Assembly (NCBI RefSeq): GCF_026283965.1
Contig: NZ_JAPDPD010000030.1
Coordinates: forward strand, 1-45,494
Source of the DNA: Dyella subtropica
GTDB lineage: Bacteria; Pseudomonadota; Gammaproteobacteria; Xanthomonadales; Rhodanobacteraceae
Length of the DNA: 45,494 bases
Direction of reading: 5' to 3'
The notes below the pieces were generated by a model. That model saw only the letters and a program-made list of their open reading frames with translations, searched no databases and was not told where the DNA came from. Of this stretch, positions 1-45,494 are shown piece by piece. How positions within the stretch are numbered: the first letter of the stretch is position 1; every line of letters starts with the position of its first letter. The position numbers and the translations under genes were made by a program.

Positions 1-492
1 AGCCCAGGCAACTGTTCGGGTTGTGAGGAAAAGTCCCCGCCGACCCAGGCTCACCTACGATCTCGTGATCCGAGGGGCAACGGTCTGGCGGGGGTAAAGC
101 AAACTTACAAGGGGCGGGTGCTCGCGACACCGCCTCTACTTCGTCACCCCGGCGTAGGCCGGGGTCCAGTGTCTTTGCGCTTCGATTGTCGCGACTGCGT
201 GTTCTGGTTCGCCTGCGGCGGGCTTTCGAACCGCTGCCGCGGTCCGAGTTACTTTTCTCTGTTTGGCCAGAGAAAAGTAACCAAAAGAGAGGCCACCCCG
301 GTTACGCGCCCTTCGGGTTCGTGAGGGCTGGCCGGGCTTTTCGACAAGACATCCGTGTCTTGTCGAAAAGGCGCAGGCATCCGTGCCTGCGCCCCCTTCG
401 GGGCCTGATCGTCCAGCCCTCACCGCTGCACAGGGGACCCGGAGATCAAGAGCAACGTCAAAAGCAGGAGCGGCGCGCTTCGCGCGCACTGC
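1..492. repeat. Repeat-rich intergenic region with stacked perfect hairpins
   Basis: No convincing gene is seen. The stretch holds several palindromes: an 8-bp stem at 146-165 of the common xanthomonad CCCCGGC-GTAG-GCCGGGG type, a perfect 13-bp stem at 248-281 with arms GTTACTTTTCTCT/AGAGAAAAGTAAC, a perfect 14-bp stem at 337-370 and a 9-bp stem at 370-393. The last two share the hexaloop ATCCGT. The tail from about 398 (GGGCCTGATCGTCCAGCCCT onward) recurs at about 17284-17400. The segment near 110-150 (GGGGCGGGTGCTCGCGA) recurs at 23889. These are dispersed chromosomal repeats. The open frames crossing them are products of high GC. Confidence 0.75.
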
Positions 493-972
493 TCAGGCGT
501 CGGGTGCATCCACCGGAACCAGCAATCCTCGCTTCAGCGTGCCAAGCGCAACACGTGTCTGGAAGCGCCGCACGTTGGCGTTTTCGGCGACCAGCTTTTG
601 CATGAGTGCGTCGTAGTCTTCGACGTCGCGTGCGGTGATGATGAGTACGTAGTCGCCTTCGCCGGTGACGTACCACGCTTCCTGGATAGCAGGTTCGGTG
701 GCGATCCATTGTTTCAGACTCGCCAGCAGTTCGGGGCGTTCGCGTTCTACTTCGACGTCGACGATCAAGGTCAGTGGGCGGCCGACGCGCTTGGGATCGA
801 CGACGGCCACCTCGGCGGTGATGACTCCTTCCTCGCGCAGGCGCGCCATGCGCCGTTGCACGGCCGAGGCGGACAGGCCGATGTCTGCGCCGATCAGTTC
901 GGCGGAGCGGCGCGCGTCGGTTTGGACGATGGCGAGGATCTTGCGATCAAATTTGTCGAGGTCGGTGGGCAT
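493..972 (-). CDS. Lrp/AsnC family transcriptional regulator
   Basis: A 159-residue protein of normal length for the Lrp/AsnC family. The N-terminus (LDKFDRKILAIVQTDARRS) is the classic first helix, followed by a helix-turn-helix at about residues 22-45 with recognition segment LSASAVQRRMARLREEGVI. Residues 65-150 form the RAM/AsnC_trans_reg ligand-sensing and oligomerisation domain, including the conserved YVTGEGDYVL turn. Such proteins bind DNA as dimers or octamers and sense amino acids. The gene diverges from the PLP-dependent dehydratase at 1086 across a gap of about 110 bp, so control of that enzyme by an amino acid is the natural inference. The 3' end abuts the repeat cluster. Confidence 0.93.
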   Translation of the reverse strand: MPTDLDKFDRKILAIVQTDARRSAELIGADIGLSASAVQRRMARLREEGVITAEVAVVDPKRVGRPLTLIVDVEVERERPELLASLKQWIATEPAIQEAWYVTGEGDYVLIITARDVEDYDALMQKLVAENANVRRFQTRVALGTLKRGLLVPVDAPDA

Positions 973-1085
973 GGCCGCGCGTCAATCCCGTGTATCGGGG
1001 AGAAAACCCGCTTTCGCGGTGAGAGTCGCGGCCACGCCGCGCGGCCGAACCCTAGCATGGGTCGCCATCCCTACCTCCATTGCAG

Positions 1086-2042
1086 ATGCCACCCATGCTC
1101 GACATCGCCAACATCCAGGCGGCTACGCGCCTGATTGATCCTGTGTTTCTCAAATCCCCGCTCGCCAGCGCCGCGGCACTCGATGCCGAGCTGGGATGCA
1201 TGCTGCTGGCGAAGAATGAAACCGCCAACCCGATCGGTTCCTTCAAAGGGCGTGGTGCGGAGCTGTTCGCCGCGACGGCGCTACGGCCGGGCGAGACCAT
1301 CGTCTGCGCATCCGCCGGTAATTTCGGACAAGGGCTCGCGCATGCGGCGGCAAGAAGAGGTCACGCCTGCACGGTGTTCGCCGCGACCACTGCGAACCCG
1401 GTGAAGATTGATGCGATGCGCCGGCTTGGCGCAGAGGTTCGCCTTGAAGGCATCGATTTCGACGCAGCCAAGCAGGCCGCCCGCCGCTATGCAGCCGAGC
1501 ATGACCTGCGGTTCGTGGAGGACGGCGCCGAACCCGCTATCGCCGAAGGTGCGGGGACCATGGCGCTCGAACTCCTCGGCGTGGCGGACTTCGATGCGGT
1601 CGTCGTGCCGCTGGGCAACGGTGCACTGCTGGAAGGGATCGGCGCGGTGTTTCGCCAGCGTGCTCCCGCCACGGAGATCATCGCGGTGGTGGCGGAGAAC
1701 GCTCCGGCGATGAAGCTTTCGCTGGAAGCCGGCGAGGCTATCGAGACAAGCACGGCGAGCACCATCGCCGACGGCATCGCGGTGCGCGTGCCTATTTCGT
1801 CAAGGCTGGCCGAGCTGCGCCGCTGCTGCGACAGCGTGGTTTCGGTTTCCGAGGCGCAGATCTTCGACGCCATGCGGCTGATCCATCGGCATCTTCATCT
1901 GGTGGTGGAACCGGCCGGTGCCGTAGGTGTGGCCGCCATCCTGGCGCATCCCCATCGTTTCGCAGGGCGGCGGATCGCGACCGTTCTGTGTGGCGGAAAT
2001 ATCTCCCAAGAGTTGCGCGAGCAGCTGCACGCGCTCGACTGA
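1086..2042 (+). CDS. PLP-dependent threonine/serine dehydratase-like enzyme (fold type II)
   Basis: About 318 residues of the tryptophan-synthase-beta superfamily. The PLP Schiff-base lysine is in the motif NPIGSFKGRG (about residue 54), with the substrate loop ASAGNFGQG at about 90-98 and the phosphate-binding glycine loop VPLGNGALLEG near 180. This pattern fits catabolic threonine ammonia-lyases and serine/threonine dehydratases, which convert the amino acid to a 2-oxo acid plus ammonia. There is no C-terminal ACT domain, so it is not the feedback-inhibited biosynthetic IlvA. Start is uncertain: TTG at 1080, ATG at 1086 and ATG at 1095 are in frame, none with a strong Shine-Dalgarno. The divergent Lrp gene suggests amino-acid-responsive control. 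A diaminopropionate or phenylserine specificity cannot be excluded. Confidence 0.88.
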   Translation: MPPMLDIANIQAATRLIDPVFLKSPLASAAALDAELGCMLLAKNETANPIGSFKGRGAELFAATALRPGETIVCASAGNFGQGLAHAAARRGHACTVFAATTANPVKIDAMRRLGAEVRLEGIDFDAAKQAARRYAAEHDLRFVEDGAEPAIAEGAGTMALELLGVADFDAVVVPLGNGALLEGIGAVFRQRAPATEIIAVVAENAPAMKLSLEAGEAIETSTASTIADGIAVRVPISSRLAELRRCCDSVVSVSEAQIFDAMRLIHRHLHLVVEPAGAVGVAAILAHPHRFAGRRIATVLCGGNISQELREQLHALD

Positions 2043-2055
2043 CATCCATCTCCCT

Positions 2056-2247
2056 CCTGATTGGCGTTGGATCTCAGATGGCGCGATGTTCTCCTCCCCC
2101 TGCTCGCAGGGGGAGGTTGGGAGGGGGTGAGCCCTTGCGAAAGCCCCTCCCGAAACGCTTTCTCAAGTACTCACCCCTCCCCAGCCCTCCCCTGCGAGCA
2201 GGGGAGGGAGCCAAAGCTCGCGTGGCTGAGATTCAACGCCAATCAGG
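2056..2247. repeat. 192-bp palindromic MITE-like element, full copy A
   Basis: The ends are 22-bp inverted repeats: left 2056-2077 (core GATTGGCGTTGGATCTCAG) and right 2226-2247 (core CTGAGATTCAACGCCAATC), with one mismatch in the 19-bp core. Inside are further complementary C-rich and G-rich blocks around CTCGCAGGGG and CCCTGCGAGCAGGGG, so the whole element can fold on itself. A second full copy of the same length is at 31323-31514. A half copy lies at 30126-30240 and right-end fragments lie at 4792-4813 and 25945-25964. It carries no gene. It ends about 35 bp before the glutathione transferase start. Confidence 0.85.
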
Positions 2248-2281
2248 TCTCCCTTTGCATATACGAAGGCAAGCAACGTCC

Positions 2282-2908
2282 ATGAAGCTCCTGTACCAGA
2301 CCCACTCCCCCTACGCCCGCAAAGTGCTCGTCGCCGCTCATGAAATGGGCATCCACGAACAGCTGGAAGTGATTCATCACGAGACCAGCCCGACCCTCCG
2401 CAACGACGAGGTGTTCGCGCTGAACCCGCTGGGCAAGGTGCCCGTGCTGATCTGCGACGACGGTTTCGCGCTGTTCGATTCGAACGTGATCTGCGAGTAC
2501 CTGGATGGCTTGCAACAAGGCCGCAAACTGATTCCGCTCGACAAGAAAGCCCGCTACCGCACCTTGCGCGCGCAGGCGCTGGCGCAAGGCATCGCGGATG
2601 CCGGCATCGACGTGCGTTGGGAGGCCGAGCGGCGACCCGAGTCATTGCGCTGGCCGGCACTGCGTGACGGACATTTGCAGAAGATCATCGCCGCCTGCGA
2701 TGTCATCGAGCAGGAGATCGACACGGAGCGGGCCGTCGACCTCGGCGATATCGCGCTGGCCACCACGCTCAGCTGGATCGAATTTCGAAACGTGTACGCA
2801 TTCAAGCCAGGGCGCCCTCGCCTGTCGTCCTGGTACGAGCGGTTCTGCGCACGCCCTTCGATGCTCGCTACGACGCTTTGCGGCGAAACCCGGGACGGAA
2901 CACCATGA
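2282..2908 (+). CDS. Glutathione S-transferase family protein
   Basis: A 208-residue protein with a thioredoxin-fold N-terminal domain (residues 1-80) and an all-helical C-terminal domain. The N-terminus MKLLYQTHSPYARKV has the Ser/Tyr-Ala-Arg-Lys pattern of bacterial GSTs, with the likely glutathione-activating serine at residue 9. The conserved cis-proline segment NPLGKVPVL and the segment LFDSNVICEYL, which binds the glutathione gamma-glutamyl group, are both present. Family members conjugate or reduce electrophiles in the cytoplasm with glutathione; substrate is unknown. The ATG at 2282 was chosen because the GST fold begins there. The open frame runs further upstream only through the MITE. 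Its stop overlaps the next start (ATGA). Confidence 0.9.
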   Translation: MKLLYQTHSPYARKVLVAAHEMGIHEQLEVIHHETSPTLRNDEVFALNPLGKVPVLICDDGFALFDSNVICEYLDGLQQGRKLIPLDKKARYRTLRAQALAQGIADAGIDVRWEAERRPESLRWPALRDGHLQKIIAACDVIEQEIDTERAVDLGDIALATTLSWIEFRNVYAFKPGRPRLSSWYERFCARPSMLATTLCGETRDGTP

Positions 2909-3126
2909 GCTCACTCTGGACGAATCTGCTGTTTCTTCATGGCTACATCGCCGACGCGCGCCTGGCGCGCCAACTGGCTGCGGCGCCGGTGCCGCTCATT
3001 CCGCATCCGCCCGTGGAGCGCGAGCCTGCCGGGCGCAACAACGTCCAATCATGGCGAGCGCATGGCAAAGCCCTGGCGCTGCGGCTTTGCTTGGGTATCG
3101 GCGACGGCGTTGTGCATACGCAGTGA
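2905..3126 (+). CDS. Small hypothetical protein translationally coupled to the GST
   Basis: A 73-residue ORF whose ATG overlaps the GST stop codon as ATGA, a usual sign of translational coupling. The N-terminus SSLWTNLLFLHGYIADARLA is moderately hydrophobic but too short and broken for a clear membrane segment. The remainder is Arg/Ala/Pro-rich with no recognised domain. I do not recognise the family. The coupling is the main support; a chance ORF in high-GC DNA is the alternative. Confidence 0.45.
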   Translation: MSSLWTNLLFLHGYIADARLARQLAAAPVPLIPHPPVEREPAGRNNVQSWRAHGKALALRLCLGIGDGVVHTQ

Positions 3127-3616
3127 TCTAAGTGCCTGTTCAAACCACTGGCAAGCCACGGATGGCCTGCCGCCCATCAAACGCAGCAAGTGCTTGATGG
3201 GCCGCGCCGAGTCCGGACATGGCCGGACACAAGCGCGTTGAGCAAGGGCATGACAGCCCTTGCTCAACATCCTGGCAGAGCCTGCCTGCACGCTCCGTGC
3301 CGCCATAACATCAGGGCCCTCCAAAGAGAGTAGAGTCCTTATGGACCACGTTCATGTGATCGCTGCTTTCCGCCGTTACCGTTGATTCGAAGCGCAGCGG
3401 CATCAGCTTTCATTCGTTCAGTCCTTGCGCCACGGCCCGCCCCCGTGCGGCTCTTTAGGTTTGCGCTCCACATCTCCTGCCCCGTTGGACGGGCTGCTCG
3501 TCAGCGTCACGATCCTAGTTCTCTAGCCAGGTAGCAAACGGTTCCGTGCCTCGCCGCCGGGTTTCCCGGCTCAAGCAACGATGCCTGTTTGTCCTTCGAT
3601 CCATGGGAGCCGTGCC
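3127..3616. repeat. Intergenic region with four tandem hairpins
   Basis: The proximal part (3150-3267) holds four successive stem-loops: 3150-3171 (8-bp stem with one mismatch, loop ACGGAT), 3172-3202 (9-bp stem GCCCATCAA/TTGATGGGC), 3211-3228 (6-bp GTCCGG/CCGGAC) and 3238-3267 (perfect 12-bp TTGAGCAAGGGC/GCCCTTGCTCAA with a 6-nt loop). The loop of the first is the reverse complement of the ATCCGT hexaloop seen twice at 351-384, so they may be one repeat family. The distal part (3270-3616) shows no gene and is probably leader for the small ORF at 3617. Confidence 0.65.
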
Positions 3617-3820
3617 ATGTACGACCCATCCGCGCTCACGCCCGTTCAATGGGCGCTATTGCGGGGTATCGATCTCCGTTGTCCAGTGGCGCTGGAAGCC
3701 GTTGGTCATTTCGACGACCTCCGCCACTTGCTCGAAACCAAGCTGGTCATGCTCAGCCGAACCAAGGTGCGGCTCACGCCAAGCGGCATCGAAGCGCTCT
3801 GGTATCACCGCATGCACTGA
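3617..3820 (+). CDS. Small hypothetical protein, possible winged-helix-like fold
   Basis: A 67-residue ORF starting at an ATG preceded by GGGAGC at about 8 nt, a good ribosome binding site. The sequence (LTPVQWALLRGIDLRCPVAL, then LLETKLVMLSRTKVRLTPSGIEALW) resembles a minimal winged helix in which the end reads like the LTxxG wing of MarR or DUF-type proteins. There is no recognised Pfam-level match from memory. It lies 55 bp upstream of another small ORF in the same direction, so the two may be cotranscribed. Confidence 0.45.
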   Translation: MYDPSALTPVQWALLRGIDLRCPVALEAVGHFDDLRHLLETKLVMLSRTKVRLTPSGIEALWYHRMH

Positions 3821-3875
3821 CCCCTGGATTCGACCTGCACCTTTGCGTCATCAGGCCACTACATAGGAAACGACT

Positions 3876-4076
3876 GTGAACCAACCGCCCAAGACCATCT
3901 CTCTCGCCGACATCCACAACATCTATGGCGGCACCATCAGCAGCAAGCCCAAGCAGGAAGCCGATGGCACGGCGCCGCCGATCTACAAAACGACGAACCG
4001 TTTCGCCAGGGACCCTGCCCACACGGGCGCCGCGCCGGAACGGCCGCTTGCGCCGGGTACGCGCTTTCGGCGCTGA
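3876..4076 (+). CDS. Small protein with a double-glycine-leader-like N-terminus
   Basis: A 66-residue ORF from a GTG start preceded by AGGAAA at a suitable distance. Residues 8-19 (ISLADIHNIYGG) fit the double-glycine leader pattern LSxxELxxIxGG with only conservative changes (I for L, D for E, I for L). Such leaders are cut by C39 peptidase-ABC exporters. The 47 residues after the GG are polar, Pro/Arg/Thr-rich and free of Cys, which argues against a lanthipeptide. No exporter or modification enzyme is in the window. It may be a non-ribosomally-unmodified bacteriocin-like or signalling peptide, or a coincidental match. Confidence 0.4.
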   Translation: MNQPPKTISLADIHNIYGGTISSKPKQEADGTAPPIYKTTNRFARDPAHTGAAPERPLAPGTRFRR

Positions 4077-4174
4077 GGGAGTGTTCCCGGCCGGCTCATC
4101 CTTTCACTGAAAGAACGTCGCTGGATGGCATCGCCATCGCATGGGTGCGTTTGCGGAGCCAACGGAAGGCTTCG

Positions 4175-4473
4175 TCTGCCAACAAAGGCATCGGCTTTGA
4201 AACCACCTGCAGCCGGTGCAACTAGGGATACGCGTCATCCTGAGCCCGGAAGCCGTCGCGCCGAATATCCATCAGCCGGCTTCCATCGAGACGGCCAGCT
4301 ATGTGGAACGCACTTACGGGCGGCGGGATATCCTCGTCAACAACGCCGGCATCATGCTCGGCGCTTTCGACAAGCAACCGTCGGTGCAGTCGCCCGATCA
4401 CTGGCGGGCCACCTTCGACACCCATCTGCTTGGCGTCGTCGCGATGATGCGGCTGGCACGCAGCTGCCGGTGA
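4175..4473 (+). pseudogene. Frameshifted short-chain dehydrogenase (SDR) remnant
   Basis: The first fragment (4178 onward) reads ANKGIGFETT, the Rossmann GxxxGxG region of carbonyl-reductase-like SDRs, then meets a stop. Continuing in another frame from 4216 the sequence reads LGIRVIL, then after a short divergent part DILVNNAGIML (the SDR NNAG motif) and HWRATFDTHLLGVVAMMRLA, the helix after NNAG. The catalytic Ser-Tyr-Lys half is missing and the frame ends in a stop at 4471-4473. Loss of the start, one frameshift and a lost C-terminus make it a non-functional fossil. Confidence 0.78.
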
Positions 4474-4820
4474 GGGCGTACCGAATGGCACACGCATCCG
4501 TTTGGATCACCGGATAACGTCGGCCGTTCCGGTAGGCACGATGGCCGTGCTGGTAGTTGCAGGACAAAGGCATGCCTCTGTCCGTCGTGAAGTGCGCCGC
4601 GATGGAAGGGGGCGTATTTCTCGCGCTGCCGGATCGCCAAGGTGACCTTGCGTGTCACTCACAGGTCGATGCTTGTCACAACACCTATACCCCGAGTGAG
4701 GCGTGATGCAGTTCACGCTTTGCGATCTTCATGGCACAGATATTGCTGCACACAGTCCGCCCGCAGGTAGGGGAGCCAGCCACTCGCATGGCTGAGATTC
4801 GACGCTGACCAGGAGGGGAC
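4474..4820. repeat. Intergenic DNA with a right-end MITE fragment
   Basis: No credible gene is seen. The distal end carries the right terminus of the 192-bp palindromic element at 4792-4813 (CTGAGATTCGACGCTGACC then AGG), preceded by a degenerate G-rich internal segment from about 4766. The final AGG of the element fuses with the following GAGGGG to form the strong AGGAGGGG ribosome binding site of the MFS gene at 4821. Confidence 0.65.
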
Positions 4821-6104
4821 GTGCCGTTGTCCGATGCTCATTCGCCTTCGACAGGCATGCCCGTCTCGCTCGTTCGCGTGTTGGCCCTCGGTCATTGCGC
4901 CGCATTCGCCGATCGCAATCTGCTCGCTGTCGCGGCGCCGCTGCTGAAGGCGGACCTCAGTCTTTCAGACACCCAGTTGGGCCTGCTCGATGGGCCGGCG
5001 TTTGCGTTGCTCTATGCGGTCGGCATGTTGGCGAGCTGGCCATTGGCGAGTTCGCGCCATCGCTTTCGCCTGCTGGCGGGGTGTATCGCCACATGGGCGC
5101 TCGGCATGGTGGTCTTCGCGCTGGGGCGATCCTTCGGGATGTTGATCGCTGCCAGGGCGCTGATTGGGCTGGGGCAGTCGGCCTTCGTGCCACTCGCGCT
5201 GGGTTTGATCGTCGAATGCGCGGCGTGGCAGTGGCGCGGCCGTTCGATGGCGGTGTTCACGGCGGCTTCGGCGGCTGGGCGCAGCTTGGCCCTGCTGATG
5301 GGCGGCACAGTGCTGGCGTTTCTGGCCAGGTGGATACCCGTTTCGGGTCTCGCGCACTGGCGTCTGCTGTTTCTGGTGATGGCGGTGCCGAACCTTGCGC
5401 TTATCGCCATGCTGCTGCGTCGCGTGGAGCAGCCACCCGTGTCGCTGCCTTCCGCTGCGGTTTTCAGGCAGCTGCTGGCCTCGTTTTGGCGTCGACCCGG
5501 GGCGATGTGCACCTATCTTTGCGGTGCCGGGGCGAGCGTACTGGTCGTGCAGACCGTGGGTGCCTGGGCGCCGTCGGTGTTGCACCGTGAGCAGGGATTG
5601 GCGCCTGCTGCCGCGGCGCTCGCCTTTGGCGTGGCGCTGTTGGTGGCAGCGCCGCTGGGTCACCTGATCGCCGGCACCCTGATCGATACGCGCGGGAAAA
5701 GCGTGACGCCGATGGCGGTGGTGGCGGGTGCGCTGCTGATTGCCGTCCCCTTGCTTTGGGTGGTGCCGCGGACCACATCGGCCGCGGCTGCCTGCGGCTT
5801 CCTTGCGCTCACATCCTTGGTCGGCGGCACCGCAGCGGTGGCCGCCCTGGCGGGGTTGCCGATGCTGCTGCCCGCGCCGCTGCGCGATGCCGGGTTGCGG
5901 CTTTTCCTCGTCTTTATCACCGTGCTGGGCGTGGGGCTGGGGCCGTTCGTCGCGGGGCTGGTCAGTGACGGCATGGGCGCAGGCGGTCATGGCTTGTCCA
6001 CCGCGTTGTACGTGGTGTGCGCGGGCGCGGCGGTCTTTGGCGTCGCGTCGGCGCTGCTGGCGCGCGCAGGTTGGCACCGCGCCGTCGTGGAGACGGCTGG
6101 GTGA
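4821..6104 (+). CDS. MFS transporter
   Basis: A 427-residue inner-membrane protein with about 12 hydrophobic segments arranged as two six-helix halves. The N-terminus carries the ALGHCAAFADRNLLAVAAPLLK pattern (helix 1, with a DRN motif typical of the anion:cation symporter/phthalate-permease-like MFS), followed by LSDTQLGLLDGPAFALLYAV and the short loop SRHRFRLL. The second half contains DTRGKSVTP, a degenerate motif A. The substrate is not predictable. Translation starts at a GTG with AGGAGGGG 3 nt upstream of it. The stop overlaps the GTG start of the AraC-type regulator, so the two are coupled and the regulator probably controls this transporter. Confidence 0.88.
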   Translation: MPLSDAHSPSTGMPVSLVRVLALGHCAAFADRNLLAVAAPLLKADLSLSDTQLGLLDGPAFALLYAVGMLASWPLASSRHRFRLLAGCIATWALGMVVFALGRSFGMLIAARALIGLGQSAFVPLALGLIVECAAWQWRGRSMAVFTAASAAGRSLALLMGGTVLAFLARWIPVSGLAHWRLLFLVMAVPNLALIAMLLRRVEQPPVSLPSAAVFRQLLASFWRRPGAMCTYLCGAGASVLVVQTVGAWAPSVLHREQGLAPAAAALAFGVALLVAAPLGHLIAGTLIDTRGKSVTPMAVVAGALLIAVPLLWVVPRTTSAAAACGFLALTSLVGGTAAVAALAGLPMLLPAPLRDAGLRLFLVFITVLGVGLGPFVAGLVSDGMGAGGHGLSTALYVVCAGAAVFGVASALLARAGWHRAVVETAG

Positions 6105-7099
6105 GCGAGATATTCGCGTTCGACAGCGCCGAATACGACCAGGACGACGCCTTCGCGCGGTACTGCGATCTCTACGCCGCGGGAGCGGACGTCGAACGCA
6201 CAGGGGGTCTCTTCTTCGCCCGCGTCCGCAGCTGGCGATTGGATCGGACGCTATTGTTCGTTAGGGAGTACGGCGGCGTGCGTCACCACCGCCGCGAGCG
6301 GGTAGCGCGGGACGGATTCAATCACTTCGTGCTGCATCACGTGGTCAGCGGTGAATTGATCGGCGGACCGGAGGGCGCGGCGGTGCCGATCGCTCCGGGA
6401 GAGACCTTGCTGCTCGATACCCGCGAGGCCATGGAATGTGGCGCCCATGCCGTGCGCCTGATTACGCTCGGCGTGGCGCGCGATGCGGTGCGGGCCGCGG
6501 CCGGCTATGTGGACGGCCTTCATGGCCGCAAGATCGCGGCACGGGAAGGGGCGCTCATGGGCGCCATGTTGCGTGCGCTGGTTGAACAGGCGCCCCATTT
6601 GCCGCCTGGTGCCCATGCCGCTATCACGCGCACGCTGGTTGATCTGCTGTCGGTGGCGATCAACCCCGCCGGCACCGGCGCGCGGTCCGACTTTTACCGG
6701 CTGGAGTACGTGCGCCGCGAAGTGGTCCAGCGCCTGATCGAAGCGCACCTCGCGGTGCGCGACTTTTCGGTGCAGGACATCATCAGCGAAACGGGTATCT
6801 CGCGTGCGAGCCTGTATCGCATGTTCGAGTCCCAGGGTGGCGTGGCCAAGTTCATCCAAAAGCGTCGACTTCAACTGCTGCGCGACTGGCTGGACGATCG
6901 GGCGTTCGACGGCCAGTCGCTGGCGGAACTGGCGCCCTTGTCGGGCTTCGCTGGCGAGAGCCACGCCGGCCGGCTCTTCAAGCAAGCCTTCGGCGTATCG
7001 CCGGGTGCCTATCGCGCGGCAAGCATTCGGGGCGCGCAAACCCCGTCGATCAATCTCATGGTACGGCGCTGGGTCAACAGCCTGAACGAGCTCAGTTGA
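6101..7099 (+). CDS. AraC family transcriptional regulator
   Basis: 332 residues counted from the GTG that overlaps the MFS stop (GTGA). The N-terminal 200 residues form an AraC-binding-like sensor domain (NHFVLHHVVSGELIGG, then the cupin-like PGETLLLDTREAME). The C-terminal 100 residues carry two helix-turn-helices: DIISETGISRASLYRMFES, and LAELAPLSGFAGESHAGRLF ending in the signature FGVSPGAYR. Coupling to the transporter gene suggests local control, possibly by the transported compound. The start at GTG 6101 is preferred because the upstream part of the open frame lies wholly inside the MFS gene. Confidence 0.9.
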   Translation: MSEIFAFDSAEYDQDDAFARYCDLYAAGADVERTGGLFFARVRSWRLDRTLLFVREYGGVRHHRRERVARDGFNHFVLHHVVSGELIGGPEGAAVPIAPGETLLLDTREAMECGAHAVRLITLGVARDAVRAAAGYVDGLHGRKIAAREGALMGAMLRALVEQAPHLPPGAHAAITRTLVDLLSVAINPAGTGARSDFYRLEYVRREVVQRLIEAHLAVRDFSVQDIISETGISRASLYRMFESQGGVAKFIQKRRLQLLRDWLDDRAFDGQSLAELAPLSGFAGESHAGRLFKQAFGVSPGAYRAASIRGAQTPSINLMVRRWVNSLNELS

Positions 7100-7724
7100 G
7101 GATTCTGACAGCGCGACTCCGGCACCAGCGTACCGAGAATGCGACACACAGACATGTCGTTCCTTGCAACCCTTGCTTAGTATTCAAATCTGAGATCTAC
7201 ATCACAAATTGATACTTTGCTGGTGTGGGCGCGGTGGTTACACGGAAGCGCGTTCGCGAACGGACGTGCGAAGCCTGAGGGGGCCAGGGAGTGAACGAGT
7301 TGCTATTCGCAGGGGGCGTGGTCTTGCGCCGGATGGGTCGTGTCCGTACCGACCCGATGTGGCATGGGCTCGCGGTAGCGCAGCCACCGAGTGACCGACT
7401 TTTTCTCCGCTTTACGCATTAGCTCTTAGGGCGCGAGCTCTTAGGGTGCCAGCTCTTAGGGTGAATTTCCTCGCGCGCTAGCTAAAGCATCCGAAGGGAG
7501 CCATTCAAAACCGCATCGACGGGTGCGGGGTGTGCGCGCGTGCGCGAAACGAAATCGCATCGATAGCGCGATGACTGCCGTGTCATCCGCGCTGCGGTAG
7601 AGGCGCGACGCGCCGGAATCACGCTCGAAAAGGCCTCAATTCAAAAAGTAAGCACAAAAAACTTTTACAGAGATTTGAAGCAAAGAACGCCTTAGATCCG
7701 CGACATCCACCACAGGGGACAACC
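7100..7724. promoter_or_regulatory. Long leader/promoter region of the giant autotransporter gene
   Basis: 625 bp without a credible gene. It includes three perfect-core 15-bp tandem repeats (7422-7466), GC-rich DNA with small palindromes (for example CGCATCGA twice near 7512 and 7555), and an AT-rich tract at about 7637-7685 that is the most promoter-like part. The autotransporter start at 7725 is preceded by AGGGGA. The length of the region suggests complex control or a long 5' UTR. Confidence 0.5.
7422..7466 (+). repeat. Three tandem 15-bp repeats (GCTCTTAGGG core)
   Basis: Three head-to-tail units begin GCTCTTAGGG at 7422, 7437 and 7452 and continue CGCGA, TGCCA and TGAAT. The 10-bp core is identical in all three. 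The period is 15 bp, about one and a half helical turns. It lies 260 bp upstream of the autotransporter start, so it may be an iterated protein-binding site or a simple slippage array. Confidence 0.85.
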
Positions 7725-10700
7725 ATGAATCACACCTACCGGCTCGTCTGGAACCGCACGCTGCGCGTGATGCAAGTCGCTTCGGAGTTGGCATCGAATC
7801 ACGGCAGTGGCACCGACGGCGCCGCAAGCACGACGACCGGTCGCAACCGCTTGCAGCCGTTGGCACTGAGCTGCGCGATCGCGTTGATGCTGGGCGCGTT
7901 TCCGGCGAATGCGGCCGTGACCACGGACAGCGCGGGCGGCAATGGCGGTGCCAGTAGCAGCGCACCGGGTGGTGCCGGCGGTACCGGGTACGGTGTGGCA
8001 GGAAGCAACGGCGCTAACGGTAGCGGCGGTGGTGGCGGCGCTGCTGGCGCAGCCGGCGGCAGTGGCGGCGGTACGTCGCCGGCCGCTGGCGGAGCGGCAG
8101 GTCAGGTGGCAGGCAGCAACGGCGGTAACGGTGCTGATGCGAGCGACCCCGATGGCGGCGGTGGCGGTGGCGGTGGCGGCGCGGATGGCTATGTGGGCTC
8201 GGCCGATGGGATATTGCCCGGGGGCACCGGCTGGGTGGGCGGCCAGGGTGGCAACGGTGGTCGCGCCGGTAGCAATAGCACGGGTGGTGGTGGTGGCGGT
8301 GGTGCCGGCGGCGATGGCGCGCGCCTGACTGGAGCATCCGGCAGCACGGCGACCCTTTCCGACCGATTTGCCGGCGGCAACGGTGGCTACGGCAACCCCT
8401 ATGTAGGCGGCATCGGCAAAGACGGTGATGGTGGCGACGGGATCAACGTCAGCAACAGCGGCAACCAGCTGACCGTCGATAGCAGAGCGCAGCTTTACGG
8501 CGGCAACTCCAATAGCGGCAACGGTGGCAACGGCCTGCGGGTCGGTGGCGATAGCAATACGGTCGTCATCAACGGCGGCAACCTCACCGGCGGGATGGGT
8601 GGTGGCTACGGCAGCAGCGCGCCGCTCAATGGCGCCGGCATGCAGATCGGCGGCAACACCAACACGGTTACGAACGGCGGCAGTGTCACTGGTGGCAGCG
8701 GCGGCAGCAGCATCGGCGGCGTGGGCATCAGCGTCAGCGGCAGCAGCAACGCCATTACCAACACAGGTAGCGGCACCGTGACCGGCGGCGCAGGTAGCGA
8801 TGGCGGCACGGGCGGTCAGGGCGGTGATGGACTGGTGTTCGCCGGTAGCAAAAACACGCTTTCCAACAGCGGTCACATCATCGGCGGCCTCAGCAACGCC
8901 AGCATTAATTCGGTAAGCACCATCGGCGGCAACGGCGTTGTGGTCGCTGGCGCTAATAACGTCATCAACAATGCCGGTGGCGGTCTGATTGCCGGTGGCG
9001 AGAGCGATGGTTCCACCTACAACTCTGGTGATACCTCAACGGGTGGCAATGGCATCACCATCAGCGCCAGCGGCAACACCGTCAATAACAGCGGCAACAT
9101 CACTGGCGGCAACAGCGGCAGCTATGGCGGAGGCTACAACTCGGTCCAGGGAAGCGGCGGCATCGGCATCGCCGTGATCGGCTCCACCGCCGGCAACATC
9201 ATCAATAGCAACGGCACGATTGCCGGTGGTAACGGCACGGCGCCGGGCATGGGCGGCGGTGTGGCGATCACCGCCAACGGCGGTGCCACCGTCAACAACG
9301 CAGGCACGATCAGCGGCGGCATGTCGGGTGATGCAACCCCCGTGCAGGCCAACGCCATCGCGTTCAGTGGCGGCGGCAATAAGCTGGTGCTGGAGGCGGG
9401 CTCGCTGATCAACGGCGCAGTGATCGGCACGGTCGGTGGCGGCGATACGCTGGCCTTGGGCGGCGATGCCAATGCCGCCGGCGGCAACAGTTTCGACTTG
9501 AGTCAGATTAGCCAGCAGTACAAGAACTTCACCCAGTTCGAAAAAACCGGCAGCAGTCAGTGGACGTTGACTAACACCGGCCGCCAGAACTGGCTCGTCA
9601 ACCAAGGCACGCTGCAACTGGGTGATGGCGTCAACACGGCCCAGCTCATGGGCAGCGACGGCGGCCCTGGCATGCAGGCAACCAAGAACTCTCCGGCCAT
9701 CGCCGCTGGCACCGGCGGCAACGCGGTCACCGTGGCGACTGGTACCTTCATCAACAGCACAGGCAGTTCGGTCTATGGCGGCCTGGGTGGAGGTTATGGT
9801 TATGGCTCCTCCGCTCCCGGTGCGAACGTCGCAGGGAGCGATGGTGCCGCGGGCGGTGCTGGTGTGCTGGTTTCTGGTGTCGCTCAGCCGGCCGCCGTGC
9901 AAAACAATGGCCTGATTCAAGGTGGCAACGGCGGCGATGGCAACCGCGGTGCGGACTCCACTCAGGCCGGTACCCGCGGAGGCAACGGCGGGCAAGGCGG
10001 CGATGGCGGCAATGCCGTCACCCTCGGCACCCTAGGCAGCCTCGTCAATGGCGGTACGTTGGTCGGCGGCACCGGTGGCCAGGGTGGTTGGGGCGGCAAT
10101 GCCTTTGGCACGGGCTATGGCAGCGCCGGCCCTACAAGTGAAGCAGCGGGCAATGCGGGCCGGGGCGGCAACGGTGGTATCGGCCTGGCGATCAACGGCA
10201 GCCATGGTGCGCTCAGCGCTACGGGCACGATCCAAGGTGGTGCGGGCGGCCTCGGCAGCGTGGGCGGCAGTGCTGGTTTTGCCGCCGGAGCACAAGGCGG
10301 TAATGGCGGCAATGGCGGTACCGGTGGCGCCGGTCTGGCGATCAGCAGTAGCGGCAACGTGCTGACCAATATGGCCACCATTACGGGCGGTGCCGGCGGC
10401 AGCAACCTCGTTCCCTTCTTCGTCCCTACCCCCTACCCAGGCGGTATTAGCTTTCCAGGCGGTACCGCCGGTAACGGCGGCGATGGCGGCAACGGCATGA
10501 CCGTGAGCGGTGGCAATACCGTCACCAACCAGGCGGCTGTCAGCGGCGGTAACGGTGGCATCGGCGCCTTAGCTCTCAGCGGAACACTCAGCGCTACGTC
10601 CGGTCATGGCGGCCTAGGCGGCGCAGCGATCGCCCTAGGTGATCAAGACACGCTGACCGTGGCGGCGAGGGCTCCGGTGACCGGTGGTATCGGTGGCGCG

Positions 10701-13700
10701 GGCGGCAACGGCGGAGGGGTGCGTTTTTTTGGTCCGACCACCGCGGTGACATTCGCCGGTACCGGCGGCGCGGGCGGTAACGGTGCTTCTATCGGCAACC
10801 ACGACAACGTCATTCTTGCGTTTGGCACAACGATCACCGGCGGTGCCGGCGGTATCGGTGGCGGCGGTGGCTTCACCTTTCCTTCCAAGTATCCCGCCTA
10901 CGCCAAGGTCGCATGGTTTAGGGGCGGCGCTGGCGCTACGGGCGGTGTCGGCGGTAGCGGAGTCGATGCCTTGAGCGGCAATGTGATCGACAACAGCGGC
11001 ACGATCACTGGTGGACGTGGTGGCAACGGCGGCCAGGGTGACACCGGCCTCGTGGGCAACTACAGCGGAATGGCCGGCACCTCCCCGAATGGTGGCGCGG
11101 GCGGGAATGGCGGCAACGGCGCCGTCGGCGGTCGCGGCATCACGCTCACGGGTGACGGCAACACGGTCAACAACAGTGGCGTTATCACCGGCGGCATCGG
11201 CGGGAATGGCGGCAACGGCGGCACGGGTGGCACAGGCAGCAACCCGTCAGGCAATGGCGGCGTAGGCGGCAACGGCGGTAACGGTAGCGACGGCGGTGTC
11301 GGTATCGCCGCCATGGGCCGCGGCAACACCATCATCAACATCGGCGGCAGCATCACCGGTGGTCAGGGAGGCATGGTTGGCGTCGGCGGCCAAGGCGGTG
11401 TGTCTGGCTCGATCGCTATGCCGGGTCCGGGCTGCCTTCCTGGTCCAGGCTGCATTCCTGGCCCGGTCGTTGCCCCTGTGGGCAGTCCCGGTACCCCCGG
11501 CGCGGCAGGTGCAGCCGGCACCATTGTGGGCCTCGGCGGTGTAGGTATCACCAGCACGGGCGGCACCACTGTCATCAATGAGGGCGTGATCAGTGGTGGC
11601 CTGTCGGGCGACGGCAAGACCCAGGCCCACGCCATCGACTTCACCGGCGGCGGCAATACGCTGGAGCTGCATAACGGCTATGCCTTCAACGGCGCCATCA
11701 CCGCCACGCGCAGCGCCGGCCAGGCGGCCGACACGCTCGCGTTGGGCGGCAGCGTCAATAGCAGCTTTGACGTGGGCTTGTTAGCCACTGGCGCGACCTT
11801 CGGTCAGTTCAACAACTACCAAAAGAACGGCAGCAGCACCTGGACACTGACCGGTGCCGGTACGGCCAGCGAAAGCTGGACCATCACCCAGGGTGTGGTG
11901 CACGGCGATGCCACCAGTCTCGTGGGTAACATCGCTTTTGCCCCAGCCAACGGTGCCAGCGCCGGCGTGATCTTCGATCAGGGCAGTCACAACGCCAACA
12001 GTAAGACGACCGCAACCTATGCCGGCGCGATCTCCGGCGCGGGATCGCTGAGCAAGATCGACGACGGCACCTTGATCCTGAGCGGGGCCAACACCTACAC
12101 CGGCGGCACCATCATCAGCACCGGCACGCTGCAGGTCGGCAATGGCGGCACCACTGGCGCAATCACCGGCGCCGTCACCGACAACGGCATCCTTGCCTTC
12201 AACCACAGCGACAACGTGAGCTTCGGGGGCGCGATCACCGGCGCTGGTTCACTTACACAGAGTGGCAGCGGCACGCTCACGCTCACCGGCGCCAATACCT
12301 ACACCGGCGGCACCACGATCAGTGCCGGTACCTTGCAGGGCAACAGCACCAGCCTGCAGGGCAATATCGCCAACAACGCTGCACTGGTGTTCAACCAGAC
12401 CGGCACGGGCACCTTTGCCGGTGTGGTTTCCGGCACTGGCTCGTTGGTCCAGGGTGGCAGCGGCACGCTCGTACTCACCGGCGCCAACACCTACAGCGGC
12501 GGCACGACGATCAGCGCTGGCACGTTGCAGCTCGGCAATGGTGGCACCGGCGGTGCGATCACCGGCAACGTCACCGATAACAGCGTGCTCGCCTTCAACC
12601 ACAGCGACAACGTGAACTTCGGTGGCACGATCACCGGCACTGGTTCGTTGACCCAAAGTGGCAGCGGTGTGCTCACGCTCACCGGTGCCAACACCTACAG
12701 CGGCGGCACCGTCATCAGCGCCGGCACGCTGCAGGTCGGCAACGGCGGCACCAGCGGTGCGATCACCGGCAATGTCACCGATAGCGGCGTGCTCGCCTTC
12801 AACCACAGCGACAACGTGAACTTCGGCGGCGCGATCACCGGCACCGGTTCGCTGACCCAGAGCGGCAGCGGTGTGCTCACGCTCACCGGCGCCAATACCT
12901 ACACCGGCGGCACCGTGATCAATGCCGGCACGTTGCAGGTCGGCAATGGCGGCAGCCTGCAAGGCAACGTCACCAACAACGCCGCGCTGGTATTCAACCA
13001 GGCCGCGGATGGTGTCTTCGCGGGCAACATCGCGGGCACCGGCACGCTGACCAAGGCCGGGGCGGGCATGCTGGTCCTCAACGGCACCAGCTCGTTCGGG
13101 GGCGCCACCACGGTGCAGTCCGGCACGCTGGAGGTGGGCGACATCAACACGCCGACGGCAGTGCTGGGCGGCAACGTCCAGGTCGCGGCCGGCGGCACCT
13201 TGCGTGGCCATGGCAGCATCAAGGGCGATGTGGTCAGCGACGGTACGATCTGGCCGGGTGGCTCCGTCGGCACGCTGACCATCAATGGCAACTTCACCCA
13301 GAAGGCGGATGGCACGCTGACCATCGACGCTACCCCGAGCGGTCAGGTCGACCTGTTGGCGGTGAGCGGCAAGGCGACCATTCTCGGTGGCAGCACCGTG
13401 GTGCTGGCGCAGCCGGGCAACTGGATCCCGCGAACCGACTACACCATCCTCACCGCTGGTGGCGGCGTGAGCGGGACATTCGCGTCGGCCAGTTCCAGTC
13501 TCGCCTTCCTCACGCCGACGCTGAGCTACACCGCCAATGCGGTGAGCCTGTCGCTGCAACGCAACGATATTCTGTTCGCCAGCGTGGCGCAGACGTCCAA
13601 CCAGAAGGCAGCGGCCGGGGCCGCCGAAAGTCTGGGCTGGGGCACGCCGGTGTATGCGGCCCTGGTGAAGCTCGATGCACCCGCTGCACGCGGGGCCTAC

Positions 13701-14657
13701 GACCAGCTCTCGGGCGAGATCCACGCCAGCACGCGTACCGCGTTGGTCGACAACGACCGCTATGTGCGCGAAGCGATCCACAATCACTTGCTGGGCATGA
13801 GCAACGGCGCCAACGGACTGAGTGCCAGCACCGACAGCGGTGTCGCCGCGTGGAGCGCGGTGTGGGGGCACTGGGGCGACCATGACGGCGATGGCAACAC
13901 CTCTCGCTTGACGGCCAATGGCAGCGGCCTGCTGATCGGTGCCGATCTGCCGGTCGGTGCGTCGTCACGGGTGGGCGCAGTCGTCGGGTCGGGCCAGGGT
14001 TCGGCGCGCATCGATACGCTGGGCTCCGACTCCCACGTGCTGAACAAGCATCTGGGCGTGTACGGCAGCACCCAGGTCGATGCGTTCCAGTTGCAGGCCG
14101 GAGCGGCCTTCGGCTGGCAGACAGTCAGCACCAATCGGAGCGTGGCGTTTGGCAACGTCGTTGGGCTGGCCGATAGCCGTTACCACGCCAACACCACGCA
14201 GGTGTATGCGGACGGCAGCTACGCGATGACATGGGGTCAGGCTACGTTGGCGCCGTTCGTCAACCTGGCGTATGAGCGCCTGCACACTAACGCGATCCGG
14301 GAAAACGGAGTGGCTGCGCTGGACGTGAACGCGCAGAGCGCCGCGCAGACAGTCGGCACGCTGGGCCTGCGCGGCAACTTCGCACTCGATGCGACCGGCG
14401 GCCTGCGCGGGCATGCCAGCGTGGGCTGGCAGCATGCCTGGGGCGATACCGCCTCGCGCAGCACGATGCGCTTCGCCAGCGGCGGTGGCGCGTTCGACAT
14501 TGCCGGCGTACCGGTGTCGCGCAACGCGATGGCGGTGACTGGCGGCATCAGCTTCCCGCTGGCGCCGAACGTCGCCTTCGATGCAAGCTACAGCGGGCAG
14601 TTCGCCAACCATGCCGCGGATCAGGCGGCGCGAATGAGCCTGACCTGGGTGTTCTGA
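7725..14657 (+). CDS. Giant glycine-rich autotransporter adhesin (type Va secretion)
   Basis: 2310 residues. The N-terminus MNHTYRLVWNRTLRVMQVAS is an extended signal peptide region (ESPR), followed by a hydrophobic core and likely cleavage near ANA at 61-63. Residues about 66-1440 are an extremely Gly/Asn/Ser-rich passenger of GGNGG and NTVxNxGxIxGG units, expected to form a beta-helix. Two homologous spacer modules lie at about 527-640 and 1287-1396. A collagen-like Pro-Gly insert (about 1231-1268) holds the only cysteine pair I noticed in the passenger (1237, 1243). Residues about 1440-1806 hold passenger-associated (PATR) repeats of about 68 residues around LTGANTYTGGT. A conserved linker (about 1825-1890) precedes the C-terminal beta-barrel from about 2043 to the terminal Phe. 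It is probably a surface adhesin or biofilm factor. RBS AGGGGA supports the start. Confidence 0.93.
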   Translation: MNHTYRLVWNRTLRVMQVASELASNHGSGTDGAASTTTGRNRLQPLALSCAIALMLGAFPANAAVTTDSAGGNGGASSSAPGGAGGTGYGVAGSNGANGSGGGGGAAGAAGGSGGGTSPAAGGAAGQVAGSNGGNGADASDPDGGGGGGGGGADGYVGSADGILPGGTGWVGGQGGNGGRAGSNSTGGGGGGGAGGDGARLTGASGSTATLSDRFAGGNGGYGNPYVGGIGKDGDGGDGINVSNSGNQLTVDSRAQLYGGNSNSGNGGNGLRVGGDSNTVVINGGNLTGGMGGGYGSSAPLNGAGMQIGGNTNTVTNGGSVTGGSGGSSIGGVGISVSGSSNAITNTGSGTVTGGAGSDGGTGGQGGDGLVFAGSKNTLSNSGHIIGGLSNASINSVSTIGGNGVVVAGANNVINNAGGGLIAGGESDGSTYNSGDTSTGGNGITISASGNTVNNSGNITGGNSGSYGGGYNSVQGSGGIGIAVIGSTAGNIINSNGTIAGGNGTAPGMGGGVAITANGGATVNNAGTISGGMSGDATPVQANAIAFSGGGNKLVLEAGSLINGAVIGTVGGGDTLALGGDANAAGGNSFDLSQISQQYKNFTQFEKTGSSQWTLTNTGRQNWLVNQGTLQLGDGVNTAQLMGSDGGPGMQATKNSPAIAAGTGGNAVTVATGTFINSTGSSVYGGLGGGYGYGSSAPGANVAGSDGAAGGAGVLVSGVAQPAAVQNNGLIQGGNGGDGNRGADSTQAGTRGGNGGQGGDGGNAVTLGTLGSLVNGGTLVGGTGGQGGWGGNAFGTGYGSAGPTSEAAGNAGRGGNGGIGLAINGSHGALSATGTIQGGAGGLGSVGGSAGFAAGAQGGNGGNGGTGGAGLAISSSGNVLTNMATITGGAGGSNLVPFFVPTPYPGGISFPGGTAGNGGDGGNGMTVSGGNTVTNQAAVSGGNGGIGALALSGTLSATSGHGGLGGAAIALGDQDTLTVAARAPVTGGIGGAGGNGGGVRFFGPTTAVTFAGTGGAGGNGASIGNHDNVILAFGTTITGGAGGIGGGGGFTFPSKYPAYAKVAWFRGGAGATGGVGGSGVDALSGNVIDNSGTITGGRGGNGGQGDTGLVGNYSGMAGTSPNGGAGGNGGNGAVGGRGITLTGDGNTVNNSGVITGGIGGNGGNGGTGGTGSNPSGNGGVGGNGGNGSDGGVGIAAMGRGNTIINIGGSITGGQGGMVGVGGQGGVSGSIAMPGPGCLPGPGCIPGPVVAPVGSPGTPGAAGAAGTIVGLGGVGITSTGGTTVINEGVISGGLSGDGKTQAHAIDFTGGGNTLELHNGYAFNGAITATRSAGQAADTLALGGSVNSSFDVGLLATGATFGQFNNYQKNGSSTWTLTGAGTASESWTITQGVVHGDATSLVGNIAFAPANGASAGVIFDQGSHNANSKTTATYAGAISGAGSLSKIDDGTLILSGANTYTGGTIISTGTLQVGNGGTTGAITGAVTDNGILAFNHSDNVSFGGAITGAGSLTQSGSGTLTLTGANTYTGGTTISAGTLQGNSTSLQGNIANNAALVFNQTGTGTFAGVVSGTGSLVQGGSGTLVLTGANTYSGGTTISAGTLQLGNGGTGGAITGNVTDNSVLAFNHSDNVNFGGTITGTGSLTQSGSGVLTLTGANTYSGGTVISAGTLQVGNGGTSGAITGNVTDSGVLAFNHSDNVNFGGAITGTGSLTQSGSGVLTLTGANTYTGGTVINAGTLQVGNGGSLQGNVTNNAALVFNQAADGVFAGNIAGTGTLTKAGAGMLVLNGTSSFGGATTVQSGTLEVGDINTPTAVLGGNVQVAAGGTLRGHGSIKGDVVSDGTIWPGGSVGTLTINGNFTQKADGTLTIDATPSGQVDLLAVSGKATILGGSTVVLAQPGNWIPRTDYTILTAGGGVSGTFASASSSLAFLTPTLSYTANAVSLSLQRNDILFASVAQTSNQKAAAGAAESLGWGTPVYAALVKLDAPAARGAYDQLSGEIHASTRTALVDNDRYVREAIHNHLLGMSNGANGLSASTDSGVAAWSAVWGHWGDHDGDGNTSRLTANGSGLLIGADLPVGASSRVGAVVGSGQGSARIDTLGSDSHVLNKHLGVYGSTQVDAFQLQAGAAFGWQTVSTNRSVAFGNVVGLADSRYHANTTQVYADGSYAMTWGQATLAPFVNLAYERLHTNAIRENGVAALDVNAQSAAQTVGTLGLRGNFALDATGGLRGHASVGWQHAWGDTASRSTMRFASGGGAFDIAGVPVSRNAMAVTGGISFPLAPNVAFDASYSGQFANHAADQAARMSLTWVF
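12055..13140 (+). repeat. Near-identical tandem repeats of about 204 bp within the autotransporter gene
   Basis: The segment CTCACCGGCGCCAA-ACCTAC recurs at about 12079, 12282, 12475, 12679 and 12883, with spacing close to 204 bp and very few base changes between the last copies. Each unit encodes one PATR repeat (SGxLTLTGANTYxGGTxIxAGTLQ plus a NVTDxxxLAFNHSDNVxFGG segment). Such DNA-level identity implies recent expansion and gives scope for repeat-number variation by recombination or slippage. Confidence 0.85.
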
Positions 14658-14664
14658 GCGAGCC

Positions 14665-14699
14665 TGCAGTGGCGGGGACCATAGGCCCCCGCCACTGCA
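14665..14699 (+). terminator. Terminator hairpin after the autotransporter gene
   Basis: A perfect 13-bp stem, TGCAGTGGCGGGG pairing with CCCCGCCACTGCA, with a 9-nt loop. It starts 8 bp after the autotransporter stop. There is only a weak T run downstream. It separates the autotransporter from the glycosyltransferase 47 bp further on, so the latter probably relies on its own promoter or on read-through. Confidence 0.7.
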
Positions 14700-14745
14700 T
14701 TCAACGGACACTGCCAGCCAGTGGAAAATCATCGCGCCAGAGACC

Positions 14746-15510
14746 ATGCCGAAAATCAGCATCATCAGCTCCGCCTACAACGCGGAAAAATATATCAAGG
14801 AGATGATTGACAGCGTGTTGAGTCAATCACTTTCCGATCTGGAATTCATCATAGCCAATGACGGATCGACCGACCGGACCGCGGACATCATCCGCAGCTA
14901 TTCCGATTCAAGAATCAGATTCATCGATCACGTCGAGAATGCCGGGCAGGTGCGCAGATTGCATGAGTTGACCCTGCTTGCCACGGGCGAATATATCGGC
15001 ATGGTGGATGCCGACGACATGATCTTTCATCACGCCCTGGAGTACACCAGCTACGTACTGGACAACCATCCATCATACGGATTGGTCTATACCGATCATT
15101 ATGAAATGGACGGCACGTCAAGGGTGATCAAGGTTGGAGAAAGGTCGAAAATACCCTACTCAAGAGACAACCTCTTGAAAGACTTCATGTCGTTCCACTT
15201 CAAGTTATTCAGAAGAGAGCTGTACGGCCGGATCGAGCCGAACTTGAGCATCGAAGTGGCGCAGGATTACGACTTCTGCCTGAGGCTTTCGGAGGTGACG
15301 GATTTCATCCATCTGCCGCTGCCTTTGTATTACTACCGCAAGCATGCGGCATCCATCTCCATGAGTAGATACCAGAAGCAGGCCGAAACTTCGCTCGACA
15401 TCATCAGGGACGCCATCGCGCGACGAAATTTGTCCCATGCACTGTCAGTGGAGTTGTTTTACAACGAATCCGGCACAGCAAGATATTTCTACAAAGGACT
15501 TGATCAGTAG
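14746..15510 (+). CDS. Family 2 glycosyltransferase (GT-A fold)
   Basis: 254 residues with the canonical GT2 start PKISIISSAYNAEKYIKEMI, the nucleotide-binding segment FIIANDGSTDRT and the metal-binding DXD-type motif MVDADD at about 86-91. The acceptor-side region has VAQDYDFCLRLSE, corresponding to the ED-type catalytic base motif. It transfers a sugar from a nucleotide-sugar donor; donor and acceptor are unknown. No membrane segment is visible, so it is cytoplasmic. Its base composition is clearly lower in GC than the flanking genes, with codons such as ATA, AGA and AAA that are rare elsewhere here, which suggests horizontal acquisition. It sits directly behind the giant autotransporter, so glycosylation of that passenger is a reasonable but unproven idea. 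Confidence 0.88.
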   Translation: MPKISIISSAYNAEKYIKEMIDSVLSQSLSDLEFIIANDGSTDRTADIIRSYSDSRIRFIDHVENAGQVRRLHELTLLATGEYIGMVDADDMIFHHALEYTSYVLDNHPSYGLVYTDHYEMDGTSRVIKVGERSKIPYSRDNLLKDFMSFHFKLFRRELYGRIEPNLSIEVAQDYDFCLRLSEVTDFIHLPLPLYYYRKHAASISMSRYQKQAETSLDIIRDAIARRNLSHALSVELFYNESGTARYFYKGLDQ

Positions 15511-15647
15511 CAGGGCTGGGTGCCACAGCTTTCGCGCCGGATTCACCCTGTTTGCCGTTGAATCGCTTGCCATGGCGAGAGCTTCGGGTTCACGTGCAGC
15601 CCGCGCTTCGGCGCCAGGGCATTGGGTCATGAGGGGGCGGATCGACC

Positions 15648-17243
15648 ATGCGTGACTTCGCTGGCAAGCCCAAGACAAATCGGCCGATCGCTCCGGTCAG
15701 GCCCATGCTCTCCGACCGTGCAAGCGGTGGCGAGCATCCGACGCCGCACTGGCAGCCCGCCATAGCGAATCACGCGGCGCAGCCGGTGCAAGCTGCGAAT
15801 GCCGAACATGTCGAAAGTGGCGTGCCCACCATCGGCGCTGCCGGTTTTGGACGTGATGTCACTCAGATTCCGATTGATCCCCCGATCCAGCCTGAGATGG
15901 CAGAGGCCACCTCCGAGCCATCCGGCCCGATGGTGAAGCTGCCCAAAAGCAGCTTCACTCATCCCGTTGCCGCTGAACTCAACCAGCCAGGCGTACGCTT
16001 TCGCCTGCCCGAGTTCGATCGAGTGAAGGCCGCCTACACCGACAAGGATCTGAAAATCCCCGAGGCCGTCATCAAGGCCCGAGTCACTCAATTGCTCGAG
16101 CGCATGGAGAAGGAAAGGCGACTGAAGAGCAAGGACCCGGTGCCTACCATCGTCGCCAAGATCTTCCCGGCTCCAGGCAAGATCGACGAAAAGGAATTCG
16201 ACAACGCGATCGACGTTGCGGATCGCTCGAAGATCTACAAGTCCGTCACCGACGCCGACACCAAAGTGCTGGCGGTAGACAAACCCAAACTCCAGTGGGC
16301 GATGAAGGAAGCAGCGGCCGACATCAAGACCGTGGAGGGTGATGCTGCTGGCTTGACCCAGGTCTTTGGGACCAAGAGCGCCACGGCAAAAGCCAACTAC
16401 GTGGGAGCCAGGGCTGCGCTCGAGGATTTGTCGAAGAGCGCGGCAAAAGTGGATGCCGAAGTCACCACCGACTACAACCTGGACGACCCTGAAGTGGGCC
16501 TTGGGGGCTGGGCCATCAACAGCACAAAGCAAATGCATTTGCTGCTGAAGATTGCCAAGGTGGACGACCTCCATGAAACCAAGTCGACACTCATTCATGA
16601 GGCCAGCCACTTCGCCAATGCCTCGGTGGACGACCATGTGTACTACGCCGATCCCGGATTCTTCGAACTGGACGAAGACAAGAAGGTCGCCAACGCCGCC
16701 CACTACGAAGAGTTGCCGCAGCGTTTGTACAAGACCAGCAAATTCGACGGGAAAACCTTTACCCCGGGCAAGGCGGCAGGAGGCGGCGCGCTTACCCGCG
16801 AGGACAAGGTCAAGGCCGCCACCGACCTCTTCTTGCGAAAAGCGTGGGACGCCGGCGTCGACGTCCACACTTTGATTCGGGGTGTTCGGCGCGCCTACCT
16901 GGCCGGAAACCACAAGCCCTTCGACGACAATAAGGCGTTGATACTCGAAATTTCCAAGCTGATGGACCTGACGGTACATACGCAGGCGGCGGGAAAAGCC
17001 ATTGTCACCACACTCGACGTCACGCTGTCGGAGAGCGTTTCCCGCAGCGTGAGCCGTATCTGGGGCCTGGCTGCAAAGGTGCCTTTTCCATCCCCGGTCG
17101 GCGCATTGAGCGACACCGACTTGCGCGACAAGATCATCGCGGACGCGGTCGTGAAAGAAGGCGCTCTTCTGAAAGACCCGGTCAGGGACAAGGCGCTGCT
17201 CGACTGGCTTATGGCGCACTACAAGGCTATTCCGGGTCCCTAA
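15648..17243 (+). CDS. Putative secreted/effector metallopeptidase, M35 aspzincin-like
   Basis: 531 residues. The first 120 are Pro/Ala/Gln-rich and look disordered (MRDFAGKPKTNRPIAP...), in the style of proteins loaded into contractile injection systems or carrying polymorphic toxins; there is no Sec signal. The zinc site is visible: HEASH at 317-321, then D329-x-x-Y332 (the aspzincin third-ligand motif), then NAAHYEE at 349-355, matching the NAxxYE segment of peptidyl-Lys metalloendopeptidases. The C-terminal part after 400 is helical and unassigned. ATG 15648 has GAGGGGG about 11 nt upstream. No injection-system or immunity gene is adjacent. The family call rests on motif order only. Confidence 0.68.
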   Translation: MRDFAGKPKTNRPIAPVRPMLSDRASGGEHPTPHWQPAIANHAAQPVQAANAEHVESGVPTIGAAGFGRDVTQIPIDPPIQPEMAEATSEPSGPMVKLPKSSFTHPVAAELNQPGVRFRLPEFDRVKAAYTDKDLKIPEAVIKARVTQLLERMEKERRLKSKDPVPTIVAKIFPAPGKIDEKEFDNAIDVADRSKIYKSVTDADTKVLAVDKPKLQWAMKEAAADIKTVEGDAAGLTQVFGTKSATAKANYVGARAALEDLSKSAAKVDAEVTTDYNLDDPEVGLGGWAINSTKQMHLLLKIAKVDDLHETKSTLIHEASHFANASVDDHVYYADPGFFELDEDKKVANAAHYEELPQRLYKTSKFDGKTFTPGKAAGGGALTREDKVKAATDLFLRKAWDAGVDVHTLIRGVRRAYLAGNHKPFDDNKALILEISKLMDLTVHTQAAGKAIVTTLDVTLSESVSRSVSRIWGLAAKVPFPSPVGALSDTDLRDKIIADAVVKEGALLKDPVRDKALLDWLMAHYKAIPGP

Positions 17244-17480
17244 AGCGTGTTCAAGGTCTCCGCGTAGCTCGTTGTAGGCCCTGCGGGCCTGATCGTCCAA
17301 CCCTCACCGCTGCACAGGGGCCCAAAGAGCCGAAGAGCCGAAGAGCAAGAGCCCAAGGCAAGAGTGGCGGACTGCGTCCGCAGGACGCATGCGCACTGTG
17401 AAGGTTTTGTGCTGGCTCTCACGAACTTCACCAAACACGGTTATGAGGTTTCGCTCTCGTAGCATCGGGCGGGCGGATCA
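17244..17480. repeat. Second copy of the dispersed repeat seen at the window start
   Basis: From about 17280 the sequence GGGCCTGATCGTCCAACCCT, then CACCGCTGCACAGGGG, matches 398-440 with one change. It is followed by a short tandem of GAGCCGAAGAGCC-type units (17325-17350) and a GC-rich palindrome around GTCCGCAGGAC. It carries no gene. It is the same genomic repeat family as at 398-490. Confidence 0.7.
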
Positions 17481-17493
17481 TGCTAAAAGGTAT

Positions 17494-17504
17494 TTGTCAT
17501 ACAA
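17494..17504. promoter_or_regulatory. GntR-type operator before the dgo operon (TTGTCATACAA)
   Basis: The imperfect palindrome TTGT-CAT-ACAA sits in an AT-rich patch (17488-17510), 32 bp before the decayed GntR reading frame and about 200 bp before dgoK. The identical 11-mer occurs at 31280-31290, with one-mismatch versions at 44198-44208 and 44523-44533. This is the TTGT-N3-ACAA half-site geometry of FadR-subfamily GntR proteins. The likely ligand protein is the regulator at 44646; this is inference. Confidence 0.72.
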
Positions 17505-17535
17505 TTAGAATCCCAGCCCTCGAGAGTGTCGCCTC

Positions 17536-17709
17536 GTGTCCAAGGTCCAGCCCGCCCGCCGTATCCATGCGCAGGTCGTCCACGAACGTGGGCGGCTGAT
17601 CGGTGCCGGCCCGTTTGCTCCCGGTGACATCCGGTGCCTTGAAGGGTGGTTCGCCGACTCGGGCAGTCATAGCGGCTCCCGCCAAGCGACGTGGGCCATG
17701 GCGGCATGA
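17536..17709 (+). pseudogene. Decayed GntR/FadR-type regulator (former dgoR)
   Basis: A 57-codon frame from GTG reads RRIHAQVVHERGRLIGAG then PFAPGDI, clearly the first winged-helix helix of a FadR-subfamily GntR protein; compare HGHVVRELGRRIVVGDLRPGDV in the intact regulator at 44646. After PGDI the similarity degenerates (FADSGSHSGS aligns with the region that is normally xAxxxGVSRTA). No ligand-binding FCD domain follows. Its stop overlaps the dgoK ATG as ATGA, so it is the remnant of the first gene of the operon. It still carries the operator upstream. Confidence 0.72.
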
Positions 17710-18644
17710 GTGGGCTGATCGGGCTGGATTGGGGCACGTCGAGCTTGCGCGCGATGCTGATGGACGGGGGCGGCAATGTGCTCGAAGTCCGCAGCCGGCC
17801 TTGGGGCGTCAGGCAGCTCCCGGACGGGGGCTTCGCTGGTGCCTTGCAAACGATCACCGCAAGTTGGCCGGATGTGCCTCGCATCGCCTCGGGGATGGTC
17901 GGCAGCCGCAACGGTTGGCGCGAAGTGCCATATGTCGATCTGCCTGCAGGCCAGGGAGATCTGGCGCAGGCGCTCGATCGAGGTGCCGATGGCAATAGCC
18001 TGGCGATCGTTTCCGGCTTGCGCAATCCGCGCGGCCCGGACGTCATGCGGGGCGAGGAAACCCAGATCATCGGCCTGATCGCCGAGCATCGCGACGCACA
18101 TAACGCCACGGTGGTTCTGCCGGGCACTCACAGCAAGTGGGTGACGGTTCGCGACGGTCTGATCGTTGACTTCCGCACGATGATGACGGGCGAGCTGTAC
18201 GGTTTGTTGCGCCAGCATTCGATTCTGTGCGCTGGCGTGGCGAACGATGCTGGCCCATTCGACTCGCAAGCCTTCATTGATGGCGTTCGCAGTGCACGCG
18301 ACAGCGGCGCGGCCGGTGCGTTCAGCCGTCTGTTCGCCGCGCGCGCACTGATGCTGGATGGCGCGCTGTCCGCGAACGCGGTGCCGGACTATCTGTCGGG
18401 ACTGCTGATCGGCGAGGAGTTTCGCGCGATGCGCGCCGACGCTGGCACGGCCGGCCATGCCCCGCTGTGGCTGATCGGTGATGCGGCGCTTTGCGCCCGC
18501 TATCGCCTGGCCGCTGGCGAATTCGAGGCCAGCCTCGCGCCGCCCGTCGACGATTCTGCGGCGGCCGGCCTGTGGTGTCTGGCGAAGGCAGGCGGGTTGG
18601 TCGCGCGATCAAATTCCATGACTTCTACAAGGGCTAACCCATGA
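17706..18644 (+). CDS. dgoK: 2-dehydro-3-deoxygalactonokinase
   Basis: 312 residues of the DgoK family. It phosphorylates 2-keto-3-deoxy-D-galactonate at C6 with ATP, the third step of the De Ley-Doudoroff galactonate pathway, in the cytoplasm. The ASKHA-type N-terminal phosphate loop LIGLDWGTSSLRA, the family motif ASGMVGSRNGW, then MRGEETQI and LPGTHSKWV are all present. ATG 17706 overlaps the stop of the decayed gntR frame. The in-frame GTG at 17691 is less likely. The stop overlaps the dgoA start (ATGA), so it is translationally coupled. Confidence 0.95.
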   Translation: MSGLIGLDWGTSSLRAMLMDGGGNVLEVRSRPWGVRQLPDGGFAGALQTITASWPDVPRIASGMVGSRNGWREVPYVDLPAGQGDLAQALDRGADGNSLAIVSGLRNPRGPDVMRGEETQIIGLIAEHRDAHNATVVLPGTHSKWVTVRDGLIVDFRTMMTGELYGLLRQHSILCAGVANDAGPFDSQAFIDGVRSARDSGAAGAFSRLFAARALMLDGALSANAVPDYLSGLLIGEEFRAMRADAGTAGHAPLWLIGDAALCARYRLAAGEFEASLAPPVDDSAAAGLWCLAKAGGLVARSNSMTSTRANP

Positions 18645-19279
18645 TCGCGTCTTGGTTGGAACCGCTGCCGCTGGTGGCGATTCTTCGGGGGCTGACGCCC
18701 GATGAAGCGGTGCGGGTGGGCGAGGCGATCATCGATGCCGGTTTTCGCGTGCTCGAAGTGCCGATGAATTCACCGCAGGCGCTGAAGAGCATCACGCACC
18801 TGGCCAAGAGGTTTGGCGACCGTTGCCTGATCGGCGCAGGCACGGTGCTGTCGCCGTCGGTGGTCCGTGAAGTCGCTGACGCAGGTGGCCGATTGATTGT
18901 GATGCCGCATGCGGACACCGCGGTGATCGCTGAGGCCAAGCGCGCTGGCCTGCTATGTGTGCCGGGTGTGGCGACGCCGACGGAGGCTTTCGCGGCACTA
19001 CATGCCGGCGCGGATGCGCTGAAGGTATTTCCGGCGGAAGCGATTCCGCCTGCCGTCGTCAAAGCGTGGCGGGCGGTGCTGCCGCCAGACCTCGCGCTGT
19101 TGCCGGTTGGCGGGATCACCCCGGACAACATGGGCGCTTATGTGGCTGCTGGCGCACGCGGTTTCGGCATCGGCTCCGCTCTCTACGCACCTCGCCGCAG
19201 TGCGGCTGAAACGGCTATGCGCGCTCGCGCCTTTGCAGCCAGTTGGCAAGAACTCGCACGTTCGAGAGCCTGTTTATGA
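18641..19279 (+). CDS. dgoA: 2-dehydro-3-deoxy-6-phosphogalactonate aldolase
   Basis: 212 residues of the KDPG/KDPGal class I aldolase family. It cleaves KDPGal to pyruvate and glyceraldehyde 3-phosphate. Visible catalytic residues are the Schiff-base Lys128 in ADALKVFPAE and the general base Glu39 in RVLEVPMNS, with the phosphate-binding PVGGITPDN near 158. It is coupled to dgoK by ATGA. The last four residues (RACL) and the stop codon are supplied by the left terminal inverted repeat of a 268-bp palindromic element inserted at 19265, so the natural C-terminus has been altered. Confidence 0.95.
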   Translation: MIASWLEPLPLVAILRGLTPDEAVRVGEAIIDAGFRVLEVPMNSPQALKSITHLAKRFGDRCLIGAGTVLSPSVVREVADAGGRLIVMPHADTAVIAEAKRAGLLCVPGVATPTEAFAALHAGADALKVFPAEAIPPAVVKAWRAVLPPDLALLPVGGITPDNMGAYVAAGARGFGIGSALYAPRRSAAETAMRARAFAASWQELARSRACL

Positions 19280-19532
19280 CCTCCCCGTTGCCCGCGTTGC
19301 CGTTGAGTGGCCGCCAGGTGGTAGTGCGTGGCGCAGTGCCTGGCTGGCTGCCAGGTCAAGCCGCGCGCTGCCGCATGGCGGCCACGCAAAGGCAACCCTT
19401 CGGGCCGGGTCTGTTTGCCCACAGGCCGGCGTCATCACTCGGTTGTGTACGGACGTACACGCCCTCGTTCTTCCTTGCCCTGCGCGCAAACAGATCCCGT
19501 CGCGGGCTACGGGGAGGTCATAAACAGGCTCT
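19265..19532. repeat. 268-bp palindromic MITE-like element between dgoA and dgoD
   Basis: Terminal inverted repeats of 32 bp: left 19265-19296 (AGAGCCTGTTTATGACCTCC...) and right 19501-19532 (...GGAGGTCATAAACAGGCTCT), identical except for one base. The interior is GC-rich, has its own small palindromes and no gene. No clear target-site duplication is seen. The left arm encodes the end of dgoA. The right end is 12 bp before the dgoD ATG. The element is distinct from the 192-bp family. Confidence 0.88.
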
Positions 19533-19544
19533 AGGGATGACTGT

Positions 19545-20693
19545 ATGAAGATCACCGGTATCAAGACCTTTCTCGTACCGCCGCGATGGTTGTTCGTTCG
19601 CATCGAGACCAATGAGGGCATTGTCGGCTGGGGCGAGCCCGTTGTTGAAGGGCGTGCGCAAACGGTGGCCGCGGCGGTCGATGAACTATCCGACTATCTG
19701 ATCGGCAAAGATCCGCGACATATCGAGGATCTGTGGAACGTGATGTACCGCGGCGGCTTCTATCGCGGCGGCCCGATATTGATGAGCGCGATCGCCGGCA
19801 TCGACCAGGCGCTGTGGGACATCAAAGGCAAGCACCATGGTGTGCCTGCGCATGCGCTGCTCGGCGGCCCGGTGCGTGAGCGCATCCGCGTGTACTCGTG
19901 GATCGGCGGCGATCGCCCGGCGGATACCGCGAAGGCCGCGCGCGACGCAGTAGCGCGCGGGTTCACCGCGGTCAAGATGAATGGTACGGAGGAGATGCAC
20001 TTCGTCGACTCCTACGACAAAGTCGAGCGCGTGATCGAAAACGTGCAGGCGGTGCGTGATGCGGTGGGCCCGCATATCGGTCTGGGCGTCGATTTCCACG
20101 GCCGCGTGCACAAGCCGATGGCCAAGGTGCTGATGCGTGAGCTGGCTCCGTACAAATTGATGTTCATCGAGGAGCCGGTGCTGTCCGAGCACCTGGAAGC
20201 GATTCCCGAATTGGCCGCGATTTCGCCAGCGCCGATCGCGCTCGGTGAGCGCATGTATTCGCGCTACGACTTCAAACGCGTGTTGCAGATGGGCGGTGTC
20301 GACATCATCCAGCCCGACCCTTCGCACTCCGGCGGCATCACCGAAACGCGCAAGATCGCGGCCATGGCGGAAGCCTTTGACGTGGCGCTGGCCTTGCATT
20401 GCCCGTTGGGGCCGATTGCACTGGCGGCGAATCTGCAGCTCGATGCCATCTGCCACAACGCCTTCATCCAGGAGCAGAGCCTGGGCATTCATTACAACGC
20501 CGCCAACGACTTGCTCGACTACGTCGTGGATCGCAGCGTATTCGCCTATGAACAGGGCTACGTGACCATTCCCGGTGGGCCGGGTCTGGGCATCGAGGTC
20601 AACGAGGCCTACGTGATGGAGCGGGCGGCCATCGGCCATCGCTGGCGCAATCCACTCTGGCGCCATGCCGACGGCAGCGTGGCGGAGTGGTGA
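19545..20693 (+). CDS. dgoD: D-galactonate dehydratase
   Basis: 382 residues of the mandelate-racemase subgroup of the enolase superfamily. It dehydrates D-galactonate to 2-keto-3-deoxygalactonate. The catalytic and metal ligands appear at the positions known in E. coli DgoD: Asp183 and His185 (GVDFHGR), Glu209 (FIEEPV), Glu235 (ALGERMYSR) and His285 (ALHCPLGP). Length and ends match the family. The gene follows the 268-bp palindrome by 12 bp, and the same-direction arrangement with dgoKA suggests one transcript unless the hairpin terminates. It ends 4 bp before the SDR start. Confidence 0.96.
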
Positions 20694-20697
20694 GCCG

Positions 20698-21462
20698 ATG
20701 ACGCGCTTCGCCAGCTATCCAAGCCTCGTGGGCCGCAGTGTGCTCATTACCGGCGGCGCCAGCGGCATCGGCGCCTCGTTTGTGGAACAGTTTGCGCGAC
20801 AGGGTGCCCGAGTTGCCTTTGTGGATCGGGACGACGCGGCGGCCCATGCCTTGGTCGCGCAGCTGGCCGACGCCGCGCAGCCGCCGGTTTACCGCCACTG
20901 CGACATCACCGACCTCAACGCGCTGCAGGCCGCGATCGCCGCTCTGCGCGAAGCGGTAGGGCCGTTCTCGGTCTTGATCAACAGCGCGGCGAACGACGTG
21001 CGCCACGCGCTCGGCGAGGTCGACGCCGATGTTTTCGAGCGCAATGTGGCGGTAAACCTGCGTCATCAAATTTTCGCCACCAAGGCGGTCATTCCCGATA
21101 TGCAGTCGCTCGGTGGCGGCTCGATCATCTGCATGGGCTCCACCGGTTGGATGCAGAAGAACGCCGGCTACCCGCTGTACGCGATGGCCAAGGCCGGCAT
21201 CCGCGGTTTCGTCAACGGGATGGCGCGTGAACTGGGTGCCCAGCGTATTCGCATCAACTGCCTGGTGCCCGGCTGGGTGATCACCGAGAAGCAGCGCACG
21301 TTGTGGCTCGACGCCGAGGGTGAGGCTTCGATCAAACGGATGCAGTGCCTGCCCGGTCATCTCGAAGCCGAGGATCTAGCGCGCGCCGCGTTGTTTCTGG
21401 CCGCCGACGACAGCCGCATGTGTACGGGGCAGGATTTCATCGTCGACGGCGGTTGGGTATGA
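20698..21462 (+). CDS. SDR sugar dehydrogenase, probable D-galactose 1-dehydrogenase
   Basis: 254-residue classical SDR. NAD(P)-binding GGASGIG at 19-25 with an acidic FVDRDD after beta-2 (Asp43), which favours NAD+. Catalytic Ser148, Tyr161 and Lys165 are in MGSTGWMQKNAGYPLYAMAK. The tail (GQDFIVDGGWV) is typical. Its place in the dgo operon beside a lactonase and DgoD points to oxidation of D-galactose (or a close aldose such as L-arabinose or fucose) to the lactone. The start is the ATG 4 bp after the dgoD stop; the frame upstream overlaps dgoD. The stop overlaps the next start as ATGA. Confidence 0.9.
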   Translation: MTRFASYPSLVGRSVLITGGASGIGASFVEQFARQGARVAFVDRDDAAAHALVAQLADAAQPPVYRHCDITDLNALQAAIAALREAVGPFSVLINSAANDVRHALGEVDADVFERNVAVNLRHQIFATKAVIPDMQSLGGGSIICMGSTGWMQKNAGYPLYAMAKAGIRGFVNGMARELGAQRIRINCLVPGWVITEKQRTLWLDAEGEASIKRMQCLPGHLEAEDLARAALFLAADDSRMCTGQDFIVDGGWV

Positions 21463-22355
21463 CGGCGGCCGTCCGCGTGGCTCACGCCGGCCCGCATACG
21501 CTCGGCGAGGGCGTGCTGTGGGATGAGCGCGAGCAGGCGGTGTATTGGACCGATATCGCGGGCTGCATGCTTTGGCGCCTGCGTCCCTCGGATGGCCGCA
21601 TCACTCATTGGCGGATGCCCGAGCGGCTGGCCTCGTTCGCGCTTTGCGAGGCGGATGGATGGCTGCTGCTGGCGTTGGCCTCGCAGCTGGCGTTCTTCCA
21701 CTTGGAACGTCAGGAGCTGATCCCGCTTCATCCTATCGAACCCGGTCTACCCACGCGTGCGAACGATGGCGCCTGCGACCGCCAGGGCCGCTTTGTGTTC
21801 GGCACGCTGCATGAGCCTGCCGATGGCGTAAGGCGGCCGATTGGCGGACTGTATCGGCTGCATGGCGATCTCTCGCTCGAACAGCTTCCACTGCCTGGGC
21901 TGGCCATCAGTAACAGCATCGCCTTCAGCCCGGCAGGCGACCGCATGTACTTCTGCGATTCGCCGACCCGCGAGATTCTCTGCTGCGACTATGGCGACTT
22001 GCTCGGTGCGCCGCGCGTCTTCGTCGATCTCAAGCACATCGAAGGCGAGCCGGATGGTTCGGCAGTCGATGCGGAAGGTGCGCTATGGAATGCGCAATGG
22101 GGCATGCATCGCGTGGTGCGCTATCTCCCCGATGGGCGTGAGGACTGCGTACTTGATCTGCCGGCACGCCAACCGACGCGGCCGGCCTTCGGCGGTCCCG
22201 ATCTGAAAACGCTTTACGTCACCAGCGCACGTGACGGTTTGACCGCTGCGCAACTCGCTGCCGATCCCCATGCCGGGGCGCTGTTCGCTTTCCCTGGCGG
22301 CATGGTCGGGCTGCGCGAACCGCGGTTTGCCGGCACGCCGATCCGCGACGGGTAA
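21459..22355 (+). CDS. SMP-30/gluconolactonase-family sugar lactonase
   Basis: 298-residue six-bladed beta-propeller of the SMP-30/regucalcin family. Metal ligands expected in the family are visible: Glu17 in TLGEGVLWDE, Asn in LPTRANDGACD and LAISNSIAFSP, and Asp in EGEPDGSAVDAEG. In context it should hydrolyse galactono-1,4- or 1,5-lactone to galactonate, between the SDR and DgoD steps. It is cytoplasmic, without a signal peptide. Coupled to the SDR by ATGA overlap. Confidence 0.92.
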   Translation: MTAAVRVAHAGPHTLGEGVLWDEREQAVYWTDIAGCMLWRLRPSDGRITHWRMPERLASFALCEADGWLLLALASQLAFFHLERQELIPLHPIEPGLPTRANDGACDRQGRFVFGTLHEPADGVRRPIGGLYRLHGDLSLEQLPLPGLAISNSIAFSPAGDRMYFCDSPTREILCCDYGDLLGAPRVFVDLKHIEGEPDGSAVDAEGALWNAQWGMHRVVRYLPDGREDCVLDLPARQPTRPAFGGPDLKTLYVTSARDGLTAAQLAADPHAGALFAFPGGMVGLREPRFAGTPIRDG

Positions 22356-22413
22356 TCGACCACGGAAGGCCATGCGTTGCCTACCCGTCACCAGTGACCG
22401 CAGGAATTCATCC

Positions 22414-23823
22414 ATGAATACCGTTGCTCCGACCGTCTCCGCCTCGCCCGCCGTCCCGGTGGCTGCCTCACGCACCACCGCCGTCTTCACCTGTGTTCTT
22501 GCCGCGCTCGCCGGGCTGATGTTCGGTCTGGACATCGGCGTGATCTCCGGTGCCAGCCAGTTCATCCAGAAAGAATTCCAGATTTCCGATCACATGATCG
22601 AGTGGATCGTGAGCAGCATGATGCTCGGCGCGGCCATCGGCGCCCTGGGCGCAAGCTGGATGTCGGCCGCGCTGGGCCGCAAGCGTTCGCTGATTCTGGG
22701 CGCCGTGCTGTTCGTGGCCGGCTCATTGCTCTGCGGTGGTGCCTGGTCGCCCGAGGCGTTGATTGCCGCCCGCCTGATCCTTGGTCTCGCCATCGGCATC
22801 GCGACCTTCACGGCACCGCTGTATCTGGCCGAGGTGGCGCCGGAACATATTCGCGGCGCGATGATTTCGCTTTATCAATTGATGATCACCATCGGCATCC
22901 TGGTGGCGTTCCTGTCCGACACAGCCTTCAGCTACAGCGGCAACTGGCGCTGGATGCTGGGCATCATCGCGATTCCCGGTGCGTTGTTCCTGCTTGGTGT
23001 GTTTTTCCTGCCGGATAGCCCGCGCTGGTTGATGATGCGTGGCCGTGTGCGCGAGGCGCATGGCGTGCTGATGCGCCTGCGCGGCGATGAGAGCGTGGCG
23101 CATCGCGAAATGACCGACATCTCCGAACAGTTGAAGACGCCGCAGCGCGGCTGGCATCTGTTTCTGGAGAACACCAACTTCCGCCGTTCAGTGGGCCTCG
23201 GCGTGCTGCTGCAATTGATGCAGCAGTTCACCGGCATGAACGTGGTGATGTACTACGCGCCGCGCATTTTTGAAGGCATGGGTTACGACACGCAGTCGCA
23301 GCTGTGGTTTACCGCCGCGGTGGGCCTCACCAATGTCCTGGCGACCTTCATTGCCATCGGCCTGGTGGATCGCCTCGGCCGCAAGCCGATTCTTTACATT
23401 GGCTTCGTGGTGATGGCGCTGGGTCTGGGCGTCGTTGGCGCGATGATGCACGGGGGCATCACCACGCATGTCGAACAGATCTTCACCGTCGGCATGCTGC
23501 TGGTTTTCATCGTGGGCTTTGCGATGTCCGCCGGCCCGCTGGTGTGGACGCTGTGCTCGGAAGTGCAGCCGCTGAAGGGGCGCGACTTCGGCATCGGCTG
23601 TTCGACCTTCACCAACTGGATCGCCAACATGATTGTTGGCGCCACCTTCCTCAGCCTGCTGCACGGCATCGGCAACGCCGCCACGTTCGGGCTCTACGCC
23701 GGACTCAACCTGGTCTTCATCGTACTGACGTTCTGGCTGGTGCCGGAAACCAAGGGCGTCACGTTGGAGCAGATCGAGGGCAAGCTGATGGCGGGCAAGC
23801 GGCTGCGCGAGATCGGTCGCTAA
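22414..23823 (+). CDS. Sugar porter family MFS symporter, GalP-like
   Basis: 469 residues, the length of E. coli GalP/XylE. Twelve membrane segments with the sugar-porter signatures GLMFGLDIGVISGA (helix 1), the ALGRKRSL and DRLGRKPIL motifs after helices 2 and 8, PDSPRWLMMRGR after helix 6, QQFTGMNVVMYYAP in helix 7 and the terminal VPETKG. It imports a hexose with protons across the inner membrane. As the last gene of the dgo operon it is the probable D-galactose importer. ATG 22414 is 58 bp after the lactonase; upstream in-frame sequence overlaps it. Confidence 0.93.
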   Translation: MNTVAPTVSASPAVPVAASRTTAVFTCVLAALAGLMFGLDIGVISGASQFIQKEFQISDHMIEWIVSSMMLGAAIGALGASWMSAALGRKRSLILGAVLFVAGSLLCGGAWSPEALIAARLILGLAIGIATFTAPLYLAEVAPEHIRGAMISLYQLMITIGILVAFLSDTAFSYSGNWRWMLGIIAIPGALFLLGVFFLPDSPRWLMMRGRVREAHGVLMRLRGDESVAHREMTDISEQLKTPQRGWHLFLENTNFRRSVGLGVLLQLMQQFTGMNVVMYYAPRIFEGMGYDTQSQLWFTAAVGLTNVLATFIAIGLVDRLGRKPILYIGFVVMALGLGVVGAMMHGGITTHVEQIFTVGMLLVFIVGFAMSAGPLVWTLCSEVQPLKGRDFGIGCSTFTNWIANMIVGATFLSLLHGIGNAATFGLYAGLNLVFIVLTFWLVPETKGVTLEQIEGKLMAGKRLREIGR

Positions 23824-23856
23824 GCCTGTTCAACGCCTTCGGCGATCCGCATGGCT

Positions 23857-23879
23857 CCCTCTCCCCGCCGGGGAGAGGG
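23857..23879 (+). terminator. Terminator-like hairpin and repeat after the galactose operon
   Basis: A perfect 10-bp stem, CCCTCTCCCC pairing with GGGGAGAGGG, with a 3-nt loop, 34 bp after the permease stop. It is part of a dispersed repeat that continues with GGGGCGGGTGCTCGCGA (also at about 113-130) and a GTCACCCC segment to about 23940. There is no T tract, so its role as terminator is inferred from position. Confidence 0.6.
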
Positions 23880-23940
23880 TTGGGGTGAGGGGCGGGTGCT
23901 CGCGATAGCCTCTCATTGTCGTCACCCCAGCGACGGATAG

Positions 23941-24212
23941 GGCCGGCAAATCCAATTAAGCCTTACCCGTCTTTGGGTTAGCGGTTCCGGTATTTGCCAT
24001 GTAGCACTCTCGTTGCACCAAATGCCACTCGCAAGGCGGGTCAGCCTTGCGTAGCCGTTGCCCGCTGGGCAAGCTCGGGAGGTCTGCTTTCGACCCATTA
24101 AGTACCCCGAGATGGAGCTGAGCTCGTGAATAAAGCCACTTGCAAGCCTGATGGATTTGCGTAGCTTCATCCGTTGCATCGACGAGGCCGCCTACGGTGG
24201 CGTGTGAAATCA
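23941..24212. other. Unassigned intergenic DNA, lower GC
   Basis: About 270 bp between the repeat and the beta-lactamase-like gene. GC is lower than in neighbouring genes. A minus-strand frame reads VDATDEATQIHQACKWLYSR and on through MANTGTANPKTGKA without interruption, which looks protein-like, but I do not recognise it and it has no clear start signal. It may be a gene remnant brought in with mobile DNA. Confidence 0.35.
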
Positions 24213-25829
24213 ATGAAGACCCTGTTGCTGACAATCGTGTTGACCTTGAGCATGGCGGCTGCAACCGCAGAGGGCTCATCCGCTGCAAAGATCGATGCAG
24301 CACTTCCGCGCGCAGGGTCTGCCGATATACCTGGTTGTGCGGTAGGCGTTCAATCTGGCGACAGCGCTCCCATACGACGCGCCTTCGGTATGGCTGATCT
24401 GGAGCATGAGGTACCGATCAGTGTCGATACCGTGTTCGAGGCAGGATCGGTAAGTAAACAGTTCACAGCTGCCGCGACACTGATTCTTGTGAACGAAAAG
24501 CGGCTTTCGCTTGACGACGATGTTCGAAAATTCGTTCCCGAAATACCGGATTACGGACATCGGATCACTATCGCCGAACTACTAGGGCACACCAGTGGAC
24601 TCCGCGACTGGGGCGACATCGAGGCGATGGCCGGTTGGCCGAGAACCGAACGTGTTTACGACATGACAGATGTGCTGCATGTCGTGGGGCGTCAACGCGC
24701 GCTGAATTTCATACCTGGCACGGCGTGGTCATACACCAACACGGGCTATAACTTGCTCGCACTCATCGTCCAGCGAGTGAGTGGCTCCACGTTCGCCGAT
24801 TTCACGCGGGAGCACTTGTTTGTTCCGCTAGGCATGACGCATACGCAATGGCGTGACGACTTCCGCCGCGTTGTGCGCGATCGGGCGGTCGCTTATCACC
24901 GCGTGTCCGATGGTATTTATGAACAGATGATGCCGTTTGAAAACACCTACGGGCATGGCGGCCTGCTCACCACCGTCGGCGACTTGTTGACTTGGAACAG
25001 GGCGCTGGGCGATGGGCGCCTGGCCGCATTCGTCGCCCAAGCATTGCAGACGCGCACGCTGCTGGCTGACGGGCGCCCCACCATTTACGCGCGAGGTCTA
25101 TTTGCGCACAGCTATCATGGAGTGCGCGAAATGTCCCATGACGGCTCCACGGCGGGTTATCGCGCTTGGCTGGGCCGTTATCCCGATCAGCATTTGTCTA
25201 TCGCCATCCTGTGCAACGCCGATAACGCGCTTACTTCCGACCTGGCGCACTCGGTGGCTGATCGTTATCTGCCTGAAACAAAGTCAGAGCACACACCGTA
25301 TACAGTGACGCCGCCCACAACTCTCGCCGGAATGTATGAGAGCGAGCGCGATGGCTCCCCGCTGCGCCTGACATTGCGCGATAAGCGTTTACAGACGGAC
25401 ACCGGCCTAATCGTGATGGCAGCAGCGGACGGAACATTTGCGTTCAAGCGAGGAGATGGCTCGATCGCTAAAACCGGTGCGGAGCTTTCTGATGGCCGTA
25501 TTAGCCTTCACTCCGAAGGGGACGCCACCGTTTACGCGCGAGCTGCGGTGTATGCACCGACACCAGCCGACCTCGTACGCATCTCAGGCCGTTATCACAA
25601 CGATGAGGTGCCAGTGACGTATCAGGTAACGGCTGTAGCAGGTGGCTTGAACGTAATTGCTGAAGGTCGTCCGAGCCAGAGTCGTTTATTCGTTCCCGCT
25701 TATTCAGACGCCTTTATATCGGACGACATGATGTTGCGCCCAGTGCGTGGCCCCGACGGAAGCGTTACAGGCATTCGCATTTCGGATGACCGGGTCTGGA
25801 ACCTGCTGTTCGATCGACTGACTAATTAG
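24213..25829 (+). CDS. Secreted serine beta-lactamase-like hydrolase (class C/PBP fold)
   Basis: 538 residues with a Sec signal (MKTLLLTIVLTLSMAAATAE). The beta-lactamase family PF00144 signature is complete: Ser79-x-x-Lys82 in AGSVSKQF, Tyr174-x-Asn176 in SYTNTGYN, and HDGST in place of the KTG box. The extra 180 residues after about 360 (LAGMYESERDGSPLRLTL...) form the lipocalin-like C-terminal domain found in D-aminopeptidase/esterase relatives. The role is an extracytoplasmic peptidase or esterase rather than a proven antibiotic lactamase. ATG 24213 was chosen for the signal peptide. Codon use is slightly less GC-biased than in the sugar operon. Confidence 0.87.
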   Translation: MKTLLLTIVLTLSMAAATAEGSSAAKIDAALPRAGSADIPGCAVGVQSGDSAPIRRAFGMADLEHEVPISVDTVFEAGSVSKQFTAAATLILVNEKRLSLDDDVRKFVPEIPDYGHRITIAELLGHTSGLRDWGDIEAMAGWPRTERVYDMTDVLHVVGRQRALNFIPGTAWSYTNTGYNLLALIVQRVSGSTFADFTREHLFVPLGMTHTQWRDDFRRVVRDRAVAYHRVSDGIYEQMMPFENTYGHGGLLTTVGDLLTWNRALGDGRLAAFVAQALQTRTLLADGRPTIYARGLFAHSYHGVREMSHDGSTAGYRAWLGRYPDQHLSIAILCNADNALTSDLAHSVADRYLPETKSEHTPYTVTPPTTLAGMYESERDGSPLRLTLRDKRLQTDTGLIVMAAADGTFAFKRGDGSIAKTGAELSDGRISLHSEGDATVYARAAVYAPTPADLVRISGRYHNDEVPVTYQVTAVAGGLNVIAEGRPSQSRLFVPAYSDAFISDDMMLRPVRGPDGSVTGIRISDDRVWNLLFDRLTN

Positions 25830-26121
25830 TGCCGAACCGTTACGCGTGAAAGAGCTTTGGCGGTCTCTAGACTCAAGTGCAACACCTCTGCGTGAAATGT
25901 GCACAAGAGACAAGCGAGCAGGGGGGGGCGGACAACTTGCATAGCTGAGATTCGACGCTGATGGCTTGCGACCGTGCACCGGCTGTAGGTGTTGTCCGGC
26001 GATTTCACATCGTACAGCCGCCGCCGTTATGACTTATCCTCGCGGCTGGCTTAAGTAGTAACTATCCACCCCCTTCAGTACCGATGCCTGCGGGCCCCTC
26101 ATGCAACGAAGGAGACAAGGT
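25830..26121. repeat. Intergenic region with a MITE right-end fragment
   Basis: No gene is seen. At 25945-25964 the sequence CTGAGATTCGACGCTGATGG is the right terminus of the 192-bp palindromic family, preceded by a short G-rich run (from about 25919) that is a relic of its interior. The remainder holds the promoter of the membrane protein gene, with AAGGAG ahead of its start. Confidence 0.55.
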
Positions 26122-26997
26122 ATGGCTAGTTCGGTTCGAGAGAGTGAAGCGCCGTTCGAAATGCCGGTGCTTCGTACGGATGACCTGATCGTCGACGCCG
26201 GTGCGGGCCAGTTGTCCTGGTCGCATGCAGCCTTTGCGCTAACGATGATTAGCCTAGGCATTCTGGGCTTCATCTATGGCGATTTTGCGCTGGACTGGCA
26301 GCGCATTCCCATAGAGCATCTGCCGGCACGTTCGTTCTTCGCCTACGCTTTTGCGGCCATCGAACTGGTGACGGGTGTTGGCCTGCTCATCCGGTCGACG
26401 GCCAAGCTTGTCTCCGCTGCGCTGCTGATTTTCCTCCTGCTGTGGGCGGTGTTACTGAAGCTCCCGGCTGTGCTGTCCGTACCGCAGATGGAGGCTACCT
26501 GGCTGGGCCTTGGCGAGATCACGGTGATCCTGGCGGGCGGTTGGGTGTTGTTTGCCTTGCATGCGCGCGATGGGAAGTCCCAGACATTCGCCACGGGTGC
26601 GAAGGGGGTGCGCAACGCGAGACTGCTGTTCGCGCTTTCACTGCCCATGATCGGGCTTTCCCATTTCTTCTATAGCCCGCAGACCGTCGAACTTATGCCG
26701 GCGTGGCTGCCTTATCACCTTGGGTGGGCTTATCTGACGGGTGCGGGAAGCATTGCCGCATGCATCGGCGTGCTGTTCGGCTTCCTTCCGCGTCTTGCGG
26801 CCACGCTGGAGGCGGCCATGCTGGGCATCATCACGCTGGTCATCTGGGGGCCCGGGCTTTTCACCCACTCAACGGATCGCATGCAGTGGACGGCCTTCGT
26901 GATTTCGGCGGCCATTGCCTGCGGCGCTTGGGTGGTCGCCGATTCCTATCGCGGGGCGCCTTGGCTAGCCGGTAGGGCAGATGGGCATCGGTTATAA
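26122..26997 (+). CDS. DoxX-like integral membrane protein
   Basis: 291 residues with about eight hydrophobic segments in two similar halves: helices around WSHAAFALTMISLGILGFIY, FFAYAFAAIELVTGVGLLI and LVSAALLIFLLLWAVLL, then RLLFALSLPMIGLSHFFY, LGWAYLTGAGSIAACIGVLF and more. The pattern of phases followed by a periplasmic loop after helix 1 is DoxX/DoxD-like. Function is unknown. ATG 26122 is preceded by AAGGAG; the ATG at 26101 is upstream of that site and less likely. A strong hairpin follows the gene. Confidence 0.75.
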   Translation: MASSVRESEAPFEMPVLRTDDLIVDAGAGQLSWSHAAFALTMISLGILGFIYGDFALDWQRIPIEHLPARSFFAYAFAAIELVTGVGLLIRSTAKLVSAALLIFLLLWAVLLKLPAVLSVPQMEATWLGLGEITVILAGGWVLFALHARDGKSQTFATGAKGVRNARLLFALSLPMIGLSHFFYSPQTVELMPAWLPYHLGWAYLTGAGSIAACIGVLFGFLPRLAATLEAAMLGIITLVIWGPGLFTHSTDRMQWTAFVISAAIACGAWVVADSYRGAPWLAGRADGHRL

Positions 26998-27017
26998 CGG
27001 TGCAGCATCGATGTTGA

Positions 27018-27049
27018 AGCGAAGGCACCTCGCAAGAGGTGCCTTCGCT
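27018..27049. terminator. Bidirectional terminator hairpin
   Basis: A perfect 13-bp stem, AGCGAAGGCACCT pairing with AGGTGCCTTCGCT, with a 6-nt loop, 21 bp after the DoxX-like gene. A second 11-bp hairpin follows at 27072-27104 (ACGCCCATCTC/GAGATGGGCGT). Together they separate convergent genes: the DoxX-like gene and the minus-strand secreted protein. Confidence 0.8.
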
Positions 27050-27158
27050 GTCCGAGGCAATGGGCGTATAGACGCCCATCTCTGATCAATGCGGAGATGG
27101 GCGTATCCCATATGGCGCCAACCAGGTTGGGACACAGGCTCGCGCACTACGCACCGAA

Positions 27159-27851
27159 CTAGTGCGTCGTGCAGCCCGTTTGGCAATTGCAGGTCGTGGT
27201 GTTCTTGCCGTCGGTGCAAAATACGCCGCCACCAGGGTTATCGGTCGATGCCGCCGCTCGTTTGCATGTTGACTTGGGCCCGTGCGCCGAGCAGGCAAAG
27301 GCCGGGGGAGATGTCGTTGCCGGCGGCACCGTACATGTCGCGGAGCAATCGGTAATGCTTTCGCTGGGGTCGGGCGCGCCACCTCTCACAATGGCGAACC
27401 CTTTGTTGCATGCGGCCCCGGCCACGCCGGGACCATCGCAGGATTGGACATTCTGAGACCACGTATCCGCCTGAGAGTCGATCACCGTATAGGTGCCGGC
27501 AGGCAACTGCTGCCCGCCTACGGACGCGATCCAATTTTCAAAGCCCGGCGAGGCAGGCTGGGTGGTGACCTGCAAAGGTCCCAGCACCATGCTGCCGCTC
27601 GCATCCCTGAGGCCAATCGTCTTGCCGGCAGTGGCCGCGCCTGCGCGATGATAAGTCTGGATGACATCAATCGTTGCCGGAGCGCTCAGCTTGAATCGTG
27701 GCGGGCAATTGACGAAGGGTGAGGGGCAGTAGTTCACCTGCATCGTGTTCGTGTTATTGAACAAATCGGCGGCTTTACTTGCGTTAGGCATCCCAGCAAA
27801 TGCGAGAAGCGCGCTGGTTAATGCCACGGCCCAACTTCTACAGTGCTGCAT
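27159..27851 (-). CDS. Secreted cysteine-rich hypothetical protein
   Basis: 230 residues from the ATG that follows a good GGAGGG site. An N-terminal Sec signal (VALTSALLAFAGMPNASKAA) precedes a mature domain with NTMQVNYCPSPF, then a beta-rich stretch (VIQTYHRAGAATAGKTIGLRD, LPAGTYTVIDSQ, DTWSQN), then a C-terminal tail with about nine cysteines ending in FCTDGKNTTTCNCQTGCTTH. The Cys tail suggests disulfide stabilisation outside the cytoplasm. Family not recognised. It diverges from the secreted metzincin protease at 28245 across about 390 bp. Confidence 0.7.
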   Translation of the reverse strand: MQHCRSWAVALTSALLAFAGMPNASKAADLFNNTNTMQVNYCPSPFVNCPPRFKLSAPATIDVIQTYHRAGAATAGKTIGLRDASGSMVLGPLQVTTQPASPGFENWIASVGGQQLPAGTYTVIDSQADTWSQNVQSCDGPGVAGAACNKGFAIVRGGAPDPSESITDCSATCTVPPATTSPPAFACSAHGPKSTCKRAAASTDNPGGGVFCTDGKNTTTCNCQTGCTTH

Positions 27852-28244
27852 GACAACACCCTCCGAAGTTCCCAAGGTGGGCGGCAATGTATGGCCTATC
27901 CTGGCAAGTCGCAAATATTCACATTGTTTCTACGCTGGCTACACGATTCCGGAGTTTCGTTGTCCCAAGGCCGTGCGCGTGTATCGCTCAGGTCAACGCC
28001 GTCTTCACCTCGAAGCGTTCGTTTTGATGGAAATATTTATTCTCGGCTGAGAAATTTTCGAGTTATGGAATAAATAAACCGGCGCGCCGCTTTTAAACTT
28101 GACCGCTGAAACCTGGCGGCGTATAGATCACCGGCCCTATGCTTCCTTGAATTTAGCCGGGCTTCCTACGCTACGCGGGTTCGGTTCGCGTTCCTAATTC
28201 GTTGTACATCGTTGCTTTCCTCACCTTTCTACGAGGGGGATCAC
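27852..28244. promoter_or_regulatory. Divergent intergenic region between secreted-protein genes
   Basis: 393 bp with no gene, AT-richer than the surroundings, especially 28015-28090 (AATATTTATTC, AATAAATAAACC). It must hold the promoters of both the Cys-rich protein (minus) and the protease (plus). No operator palindrome of the galactose type is present. Confidence 0.5.
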
Positions 28245-30086
28245 ATGTACGTACGCACCGCACACCTCATACGGCTCGCCTTCATAGCCACGCTTTGCCT
28301 GGTCGCGACCAGTCTTAGCGCCTCGCCTACTTGTCCGCTCAGTTACGGCAATACGGATAATGCCAAGAGCCACAAATTTTATTTGTATTTCCCAACAGCC
28401 GACGACAACACCTATCCGAATAACTTCACGGGTGAAAGCCCGGCGAAGCATTTCGATGTAGCGCAACTGGATAACACGATCGGCACCACGGCCCAGCTAC
28501 GCGACCGCATTCATGATGTGGTGGTCGATGATTTTTGCGAGTTCAACGTCCAGGTTTTGCAGACCACGACCAATCCCGACACCTTGCCAATGGCGCCCGC
28601 GCTGCGTCATACCGAGGCTGTCGGTTCCGACAACAGTGATCCCGGCGGCGCTTGGGGTAAGTCGCCCACGACGAATTTCGATGTAGAGCATGGCCGGGTC
28701 TGGGCTGGTGCCTACACCGTCTGCGAGGGAGGCAACGGCGTGGGCGGTTGCTCGATGACCGGCGCGCTGACTGGCGCCAATGCCACGCTCGATCATTGGG
28801 CGCAGGCGATTGGCGGTACCGCCGCGCACGAGGGCGGCCACACCTATGGCCTGAACCATAGCGATGAGGATCCGCCGACCGGCTGCGACGGCGTAAACCC
28901 CGGCCCCGCCCCAGGCGAAGATGGAGCCACGCGTCATTTGATGCCTGCCGGCTGCAATCTCGACGGCCTCGCTCGCACCACCTATCGACGTCACATCAGC
29001 GATCGGGGCTATGGGATTTTGGCCACCAATGTCGGTCTGTCGGTGCAGACCATGCACAACTGGGATTTGGTCAATCCCAATATGCAGGCCGGCCGCAGTC
29101 TGACGATCGATTTTTTGAGTTCCTTGCCGGCGATCAACCTCACCTGGTCCTGGACCGGCCCCAGCAGCCCATGGATCACTCCAACGGTAACGCCCACGGG
29201 CATGGGGATGTATCACGGCAGCAATTACCACAAATACCGGATTACCTGGTCCACACCCAATCCAGCCTGGGGCGGTCCTGCGGGCATCGTCAACGGCGGC
29301 GCTCAGTTCCATGTGGGGGCGACCTTTACCGGTGTGGATTTCAACGCACCCGATCCGATCATCATCCAAAACGTGACGCTCTTGGACGCAGGCAGCGCGC
29401 CACTGGCCTTGCATCCACGCCTGCCTATCTATGATGCCGGATCGCTCGACGCCGCCGATGGGAGTTTCGCACTGCATTTTCAAGCACCGGCCGGCGGTCA
29501 TCCCTTACAGCTGCAGCAGGCGGTGATCTATCAACTCCCACGCGTGGCCTCGATCGAGGCTCTCAATGGCGAGCAGGAGCCTTACACCTTCAACAAGTTG
29601 CCGATCCGCCCTTGGACCACGACCAAGTGCGCGCCTCAGATGCTGGAGCGGACGATCCGTTGCGTGATCGCCCACACCAGCGACCGTCCGCATGTGCTTG
29701 CGGTCTATAAGGTGGGCGAACCCAATGTCTATGACTGCAGCAAAGGCATCCCGAGGCAGCGGTTTACGACCGACTCCAAGAGCGTGCCGGATGTGGACGG
29801 CCCCATCTGCGCAGGCACGGTTCGCGATCCCTTCCCCTCGACAATGGTGTATGTGATCGCCACCTTCGTCGATCCCGCGGCGAAGCATTGGGATGTCACC
29901 AAGAAAGCCTATGTAACCGGACCCGTTCAAACCAAGGTGTACTACCAATTCGCCGGTATTCGCCACCTGGACCGCCAACGCAAACCGGGCGACAAAGATG
30001 GTGACAAAGACGGCGACAAGGACCGTAAGCCGGAAGGCAAAGAGACTGAGAGTGTCACGACGGCCGCATTGACGAACGGACCTTGA
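28245..30086 (+). CDS. Secreted metzincin-type zinc metalloprotease
   Basis: 613 residues with a Sec signal (LIRLAFIATLCLVATSLSAS). The zinc-binding metzincin signature HEGGHTYGLNH is at 195-205 (HExxHxxGxxH), and a Met-turn candidate (RHLMPAGC) lies about 35 residues later. Residues about 270-590 are a beta-rich region with several cysteines, likely accessory. The C-terminus is a charged GDKDGDKDGDKDRK repeat. It is an extracellular or periplasmic endopeptidase of unknown substrate. ATG 28245 follows GAGGGGG; the ATG at 28212 would add residues before the signal. It is divergent from the Cys-rich secreted protein. Confidence 0.82.
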   Translation: MYVRTAHLIRLAFIATLCLVATSLSASPTCPLSYGNTDNAKSHKFYLYFPTADDNTYPNNFTGESPAKHFDVAQLDNTIGTTAQLRDRIHDVVVDDFCEFNVQVLQTTTNPDTLPMAPALRHTEAVGSDNSDPGGAWGKSPTTNFDVEHGRVWAGAYTVCEGGNGVGGCSMTGALTGANATLDHWAQAIGGTAAHEGGHTYGLNHSDEDPPTGCDGVNPGPAPGEDGATRHLMPAGCNLDGLARTTYRRHISDRGYGILATNVGLSVQTMHNWDLVNPNMQAGRSLTIDFLSSLPAINLTWSWTGPSSPWITPTVTPTGMGMYHGSNYHKYRITWSTPNPAWGGPAGIVNGGAQFHVGATFTGVDFNAPDPIIIQNVTLLDAGSAPLALHPRLPIYDAGSLDAADGSFALHFQAPAGGHPLQLQQAVIYQLPRVASIEALNGEQEPYTFNKLPIRPWTTTKCAPQMLERTIRCVIAHTSDRPHVLAVYKVGEPNVYDCSKGIPRQRFTTDSKSVPDVDGPICAGTVRDPFPSTMVYVIATFVDPAAKHWDVTKKAYVTGPVQTKVYYQFAGIRHLDRQRKPGDKDGDKDGDKDRKPEGKETESVTTAALTNGP

Positions 30087-30125
30087 TGATCCAATCCGTA
30101 TCGCCGATCTTCCTATCCCTCCGGT

Positions 30126-30240
30126 CGTGATTAGCGTCGAATCTCAGCCGACGTTATTTTCTCCTCCCCCTGCTTGCGACGCGAAGCTAGTCCCGTGGGA
30201 CAGGGGGAGGTCGGGAGGGGGTGAACACTTGCGACAACCT
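30126..30240. repeat. Half copy of the 192-bp palindromic element
   Basis: The left terminus CGTGATTAGCGTCGAATCTCAG (30126-30147) is followed by the C-rich/G-rich stem, a short extra palindrome around AGTCCCGTGGGAC, and GGGGGTGAACACTTGCGACAACC. It stops at the mutarotase gene end, so the right half is missing. The stop codon of galM (30239-30241, minus) lies at the junction. Confidence 0.75.
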
Positions 30241-31222
30241 ATCCCAAGCTCAGCCGGTACTCCGTCACCTGGCGATAGGGTGTTCCCGGTCTCAGGATGA
30301 CGCTTGGAAAGTTGGGTTGATTGGGGGCGTTGGGAAAGCCCTGCGGCTCCAGGCACAGTCCGGCGCGTGATTTGAAGCGTCGCGTACTCAGGCTTTGCGC
30401 ATCGTAGAACTGCAGCGCGGGCTCCGTCGTCCAGATCTCGAGGCCAAGGCCGTTTGTGGAACTCATCAGACTGGCGGCGTGCGCAAGGGATGCGCGATCT
30501 CGGGTCTGTGGATCGAGTACATAGTTGATGTCGAAGGTTTCCGCGCCTACGACGCGCGGGCTTCGAAAGTCGTAAGGTGTTCCATCGACAGATCGGATAT
30601 CCCCTGTCGGAATGCAGTTCGCGTCGACCGGTGTGTAGGACTCGGCATTGATGGCCAACAGATGCTGGTCAATCGTCGGGCTGCCGTCGAGATTGAAGTA
30701 ACTATGCGTCGCCAGGTTCAGCGGCGTGGGCGCGTCGGTTTCCGCGTGGATCTCGATGCGAAGCGTGGACGGCGGCAGCAGGCGATAGGTGCAGACGACG
30801 GATACGGTTCCGGGGAAACCAAGGTCGCCGTCCGGGGAAACCAAGGCGAGCGTGACCTGGTGTTCGTCATATTCCAGCAATTGCCAGGGCCGTTGGCCGA
30901 AGCCGCCCCCACCGCCGTGCAGGGTGCATCGGCCTCGATCGTTTCTAGGCAGGGTGTAGACCTTGCCGTCCAGTTCGAATGACCCGTCACCGATGCGGTT
31001 GGCGACCCTTCCGGCGATCGCGCCCATGTGCGCGCCGTGGGCGAGATACTCGTCGAAATCTTCACATCCCAGGATCACGTCCTGACGCCGACCCTCTTGC
31101 AAGGGCACGCTCAGGCGGCTGAGCGTCGCGCCCCAGGTGATGACGGTGGCGCTTAGTCCCCCGGGCTTGCCGAGAACGATCTCCCGAACGGCACGCCCTT
31201 CACAGTTTCCGATGATTCGCAC
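30239..31222 (-). CDS. galM: Galactose mutarotase (aldose 1-epimerase)
   Basis: 327 residues of the GalM family. It interconverts alpha and beta anomers of D-galactose (or other aldoses), here supplying the anomer that the galactose dehydrogenase uses. Family motifs present are AGRVANRIGDGSF, CTLHGGGGGFGQRPW (active-site His), ATHSYFNLDG (catalytic His), DINYVLD and the Glu of CLEPQGFPNAPN near the C-terminus. No signal peptide is seen, so it is cytoplasmic. A GntR-type operator (31280-31290) lies about 58 bp upstream. The 3' end abuts a MITE half copy. Confidence 0.94.
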   Translation of the reverse strand: MRIIGNCEGRAVREIVLGKPGGLSATVITWGATLSRLSVPLQEGRRQDVILGCEDFDEYLAHGAHMGAIAGRVANRIGDGSFELDGKVYTLPRNDRGRCTLHGGGGGFGQRPWQLLEYDEHQVTLALVSPDGDLGFPGTVSVVCTYRLLPPSTLRIEIHAETDAPTPLNLATHSYFNLDGSPTIDQHLLAINAESYTPVDANCIPTGDIRSVDGTPYDFRSPRVVGAETFDINYVLDPQTRDRASLAHAASLMSSTNGLGLEIWTTEPALQFYDAQSLSTRRFKSRAGLCLEPQGFPNAPNQPNFPSVILRPGTPYRQVTEYRLSLG

Positions 31223-31279
31223 GTGTTCGACCTCCCCAGCACTTCCCGGCCTCGCGGCTACTTGCTATCTATAATGTTA

Positions 31280-31290
31280 TTGTCATACAA
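31280..31290. promoter_or_regulatory. GntR-type operator between galM and the alpha-galactosidases (TTGTCATACAA)
   Basis: Identical to the 11-mer at 17494-17504, in the AT-rich context ATAATGTTATTGTCATACAA. It lies 58 bp upstream of galM (minus) and about 290 bp upstream of the first alpha-galactosidase gene. The 192-bp palindromic element separates it from the latter. It is probably the site by which the regulator at 44646 controls galM and perhaps the divergent pair. Confidence 0.75.
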
Positions 31291-31322
31291 ATACTATCGG
31301 ATGCAGGGTGACCATGACGGCA

Positions 31323-31514
31323 TCTGACTAGCATCGAATCTCAGCGACGCGAGCTTTGGGCTCCCTCCCTTGCTTGCAGGGGAGGGCTGGGGAGGGGTGA
31401 ACACTTGAGAAAGCCTCTCCCGAAGCGCTTTCTCAAGTGTTCACCCCTCCCGGCCTCCCCCTGCGAGCAAGGGGAGGGGGACATCGCGCTAGCTGACATT
31501 CGACGCTAATCAGG
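31323..31514. repeat. 192-bp palindromic MITE-like element, full copy B
   Basis: Left end 31323-31344 and right end 31493-31514 (CTGACATTCGACGCTAATCAGG) form an inverted repeat with a few mismatches. The total length is the same 192 bp as copy A. The interior repeats the TTGCTTGCAGGGGAGG...CCTGCGAGCAAGGGG fold and a nested GAACACTTGAGAAAGC/GCTTTCTCAAGTGTTC palindrome. It sits within the divergent promoter region between galM and the alpha-galactosidase pair. Confidence 0.85.
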
Positions 31515-31577
31515 CGGCGACATGGGGCCATCCTGGCCGGGCAAGCACTCACCAGACGATCTCGATAAAGGAATGCA

Positions 31578-32774
31578 ATGAAACGGTTCGCCTTGGCTTT
31601 GTTGGCGTTCGGCCTGTGCTTCGTGGCCTCGTTTGCAAGCGCGGAAGCAGCACCCCCGCAACCACCTCGACAGGCCAACGGGCTGGCCCTGACGCCACCC
31701 ATGGGCTGGAACTCGTGGAACAAGTTCGGCTGCGACATCAACGAGGGCGTGATCCGTGCGGCGGCTGATGCGATGGTCAGCTCGGGGATGAAAGATGCCG
31801 GCTATCGGTATGTGGTCATCGACGACTGCTGGCACGGCGAGCGCGACGCCAACGGCGACATCCAGGCGGATGCCAAGCGCTTTCCCTCGGGCATCAAGGC
31901 GCTGGCGGACTACATCCACGCCAAGGGCCTGAAGTTCGGCATCTATTCCGACGCAGGAAAGAAGACCTGCGCGGGCCGCCCAGGCAGCCGCGGCTTTGAA
32001 TACCAGGACGCCCGCCAATACGCCGCCTGGGGCGTGGACTATCTGAAATACGACTGGTGTTCGACCTACACCCAGGACGGCAAATCGTCCTACGAGACCA
32101 TGAGCGATGCCTTGCGCGCTTCCGGCCGGGACATCGTGTTCAGTCTCTGCGACTGGGGCCGCAACAAGCCTTGGCTGTGGGGCGAGACCATCGGCAACCT
32201 GTGGCGCACCACGGGCGACATCTACGACGGCTGGGAGAGTCGCGATGGCCACTACAACGGCATGACCAACATCCTGGACATGCAGGTGGGCCTGGAGGGC
32301 TACGCCGGCCCCGGCCATTGGAACGACCCGGACATGCTCGAAGTCGGCAACGGCGACATGACCTTCGAGGAATACAAATCGCACTTCAGCCTGTGGGCCG
32401 TGCTGGCCGCGCCGCTGATCGCCGGCAACGACTTGGCGAACATGAGTGCAGAGACCAAGTCGATCCTCACCAACAAGGACATTATCGCGGTCGACCAGGA
32501 TGCCCTGGGCGTTCAGGGCCGACGCGTTGCGAGGGACGGCGACTATGAAGTTTGGGCCAAGCCTCTGAAAGGTGGCGGTCGCGCGATCGTGCTGTTCAAT
32601 CGCAGCAAAGAAGCTCACCGGATCAGCGTGAGCTGGGAGGCGCTGGGTTACCCGGCAACGCTGGAGCGTAGCGTGCGCGACCTGTGGACTCACAAGAACC
32701 TGCCCAAGGCAAAGGGAAGCTTCGCCGCCGACGTGCCCTCGCACGGCGTGGTGATGATCCGCGTTGATGCCTGA
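31578..32774 (+). CDS. Secreted alpha-galactosidase, GH27 (copy 1)
   Basis: 398 residues with a Sec signal (MKRFALALLAFGLCFVASFASA). GH27 TIM barrel: the start LTPPMGWNSWNKFGCDINE, VIDDCW, KFGIYSDAG, nucleophile Asp159 in YLKYDWC and acid/base Asp214 in WRTTGDIYDGW, then GHWNDPDMLEVGN. The C-terminal beta-sandwich is short. It hydrolyses terminal alpha-1,6-galactose from melibiose, raffinose-type sugars or galactomannan side chains, in the periplasm or outside. It is followed after 71 bp by a close paralogue, with an imperfect hairpin (32785-32814) between them. ATG 31578 has AAAGGAA upstream. Confidence 0.95.
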   Translation: MKRFALALLAFGLCFVASFASAEAAPPQPPRQANGLALTPPMGWNSWNKFGCDINEGVIRAAADAMVSSGMKDAGYRYVVIDDCWHGERDANGDIQADAKRFPSGIKALADYIHAKGLKFGIYSDAGKKTCAGRPGSRGFEYQDARQYAAWGVDYLKYDWCSTYTQDGKSSYETMSDALRASGRDIVFSLCDWGRNKPWLWGETIGNLWRTTGDIYDGWESRDGHYNGMTNILDMQVGLEGYAGPGHWNDPDMLEVGNGDMTFEEYKSHFSLWAVLAAPLIAGNDLANMSAETKSILTNKDIIAVDQDALGVQGRRVARDGDYEVWAKPLKGGGRAIVLFNRSKEAHRISVSWEALGYPATLERSVRDLWTHKNLPKAKGSFAADVPSHGVVMIRVDA

Positions 32775-32845
32775 TCTCTCTTGAAGGCCGTCTTCGCCTA
32801 CCGCGAGGCGGCCTCTTCGTATTTCACTTATTGGAAGGACTTCCC

Positions 32846-34045
32846 GTGAAGCGGATCTTTAGTTTTCTGATCAGCCTTCTGGTCCTCGGCGCCATGCATG
32901 CCGTTCCGGCTCAGGCCGAAACCTCTCCGCCGCAGCCGCCCCGACAATCCAATGGCCTCGCCTTGACGCCGCCGATGGGCTGGAACACCTGGAACAAGTT
33001 CGGCTGCGAGATCAACGAGACGGTGATTCGCCAAGCCGCCGACGCCATGGTCAGTTCCGGCATGAAAGACGCCGGCTACGAGTACATCGTCATCGACGAT
33101 TGCTGGCAGAGCGGGCGTGACGCCAAAGGGCAAATCGTCGCCGATGCCAAACGCTTTCCTTCCGGCATGGCCGCGCTTGGCGAGTACATCCACTCCCGGG
33201 GCCTGAAGTTCGGCATCTACTCCGATGCGGGCAAGCTGACCTGCGGCAAGCACCCGGGCAGTTTGGGGCACGAGTTTCAGGACGCGCGTACTTACGCCTC
33301 CTGGGGTGTCGACTATCTGAAATACGACTGGTGCTCCACCTACACCCAGGACGCCAAATCGACCTACGAGACCATGAGCGACGCCTTGCGCGCATCAGGC
33401 CGGCCCATCGTCTTCAGCATTTGCGAATGGGGTTTGAACAAGCCGTGGCTGTGGGGCAAGACGATCGGCAACCTGTGGCGTACCACCGACGACATCTACG
33501 ACCACTGGCAAGGCAAGCACGGCTACGAGCACGGCGTGATGGATATTCTTGATCTGCAGGTCGGCCTGGAAAGCTATTCCGGCCCCGGTCACTGGAATGA
33601 TCCGGACATGCTGGAAGTCGGCAACGGCAAGATGACGCTGGAGGAATACAAATCGCACTTCAGCCTGTGGGCCGCGTTGGCAGCACCCTTGATGGCCGGC
33701 AACGACCTCGCCGCCATGACGCCGGAGATCAAAGCCATCTTGACCAACAAGGAAGTGATCGCCGTCGATCAAGACCCGCTAGGCATCCAGGCTCGTCGCG
33801 TCGCCAAACATGGCGACTTCGAAGTCTGGGCTCGGCCGCTGCAAGGTGGAGGCCGCGCCGTCGTTCTTTTGAATCGCAGCAGCGCCAGCCACACGGTTAC
33901 CGTGACATGGGACGACTTGCACCTTCCTTCATCATTGAGCCTGAAGGTACGCGACCTGTGGGCTCACAAAGACTTGCCCAACGCCAAGGGCAGCTTCTCG
34001 GCGGAGGTGCCGTCGCATGGTGTAGCGATGGTGCGGCTGGAGTGA
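32846..34045 (+). CDS. Secreted alpha-galactosidase, GH27 (copy 2, tandem paralogue)
   Basis: 399 residues from a GTG preceded by GGAAGGA. Signal peptide VKRIFSFLISLLVLGAMHAVPAQA. The catalytic nucleophile is Asp161 (YLKYDWC) and the acid/base Asp216 (WRTTDDIYDHW). Most of the barrel is identical or similar to copy 1, while the signal peptide and sugar-facing loops differ (for example EWGLNKPWLWGK versus DWGRNKPWLWGE). It arose by tandem duplication and probably differs in substrate preference or length of accepted oligosaccharide. The TTG at 32831 would lengthen it but leaves no room for a ribosome binding site. Confidence 0.95.
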   Translation: MKRIFSFLISLLVLGAMHAVPAQAETSPPQPPRQSNGLALTPPMGWNTWNKFGCEINETVIRQAADAMVSSGMKDAGYEYIVIDDCWQSGRDAKGQIVADAKRFPSGMAALGEYIHSRGLKFGIYSDAGKLTCGKHPGSLGHEFQDARTYASWGVDYLKYDWCSTYTQDAKSTYETMSDALRASGRPIVFSICEWGLNKPWLWGKTIGNLWRTTDDIYDHWQGKHGYEHGVMDILDLQVGLESYSGPGHWNDPDMLEVGNGKMTLEEYKSHFSLWAALAAPLMAGNDLAAMTPEIKAILTNKEVIAVDQDPLGIQARRVAKHGDFEVWARPLQGGGRAVVLLNRSSASHTVTVTWDDLHLPSSLSLKVRDLWAHKDLPNAKGSFSAEVPSHGVAMVRLE

Positions 34046-34449
34046 TTCGTCGCGCTGGCTGAGCCATAGCCGGAGGTTGCGCGTACCGATGCCCCTGTCC
34101 GTCGACACCATTCGGCGATGATTGGGAGGCCGATGGGTATCAGGGGCATCGCTGCAGTGCTAACGGAATCTCTGCCTTGGGTTGGAAGCGAGCATGGCCA
34201 CGTCCTCTGGCGAGGCCGATAGGTAATGAAGGCGGCCAGAGCCAACGCCACAGCGAAGGTCACACAGACGCCAACAGGTATGGACTGAAAGAAAGACGCA
34301 ACGACAACTACGGCTGCCGGGGCCAAGACGTCCCGTACCCTCAGATTTCTTTCGTGAACAATCGCCGGCGCGTCCAATAATTCCTTCCTTAAGCTGTCAC
34401 CGAAAGCATATCCGCAGTTGAAAGTGGACGTTAGGACAGCATTAGCCAT
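33964..34449 (-). CDS. Doubtful small membrane protein or gene remnant
   Basis: A 161-codon frame whose ATG overlaps the stop of the membrane protein gene at 34442 (ATGGCTAA, minus strand). It has two hydrophobic segments (VLAPAAVVVVASFFQ, VCVTFAVALALAAFIT). The rest is low-complexity and runs antisense into the end of the second alpha-galactosidase gene. An inverted repeat at 34088-34097/34141-34150 lies inside it. It may be a true small gene that lost its natural 3' end, or a chance frame. Confidence 0.28.
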   Translation of the reverse strand: MANAVLTSTFNCGYAFGDSLRKELLDAPAIVHERNLRVRDVLAPAAVVVVASFFQSIPVGVCVTFAVALALAAFITYRPRQRTWPCSLPTQGRDSVSTAAMPLIPIGLPIIAEWCRRTGASVRATSGYGSASATNHSSRTIATPCDGTSAEKLPLALGKSL

Positions 34450-34825
34450 CCCTGGTCGGCCTTCGACGTGCTCCGAAGGCTGCGTAGCCTGCGATGAAAG
34501 GAACTGCCGACGCAATCAAGGTATAGAAGGTGAGGTGATGCCATAGCGCTGCCCCTGAAATCACATACAGAACGGCCAGGACTGTCGAAAGCAGGAAGCC
34601 GAGCAGCGGACGGCGACCGAGGAAAATGATTGCGGCAATTCCTATGAAACCGCATGCCACCCAAGCAACATGCACACTGGCTTCCCCTCCTCGCATTTGC
34701 TCGATGACCGGAGTCGCCGGAAATATGTGAAATGCCAAATCGAGGCCGATGGCAAATGGCCCCGCGGACATAAAGGCCACGAGCCACTGAGCCGCGCGTC
34801 TAGCCGTAGTTATCGACTCACTCAT
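34442..34825 (-). CDS. Small four-helix membrane protein, uncharacterised
   Basis: 127 residues from an ATG with GGAGGG 6 nt upstream. There are four hydrophobic helices, around WLVAFMSAGPFAIGLDLAFH, VHVAWVACGFIGIAAIIFLG, LLGFLLSTVLAVLYVISGAA and TFYTLIASAVPFIAGYAAFG, with a basic C-terminus ARRRPTRDG. Family not recognised. The longer open frame to 34900 is not supported by a ribosome binding site. Confidence 0.65.
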   Translation of the reverse strand: MSESITTARRAAQWLVAFMSAGPFAIGLDLAFHIFPATPVIEQMRGGEASVHVAWVACGFIGIAAIIFLGRRPLLGFLLSTVLAVLYVISGAALWHHLTFYTLIASAVPFIAGYAAFGARRRPTRDG

Positions 34826-35033
34826 TTCTCCCTCCAGAATCACATCCCTTCTAAGCGTAATGTCTGCTCCGGGTCGGACGCGGACACGTTCCGGCCACAA
34901 AGCATCCCCTTTGTGTTGAAGAAGCGCGTCAATTCACGGCCTTCTCATGGTCTCTCGTCACGTCCAGATCGACGACACAAACCGAAGTGATCCCTAGGCC
35001 AGTCCCGCATCATCTCGCGCACCCCAACTCTTC

Positions 35034-35915
35034 TCACGAGAGTCGCAGCGTGTTCACCAGCGCAGACAGTGCAGAAGGCTGATGCTGACGACTGGGATAG
35101 TACATAAAGAAGCCGGGAATCGGCGGCGTCCAATCCTCCAGGACACGGATAAGCAGCCCCTCAGCGATGTCCCCTGCAACCTGCTCTTCATAGACGAAAC
35201 CGAGGCCCGCTCCAGCGAGTGCCGCCTGAATCACCAAGTGCGTGTCGTCGATGATGAGCGGGCCGTTCACGCTGATCGTGACTGACTTTCGTCCGCGCTC
35301 GAACTCCCATCGATAGGGACCACTCGGAAGGCGCAGTGTTATGCATCGATGTTCACTGAGATCCGTCGGCTTCTGTGGAATGCTTCGTGACGAAAAATAG
35401 CCAGGCGATCCCACTACTGCCAGTCGCAACTCCGGCGTGACGCGCACTGCGATCATGTCCTTCTGAATGTACTCGCCGAGCTGAATGCCGGCATCGAACT
35501 CGCCCGCAACGAGATCCACGGGGCCAGTAACGGTGACAACGTCGAGAACGATGTCAGGATAGGCCTCAGCGAATGCCTTGAGCCGTGGCAATAACACCAT
35601 TACCGCGGCCGAGCGTGACATCACAATGCGAAGGCGGCCCGCAGGGCGGCGGCGGACGCTTCGCGCTCTGTCCAGGGCCTGAGCTATCTGCTCAAGCGCC
35701 GGAGACAAATCTTTCAAGAGATCGGCCCCTGCAGCGGTTGGCGCGACGCTCTTCGTTGTCCGAGCGAGAAGATGCAGCTCGAGCCGCTCTTCGAGCCCGC
35801 GGATCGTGTGGCTCAGCGCCGACTGCGAGACGCCTAGCTTTGCCGCTGCTCGAGTAAAGCTTCGTTCTCGGGCAACCATCGCAAAAGTAGCAAGTTCGTT
35901 CAGTTCGTTCCTCAT
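35034..35915 (-). CDS. LysR family transcriptional regulator
   Basis: 293 residues. N-terminal winged helix-turn-helix (FAMVARERSFTRAAAKLGVSQ, then SALSHTIRGLEERLELHLLART) followed by the periplasmic-binding-protein-like effector domain with the typical GRLRIVMSRSAAV, FDAGIQLGE and ALAGAGLGFVYEEQV. It resembles the DNA-binding-competent LTTRs of the YafC/DsdC-like groups, which often act on the divergent gene. The neighbour at 36094 (NTF2-like) is divergent across about 180 bp that includes an AT-rich TTTATGAATATCGCTCAT stretch; a T-N11-A box is plausible there. Confidence 0.92.
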   Translation of the reverse strand: MRNELNELATFAMVARERSFTRAAAKLGVSQSALSHTIRGLEERLELHLLARTTKSVAPTAAGADLLKDLSPALEQIAQALDRARSVRRRPAGRLRIVMSRSAAVMVLLPRLKAFAEAYPDIVLDVVTVTGPVDLVAGEFDAGIQLGEYIQKDMIAVRVTPELRLAVVGSPGYFSSRSIPQKPTDLSEHRCITLRLPSGPYRWEFERGRKSVTISVNGPLIIDDTHLVIQAALAGAGLGFVYEEQVAGDIAEGLLIRVLEDWTPPIPGFFMYYPSRQHQPSALSALVNTLRLS

Positions 35916-36093
35916 AATTTATGAATATCGCTCATGACACCTTCCGTCGCAACAGGACTAGCCTCATAAGCGGCCCCGCCCTACGCTTGCTCGGCAACGT
36001 AACGCCAAGACTTTCGGCCGAGGCACACGCTTGGCACGGAAAACTGCCGGGTCGCATGAAGCGGCTCAGCGCAACCAACTTTCGAGGGCCGCT

Positions 36094-36462
36094 ATGGATT
36101 CCGATGTTTCCGCTTTGCGATCGATCGCTCAGACCTATTTCGACGCCGCCTATGAAATGGATGCCGAGAAATTTGCATCCGTATTTCATCCATCGAGTTT
36201 CGTGACAAAGATCGGCGAAGACGGCGACGTGAGTGTGACGCCGATTGCGGCGTGGCTAGCCGCCGTACGCAACATGAGAGCTCCGAAACAGCAGGGCTTC
36301 GAGCGCGATGACCAGATCCTTTCCATAGATGTTGAGAAGGAACTCGCGGTCGTGAAGGTGAAATTCCAAGTCCCGCCGCGGGTCTTCACGGACATGCTGT
36401 CATGCTTGAAGGTTCATGGAACGTGGAAGATCGTCCAGAAGGTGATGACTTCGAACACGTAA
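36094..36462 (+). CDS. NTF2-like / putative lumazine-binding family protein
   Basis: 122 residues of the NTF2-like cone fold: LRSIAQTYFDAAYEMDAEKFASVFHPSS is the first helix pair, followed by strands around VTPIAAWLAAVRNM, ILSIDVEKELAVVKVKFQ and LSCLKVHGTWKIVQKV. It resembles the putative lumazine-binding (SnoaL-like) group. Substrate unknown. The ATG at 36094 has CGAGGG about 7 nt before it; the frame upstream to 36031 lacks such a site. Divergent from the LysR regulator, which probably controls it. Confidence 0.82.
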   Translation: MDSDVSALRSIAQTYFDAAYEMDAEKFASVFHPSSFVTKIGEDGDVSVTPIAAWLAAVRNMRAPKQQGFERDDQILSIDVEKELAVVKVKFQVPPRVFTDMLSCLKVHGTWKIVQKVMTSNT

Positions 36463-36586
36463 CAATGGCCCAAGTGAGTGATATATCTACGACCGATCCG
36501 CTCTAGAAGACAGCCGTTGCCGTGATTTCGCACCATCGTAAAGATCCCGGCTCCGCTTCTGGCGAATCGTCAGGCCTTCACTGGCA

Positions 36587-36898
36587 CTACGGCAGCTTGA
36601 ACTTGCGAGTGGCGCGTAGCGGCCAGATTGATGTGAAGCGGGTGCCGCCCACCACGCGGAAGGCGGCTGACATGCTGTTCAGAACGCCCAATTCTTCCAG
36701 AACGTCTTTTGCGCGCCGAAAGGAATGTCGCGGGTCGGACGTGAGCATGAACAGATTGATCTCTTTTGGACTGACATCGTAGCCCTCCAGTTCGACTGCA
36801 TCGCCCAATGCCTCCTTCAACTTACCCTCCATCGCCGCAAGAAAGGCTTCGTCGGCCAGAGACTTGCGCCAGAACTTGATGATGAGCTGATAGTCCAT
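36587..36898 (-). CDS. Conserved-looking hypothetical protein
   Basis: 103 residues beginning MDYQLIIKFWRKSLADEAFL, with an alternating alpha/beta pattern (AMEGKLKEALGD, EINLFMLTSDPRHSFRRAKD, GGTRFTSIWPL) and the basic end RATRKFKLP. No domain recognised; it could be an immunity-type or small cytoplasmic protein. No convincing neighbour link. Good codon bias and the ordered secondary-structure pattern support it as real. Confidence 0.6.
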   Translation of the reverse strand: MDYQLIIKFWRKSLADEAFLAAMEGKLKEALGDAVELEGYDVSPKEINLFMLTSDPRHSFRRAKDVLEELGVLNSMSAAFRVVGGTRFTSIWPLRATRKFKLP

Positions 36899-36983
36899 CG
36901 GGCGATTGTAGGCCCAACTGCCCCTTTAAGCGGCCCCAGCGGGTGCAGCCCGTATCAGTACTTCACAGGCTCAGCCGGCGCAC

Positions 36984-37196
36984 CTAAGCACGTGGCGGCG
37001 CGGCAAGCGGCGGAGTGCCTTGGTGAAACAGAGTCTTCAGCTGTGAACGTAGTTCTGACGTGTCGACGTGCTTGTGCACGGTGACCGCATGCTGGACGGC
37101 CGCCTCAAGAAGCTCGCTTTCGGAATCTGCAGAAAGCGCGACTGAACAGTTCATTTCGCTCGGAAATTCGCGACAATCGATATACATGCGCGTCAT
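36984..37196 (-). CDS. DUF1059 family small protein
   Basis: 70 residues. The start MTRMYIDCREFPSEMNCSVAL and the middle ESELLEAAVQHAVTVHKHVD are the DUF1059 signature, with the two conserved cysteines (Cys8 and Cys17). Function unknown; family members are small and cytoplasmic, often stress-associated. Encoded next to the nitric-oxide module but in the opposite direction to nsrR. Confidence 0.85.
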   Translation of the reverse strand: MTRMYIDCREFPSEMNCSVALSADSESELLEAAVQHAVTVHKHVDTSELRSQLKTLFHQGTPPLAAPPRA

Positions 37197-37431
37197 GACG
37201 TTCTCCCGGTCGGGAAGTGGTCTCGTGGGCTACCGAAATAGTCGTGGACGAAAAGTTACCCCGCCCGCACCATGCTGCCGCGAGGGGGAAACCCCGGTTA
37301 CATGTTCGTTATGAGTGCGTGACGGATTAAGTGCGCCGCCAGGAACCGCCCCAACCCATCTACCAGCAAATCGCCCGACCACCTTGCCGGCATGCGCGGG
37401 TAGCATGGGCGCTCCTTCGGAACCCATCGCA
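37197..37431. promoter_or_regulatory. Intergenic region before nsrR
   Basis: About 235 bp between the divergent DUF1059 gene and nsrR. No gene is seen. Short GC-rich inverted segments occur around 37370-37400 (GCATGCGC). No copy of the AAGATG NsrR-type palindrome was found here, so autoregulation is not visible. Confidence 0.4.
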
Positions 37432-37866
37432 ATGAGACTGACCCTTCAAACCGACTACTCCTTGCGCTTGCTGATGTACCTGGCCGTGCAAGGCGACCGC
37501 CGTTCGTCCATCCACGAAATCGCTACTCAATTTGAGATTTCAAAAAATCATCTGATGAAAGTAACGCAGCGATTGGCGGCGCTCGGCTATGTCGATGCGC
37601 TGCGTGGACGCAGTGGTGGGCTGAAGCTGGCTGGTGATCCGGCGCAAGTTTGCATAGGTGATGTCGTCCGCGCGATGGAGCCGGATTTTGCGATCGTGGA
37701 ATGCTTCGGTTCCGAAAACACGTGCACCATCACGCCAGTCTGCGCGCTACGCCATGTGCTGGACGAAGCGCGCGAAAGCTTTCTCGGCGTATTGGATAGC
37801 TACACACTGAAGCAGTTGGTGGCGCGACCGGGGAAATTGCGGATCGCGCTCAACATCGTGACCTGA
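37432..37866 (+). CDS. nsrR: Nitric-oxide-sensing Rrf2 family repressor
   Basis: 144 residues of the Rrf2 family. N-terminal winged helix with MRLTLQTDYSLRLLMYLAVQ and the recognition helix QFEISKNHLMKVTQRLAALG; the wing carries GRSGGLKLA. Three cysteines (Cys91, Cys98, Cys104 in CFGSENTCTITPVC) are the Fe-S ligands of NsrR. NO destroys the cluster and relieves repression. The gene is convergent with hmp (11 bp between stops), and an NsrR-type palindrome lies before hmp. ATG 37432 begins at the canonical Rrf2 N-terminus. Confidence 0.94.
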   Translation: MRLTLQTDYSLRLLMYLAVQGDRRSSIHEIATQFEISKNHLMKVTQRLAALGYVDALRGRSGGLKLAGDPAQVCIGDVVRAMEPDFAIVECFGSENTCTITPVCALRHVLDEARESFLGVLDSYTLKQLVARPGKLRIALNIVT

Positions 37867-37876
37867 TCGCCGCGCG

Positions 37877-39085
37877 TCAGCCGAGCGATGCGCCAAAGAA
37901 CTCGGCGTGGATGCGCGAATCTGGTATGCCCGCCTGCTTCAGCGAGGCCATCTGCGCGCTCATGAAGCCGCGTGGACCGCAGATGTAATAGTCCGCATCA
38001 GCCAGGTGATCCTGTACGGCAATCTGCCCGGCATCGATACGACCTTGTTTGTCGTAGTGCCGGCCCGCGACGTCGGCCGCGCCGATCTCCTCGTAGTAGA
38101 TCTCCACCTTCAACTTCTCATGCCGTTCGGCCATCGTCCTGATCCAATCGTTCATGGCGTGTACGTCGCGATTGCGCGTGGCATGAGCAAAATGGATCAG
38201 GCGCTTCGGCTGTTCCCTGGCGATATGTCCCAACATGCCTAGCATCGGCGTGATGCCCACACCACCACTCAGCAATACCAGTGGCGTGTCTTTCTCCTGA
38301 TCCACCATGAAGTGGCCCTGCGGGAAAGAAAGCTCGATGACATCGCCTTCGCCGACACCGACATGGAGCGCGGTGGATACCTTTCCTGCCGGCGCATGCC
38401 CACTGGCATCTTGGCGTTTTACGGTGAGGCGCAGATGATCGTGATGCGGCGCATCCGATAGGCTGTATTGGCGCACCTGCGTCATGCCGGTCGCGTCCAT
38501 CGTGCGCACCGACACGAACTGCCCCGGCTGAAAGGGCGGCAGCAATCCGTCATCCGTTGGCTTTAGATAGAACGAGGCAATTTCGCTGCTTTCGCGCACC
38601 GTGCGAATCACCCGGAACGGACGCCAGCCGGACCAGCCGCCTTTCGTCGTAGCGGCGTTTGTATACAGGGCCTGTTCGGCTTCAATGAGCGCGTCGGCCA
38701 GTTGCCCGTACGCTGCGGCCCACGCTTCCAGCACCTGCGTTGTCGCGGCGCTCCCCATCACTTCGCCGATGGCCGCAAGCAGATGGCGACCGACGATGGG
38801 ATAGTGCTCCGCGCGAATGCCCATGCTTACGTGCTTGGCCGTTATCACCTTGATCACCGGCGCCAGCACTGACGTATCGTCGATGTTTTCCGCGTAGCCA
38901 AGCACGGCCAGCGCAAGCGCCTGCTGCTGTTCGCCGGTAGCCTGATGGCTCATGTTGAACAAGTGCTTGAGTTCGGGATTCGCCTGGAACATGCGCGAAT
39001 AGAAGTTCTTCGTCAGTGTCAGTCCGTGCGCCTTCAGAGCTGGCACGCAGCTTTTGACGATGTCGCGTTGGGCTTGGGTAAGCAT
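37877..39085 (-). CDS. hmp: Flavohaemoglobin, nitric oxide dioxygenase
   Basis: 402 residues. Globin domain (1-140) with haem-proximal His85 (AKHVSMGI), Tyr29 and Gln53; FAD-binding beta-barrel with RQYSLSD; NAD-binding part with LLSGGVGITPMLGML and YYICGPRGFM near the C-terminus. It oxidises NO to nitrate using O2 and NADH in the cytoplasm, giving NO detoxification. An NsrR-type palindrome 23 bp upstream of the start indicates NO-induced control by the convergent nsrR. Confidence 0.97.
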   Translation of the reverse strand: MLTQAQRDIVKSCVPALKAHGLTLTKNFYSRMFQANPELKHLFNMSHQATGEQQQALALAVLGYAENIDDTSVLAPVIKVITAKHVSMGIRAEHYPIVGRHLLAAIGEVMGSAATTQVLEAWAAAYGQLADALIEAEQALYTNAATTKGGWSGWRPFRVIRTVRESSEIASFYLKPTDDGLLPPFQPGQFVSVRTMDATGMTQVRQYSLSDAPHHDHLRLTVKRQDASGHAPAGKVSTALHVGVGEGDVIELSFPQGHFMVDQEKDTPLVLLSGGVGITPMLGMLGHIAREQPKRLIHFAHATRNRDVHAMNDWIRTMAERHEKLKVEIYYEEIGAADVAGRHYDKQGRIDAGQIAVQDHLADADYYICGPRGFMSAQMASLKQAGIPDSRIHAEFFGASLG

Positions 39086-39108
39086 GGGGATATGCGCCTG
39101 TCGCTTTA

Positions 39109-39131
39109 AAGATGTATCAAGAATACATCTT
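39109..39131. promoter_or_regulatory. NsrR-type operator before hmp
   Basis: AAGATGTAT-CAAGA-ATACATCTT, a perfect palindrome with 9-bp arms and a 5-bp centre, 23 bp upstream of the hmp start. It matches the known NsrR consensus AAGATGyATTT...AAATrCATCTT in its outer arms and spacing. Occupancy would block hmp transcription; NO relieves it. Confidence 0.88.
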
Positions 39132-39293
39132 ATAAAATGCGTCCTGTCGCACTGCGACGCCCTGCCGCATACGAGCCGGCTTGCGTGTCTAGGCGCTGAG
39201 TGCGGCGCTACCGCCAGCCGTCCAGCGCGAGAAAGATATCGATCTCATCACGATTGAGGGTGGCATCTGAAGTTGATACCGAAAGGGTTAAGG

Positions 39294-39319
39294 ATCACCG
39301 ACCTCGGTGTCTCGGTGAT
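39294..39319 (-). terminator. Terminator-like hairpin downstream of the GH63-like gene
   Basis: An 8-bp stem, ATCACCGA pairing with TCGGTGAT, 38 bp after the end of the GH63-like gene on its strand. The rest of 39137-39357 shows no gene. The terminator assignment is positional. Confidence 0.5.
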
Positions 39320-39357
39320 TTCCCGACGCCGCTCGCAGCAGGTTTACATCGCGGCCA

Positions 39358-41397
39358 TTACTCGGTTTGGAGAGCGGCTTGTGTCTCCCCTGTCCTCTTC
39401 TGCAACAGCAGCAGATAGCTGGCCGCCGACCAGCTGAAGTTGCGCGACTGATAGCCCTGGCCGGTCAACGGGTCGTAGTTTTCATAGAAGGGGGCCTGCT
39501 GCGTCAGGCCCTTGGCGTTGAGCACCAGGCGGCGGGCCATGGTGTCAGCCTGCTGTGCGTAGCCGTAACGCCTCAGCGCCTCCACGCCGAAATAGGCCTG
39601 GTCGAGCCAGACGGGGCCGCGCCAATAGCCCTTGATCGGCGAGAACCGCGGATCGTCCGCGGCAAGCGTCGGGAATGGCATGACCGTGGCGAACTTGTGG
39701 GGGTCCAACATCACTCGAACCACGGCGCGGGCCTGATCGGCGCTTGCCACGCCGGCCCAAAGGGGTGTCCAGCCCTCCGAACCATAAATGCGCACGTGAT
39801 CATCGCGGCCCAGTTTGGCGTCGAAGAAGTAACCCAGCGTCTCGTCGAACATCCGCGCTTGAATAGGAGCCTTCATTGCCGCGGCTTCTTTCAGCCACTG
39901 CTGGTGATCCTGGGTTTTGCCGAGGACGGCTGCGACTTGCGCCAGGTCGAGCTTTTCCTTGTAGAGATAGGTGTTGAGATCGACAGACTCCTGGTCGATG
40001 GACCAGGCAGCTTCGCCATTGGCGAGCATCGCGGCGTCGTCGAAGCGAACAGCGTTGTCCATGCCGCTTTCCCACGCGGCGGCGATCTTGGTTCCGTCCG
40101 TCGAACCAAATTCGGCCAGGCCGTTGTGATCGTGGTCGCGTGCCTTGAACCACCAGCGGTGATAGCGCACCAGCTTGTCGTACATCTCGACCAGGAAGGC
40201 CTTGTCGCCGGAGGCACGGTACAGCTCCAGCGCCGCCCATACGGCGAGCGGCGGTTTGCTGTCCCGCTCGTTGTTGTTCGCCTTATCCAGGTAGATACAG
40301 TCGGGAACCATGCCGTCGGCGGCCTGGTAGTCGAACATGGCGCGCATCTGGTCGCGTGCCAGTGCTGGTGCAAAGTGAGCCAGCGCTGCCGTGTGCTTCC
40401 AGGAATCCCAGGCCCAGAAGCCGTTGAAATCGGGGTTTGAATACGAGGGGATGACACCGTCGTGATGGATGTCGCCACGCGCCGCGCGCCAATTGCCAAG
40501 CAGCGTCATCACGGCCTTCACTGAAACTCGCTGCGCCGTGTCATTGGGCAAACCCGGAAGCTGGCTCGATGCGACGGACTTCACGTAACCAGCCCACCGT
40601 TCCTGATGCTTGGACCACGCGGTAGCGTAGTCGACAGGTGCCGGTGTTTCGGTACGGGCGTCATAGAGCAGCGTTTGTTCGACGAAGACGGTCGCGGTCT
40701 GCTCTGGTTTCAGATGCAGTGGCTGGTCCAGGTCGATGCGATAGTCGACTCCCGACAGGGTGGCTCGGTAGCCGGGTGCGCCGTCGGCGTGAAGTCGTGT
40801 GGTCAGCTTCGAATTCGAGTGAGCGAAGGTTTGCGTCACCGCATCCCCGTCCTTGCCGAGCCCGCTCTCCTGCGCCGGCATCACGCGGCCTTCGACAGAA
40901 AGATTGACATCCTTCGCCTCCGCCGCCGTCAGCTCGATCCGCACGAGCGCGTGCCAGGAGTCGGCAAAGAACAGGGTCTGGCGCACCGTCAGGCCCTGTC
41001 CGGCAAAACGGCGAACCAGGTAACCGGGGGCTGCGTGGTCTTCGGAGGGGATCAGGGCGATAGGCTGGCGATTCGTGGTGTCTTTGAGCGCCAATTGTGC
41101 GAAGCGCGCGCCAACCCATTGGCCGTCGCCCAGGCTGTGTACGAACGGGCCGGAGAAGCCCGTGGATGTGTCGTTGGCACGCGGCAGGCTGTAGCCGTGC
41201 CACGAGCCGGCATCGAAAAAGATATTGAAGCTTCGATCCGTTGGCGTCTGTGGCGTGCCATGCAGGTCGAGCAAGTCGAGGTAACGCGCATCATCGCCGG
41301 CCACACGAGCCGCTGACTCAGCGCAGACGTTCCCGCCAGCACAGGCAAGTGCGAGGGCTGCGGCAGCGGCGATCAGGGGTCTGATGGATGGGCGCAT
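39358..41397 (-). CDS. Secreted GH63-like glycoside hydrolase
   Basis: 679 residues with a Sec signal (PLIAAAAALALACAGGNVCA). N-terminal beta-sandwich (about 30-270), then an (alpha/alpha)6 barrel with the GH63/GH37-type motifs GFWAWDSWKHTAALAH, DYQAADGMVPDCIYLD, GSEGWTPLWAG, KGYWRGPVWLDQAYFG and ENYDPLTGQG. It resembles E. coli YgjK, an alpha-glucosidase-like enzyme. The likely role is trimming glucose or galactose-containing oligosaccharides outside the cytoplasm alongside the alpha-galactosidases. It lies 95 bp downstream of the TonB receptor gene on the same strand, probably in one transcript, though a 14-bp hairpin intervenes. Confidence 0.88.
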   Translation of the reverse strand: MRPSIRPLIAAAAALALACAGGNVCAESAARVAGDDARYLDLLDLHGTPQTPTDRSFNIFFDAGSWHGYSLPRANDTSTGFSGPFVHSLGDGQWVGARFAQLALKDTTNRQPIALIPSEDHAAPGYLVRRFAGQGLTVRQTLFFADSWHALVRIELTAAEAKDVNLSVEGRVMPAQESGLGKDGDAVTQTFAHSNSKLTTRLHADGAPGYRATLSGVDYRIDLDQPLHLKPEQTATVFVEQTLLYDARTETPAPVDYATAWSKHQERWAGYVKSVASSQLPGLPNDTAQRVSVKAVMTLLGNWRAARGDIHHDGVIPSYSNPDFNGFWAWDSWKHTAALAHFAPALARDQMRAMFDYQAADGMVPDCIYLDKANNNERDSKPPLAVWAALELYRASGDKAFLVEMYDKLVRYHRWWFKARDHDHNGLAEFGSTDGTKIAAAWESGMDNAVRFDDAAMLANGEAAWSIDQESVDLNTYLYKEKLDLAQVAAVLGKTQDHQQWLKEAAAMKAPIQARMFDETLGYFFDAKLGRDDHVRIYGSEGWTPLWAGVASADQARAVVRVMLDPHKFATVMPFPTLAADDPRFSPIKGYWRGPVWLDQAYFGVEALRRYGYAQQADTMARRLVLNAKGLTQQAPFYENYDPLTGQGYQSRNFSWSAASYLLLLQKRTGETQAALQTE

Positions 41398-41425
41398 AAC
41401 TGATATTCCCTTAACTCGTTGTCAA

Positions 41426-41459
41426 GCTCGTCATCCCGGGTTCCGCCGGGATGACGAGC
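41426..41459 (-). terminator. Hairpin between the TonB receptor and GH63-like genes
   Basis: A perfect 14-bp stem, GCTCGTCATCCCGG pairing with CCGGGATGACGAGC, with a 6-nt loop. It belongs to the xanthomonad CGTCATCCCGG repeat type. It could end part of the receptor transcript and so lower the downstream gene's expression. Confidence 0.6.
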
Positions 41460-41492
41460 AAAGAGGCCTTTTCGAGGTGCCCAGAATAGTCC

Positions 41493-44024
41493 TCAGAACT
41501 TGTACTTAGCCTGGAAGTTCACCTCACGCCCTTCGATCGAGCGAGCAAGGATCACGCCGCCACCGCTGGCAAAGCCGAACAAGCGGGCGTTGCCTTCCGT
41601 GATACCGATCTGGTTGGTCATATTGGTGCCGCGAAGCGTCAGCTGCCAGTTCTGGCCGATGTTGGCGATGGCACCGAAGCTCAGGGCGTAATAGCTGCCC
41701 AGCGGCTGCTGTTGAAGCTGGTCGCCGTAGCGATCGCCCATATGCTCATAGGTGACCCAGAACTTCATGCTGCCCCAGCTGGTTGGCATGGTATAGGAGG
41801 GCGTCAGGCGGTACTGGAGTTTCGGCTGACGATCCAGACGCTTGCCGTTGATGCTGCTGCATAGATTGCTGCCGTCCTGTCCGACGTAGGGCACGCAACT
41901 GTCGTAACCCGAGTAGTGGCCGTCCATGTAGTTGCCGCTCAGCGCGACCGAAAAATGCTCGAACGGTGTGACCGTCACCTGCGCGTTGAGGCCCTTGGTC
42001 ACGGAGCCGTAGACGAGGTTGACCTGTCCGCTGCTGAGCATGATCGAGTACGGCACGCCGTGGAACAATCGGCGATAGGCACTGATGTCGGCGAAGATCC
42101 AGGGCGCCTGGTATTTGAAGCCGACTTCCATGTTGTGGATCTTCTCCGTCGGTGGCTTCTGCAGGTTCACCATATCGTCGAAGCTCGGCAGGAAAACGCC
42201 ATCGTTGACGCGCCCATAGACGCTCATGTTCTTGCTCAGTGCGTAGTTCGCGCCCACGGTCCACGATGGCGCGCTGCGCGAACCCGAAATGTGCTGGTAG
42301 CTGTTGGTCAGGTATTCGGCGTTGTTGTTGTAGACGGTGTACGGGTTGTTATCGAGATCGCCGGAGGTGGTGTTCTGGAACGAACCACCGATGTCGTCAT
42401 GCTGGATGCGCATGCCGCCGTCGAGCCGCCACTTGCCGATGTTCCACTCGTCGGCAAGGAAGAACGCCGTGGTGGTGGCGTGCCAGCGTTCGTTGAATGC
42501 CATCCACGACTGCGGCTGGGAATTCCAGAACGTGCCGCGCGAGTCGGTCAGGGCGTAGGTGTTGGTGCCATCGCTCAGGTTGACCACGATCGGATTCGGG
42601 TTGTTCTTCGCCTGCAGCAACTGATTGGAGCCGTTGGCTTCCGAATGATGTTCGGAGAACACGGCCGTGTAGTTGCCGAAGGTCAGCGTGTTGCCCTCGA
42701 ACAGTTCCTTGCTCAGATGAAATTCGTTGCTGACCGACTGGATGCGCTTGTGGATGTACTCGGGGTTCTGAACGGTGACGTTCTCGTTCATGTTCGCCGG
42801 CTTGCCGTTGGTGTACGTAGCCGTCGCGGTCAGGTTGGAAGGAAGGCCGAACGACGCGCTGGTGTCCGAGATGAAGCCGGAGAGCGAGGTCGGATTCGCA
42901 CCGGTGCTGAAGAACGCACTGGTATCCATGTTGCCGGCGACAAAAATGAATTTGTCCGAAAGCGCCCAGCCGTTGTCGAACGCCAGATCCAGATTGCCGC
43001 CCAGCATGTGCACATCGCCGCCCTGGCCATTGGCCATGTCGACGTTTATACCGCCCGGCGAGCAGCCCGCGGTGAAGCACGGCGTGGTCTCGAAGAACTG
43101 GTGCCGGTCGGCATTGCTGCCGAAGGTGCCGGTCAACGGGCTAAAGCCGGGGTAGGCCGAGAACTTGCCGGGAGCAGGGTTGAGGATGGGCGTGTCGGTG
43201 ACGAACTGGTTCTTGTCCTTCAGGTCGCGCGCGTAGAACATGATCGAGCCGTGCTGGAGATCATGGCTCAACGTAGCGGTGAGCTGGCCGCCCTTGTCGG
43301 CGGCAAACTGCGGGTCGCGCACACCGTCGGACCTGCGCCAGAAGCCGCCGATGCTGCCGTACCAGCCACTGTCCTTGCCGATGGGGAAGCCGTAGAAGCC
43401 ATCGAGGCGCACCATGCCTTCCGAGCCATAAGTGAGGCCGACGTCGCCCGAGGGTGTGCCGGTGCCCTCGCGGAGAATGAAGTTCGCAATGAGTCCCGGC
43501 TGGCCGTTGCCATACAGCACCGAGGGGCCGCCCTGCAGGGCTTCGACGCGATCGATGGTGTCATCGAGGCGGAACATGGCGTCGGTGAAGTAATCCCACT
43601 TCGGGAACAGCGGCGAGCCGTTCATCTGCAAGGTGACGAACGGTGCACCGCTGTCCGACGGAAAGCCGGCGACCTCGATGTTTGCGCCGGTCTGGCCGCC
43701 GGACGATTCCGGATAGACGCCAGGCGATACCTTGAGAAGATCCGACACGCTGATGGGGTTGAGCTCTTTGATCTGGTCGCGCGTCGCGGTGGTAATCGAG
43801 TAACTCGCGTCGATTCGCTTGATGCCGCCGGAGGTCGAATTGCCGGAGACCACGACCTGGTCGAGCGTCTGAGCGGATTTCGTCTCCGCTGCCTTGGGTT
43901 TGCTCTGGTCAGCGGACGGTGTGGCTTGGGTCGATGCATCCTGGGCATGGACGGCACCGGCCGCCAACATGGCGCCGATCGCCAGCGCCAGGACCTGGCG
44001 GTTGAACTGCTTGCAAGTGCTCAT
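41493..44024 (-). CDS. TonB-dependent outer-membrane receptor
   Basis: 843 residues from the ATG preceded by GGAGGGG. Signal peptide (QVLALAIGAMLAAGAVHAQ), then a TonB-box-like TLDQVVVSG, a plug with KELNPISVSDLLKVSPGVYP, IEVAGFPSD, DRVEALQGGPSVLYGNGQPG and ANFIL, and a 22-strand-type barrel ending in the aromatic EVNFQAKYKF. Family members import large ligands through TonB energy. The operator upstream, and the neighbours GH63-like hydrolase and GntR regulator, suggest alpha-galactoside or related oligosaccharide uptake rather than siderophore uptake. An in-frame GTG at 44093 is not favoured. Confidence 0.93.
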   Translation of the reverse strand: MSTCKQFNRQVLALAIGAMLAAGAVHAQDASTQATPSADQSKPKAAETKSAQTLDQVVVSGNSTSGGIKRIDASYSITTATRDQIKELNPISVSDLLKVSPGVYPESSGGQTGANIEVAGFPSDSGAPFVTLQMNGSPLFPKWDYFTDAMFRLDDTIDRVEALQGGPSVLYGNGQPGLIANFILREGTGTPSGDVGLTYGSEGMVRLDGFYGFPIGKDSGWYGSIGGFWRRSDGVRDPQFAADKGGQLTATLSHDLQHGSIMFYARDLKDKNQFVTDTPILNPAPGKFSAYPGFSPLTGTFGSNADRHQFFETTPCFTAGCSPGGINVDMANGQGGDVHMLGGNLDLAFDNGWALSDKFIFVAGNMDTSAFFSTGANPTSLSGFISDTSASFGLPSNLTATATYTNGKPANMNENVTVQNPEYIHKRIQSVSNEFHLSKELFEGNTLTFGNYTAVFSEHHSEANGSNQLLQAKNNPNPIVVNLSDGTNTYALTDSRGTFWNSQPQSWMAFNERWHATTTAFFLADEWNIGKWRLDGGMRIQHDDIGGSFQNTTSGDLDNNPYTVYNNNAEYLTNSYQHISGSRSAPSWTVGANYALSKNMSVYGRVNDGVFLPSFDDMVNLQKPPTEKIHNMEVGFKYQAPWIFADISAYRRLFHGVPYSIMLSSGQVNLVYGSVTKGLNAQVTVTPFEHFSVALSGNYMDGHYSGYDSCVPYVGQDGSNLCSSINGKRLDRQPKLQYRLTPSYTMPTSWGSMKFWVTYEHMGDRYGDQLQQQPLGSYYALSFGAIANIGQNWQLTLRGTNMTNQIGITEGNARLFGFASGGGVILARSIEGREVNFQAKYKF

Positions 44025-44197
44025 TTTGAAATCCCCTCCCCGAGATAGTGGGTGATGTTTTTTTATGTGGGCCCGATGTCGCGGCGCCTGCACGTTGGCG
44101 AATCCCGTCTGATGTCTGACGTTGCTTCGCCACGTGCCCCACCGTCCAGATCACAGCTACGCATCGGCGGGACTTCATCCTAGCCTAAAAAATCTAT

Positions 44198-44208
44198 TTG
44201 TCCTACAA
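44198..44208. promoter_or_regulatory. GntR-type operator before the TonB receptor (TTGTCCTACAA)
   Basis: One mismatch from TTGTCATACAA, in an AT-rich patch (44186-44215), 174 bp upstream of the receptor start on its strand. The stretch up to 44645 holds no other gene. Confidence 0.68.
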
Positions 44209-44522
44209 TAGGAACATAAGAATACAAGGCATAAGGCCGAGCACCCGGTCAGGAGGCGCTTGAAGCTCCCCGCAAAACGGCGAGCGCCACCGACGGCGCG
44301 AGGACGAGCCTCTGCAATGCCATCGCTAGCGCGGTATGCATGGCTGGACGTTCGGTGGTTGCCTCAAGACGGCATGTGAACGTGATCCGCGGATCAAAGG
44401 CGTTGGTGCAAAGCCAGCGACTCGCTGCACTTGTTTTTCATCGGCTGCCTGCGCTCAGGGCGAGCGTCGCGAGCGGGTGCTTCACGGATGTGAGGGCGTC
44501 GCGCAAACTTCACATCGTACGT

Positions 44523-44533
44523 TTGTATGATAA
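44523..44533. promoter_or_regulatory. GntR-type operator before the regulator gene (TTGTATGATAA)
   Basis: The reverse complement of the shared palindrome with one mismatch (TTATCATACAA), in an AT-rich patch (44519-44540), 113 bp upstream of the regulator start. It suggests autoregulation. Confidence 0.62.
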
Positions 44534-44645
44534 ATTCTTAAGATCGCTGCACCGCAGCATGCGGCGACATCCGAGACCTGCGGCGAGCCGAATACACACG
44601 ATGTGTGTCGTCATGCAGCGAGCACTCACACTGCGGAGAGAACCC

Positions 44646-45386
44646 TTGGTCAAGAAAGCGACGGATGCACGCAGTTTGCACGGCCACGTGGTCCGTGAGT
44701 TGGGCCGGCGGATTGTGGTTGGCGATCTGCGTCCCGGCGATGTGCTGCCGCGCGAGGAGACTCTGGCCGAAAGCATGGACGTTAGCCGCACCGCACTGCG
44801 CGAAGCGTTGAAGGTGCTGTCCGCCAAAGGCCTGATTGAAGCCCGCCCGAAAACCGGCACGCGGGTCCGCCCCAAGGACTCCTGGAATCAGCTGGATGCT
44901 GATGTCCTTTCATGGCGCTGCGCTTCGATGCCGACGGACGACTTCGTCGAAAAGCTCGTGGAGATGCGCGAAATCATCGAGCCGGCCGCCGCCGCTGCAG
45001 CCGCGCGCCGACGTACCGCGGCCGAGCTAGCCAAGATCGATCTCGCTTACCGCCAGATGGAGGCGGCCAAAAATTCCGATGAGTGGGCGGTGGCGGATCT
45101 CAGCTTTCACGATGCCGTGCTGCAGGCGACCGGCAACGAATTGGTGATCTCGCTTTTTTCCGTGATCGAAAGCGCGCTCGGCATGTATTTCGTGCTGTCG
45201 GCGCAAACAGCCGGCGACTTCAGTTATTCACTGCCGCACCATTTGAAGGTGCTCGAAGCGATCCGCCGCAATCAACCGGAGGTCGCTCGCAAGGCGATGC
45301 AAGGCATGATTGCCGATTCGAGGGCCAACCTTCGCAAGAGGGGAAAGGCGGCCGCTAAAAAGGCCCCCAAGCCGCGCCATAAGTAA
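44646..45386 (+). CDS. GntR/FadR-subfamily regulator, DgoR-like
   Basis: 246 residues. N-terminal winged helix: LHGHVVRELGRRIVVGDLRP, PREETLAESMDVSRTALREALKVLSAKGLIEARPKTGTRV. C-terminal all-helical FCD ligand-binding domain: EMREIIEPAAAAAAARRRT, DLSFHDAVLQATGN, the His of LPHHLKVLEAIRR and a basic tail. FCD regulators bind small organic acids; the targets inferred here point to galactonate, as in E. coli DgoR. The start is uncertain: TTG 44646 has CGGAGAG about 6 nt before it, while ATGs at 44601 and 44613 lack one. Confidence 0.88.
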   Translation: MVKKATDARSLHGHVVRELGRRIVVGDLRPGDVLPREETLAESMDVSRTALREALKVLSAKGLIEARPKTGTRVRPKDSWNQLDADVLSWRCASMPTDDFVEKLVEMREIIEPAAAAAAARRRTAAELAKIDLAYRQMEAAKNSDEWAVADLSFHDAVLQATGNELVISLFSVIESALGMYFVLSAQTAGDFSYSLPHHLKVLEAIRRNQPEVARKAMQGMIADSRANLRKRGKAAAKKAPKPRHK

Positions 45387-45407
45387 GCCGGCGCTCTGCG
45401 TAGGAGC

Positions 45408-45494
45408 CCACCCTGTGGGCGAAAGGCGCCGATAGGCGCCCTCTTGTCGGCCGAAACCAGGGGCGCCTATCGGCGCCTTTCGCCCACAGGGTGG
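45408..45494. repeat. REP/BIME-like perfect inverted repeat at the window end
   Basis: Perfect 33-bp arms (45408-45440 and 45462-45494) around a 21-nt loop. The left arm starts CCACCCTGTGGGCGAAAGGC, preceded by GTAGGAGC, the widespread REP-type motif of xanthomonads and pseudomonads. The right arm is cut by the window edge, so the palindrome may extend. It follows the regulator gene by 22 bp and may serve as its terminator. Confidence 0.85.

Follow-up and report, generated by a model that had tools for sequence, protein, structure and literature searches.

Four palindromes in a 45-kb Rhodanobacteraceae sequence as probable operators of one DgoR-type repressor of galactoside use

Introduction

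Do copies of one imperfect palindrome, dispersed before genes for the use of galactose-containing sugars, mark a single regulon, and which protein would read them? The window analysed here, a stretch of 45,494 bases, carries four such copies, and the initial annotation had claimed that they are exact at 17494 and 31280 and have one mismatch at 44198 and 44523, that the 11-mer lies nowhere else in 45 kb, that chance is an unlikely cause, and that one regulon is predicted. The comparison with related genomes described below suggests that the four palindromes are very probably switches for one repressor that governs how galactose-containing sugars are used, from cell surface to central metabolism.

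Results

A pattern search of the window located TTGTCATACAA exactly at 17494-17504 and 31280-31290, and its one-mismatch copies at 44198-44208 (TTGTCCTACAA) and, on the minus strand, 44523-44533 (TTATCATACAA), confirming the four positions claimed. No fifth match within one mismatch was present anywhere in the 45,494 bases, so the claim of exclusivity is borne out at that level; within two mismatches there were 13 matches against 4.2 expected, the highest of 100 shuffles giving 9. Each site, named O1 to O4, lies upstream of genes: dgoK-A-D with genes for an SDR, a lactonase and an MFS porter; galM/GH27; a TonB receptor; and a GntR/FCD gene. O3 and O4 both lie in the one intergenic region from which tonB and dgoR diverge. 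The features are as follows.

17494..17504, plus strand, predicted operator O1 (TTGTCATACAA), before the dgo operon; matrix score 23.9
17536..17709, plus strand, relic of a local dgoR; ~30 initial codons recognisable, followed by a short tail
17706..18644, plus strand, dgoK, 2-keto-3-deoxygalactonokinase; PF05035, E 1.2e-88 (scan from ORF start 17691)
18641..19279, plus strand, dgoA, KDPGal aldolase; NF006600, 292.9 bits, cut-off 207
19545..20693, plus strand, dgoD, galactonate dehydratase; NF010624, 688.6 bits, cut-off 311
20665..21462, plus strand, SDR, candidate galactose 1-dehydrogenase; nearest model D-xylose 1-dehydrogenase, 303 bits, cut-off 400
21345..22355, plus strand, SMP-30/gluconolactonase-like lactonase; PF08450, E 2.7e-72; ORF start, real start probably later
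22270..23823, plus strand, MFS sugar porter; TIGR00879, 445 bits, cut-off 237.8; ORF start, real start probably later
30239..31222, minus strand, galM, aldose 1-epimerase; PF01263, E 3e-82
31280..31290, plus strand, predicted operator O2 (TTGTCATACAA), between galM and GH27a; matrix score 23.0
31578..32774, plus strand, GH27 alpha-galactosidase a; PF16499; signal-peptide-like N terminus by eye
32831..34045, plus strand, GH27 alpha-galactosidase b; PF16499; signal-peptide-like N terminus by eye
39358..41397, minus strand, GH63/YgjK-like glycosidase; PF22422, PF21152, PF03200; NF007525, 415 bits, cut-off 625; signal-peptide-like N terminus by eye
41493..44093, minus strand, TonB-dependent receptor; PF00593, PF07715; real start probably near 44025 (by eye)
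44198..44208, plus strand, predicted operator O3 (TTGTCCTACAA), before tonB; matrix score 22.9
44523..44533, minus strand, predicted operator O4 (TTATCATACAA), before dgoR; matrix score 26.9
44646..45386, plus strand, dgoR, GntR/FCD repressor; TTG start after GGAGAG by eye, ATG at 44613 possible

Over the genome the 11-mer within one mismatch occurs at chance level (18 matches, against 17 for the reversed control), and a one-mismatch scan on its own is insufficient against chance. Many unrelated genome hits, which the initial annotation had named as counting against its regulon, were seen in this bare scan alone; when flanks were included the four sites outranked the other scored candidates. 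Four of the 18 matches fall inside this 45 kb, less than 1% of the genome (Poisson 1e-5, with the rate of the 14 matches outside it). Similarly, the window holds four of the six TWRTCMTACAA sites of the genome and 4/28 TTGTNNNACAA sites, namely three of the four sites and one at 15454 (probability 9e-5, or 0.002 for the three window sites without 15454); these clustering probabilities are optimistic because the motif was picked from the same window. The palindrome at 15454 was excluded as an operator, as it lies inside the coding ORF 14746-15510. The genome has a third exact copy, at C28:15435 on another contig, where it overlaps an ORF's start codon. Judged by eye, the product of this ORF resembles an alpha-2-macroglobulin-type protein; since the gene looks unrelated, this copy was read as chance and set aside as a regulon member.

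A search of 59 family genomes gave 34 exact copies of the 11-mer (three of them in the window genome itself) and 12 of the reversed control. The 31 genomes with this dgoR hold 29 of the 34 exact copies but 5 of the 12 controls (Fisher 0.006). Fourteen copies are followed by a dgoR within 200 bp, and 16, one of these unexamined, have no recognised adjoining dgoR or galactose gene. Controls for chance thus comprised shuffles, the reversed pattern, a matrix from foreign genomes, and presence or absence of dgoR across the family.

The matrix rests on 46 distinct sites that precede dgoR in genomes other than this one, and is defined by the 49 of 76 loci with a core site at most 420 bp from dgoR. 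The window's four sites score 22.9-26.9, against 11.6 for the next place in the window and 18.6 for the best other genome candidate checked, candidates being loci around pattern matches. In the 400 bp before dgoR, TTGT-N3-ACAA was the commonest of 256 half-site palindromes with a 3-nt spacer (28/76 sequences, 0.7 expected), and the most frequent 8-mer was TCATACAA (49/76); the TTGT-N3-ACAA frame is present at the window sites, O4 being off by one base. A variant scoring at least 12.9, a threshold chosen after inspection (background of at least 12 in the remainder of the loci: 45 in 1.40 Mb), precedes dgoR in 21 of the 27 loci without a core site, so that motif or variant is found before dgoR in 70/76. 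The other six (L113, L114, L115, L130, L134, L135) have no site of at least 12.9 before dgoR, and in L114, L115 and L130 a matrix site lies elsewhere in the locus. Of 42 dgoR-proximal sites (the window's counted in), 62% have a -10-like hexamer spaced exactly 4 nt from the site, against at most 7% at any other gap from 0 to 15; among 31 sites more than 160 bp from dgoR the 4-nt figure is 13%.

Site variants in relatives precede dgoR, TonB, GH27, galM and GH42-like genes, and the remaining matrix hits in the loci are often at promoters of these same kinds; the GH42 site of this genome is weak (13.3). Nine loci (L138-L146) lack a site within two mismatches in the 800 bp before dgoK. In L145 and L146 the local dgoR lies inside that 800 bp, so the site could be farther upstream there; in the remaining seven, those matching loci that were inspected (L063 left out) have an ORF of ~710 aa ahead of dgoK, and Pfam places this ORF in GH42 in the only two loci tested, L060 and L061. 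A variant site scoring at least 15 stands 12-44 bp before the ~710-aa ORF, as called, in 13 loci, and L060, L061, L063 and L075 have sites of 13.9-14.8 near it.

At the dgo operon, O1 is preceded at a gap of 4 nt by TAAAAG (4/6 match to TATAAT), and its stretch ATCATGCTAAAAG....TTTGTACTACAA recurs before the local dgoR of Dyella tabacisoli, which is intact. The stretch from the dgo operator to dgoK contains, as a new observation, the relic of a local dgoR: it shares 17 of 30 residues with the local DgoR of D. tabacisoli (score 78; none of 2000 shuffles as high, the largest giving 44), and the TGA of its tail overlaps the dgoK ATG. A C-terminal DgoR remainder in the tail was not significant as protein (372/2000 shuffles as high).

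The enzyme calls of the initial annotation stand. DgoD and DgoA exceed their NCBIfam cut-offs, both the SDR and the GH63-like enzyme fall below those of their nearest models, and neither the dgoK product nor the lactonase has an NCBIfam match. The De Ley-Doudoroff set (galactose dehydrogenase, lactonase, DgoD, DgoK, DgoA) is encoded together, its dehydrogenase and lactonase being assigned from family and position alone. A search for galactokinase alone among the Leloir genes, with TIGR00131, gave no match in the assembly; in control genomes the model matched in 12 of 14, above cut-off in 8. Absence of the Leloir galactokinase would make the oxidative route necessary.

At O2, TATAAT lies 4 nt ahead, oriented toward GH27a. 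The D. tabacisoli counterpart is TTATCATACAA, likewise with TATAAT-N4 and before GH27a, and is the single orthologous place found. Two GH27 genes are present in the window, beyond the earlier description. The galM genes adjoining dgoR in relatives are 36-41% identical to the window's galM, so the comparison speaks for galM control shared in kind, not for that of an orthologue.

Among 17 relatives with the same gene order as here, the O4 site is identical in 15 and the O3 place reads TTGT[CA]CTACAA in 4. O4 overlaps a promoter-like pair, TTCACA-16-TAAATT (44509-44536), the sole hit in 800 bp where 0.4 was expected; its distance to the dgoR start is ~110 bp, and it resembles others of its group in having no -10 at the 4-nt gap. 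The GH63-like enzyme after tonB resembles YgjK, which prefers galactose-containing substrates. A YgjK structure with glucose and lactose is mentioned in PMC7263609.

The regulator encoded at 44646-45386, scanned as the longer ORF from 44340, has an N-terminal GntR winged HTH (PF00392, 3.3e-18) and a C-terminal FCD domain (PF07729, 1.6e-25). Its best solved relative is 7c7e, E. coli DgoR (E 6e-31; next match 4e-16), and of the 23 NCBIfam families matched, headed by NanR and LldR, none is called DgoR and all are far under their cut-offs. It is the sole DgoR-grade gene left in the assembly, the one other genome match to it being weak and confined to the HTH region (E 7.6e-4), so control of dgo is presumably exerted by it in trans. 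Among the 76 loci, 45 have dgoR immediately ahead of dgoK or dgoA and others have it within 5-9 kb of dgoK; in the window 27 kb separate the two. The surviving dgoR groups in a clade apart (18 rows, support 100/99), and the most similar distant DgoR found is that of D. tabacisoli (90%). In a pairwise alignment the E. coli DgoR metal ligands D146, H150 and H195, together with R102 and S221, are identical here and T191 is S; W181 and R224 align with A186 and N228, and Q173, R179 and D184 also differ. Alanine substitution of W181 and R224 reduces galactonate binding by E. coli DgoR (PMC7674646). Given these changed pocket residues, the effector may be other than galactonate.

Discussion

The one-regulon reading of the initial annotation gains support from the matrix derived from other genomes, the conservation of the sites and the tracking of dgoR by the 11-mer across 59 genomes. 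The sites, their conservation, the relic and the single DgoR-grade gene left in the assembly are seen in the sequences themselves; binding, repression, the effector and the takeover of dgo are inferred. There is a high probability that the four sites are operators of the DgoR at 44646-45386, which would co-repress the galactoside genes until a galactose-derived acid releases it, dgo presumably having been taken over in trans. Without inducer, a DgoR dimer would sit on TTGT-N3-ACAA, beside or over the -10 region and transcription start. Four units would thereby be repressed: dgoK-A-D-SDR-lactonase-sugar porter; galM with both GH27 alpha-galactosidases; the TonB receptor, probably along with the GH63-like enzyme that follows; and dgoR itself. 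Release by D-galactonate or a later intermediate would turn on import at the surface, cleavage, uptake and the De Ley-Doudoroff enzymes together.

Coincidental recurrence of an AT-rich 11-mer in the AT-rich promoter regions of a GC-rich genome would account for the near-equality of one-mismatch matches and reversed control, the seemingly unrelated third exact copy and the 16 of 34 family sites with no recognised adjoining galactose gene. It is nevertheless extremely improbable: four of 18 matches crowd into under 1% of the genome, the sites are conserved at matching places in relatives, and they outscore the other candidates under a foreign-genome matrix, in keeping with the initial view that chance is unlikely. 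If not chance, the sites might belong to a different regulator of the same genes, for instance the LysR protein encoded at 35034 or a second GntR protein. TKGT/ACMA boxes are common to several kinds of FadR-subfamily GntR proteins (PMC4494728), and TAATCATACAA sites near galM differ in their flanks from dgoR-proximal sites; against this, the motif or a variant precedes dgoR in 70/76 loci while a LysR match occurs in 3/76 as fetched (L073, L088, L090), and the only other genome match to this DgoR is the weak HTH one, in a search made with this DgoR as the sole GntR query. A different regulator is accordingly rated improbable.

Two further alternatives keep DgoR as the reader of the sites. The distant DgoR might be limited to tonB, itself and the GH27 cluster, with O1 a fossil left with the relic; the decay of the local dgoR and the separate clade of the survivor fit this, but O1 scores 23.9 despite the decay of the gene after it and is the identical 11-mer to O2 beside the GH27 genes, so that we consider it unlikely, if the least so of the four alternatives. 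DgoR could also be an activator, or activator and repressor, as the distance of O4 from dgoR and its missing -10 might suggest; the operator directly after the -10 at O2 and in most other dgoR-proximal sites, and the repressor role of E. coli DgoR (PMC12288454), make this rather improbable. Control of all four sites by DgoR as a repressor is preferred.

On that preferred reading, the dgo operon would once have had its own dgoR between operator and dgoK, now a relic whose operator was presumably taken over by the paralogue 27 kb away. On balance we lean towards the view that in Rhodanobacteraceae DgoR grew from a local galactonate repressor into a master switch of the galactoside route (outer-membrane receptor, alpha- and beta-galactosidases, mutarotase, uptake and De Ley-Doudoroff enzymes) through dgoR duplicates sharing an operator code, one of which decayed here while its paralogue captured the operator in trans. 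If true, a TonB receptor and glycosidases known by family alone would gain a regulator, an operator and a physiological role, and the case would show how gene duplication combined with a conserved operator turns a local sugar-acid repressor into a regulator of a whole pathway. The relic, set against the intact local repressor of D. tabacisoli, offers a natural test of paralogue takeover, possibly caught in the act.

Comparison with known systems

The open-access papers searched, in the text available, held no account of a DgoR galactoside regulon in Rhodanobacteraceae. The TKGT/ACMA motif likewise has 3 nt between GT and AC and is listed for DgoR among others, but it is general, and the main text of that paper lacks the word Xanthomonad (PMC4494728). 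The predicted DgoR regulon of Halomonas resembles the present one in its dgo genes with the COG3386 lactonase DgoL, its predicted galactose transporter and a D-xylose-dehydrogenase-like candidate for galactose dehydrogenase; unlike here, no TonB receptor, alpha-galactosidase, galM or GH63-like gene is named in the available text (PMC5507952). E. coli DgoR is likewise a GntR/FCD repressor with a TTGT-N3-ACAA operator, IR1 TTGTAGTACAA (PMC12288454), and is identical to the window DgoR at 76 of 219 aligned positions. In E. coli dgoRKADT, as in many relatives of the window, dgoR directly precedes dgoK; the window operon has an SDR, a lactonase and a sugar porter where E. coli has dgoT, and its predicted DgoR targets, unlike dgoRKADT, reach galM, GH27 and TonB.

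Candidate operators in the window and in the genome

The genes beside the four copies of the 11-mer TTGTCATACAA were assigned with Pfam and NCBIfam as follows.

17494 (O1), exact copy; followed by dgoK, dgoA, dgoD and genes for an SDR, an SMP-30 lactonase and a sugar porter
31280 (O2), exact copy; surrounded by galM and two GH27 alpha-galactosidase genes (GH27a, GH27b)
44198, plus strand (O3), one mismatch; the TonB receptor gene and then a GH63/YgjK-like enzyme gene point away from it
44523, minus strand (O4), one mismatch; followed by a GntR/FCD gene, dgoR (44646..45386, plus strand)

The closest solved relative of the GntR protein was E. coli DgoR (E 6e-31; runner-up 4e-16). Signal-peptide-like N termini were seen by eye in GH27a, GH27b and the GH63-like protein, and galactokinase gave no match in the assembly. 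The substrate of the TonB receptor and the role of the GH63-like enzyme are candidate assignments made from predicted co-regulation only.

The initial annotation had the four coordinates right, and no fifth site was found in the window at up to one mismatch. It had also considered such an arrangement at four promoters unlikely by chance. Taking the rate from the rest of the genome, Poisson chances of the clustering were 1e-5 (11-mer, up to one mismatch) and 9e-5 (palindrome), values that are optimistic because the motif was taken from the window itself. Across the 4.95 Mb assembly (46 contigs, the window being the whole of C23) there were three exact copies and, at up to one mismatch, 18 copies vs 17 for the reversed pattern, so the bare 11-mer lacks specificity once one mismatch is allowed. 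The symmetric form TTGTNNNACAA had 28 genome copies, four of them in the window (reversed control 76), and TWRTCMTACAA had six, again with four in the window (reversed control 11). With a matrix built from 46 distinct sites before dgoR in other genomes, the window's four scored 26.9, 23.9, 23.0 and 22.9, the next-highest place in the window 11.6, and the best of this genome's other candidates, scored at loci around pattern matches only, 18.6.

Several other features of the window were recorded. A fully palindromic TTGTTTTACAA core at 15454-15464, within the 3' end of a glycosyltransferase ORF (14746-15510), is probably due to chance. An ORF of 2310 aa occupies 7725-14657 (plus strand). The leader of the alpha-galactosidase genes, between O2 and GH27a, holds an inverted repeat with two 52-nt arms, 75% complementary (31363-31478). 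About 5 kb (34045-39358) separate GH27b from the GH63-like gene, which are nearly adjacent in Dyella tabacisoli (L060); this stretch contains a globin/NAD-binding (flavohaemoglobin-like) gene and a LysR gene whose product is 93-94% identical to those of L073 and L090. A perfect 34-nt inverted repeat lies directly past dgoR (45408-45494), with the contig end inside it, and may represent a repeated element at which the assembly broke off.

The motif upstream of dgoR in relatives

A 10-member DgoR alignment was compared with named genomes, and the best 80 of 553 relatives gave 76 loci (L numbers), mostly Rhodanobacteraceae by title; several genomes are represented twice, and the counts ignore kinship among loci. 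In 45 of the 76, dgoK or dgoA immediately follows dgoR, from which galM often diverges; many of these loci carry TTGTATGACAA 44-107 bp before dgoR and TAATCATACAA closer to galM. The galM adjoining dgoR is only 36-41% identical to that of the window. In many Dyella and Frateuria loci among L077-L111, TAATCATACAA before galM is flanked by TTGCAYGA and, downstream, TTGCATG, which may mark another regulator site that overlaps. L098, on a contig titled Candidatus Eremiobacteraeota, is a Rhodanobacteraceae-like dgoR-dgo locus (DgoD 87% identical), reflecting transfer or misbinning.

Seventeen loci (L060-L076) share the window's divergent arrangement of dgoR and tonB. TTATCATACAA precedes dgoR in 15 of these and TTGT[CA]CTACAA precedes tonB in four, with weaker variants before tonB in L064, L069, L071, L073, L075 and L076. 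When 256 half-sites were counted, with no motif assumed, over the 400 bp that precede dgoR in the window and 75 relatives, TTGT-N3-ACAA was the top palindrome (28/76 sequences, 0.7 expected) and TCATACAA the commonest 8-mer (49/76). A core site lies within 420 bp of dgoR in 49 of the 76 loci, and a variant with a score of 12.9 or more (TTGTAATACAT or TTATCCGACAA, for example) was present in 21 of the other 27. No such score was reached before dgoR in six loci; three of these (L114, L115 and L130) carry a strong site at another position.

Run on the loci of relatives (86 in all; in the 76, the stretch used for training was masked), the matrix gave 48 hits of at least 15. Thirteen precede an ORF of ~710 aa, shown in L060 and L061 only to be a GH42 beta-galactosidase; most others adjoin, by eye, dgoR, galM, GH27 or TonB-sized ORFs, and for at least four (L090:12954, L100:2030, L119:8289, L133:4032) no such neighbor was recognized. 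Because every locus was chosen near dgoR and some are duplicate copies of one genome stretch, gene content around the hits is no independent test; promoter position is one. The GH42 gene of the window's genome, on small contig C34, has a weak site (13.3). L057:1-19900 holds a cluster of GH27+CBM35, GH95 and MFS genes with a pair of DgoR-like ones, of which one is only 35% identical; it has seven variant sites (score at least 15 or up to two mismatches) outside obvious coding matches.

In a set of 59 family genomes taken from a larger group, exact copies of the 11-mer numbered 34 and those of the reversed control 12. The 31 genomes with a dgoR of the window type (E up to 1e-60) held 29 of the 34 sites vs 5 of the 12 controls (Fisher 0.006), three of the 29 being the window genome's own. 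By an eye tally, 14 sites are found no more than 200 bp upstream of a dgoR (~0.002 expected by area, assuming 4.5-Mb genomes); four more are O1, O2, one in the L057 cluster and one that precedes a GH27-like gene (L163). For the remaining 16, including the unexamined G065:C8, no dgoR or galactoside neighbor was recognized, and these are probably mostly background.

Position of the sites relative to promoters

Of 42 dgoR-proximal sites, 62% have exactly 4 nt between the operator and a preceding hexamer that resembles TATAAT (at least four of six matches), while other gaps from 0 to 15 reach at most 7%; at 31 farther sites, read towards the divergent gene, the 4-nt gap is found in only 13%. O2 reads TATAAT-N4-operator in the GH27a direction and O1 TAAAAG-N4-operator. 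O4 has no hexamer at this gap and overlaps a promoter-like pair at 44509-44536 (0.4 expected by shuffling). Such placement would fit repression at the transcription start. The D. tabacisoli GH27a site is TTATCATACAA, again TATAAT-N4, and thus the TTGTC and TTATC forms interchange at one orthologous place. Taken from sequence, the site is a predicted DgoR operator.

A relic of the local dgoR

The interval between O1 and dgoK has space for fewer than 70 codons, and the bulk of a local dgoR is gone from the window.

17536..17709, relic of the local dgoR

Read from GTG 17536, the frame aligns with the N-terminal 30 residues encoded by the intact dgoR that D. tabacisoli has at the same place (17/30 identical; score 78 vs a maximum of 44 in 2000 shuffles), and its TGA overlaps the dgoK ATG, as in the intact gene. 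A C-terminal remainder, suggested by eye in the DNA, did not reach significance at the protein level (372 of 2000 shuffles as high). The relic might be retained as a short leader that is translationally coupled. In a same-genus genome (G004, locus L052), whose DgoD shares 94% identity with that of the window, the dgoR at this place is intact and preceded by TTGTATGACAA.

Eighteen tonB-divergent dgoR genes, including the one at 44646, form a clade (support 100/99); the local copy of D. tabacisoli lies outside it, on a long branch that makes its position unsure. Since the local copy is a relic and 44646 is the sole DgoR-grade gene of the assembly, O1 has outlived its own repressor gene, with this distant paralogue as its candidate present user.

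Comparison with known DgoR systems

Excerpts of PMC12288454 give the E. coli DgoR IR1 operator as TTGTAGTACAA, which was found in the K-12 sequence; the identical 11-mer occurs in L120, L129 and L133 (Rhodanobacter, Pinirhizobacter). Among E. coli pocket residues (mutation data in PMC7674646), D146, H150, H195, R102 and S221 are kept in the window DgoR and T191 is S, whereas W181, R224, Q173, R179 and D184 are not kept, so the effector may not be galactonate. DgoR and its motif are already in print (excerpts of PMC5507952 and PMC4494728), including, in the former, a predicted Halomonas regulon extending to a galactose transporter. The literature searches turned up no DgoR regulon of Rhodanobacteraceae that takes in galM, alpha-galactosidases and an outer-membrane receptor, and no dgoR relic with a surviving operator.
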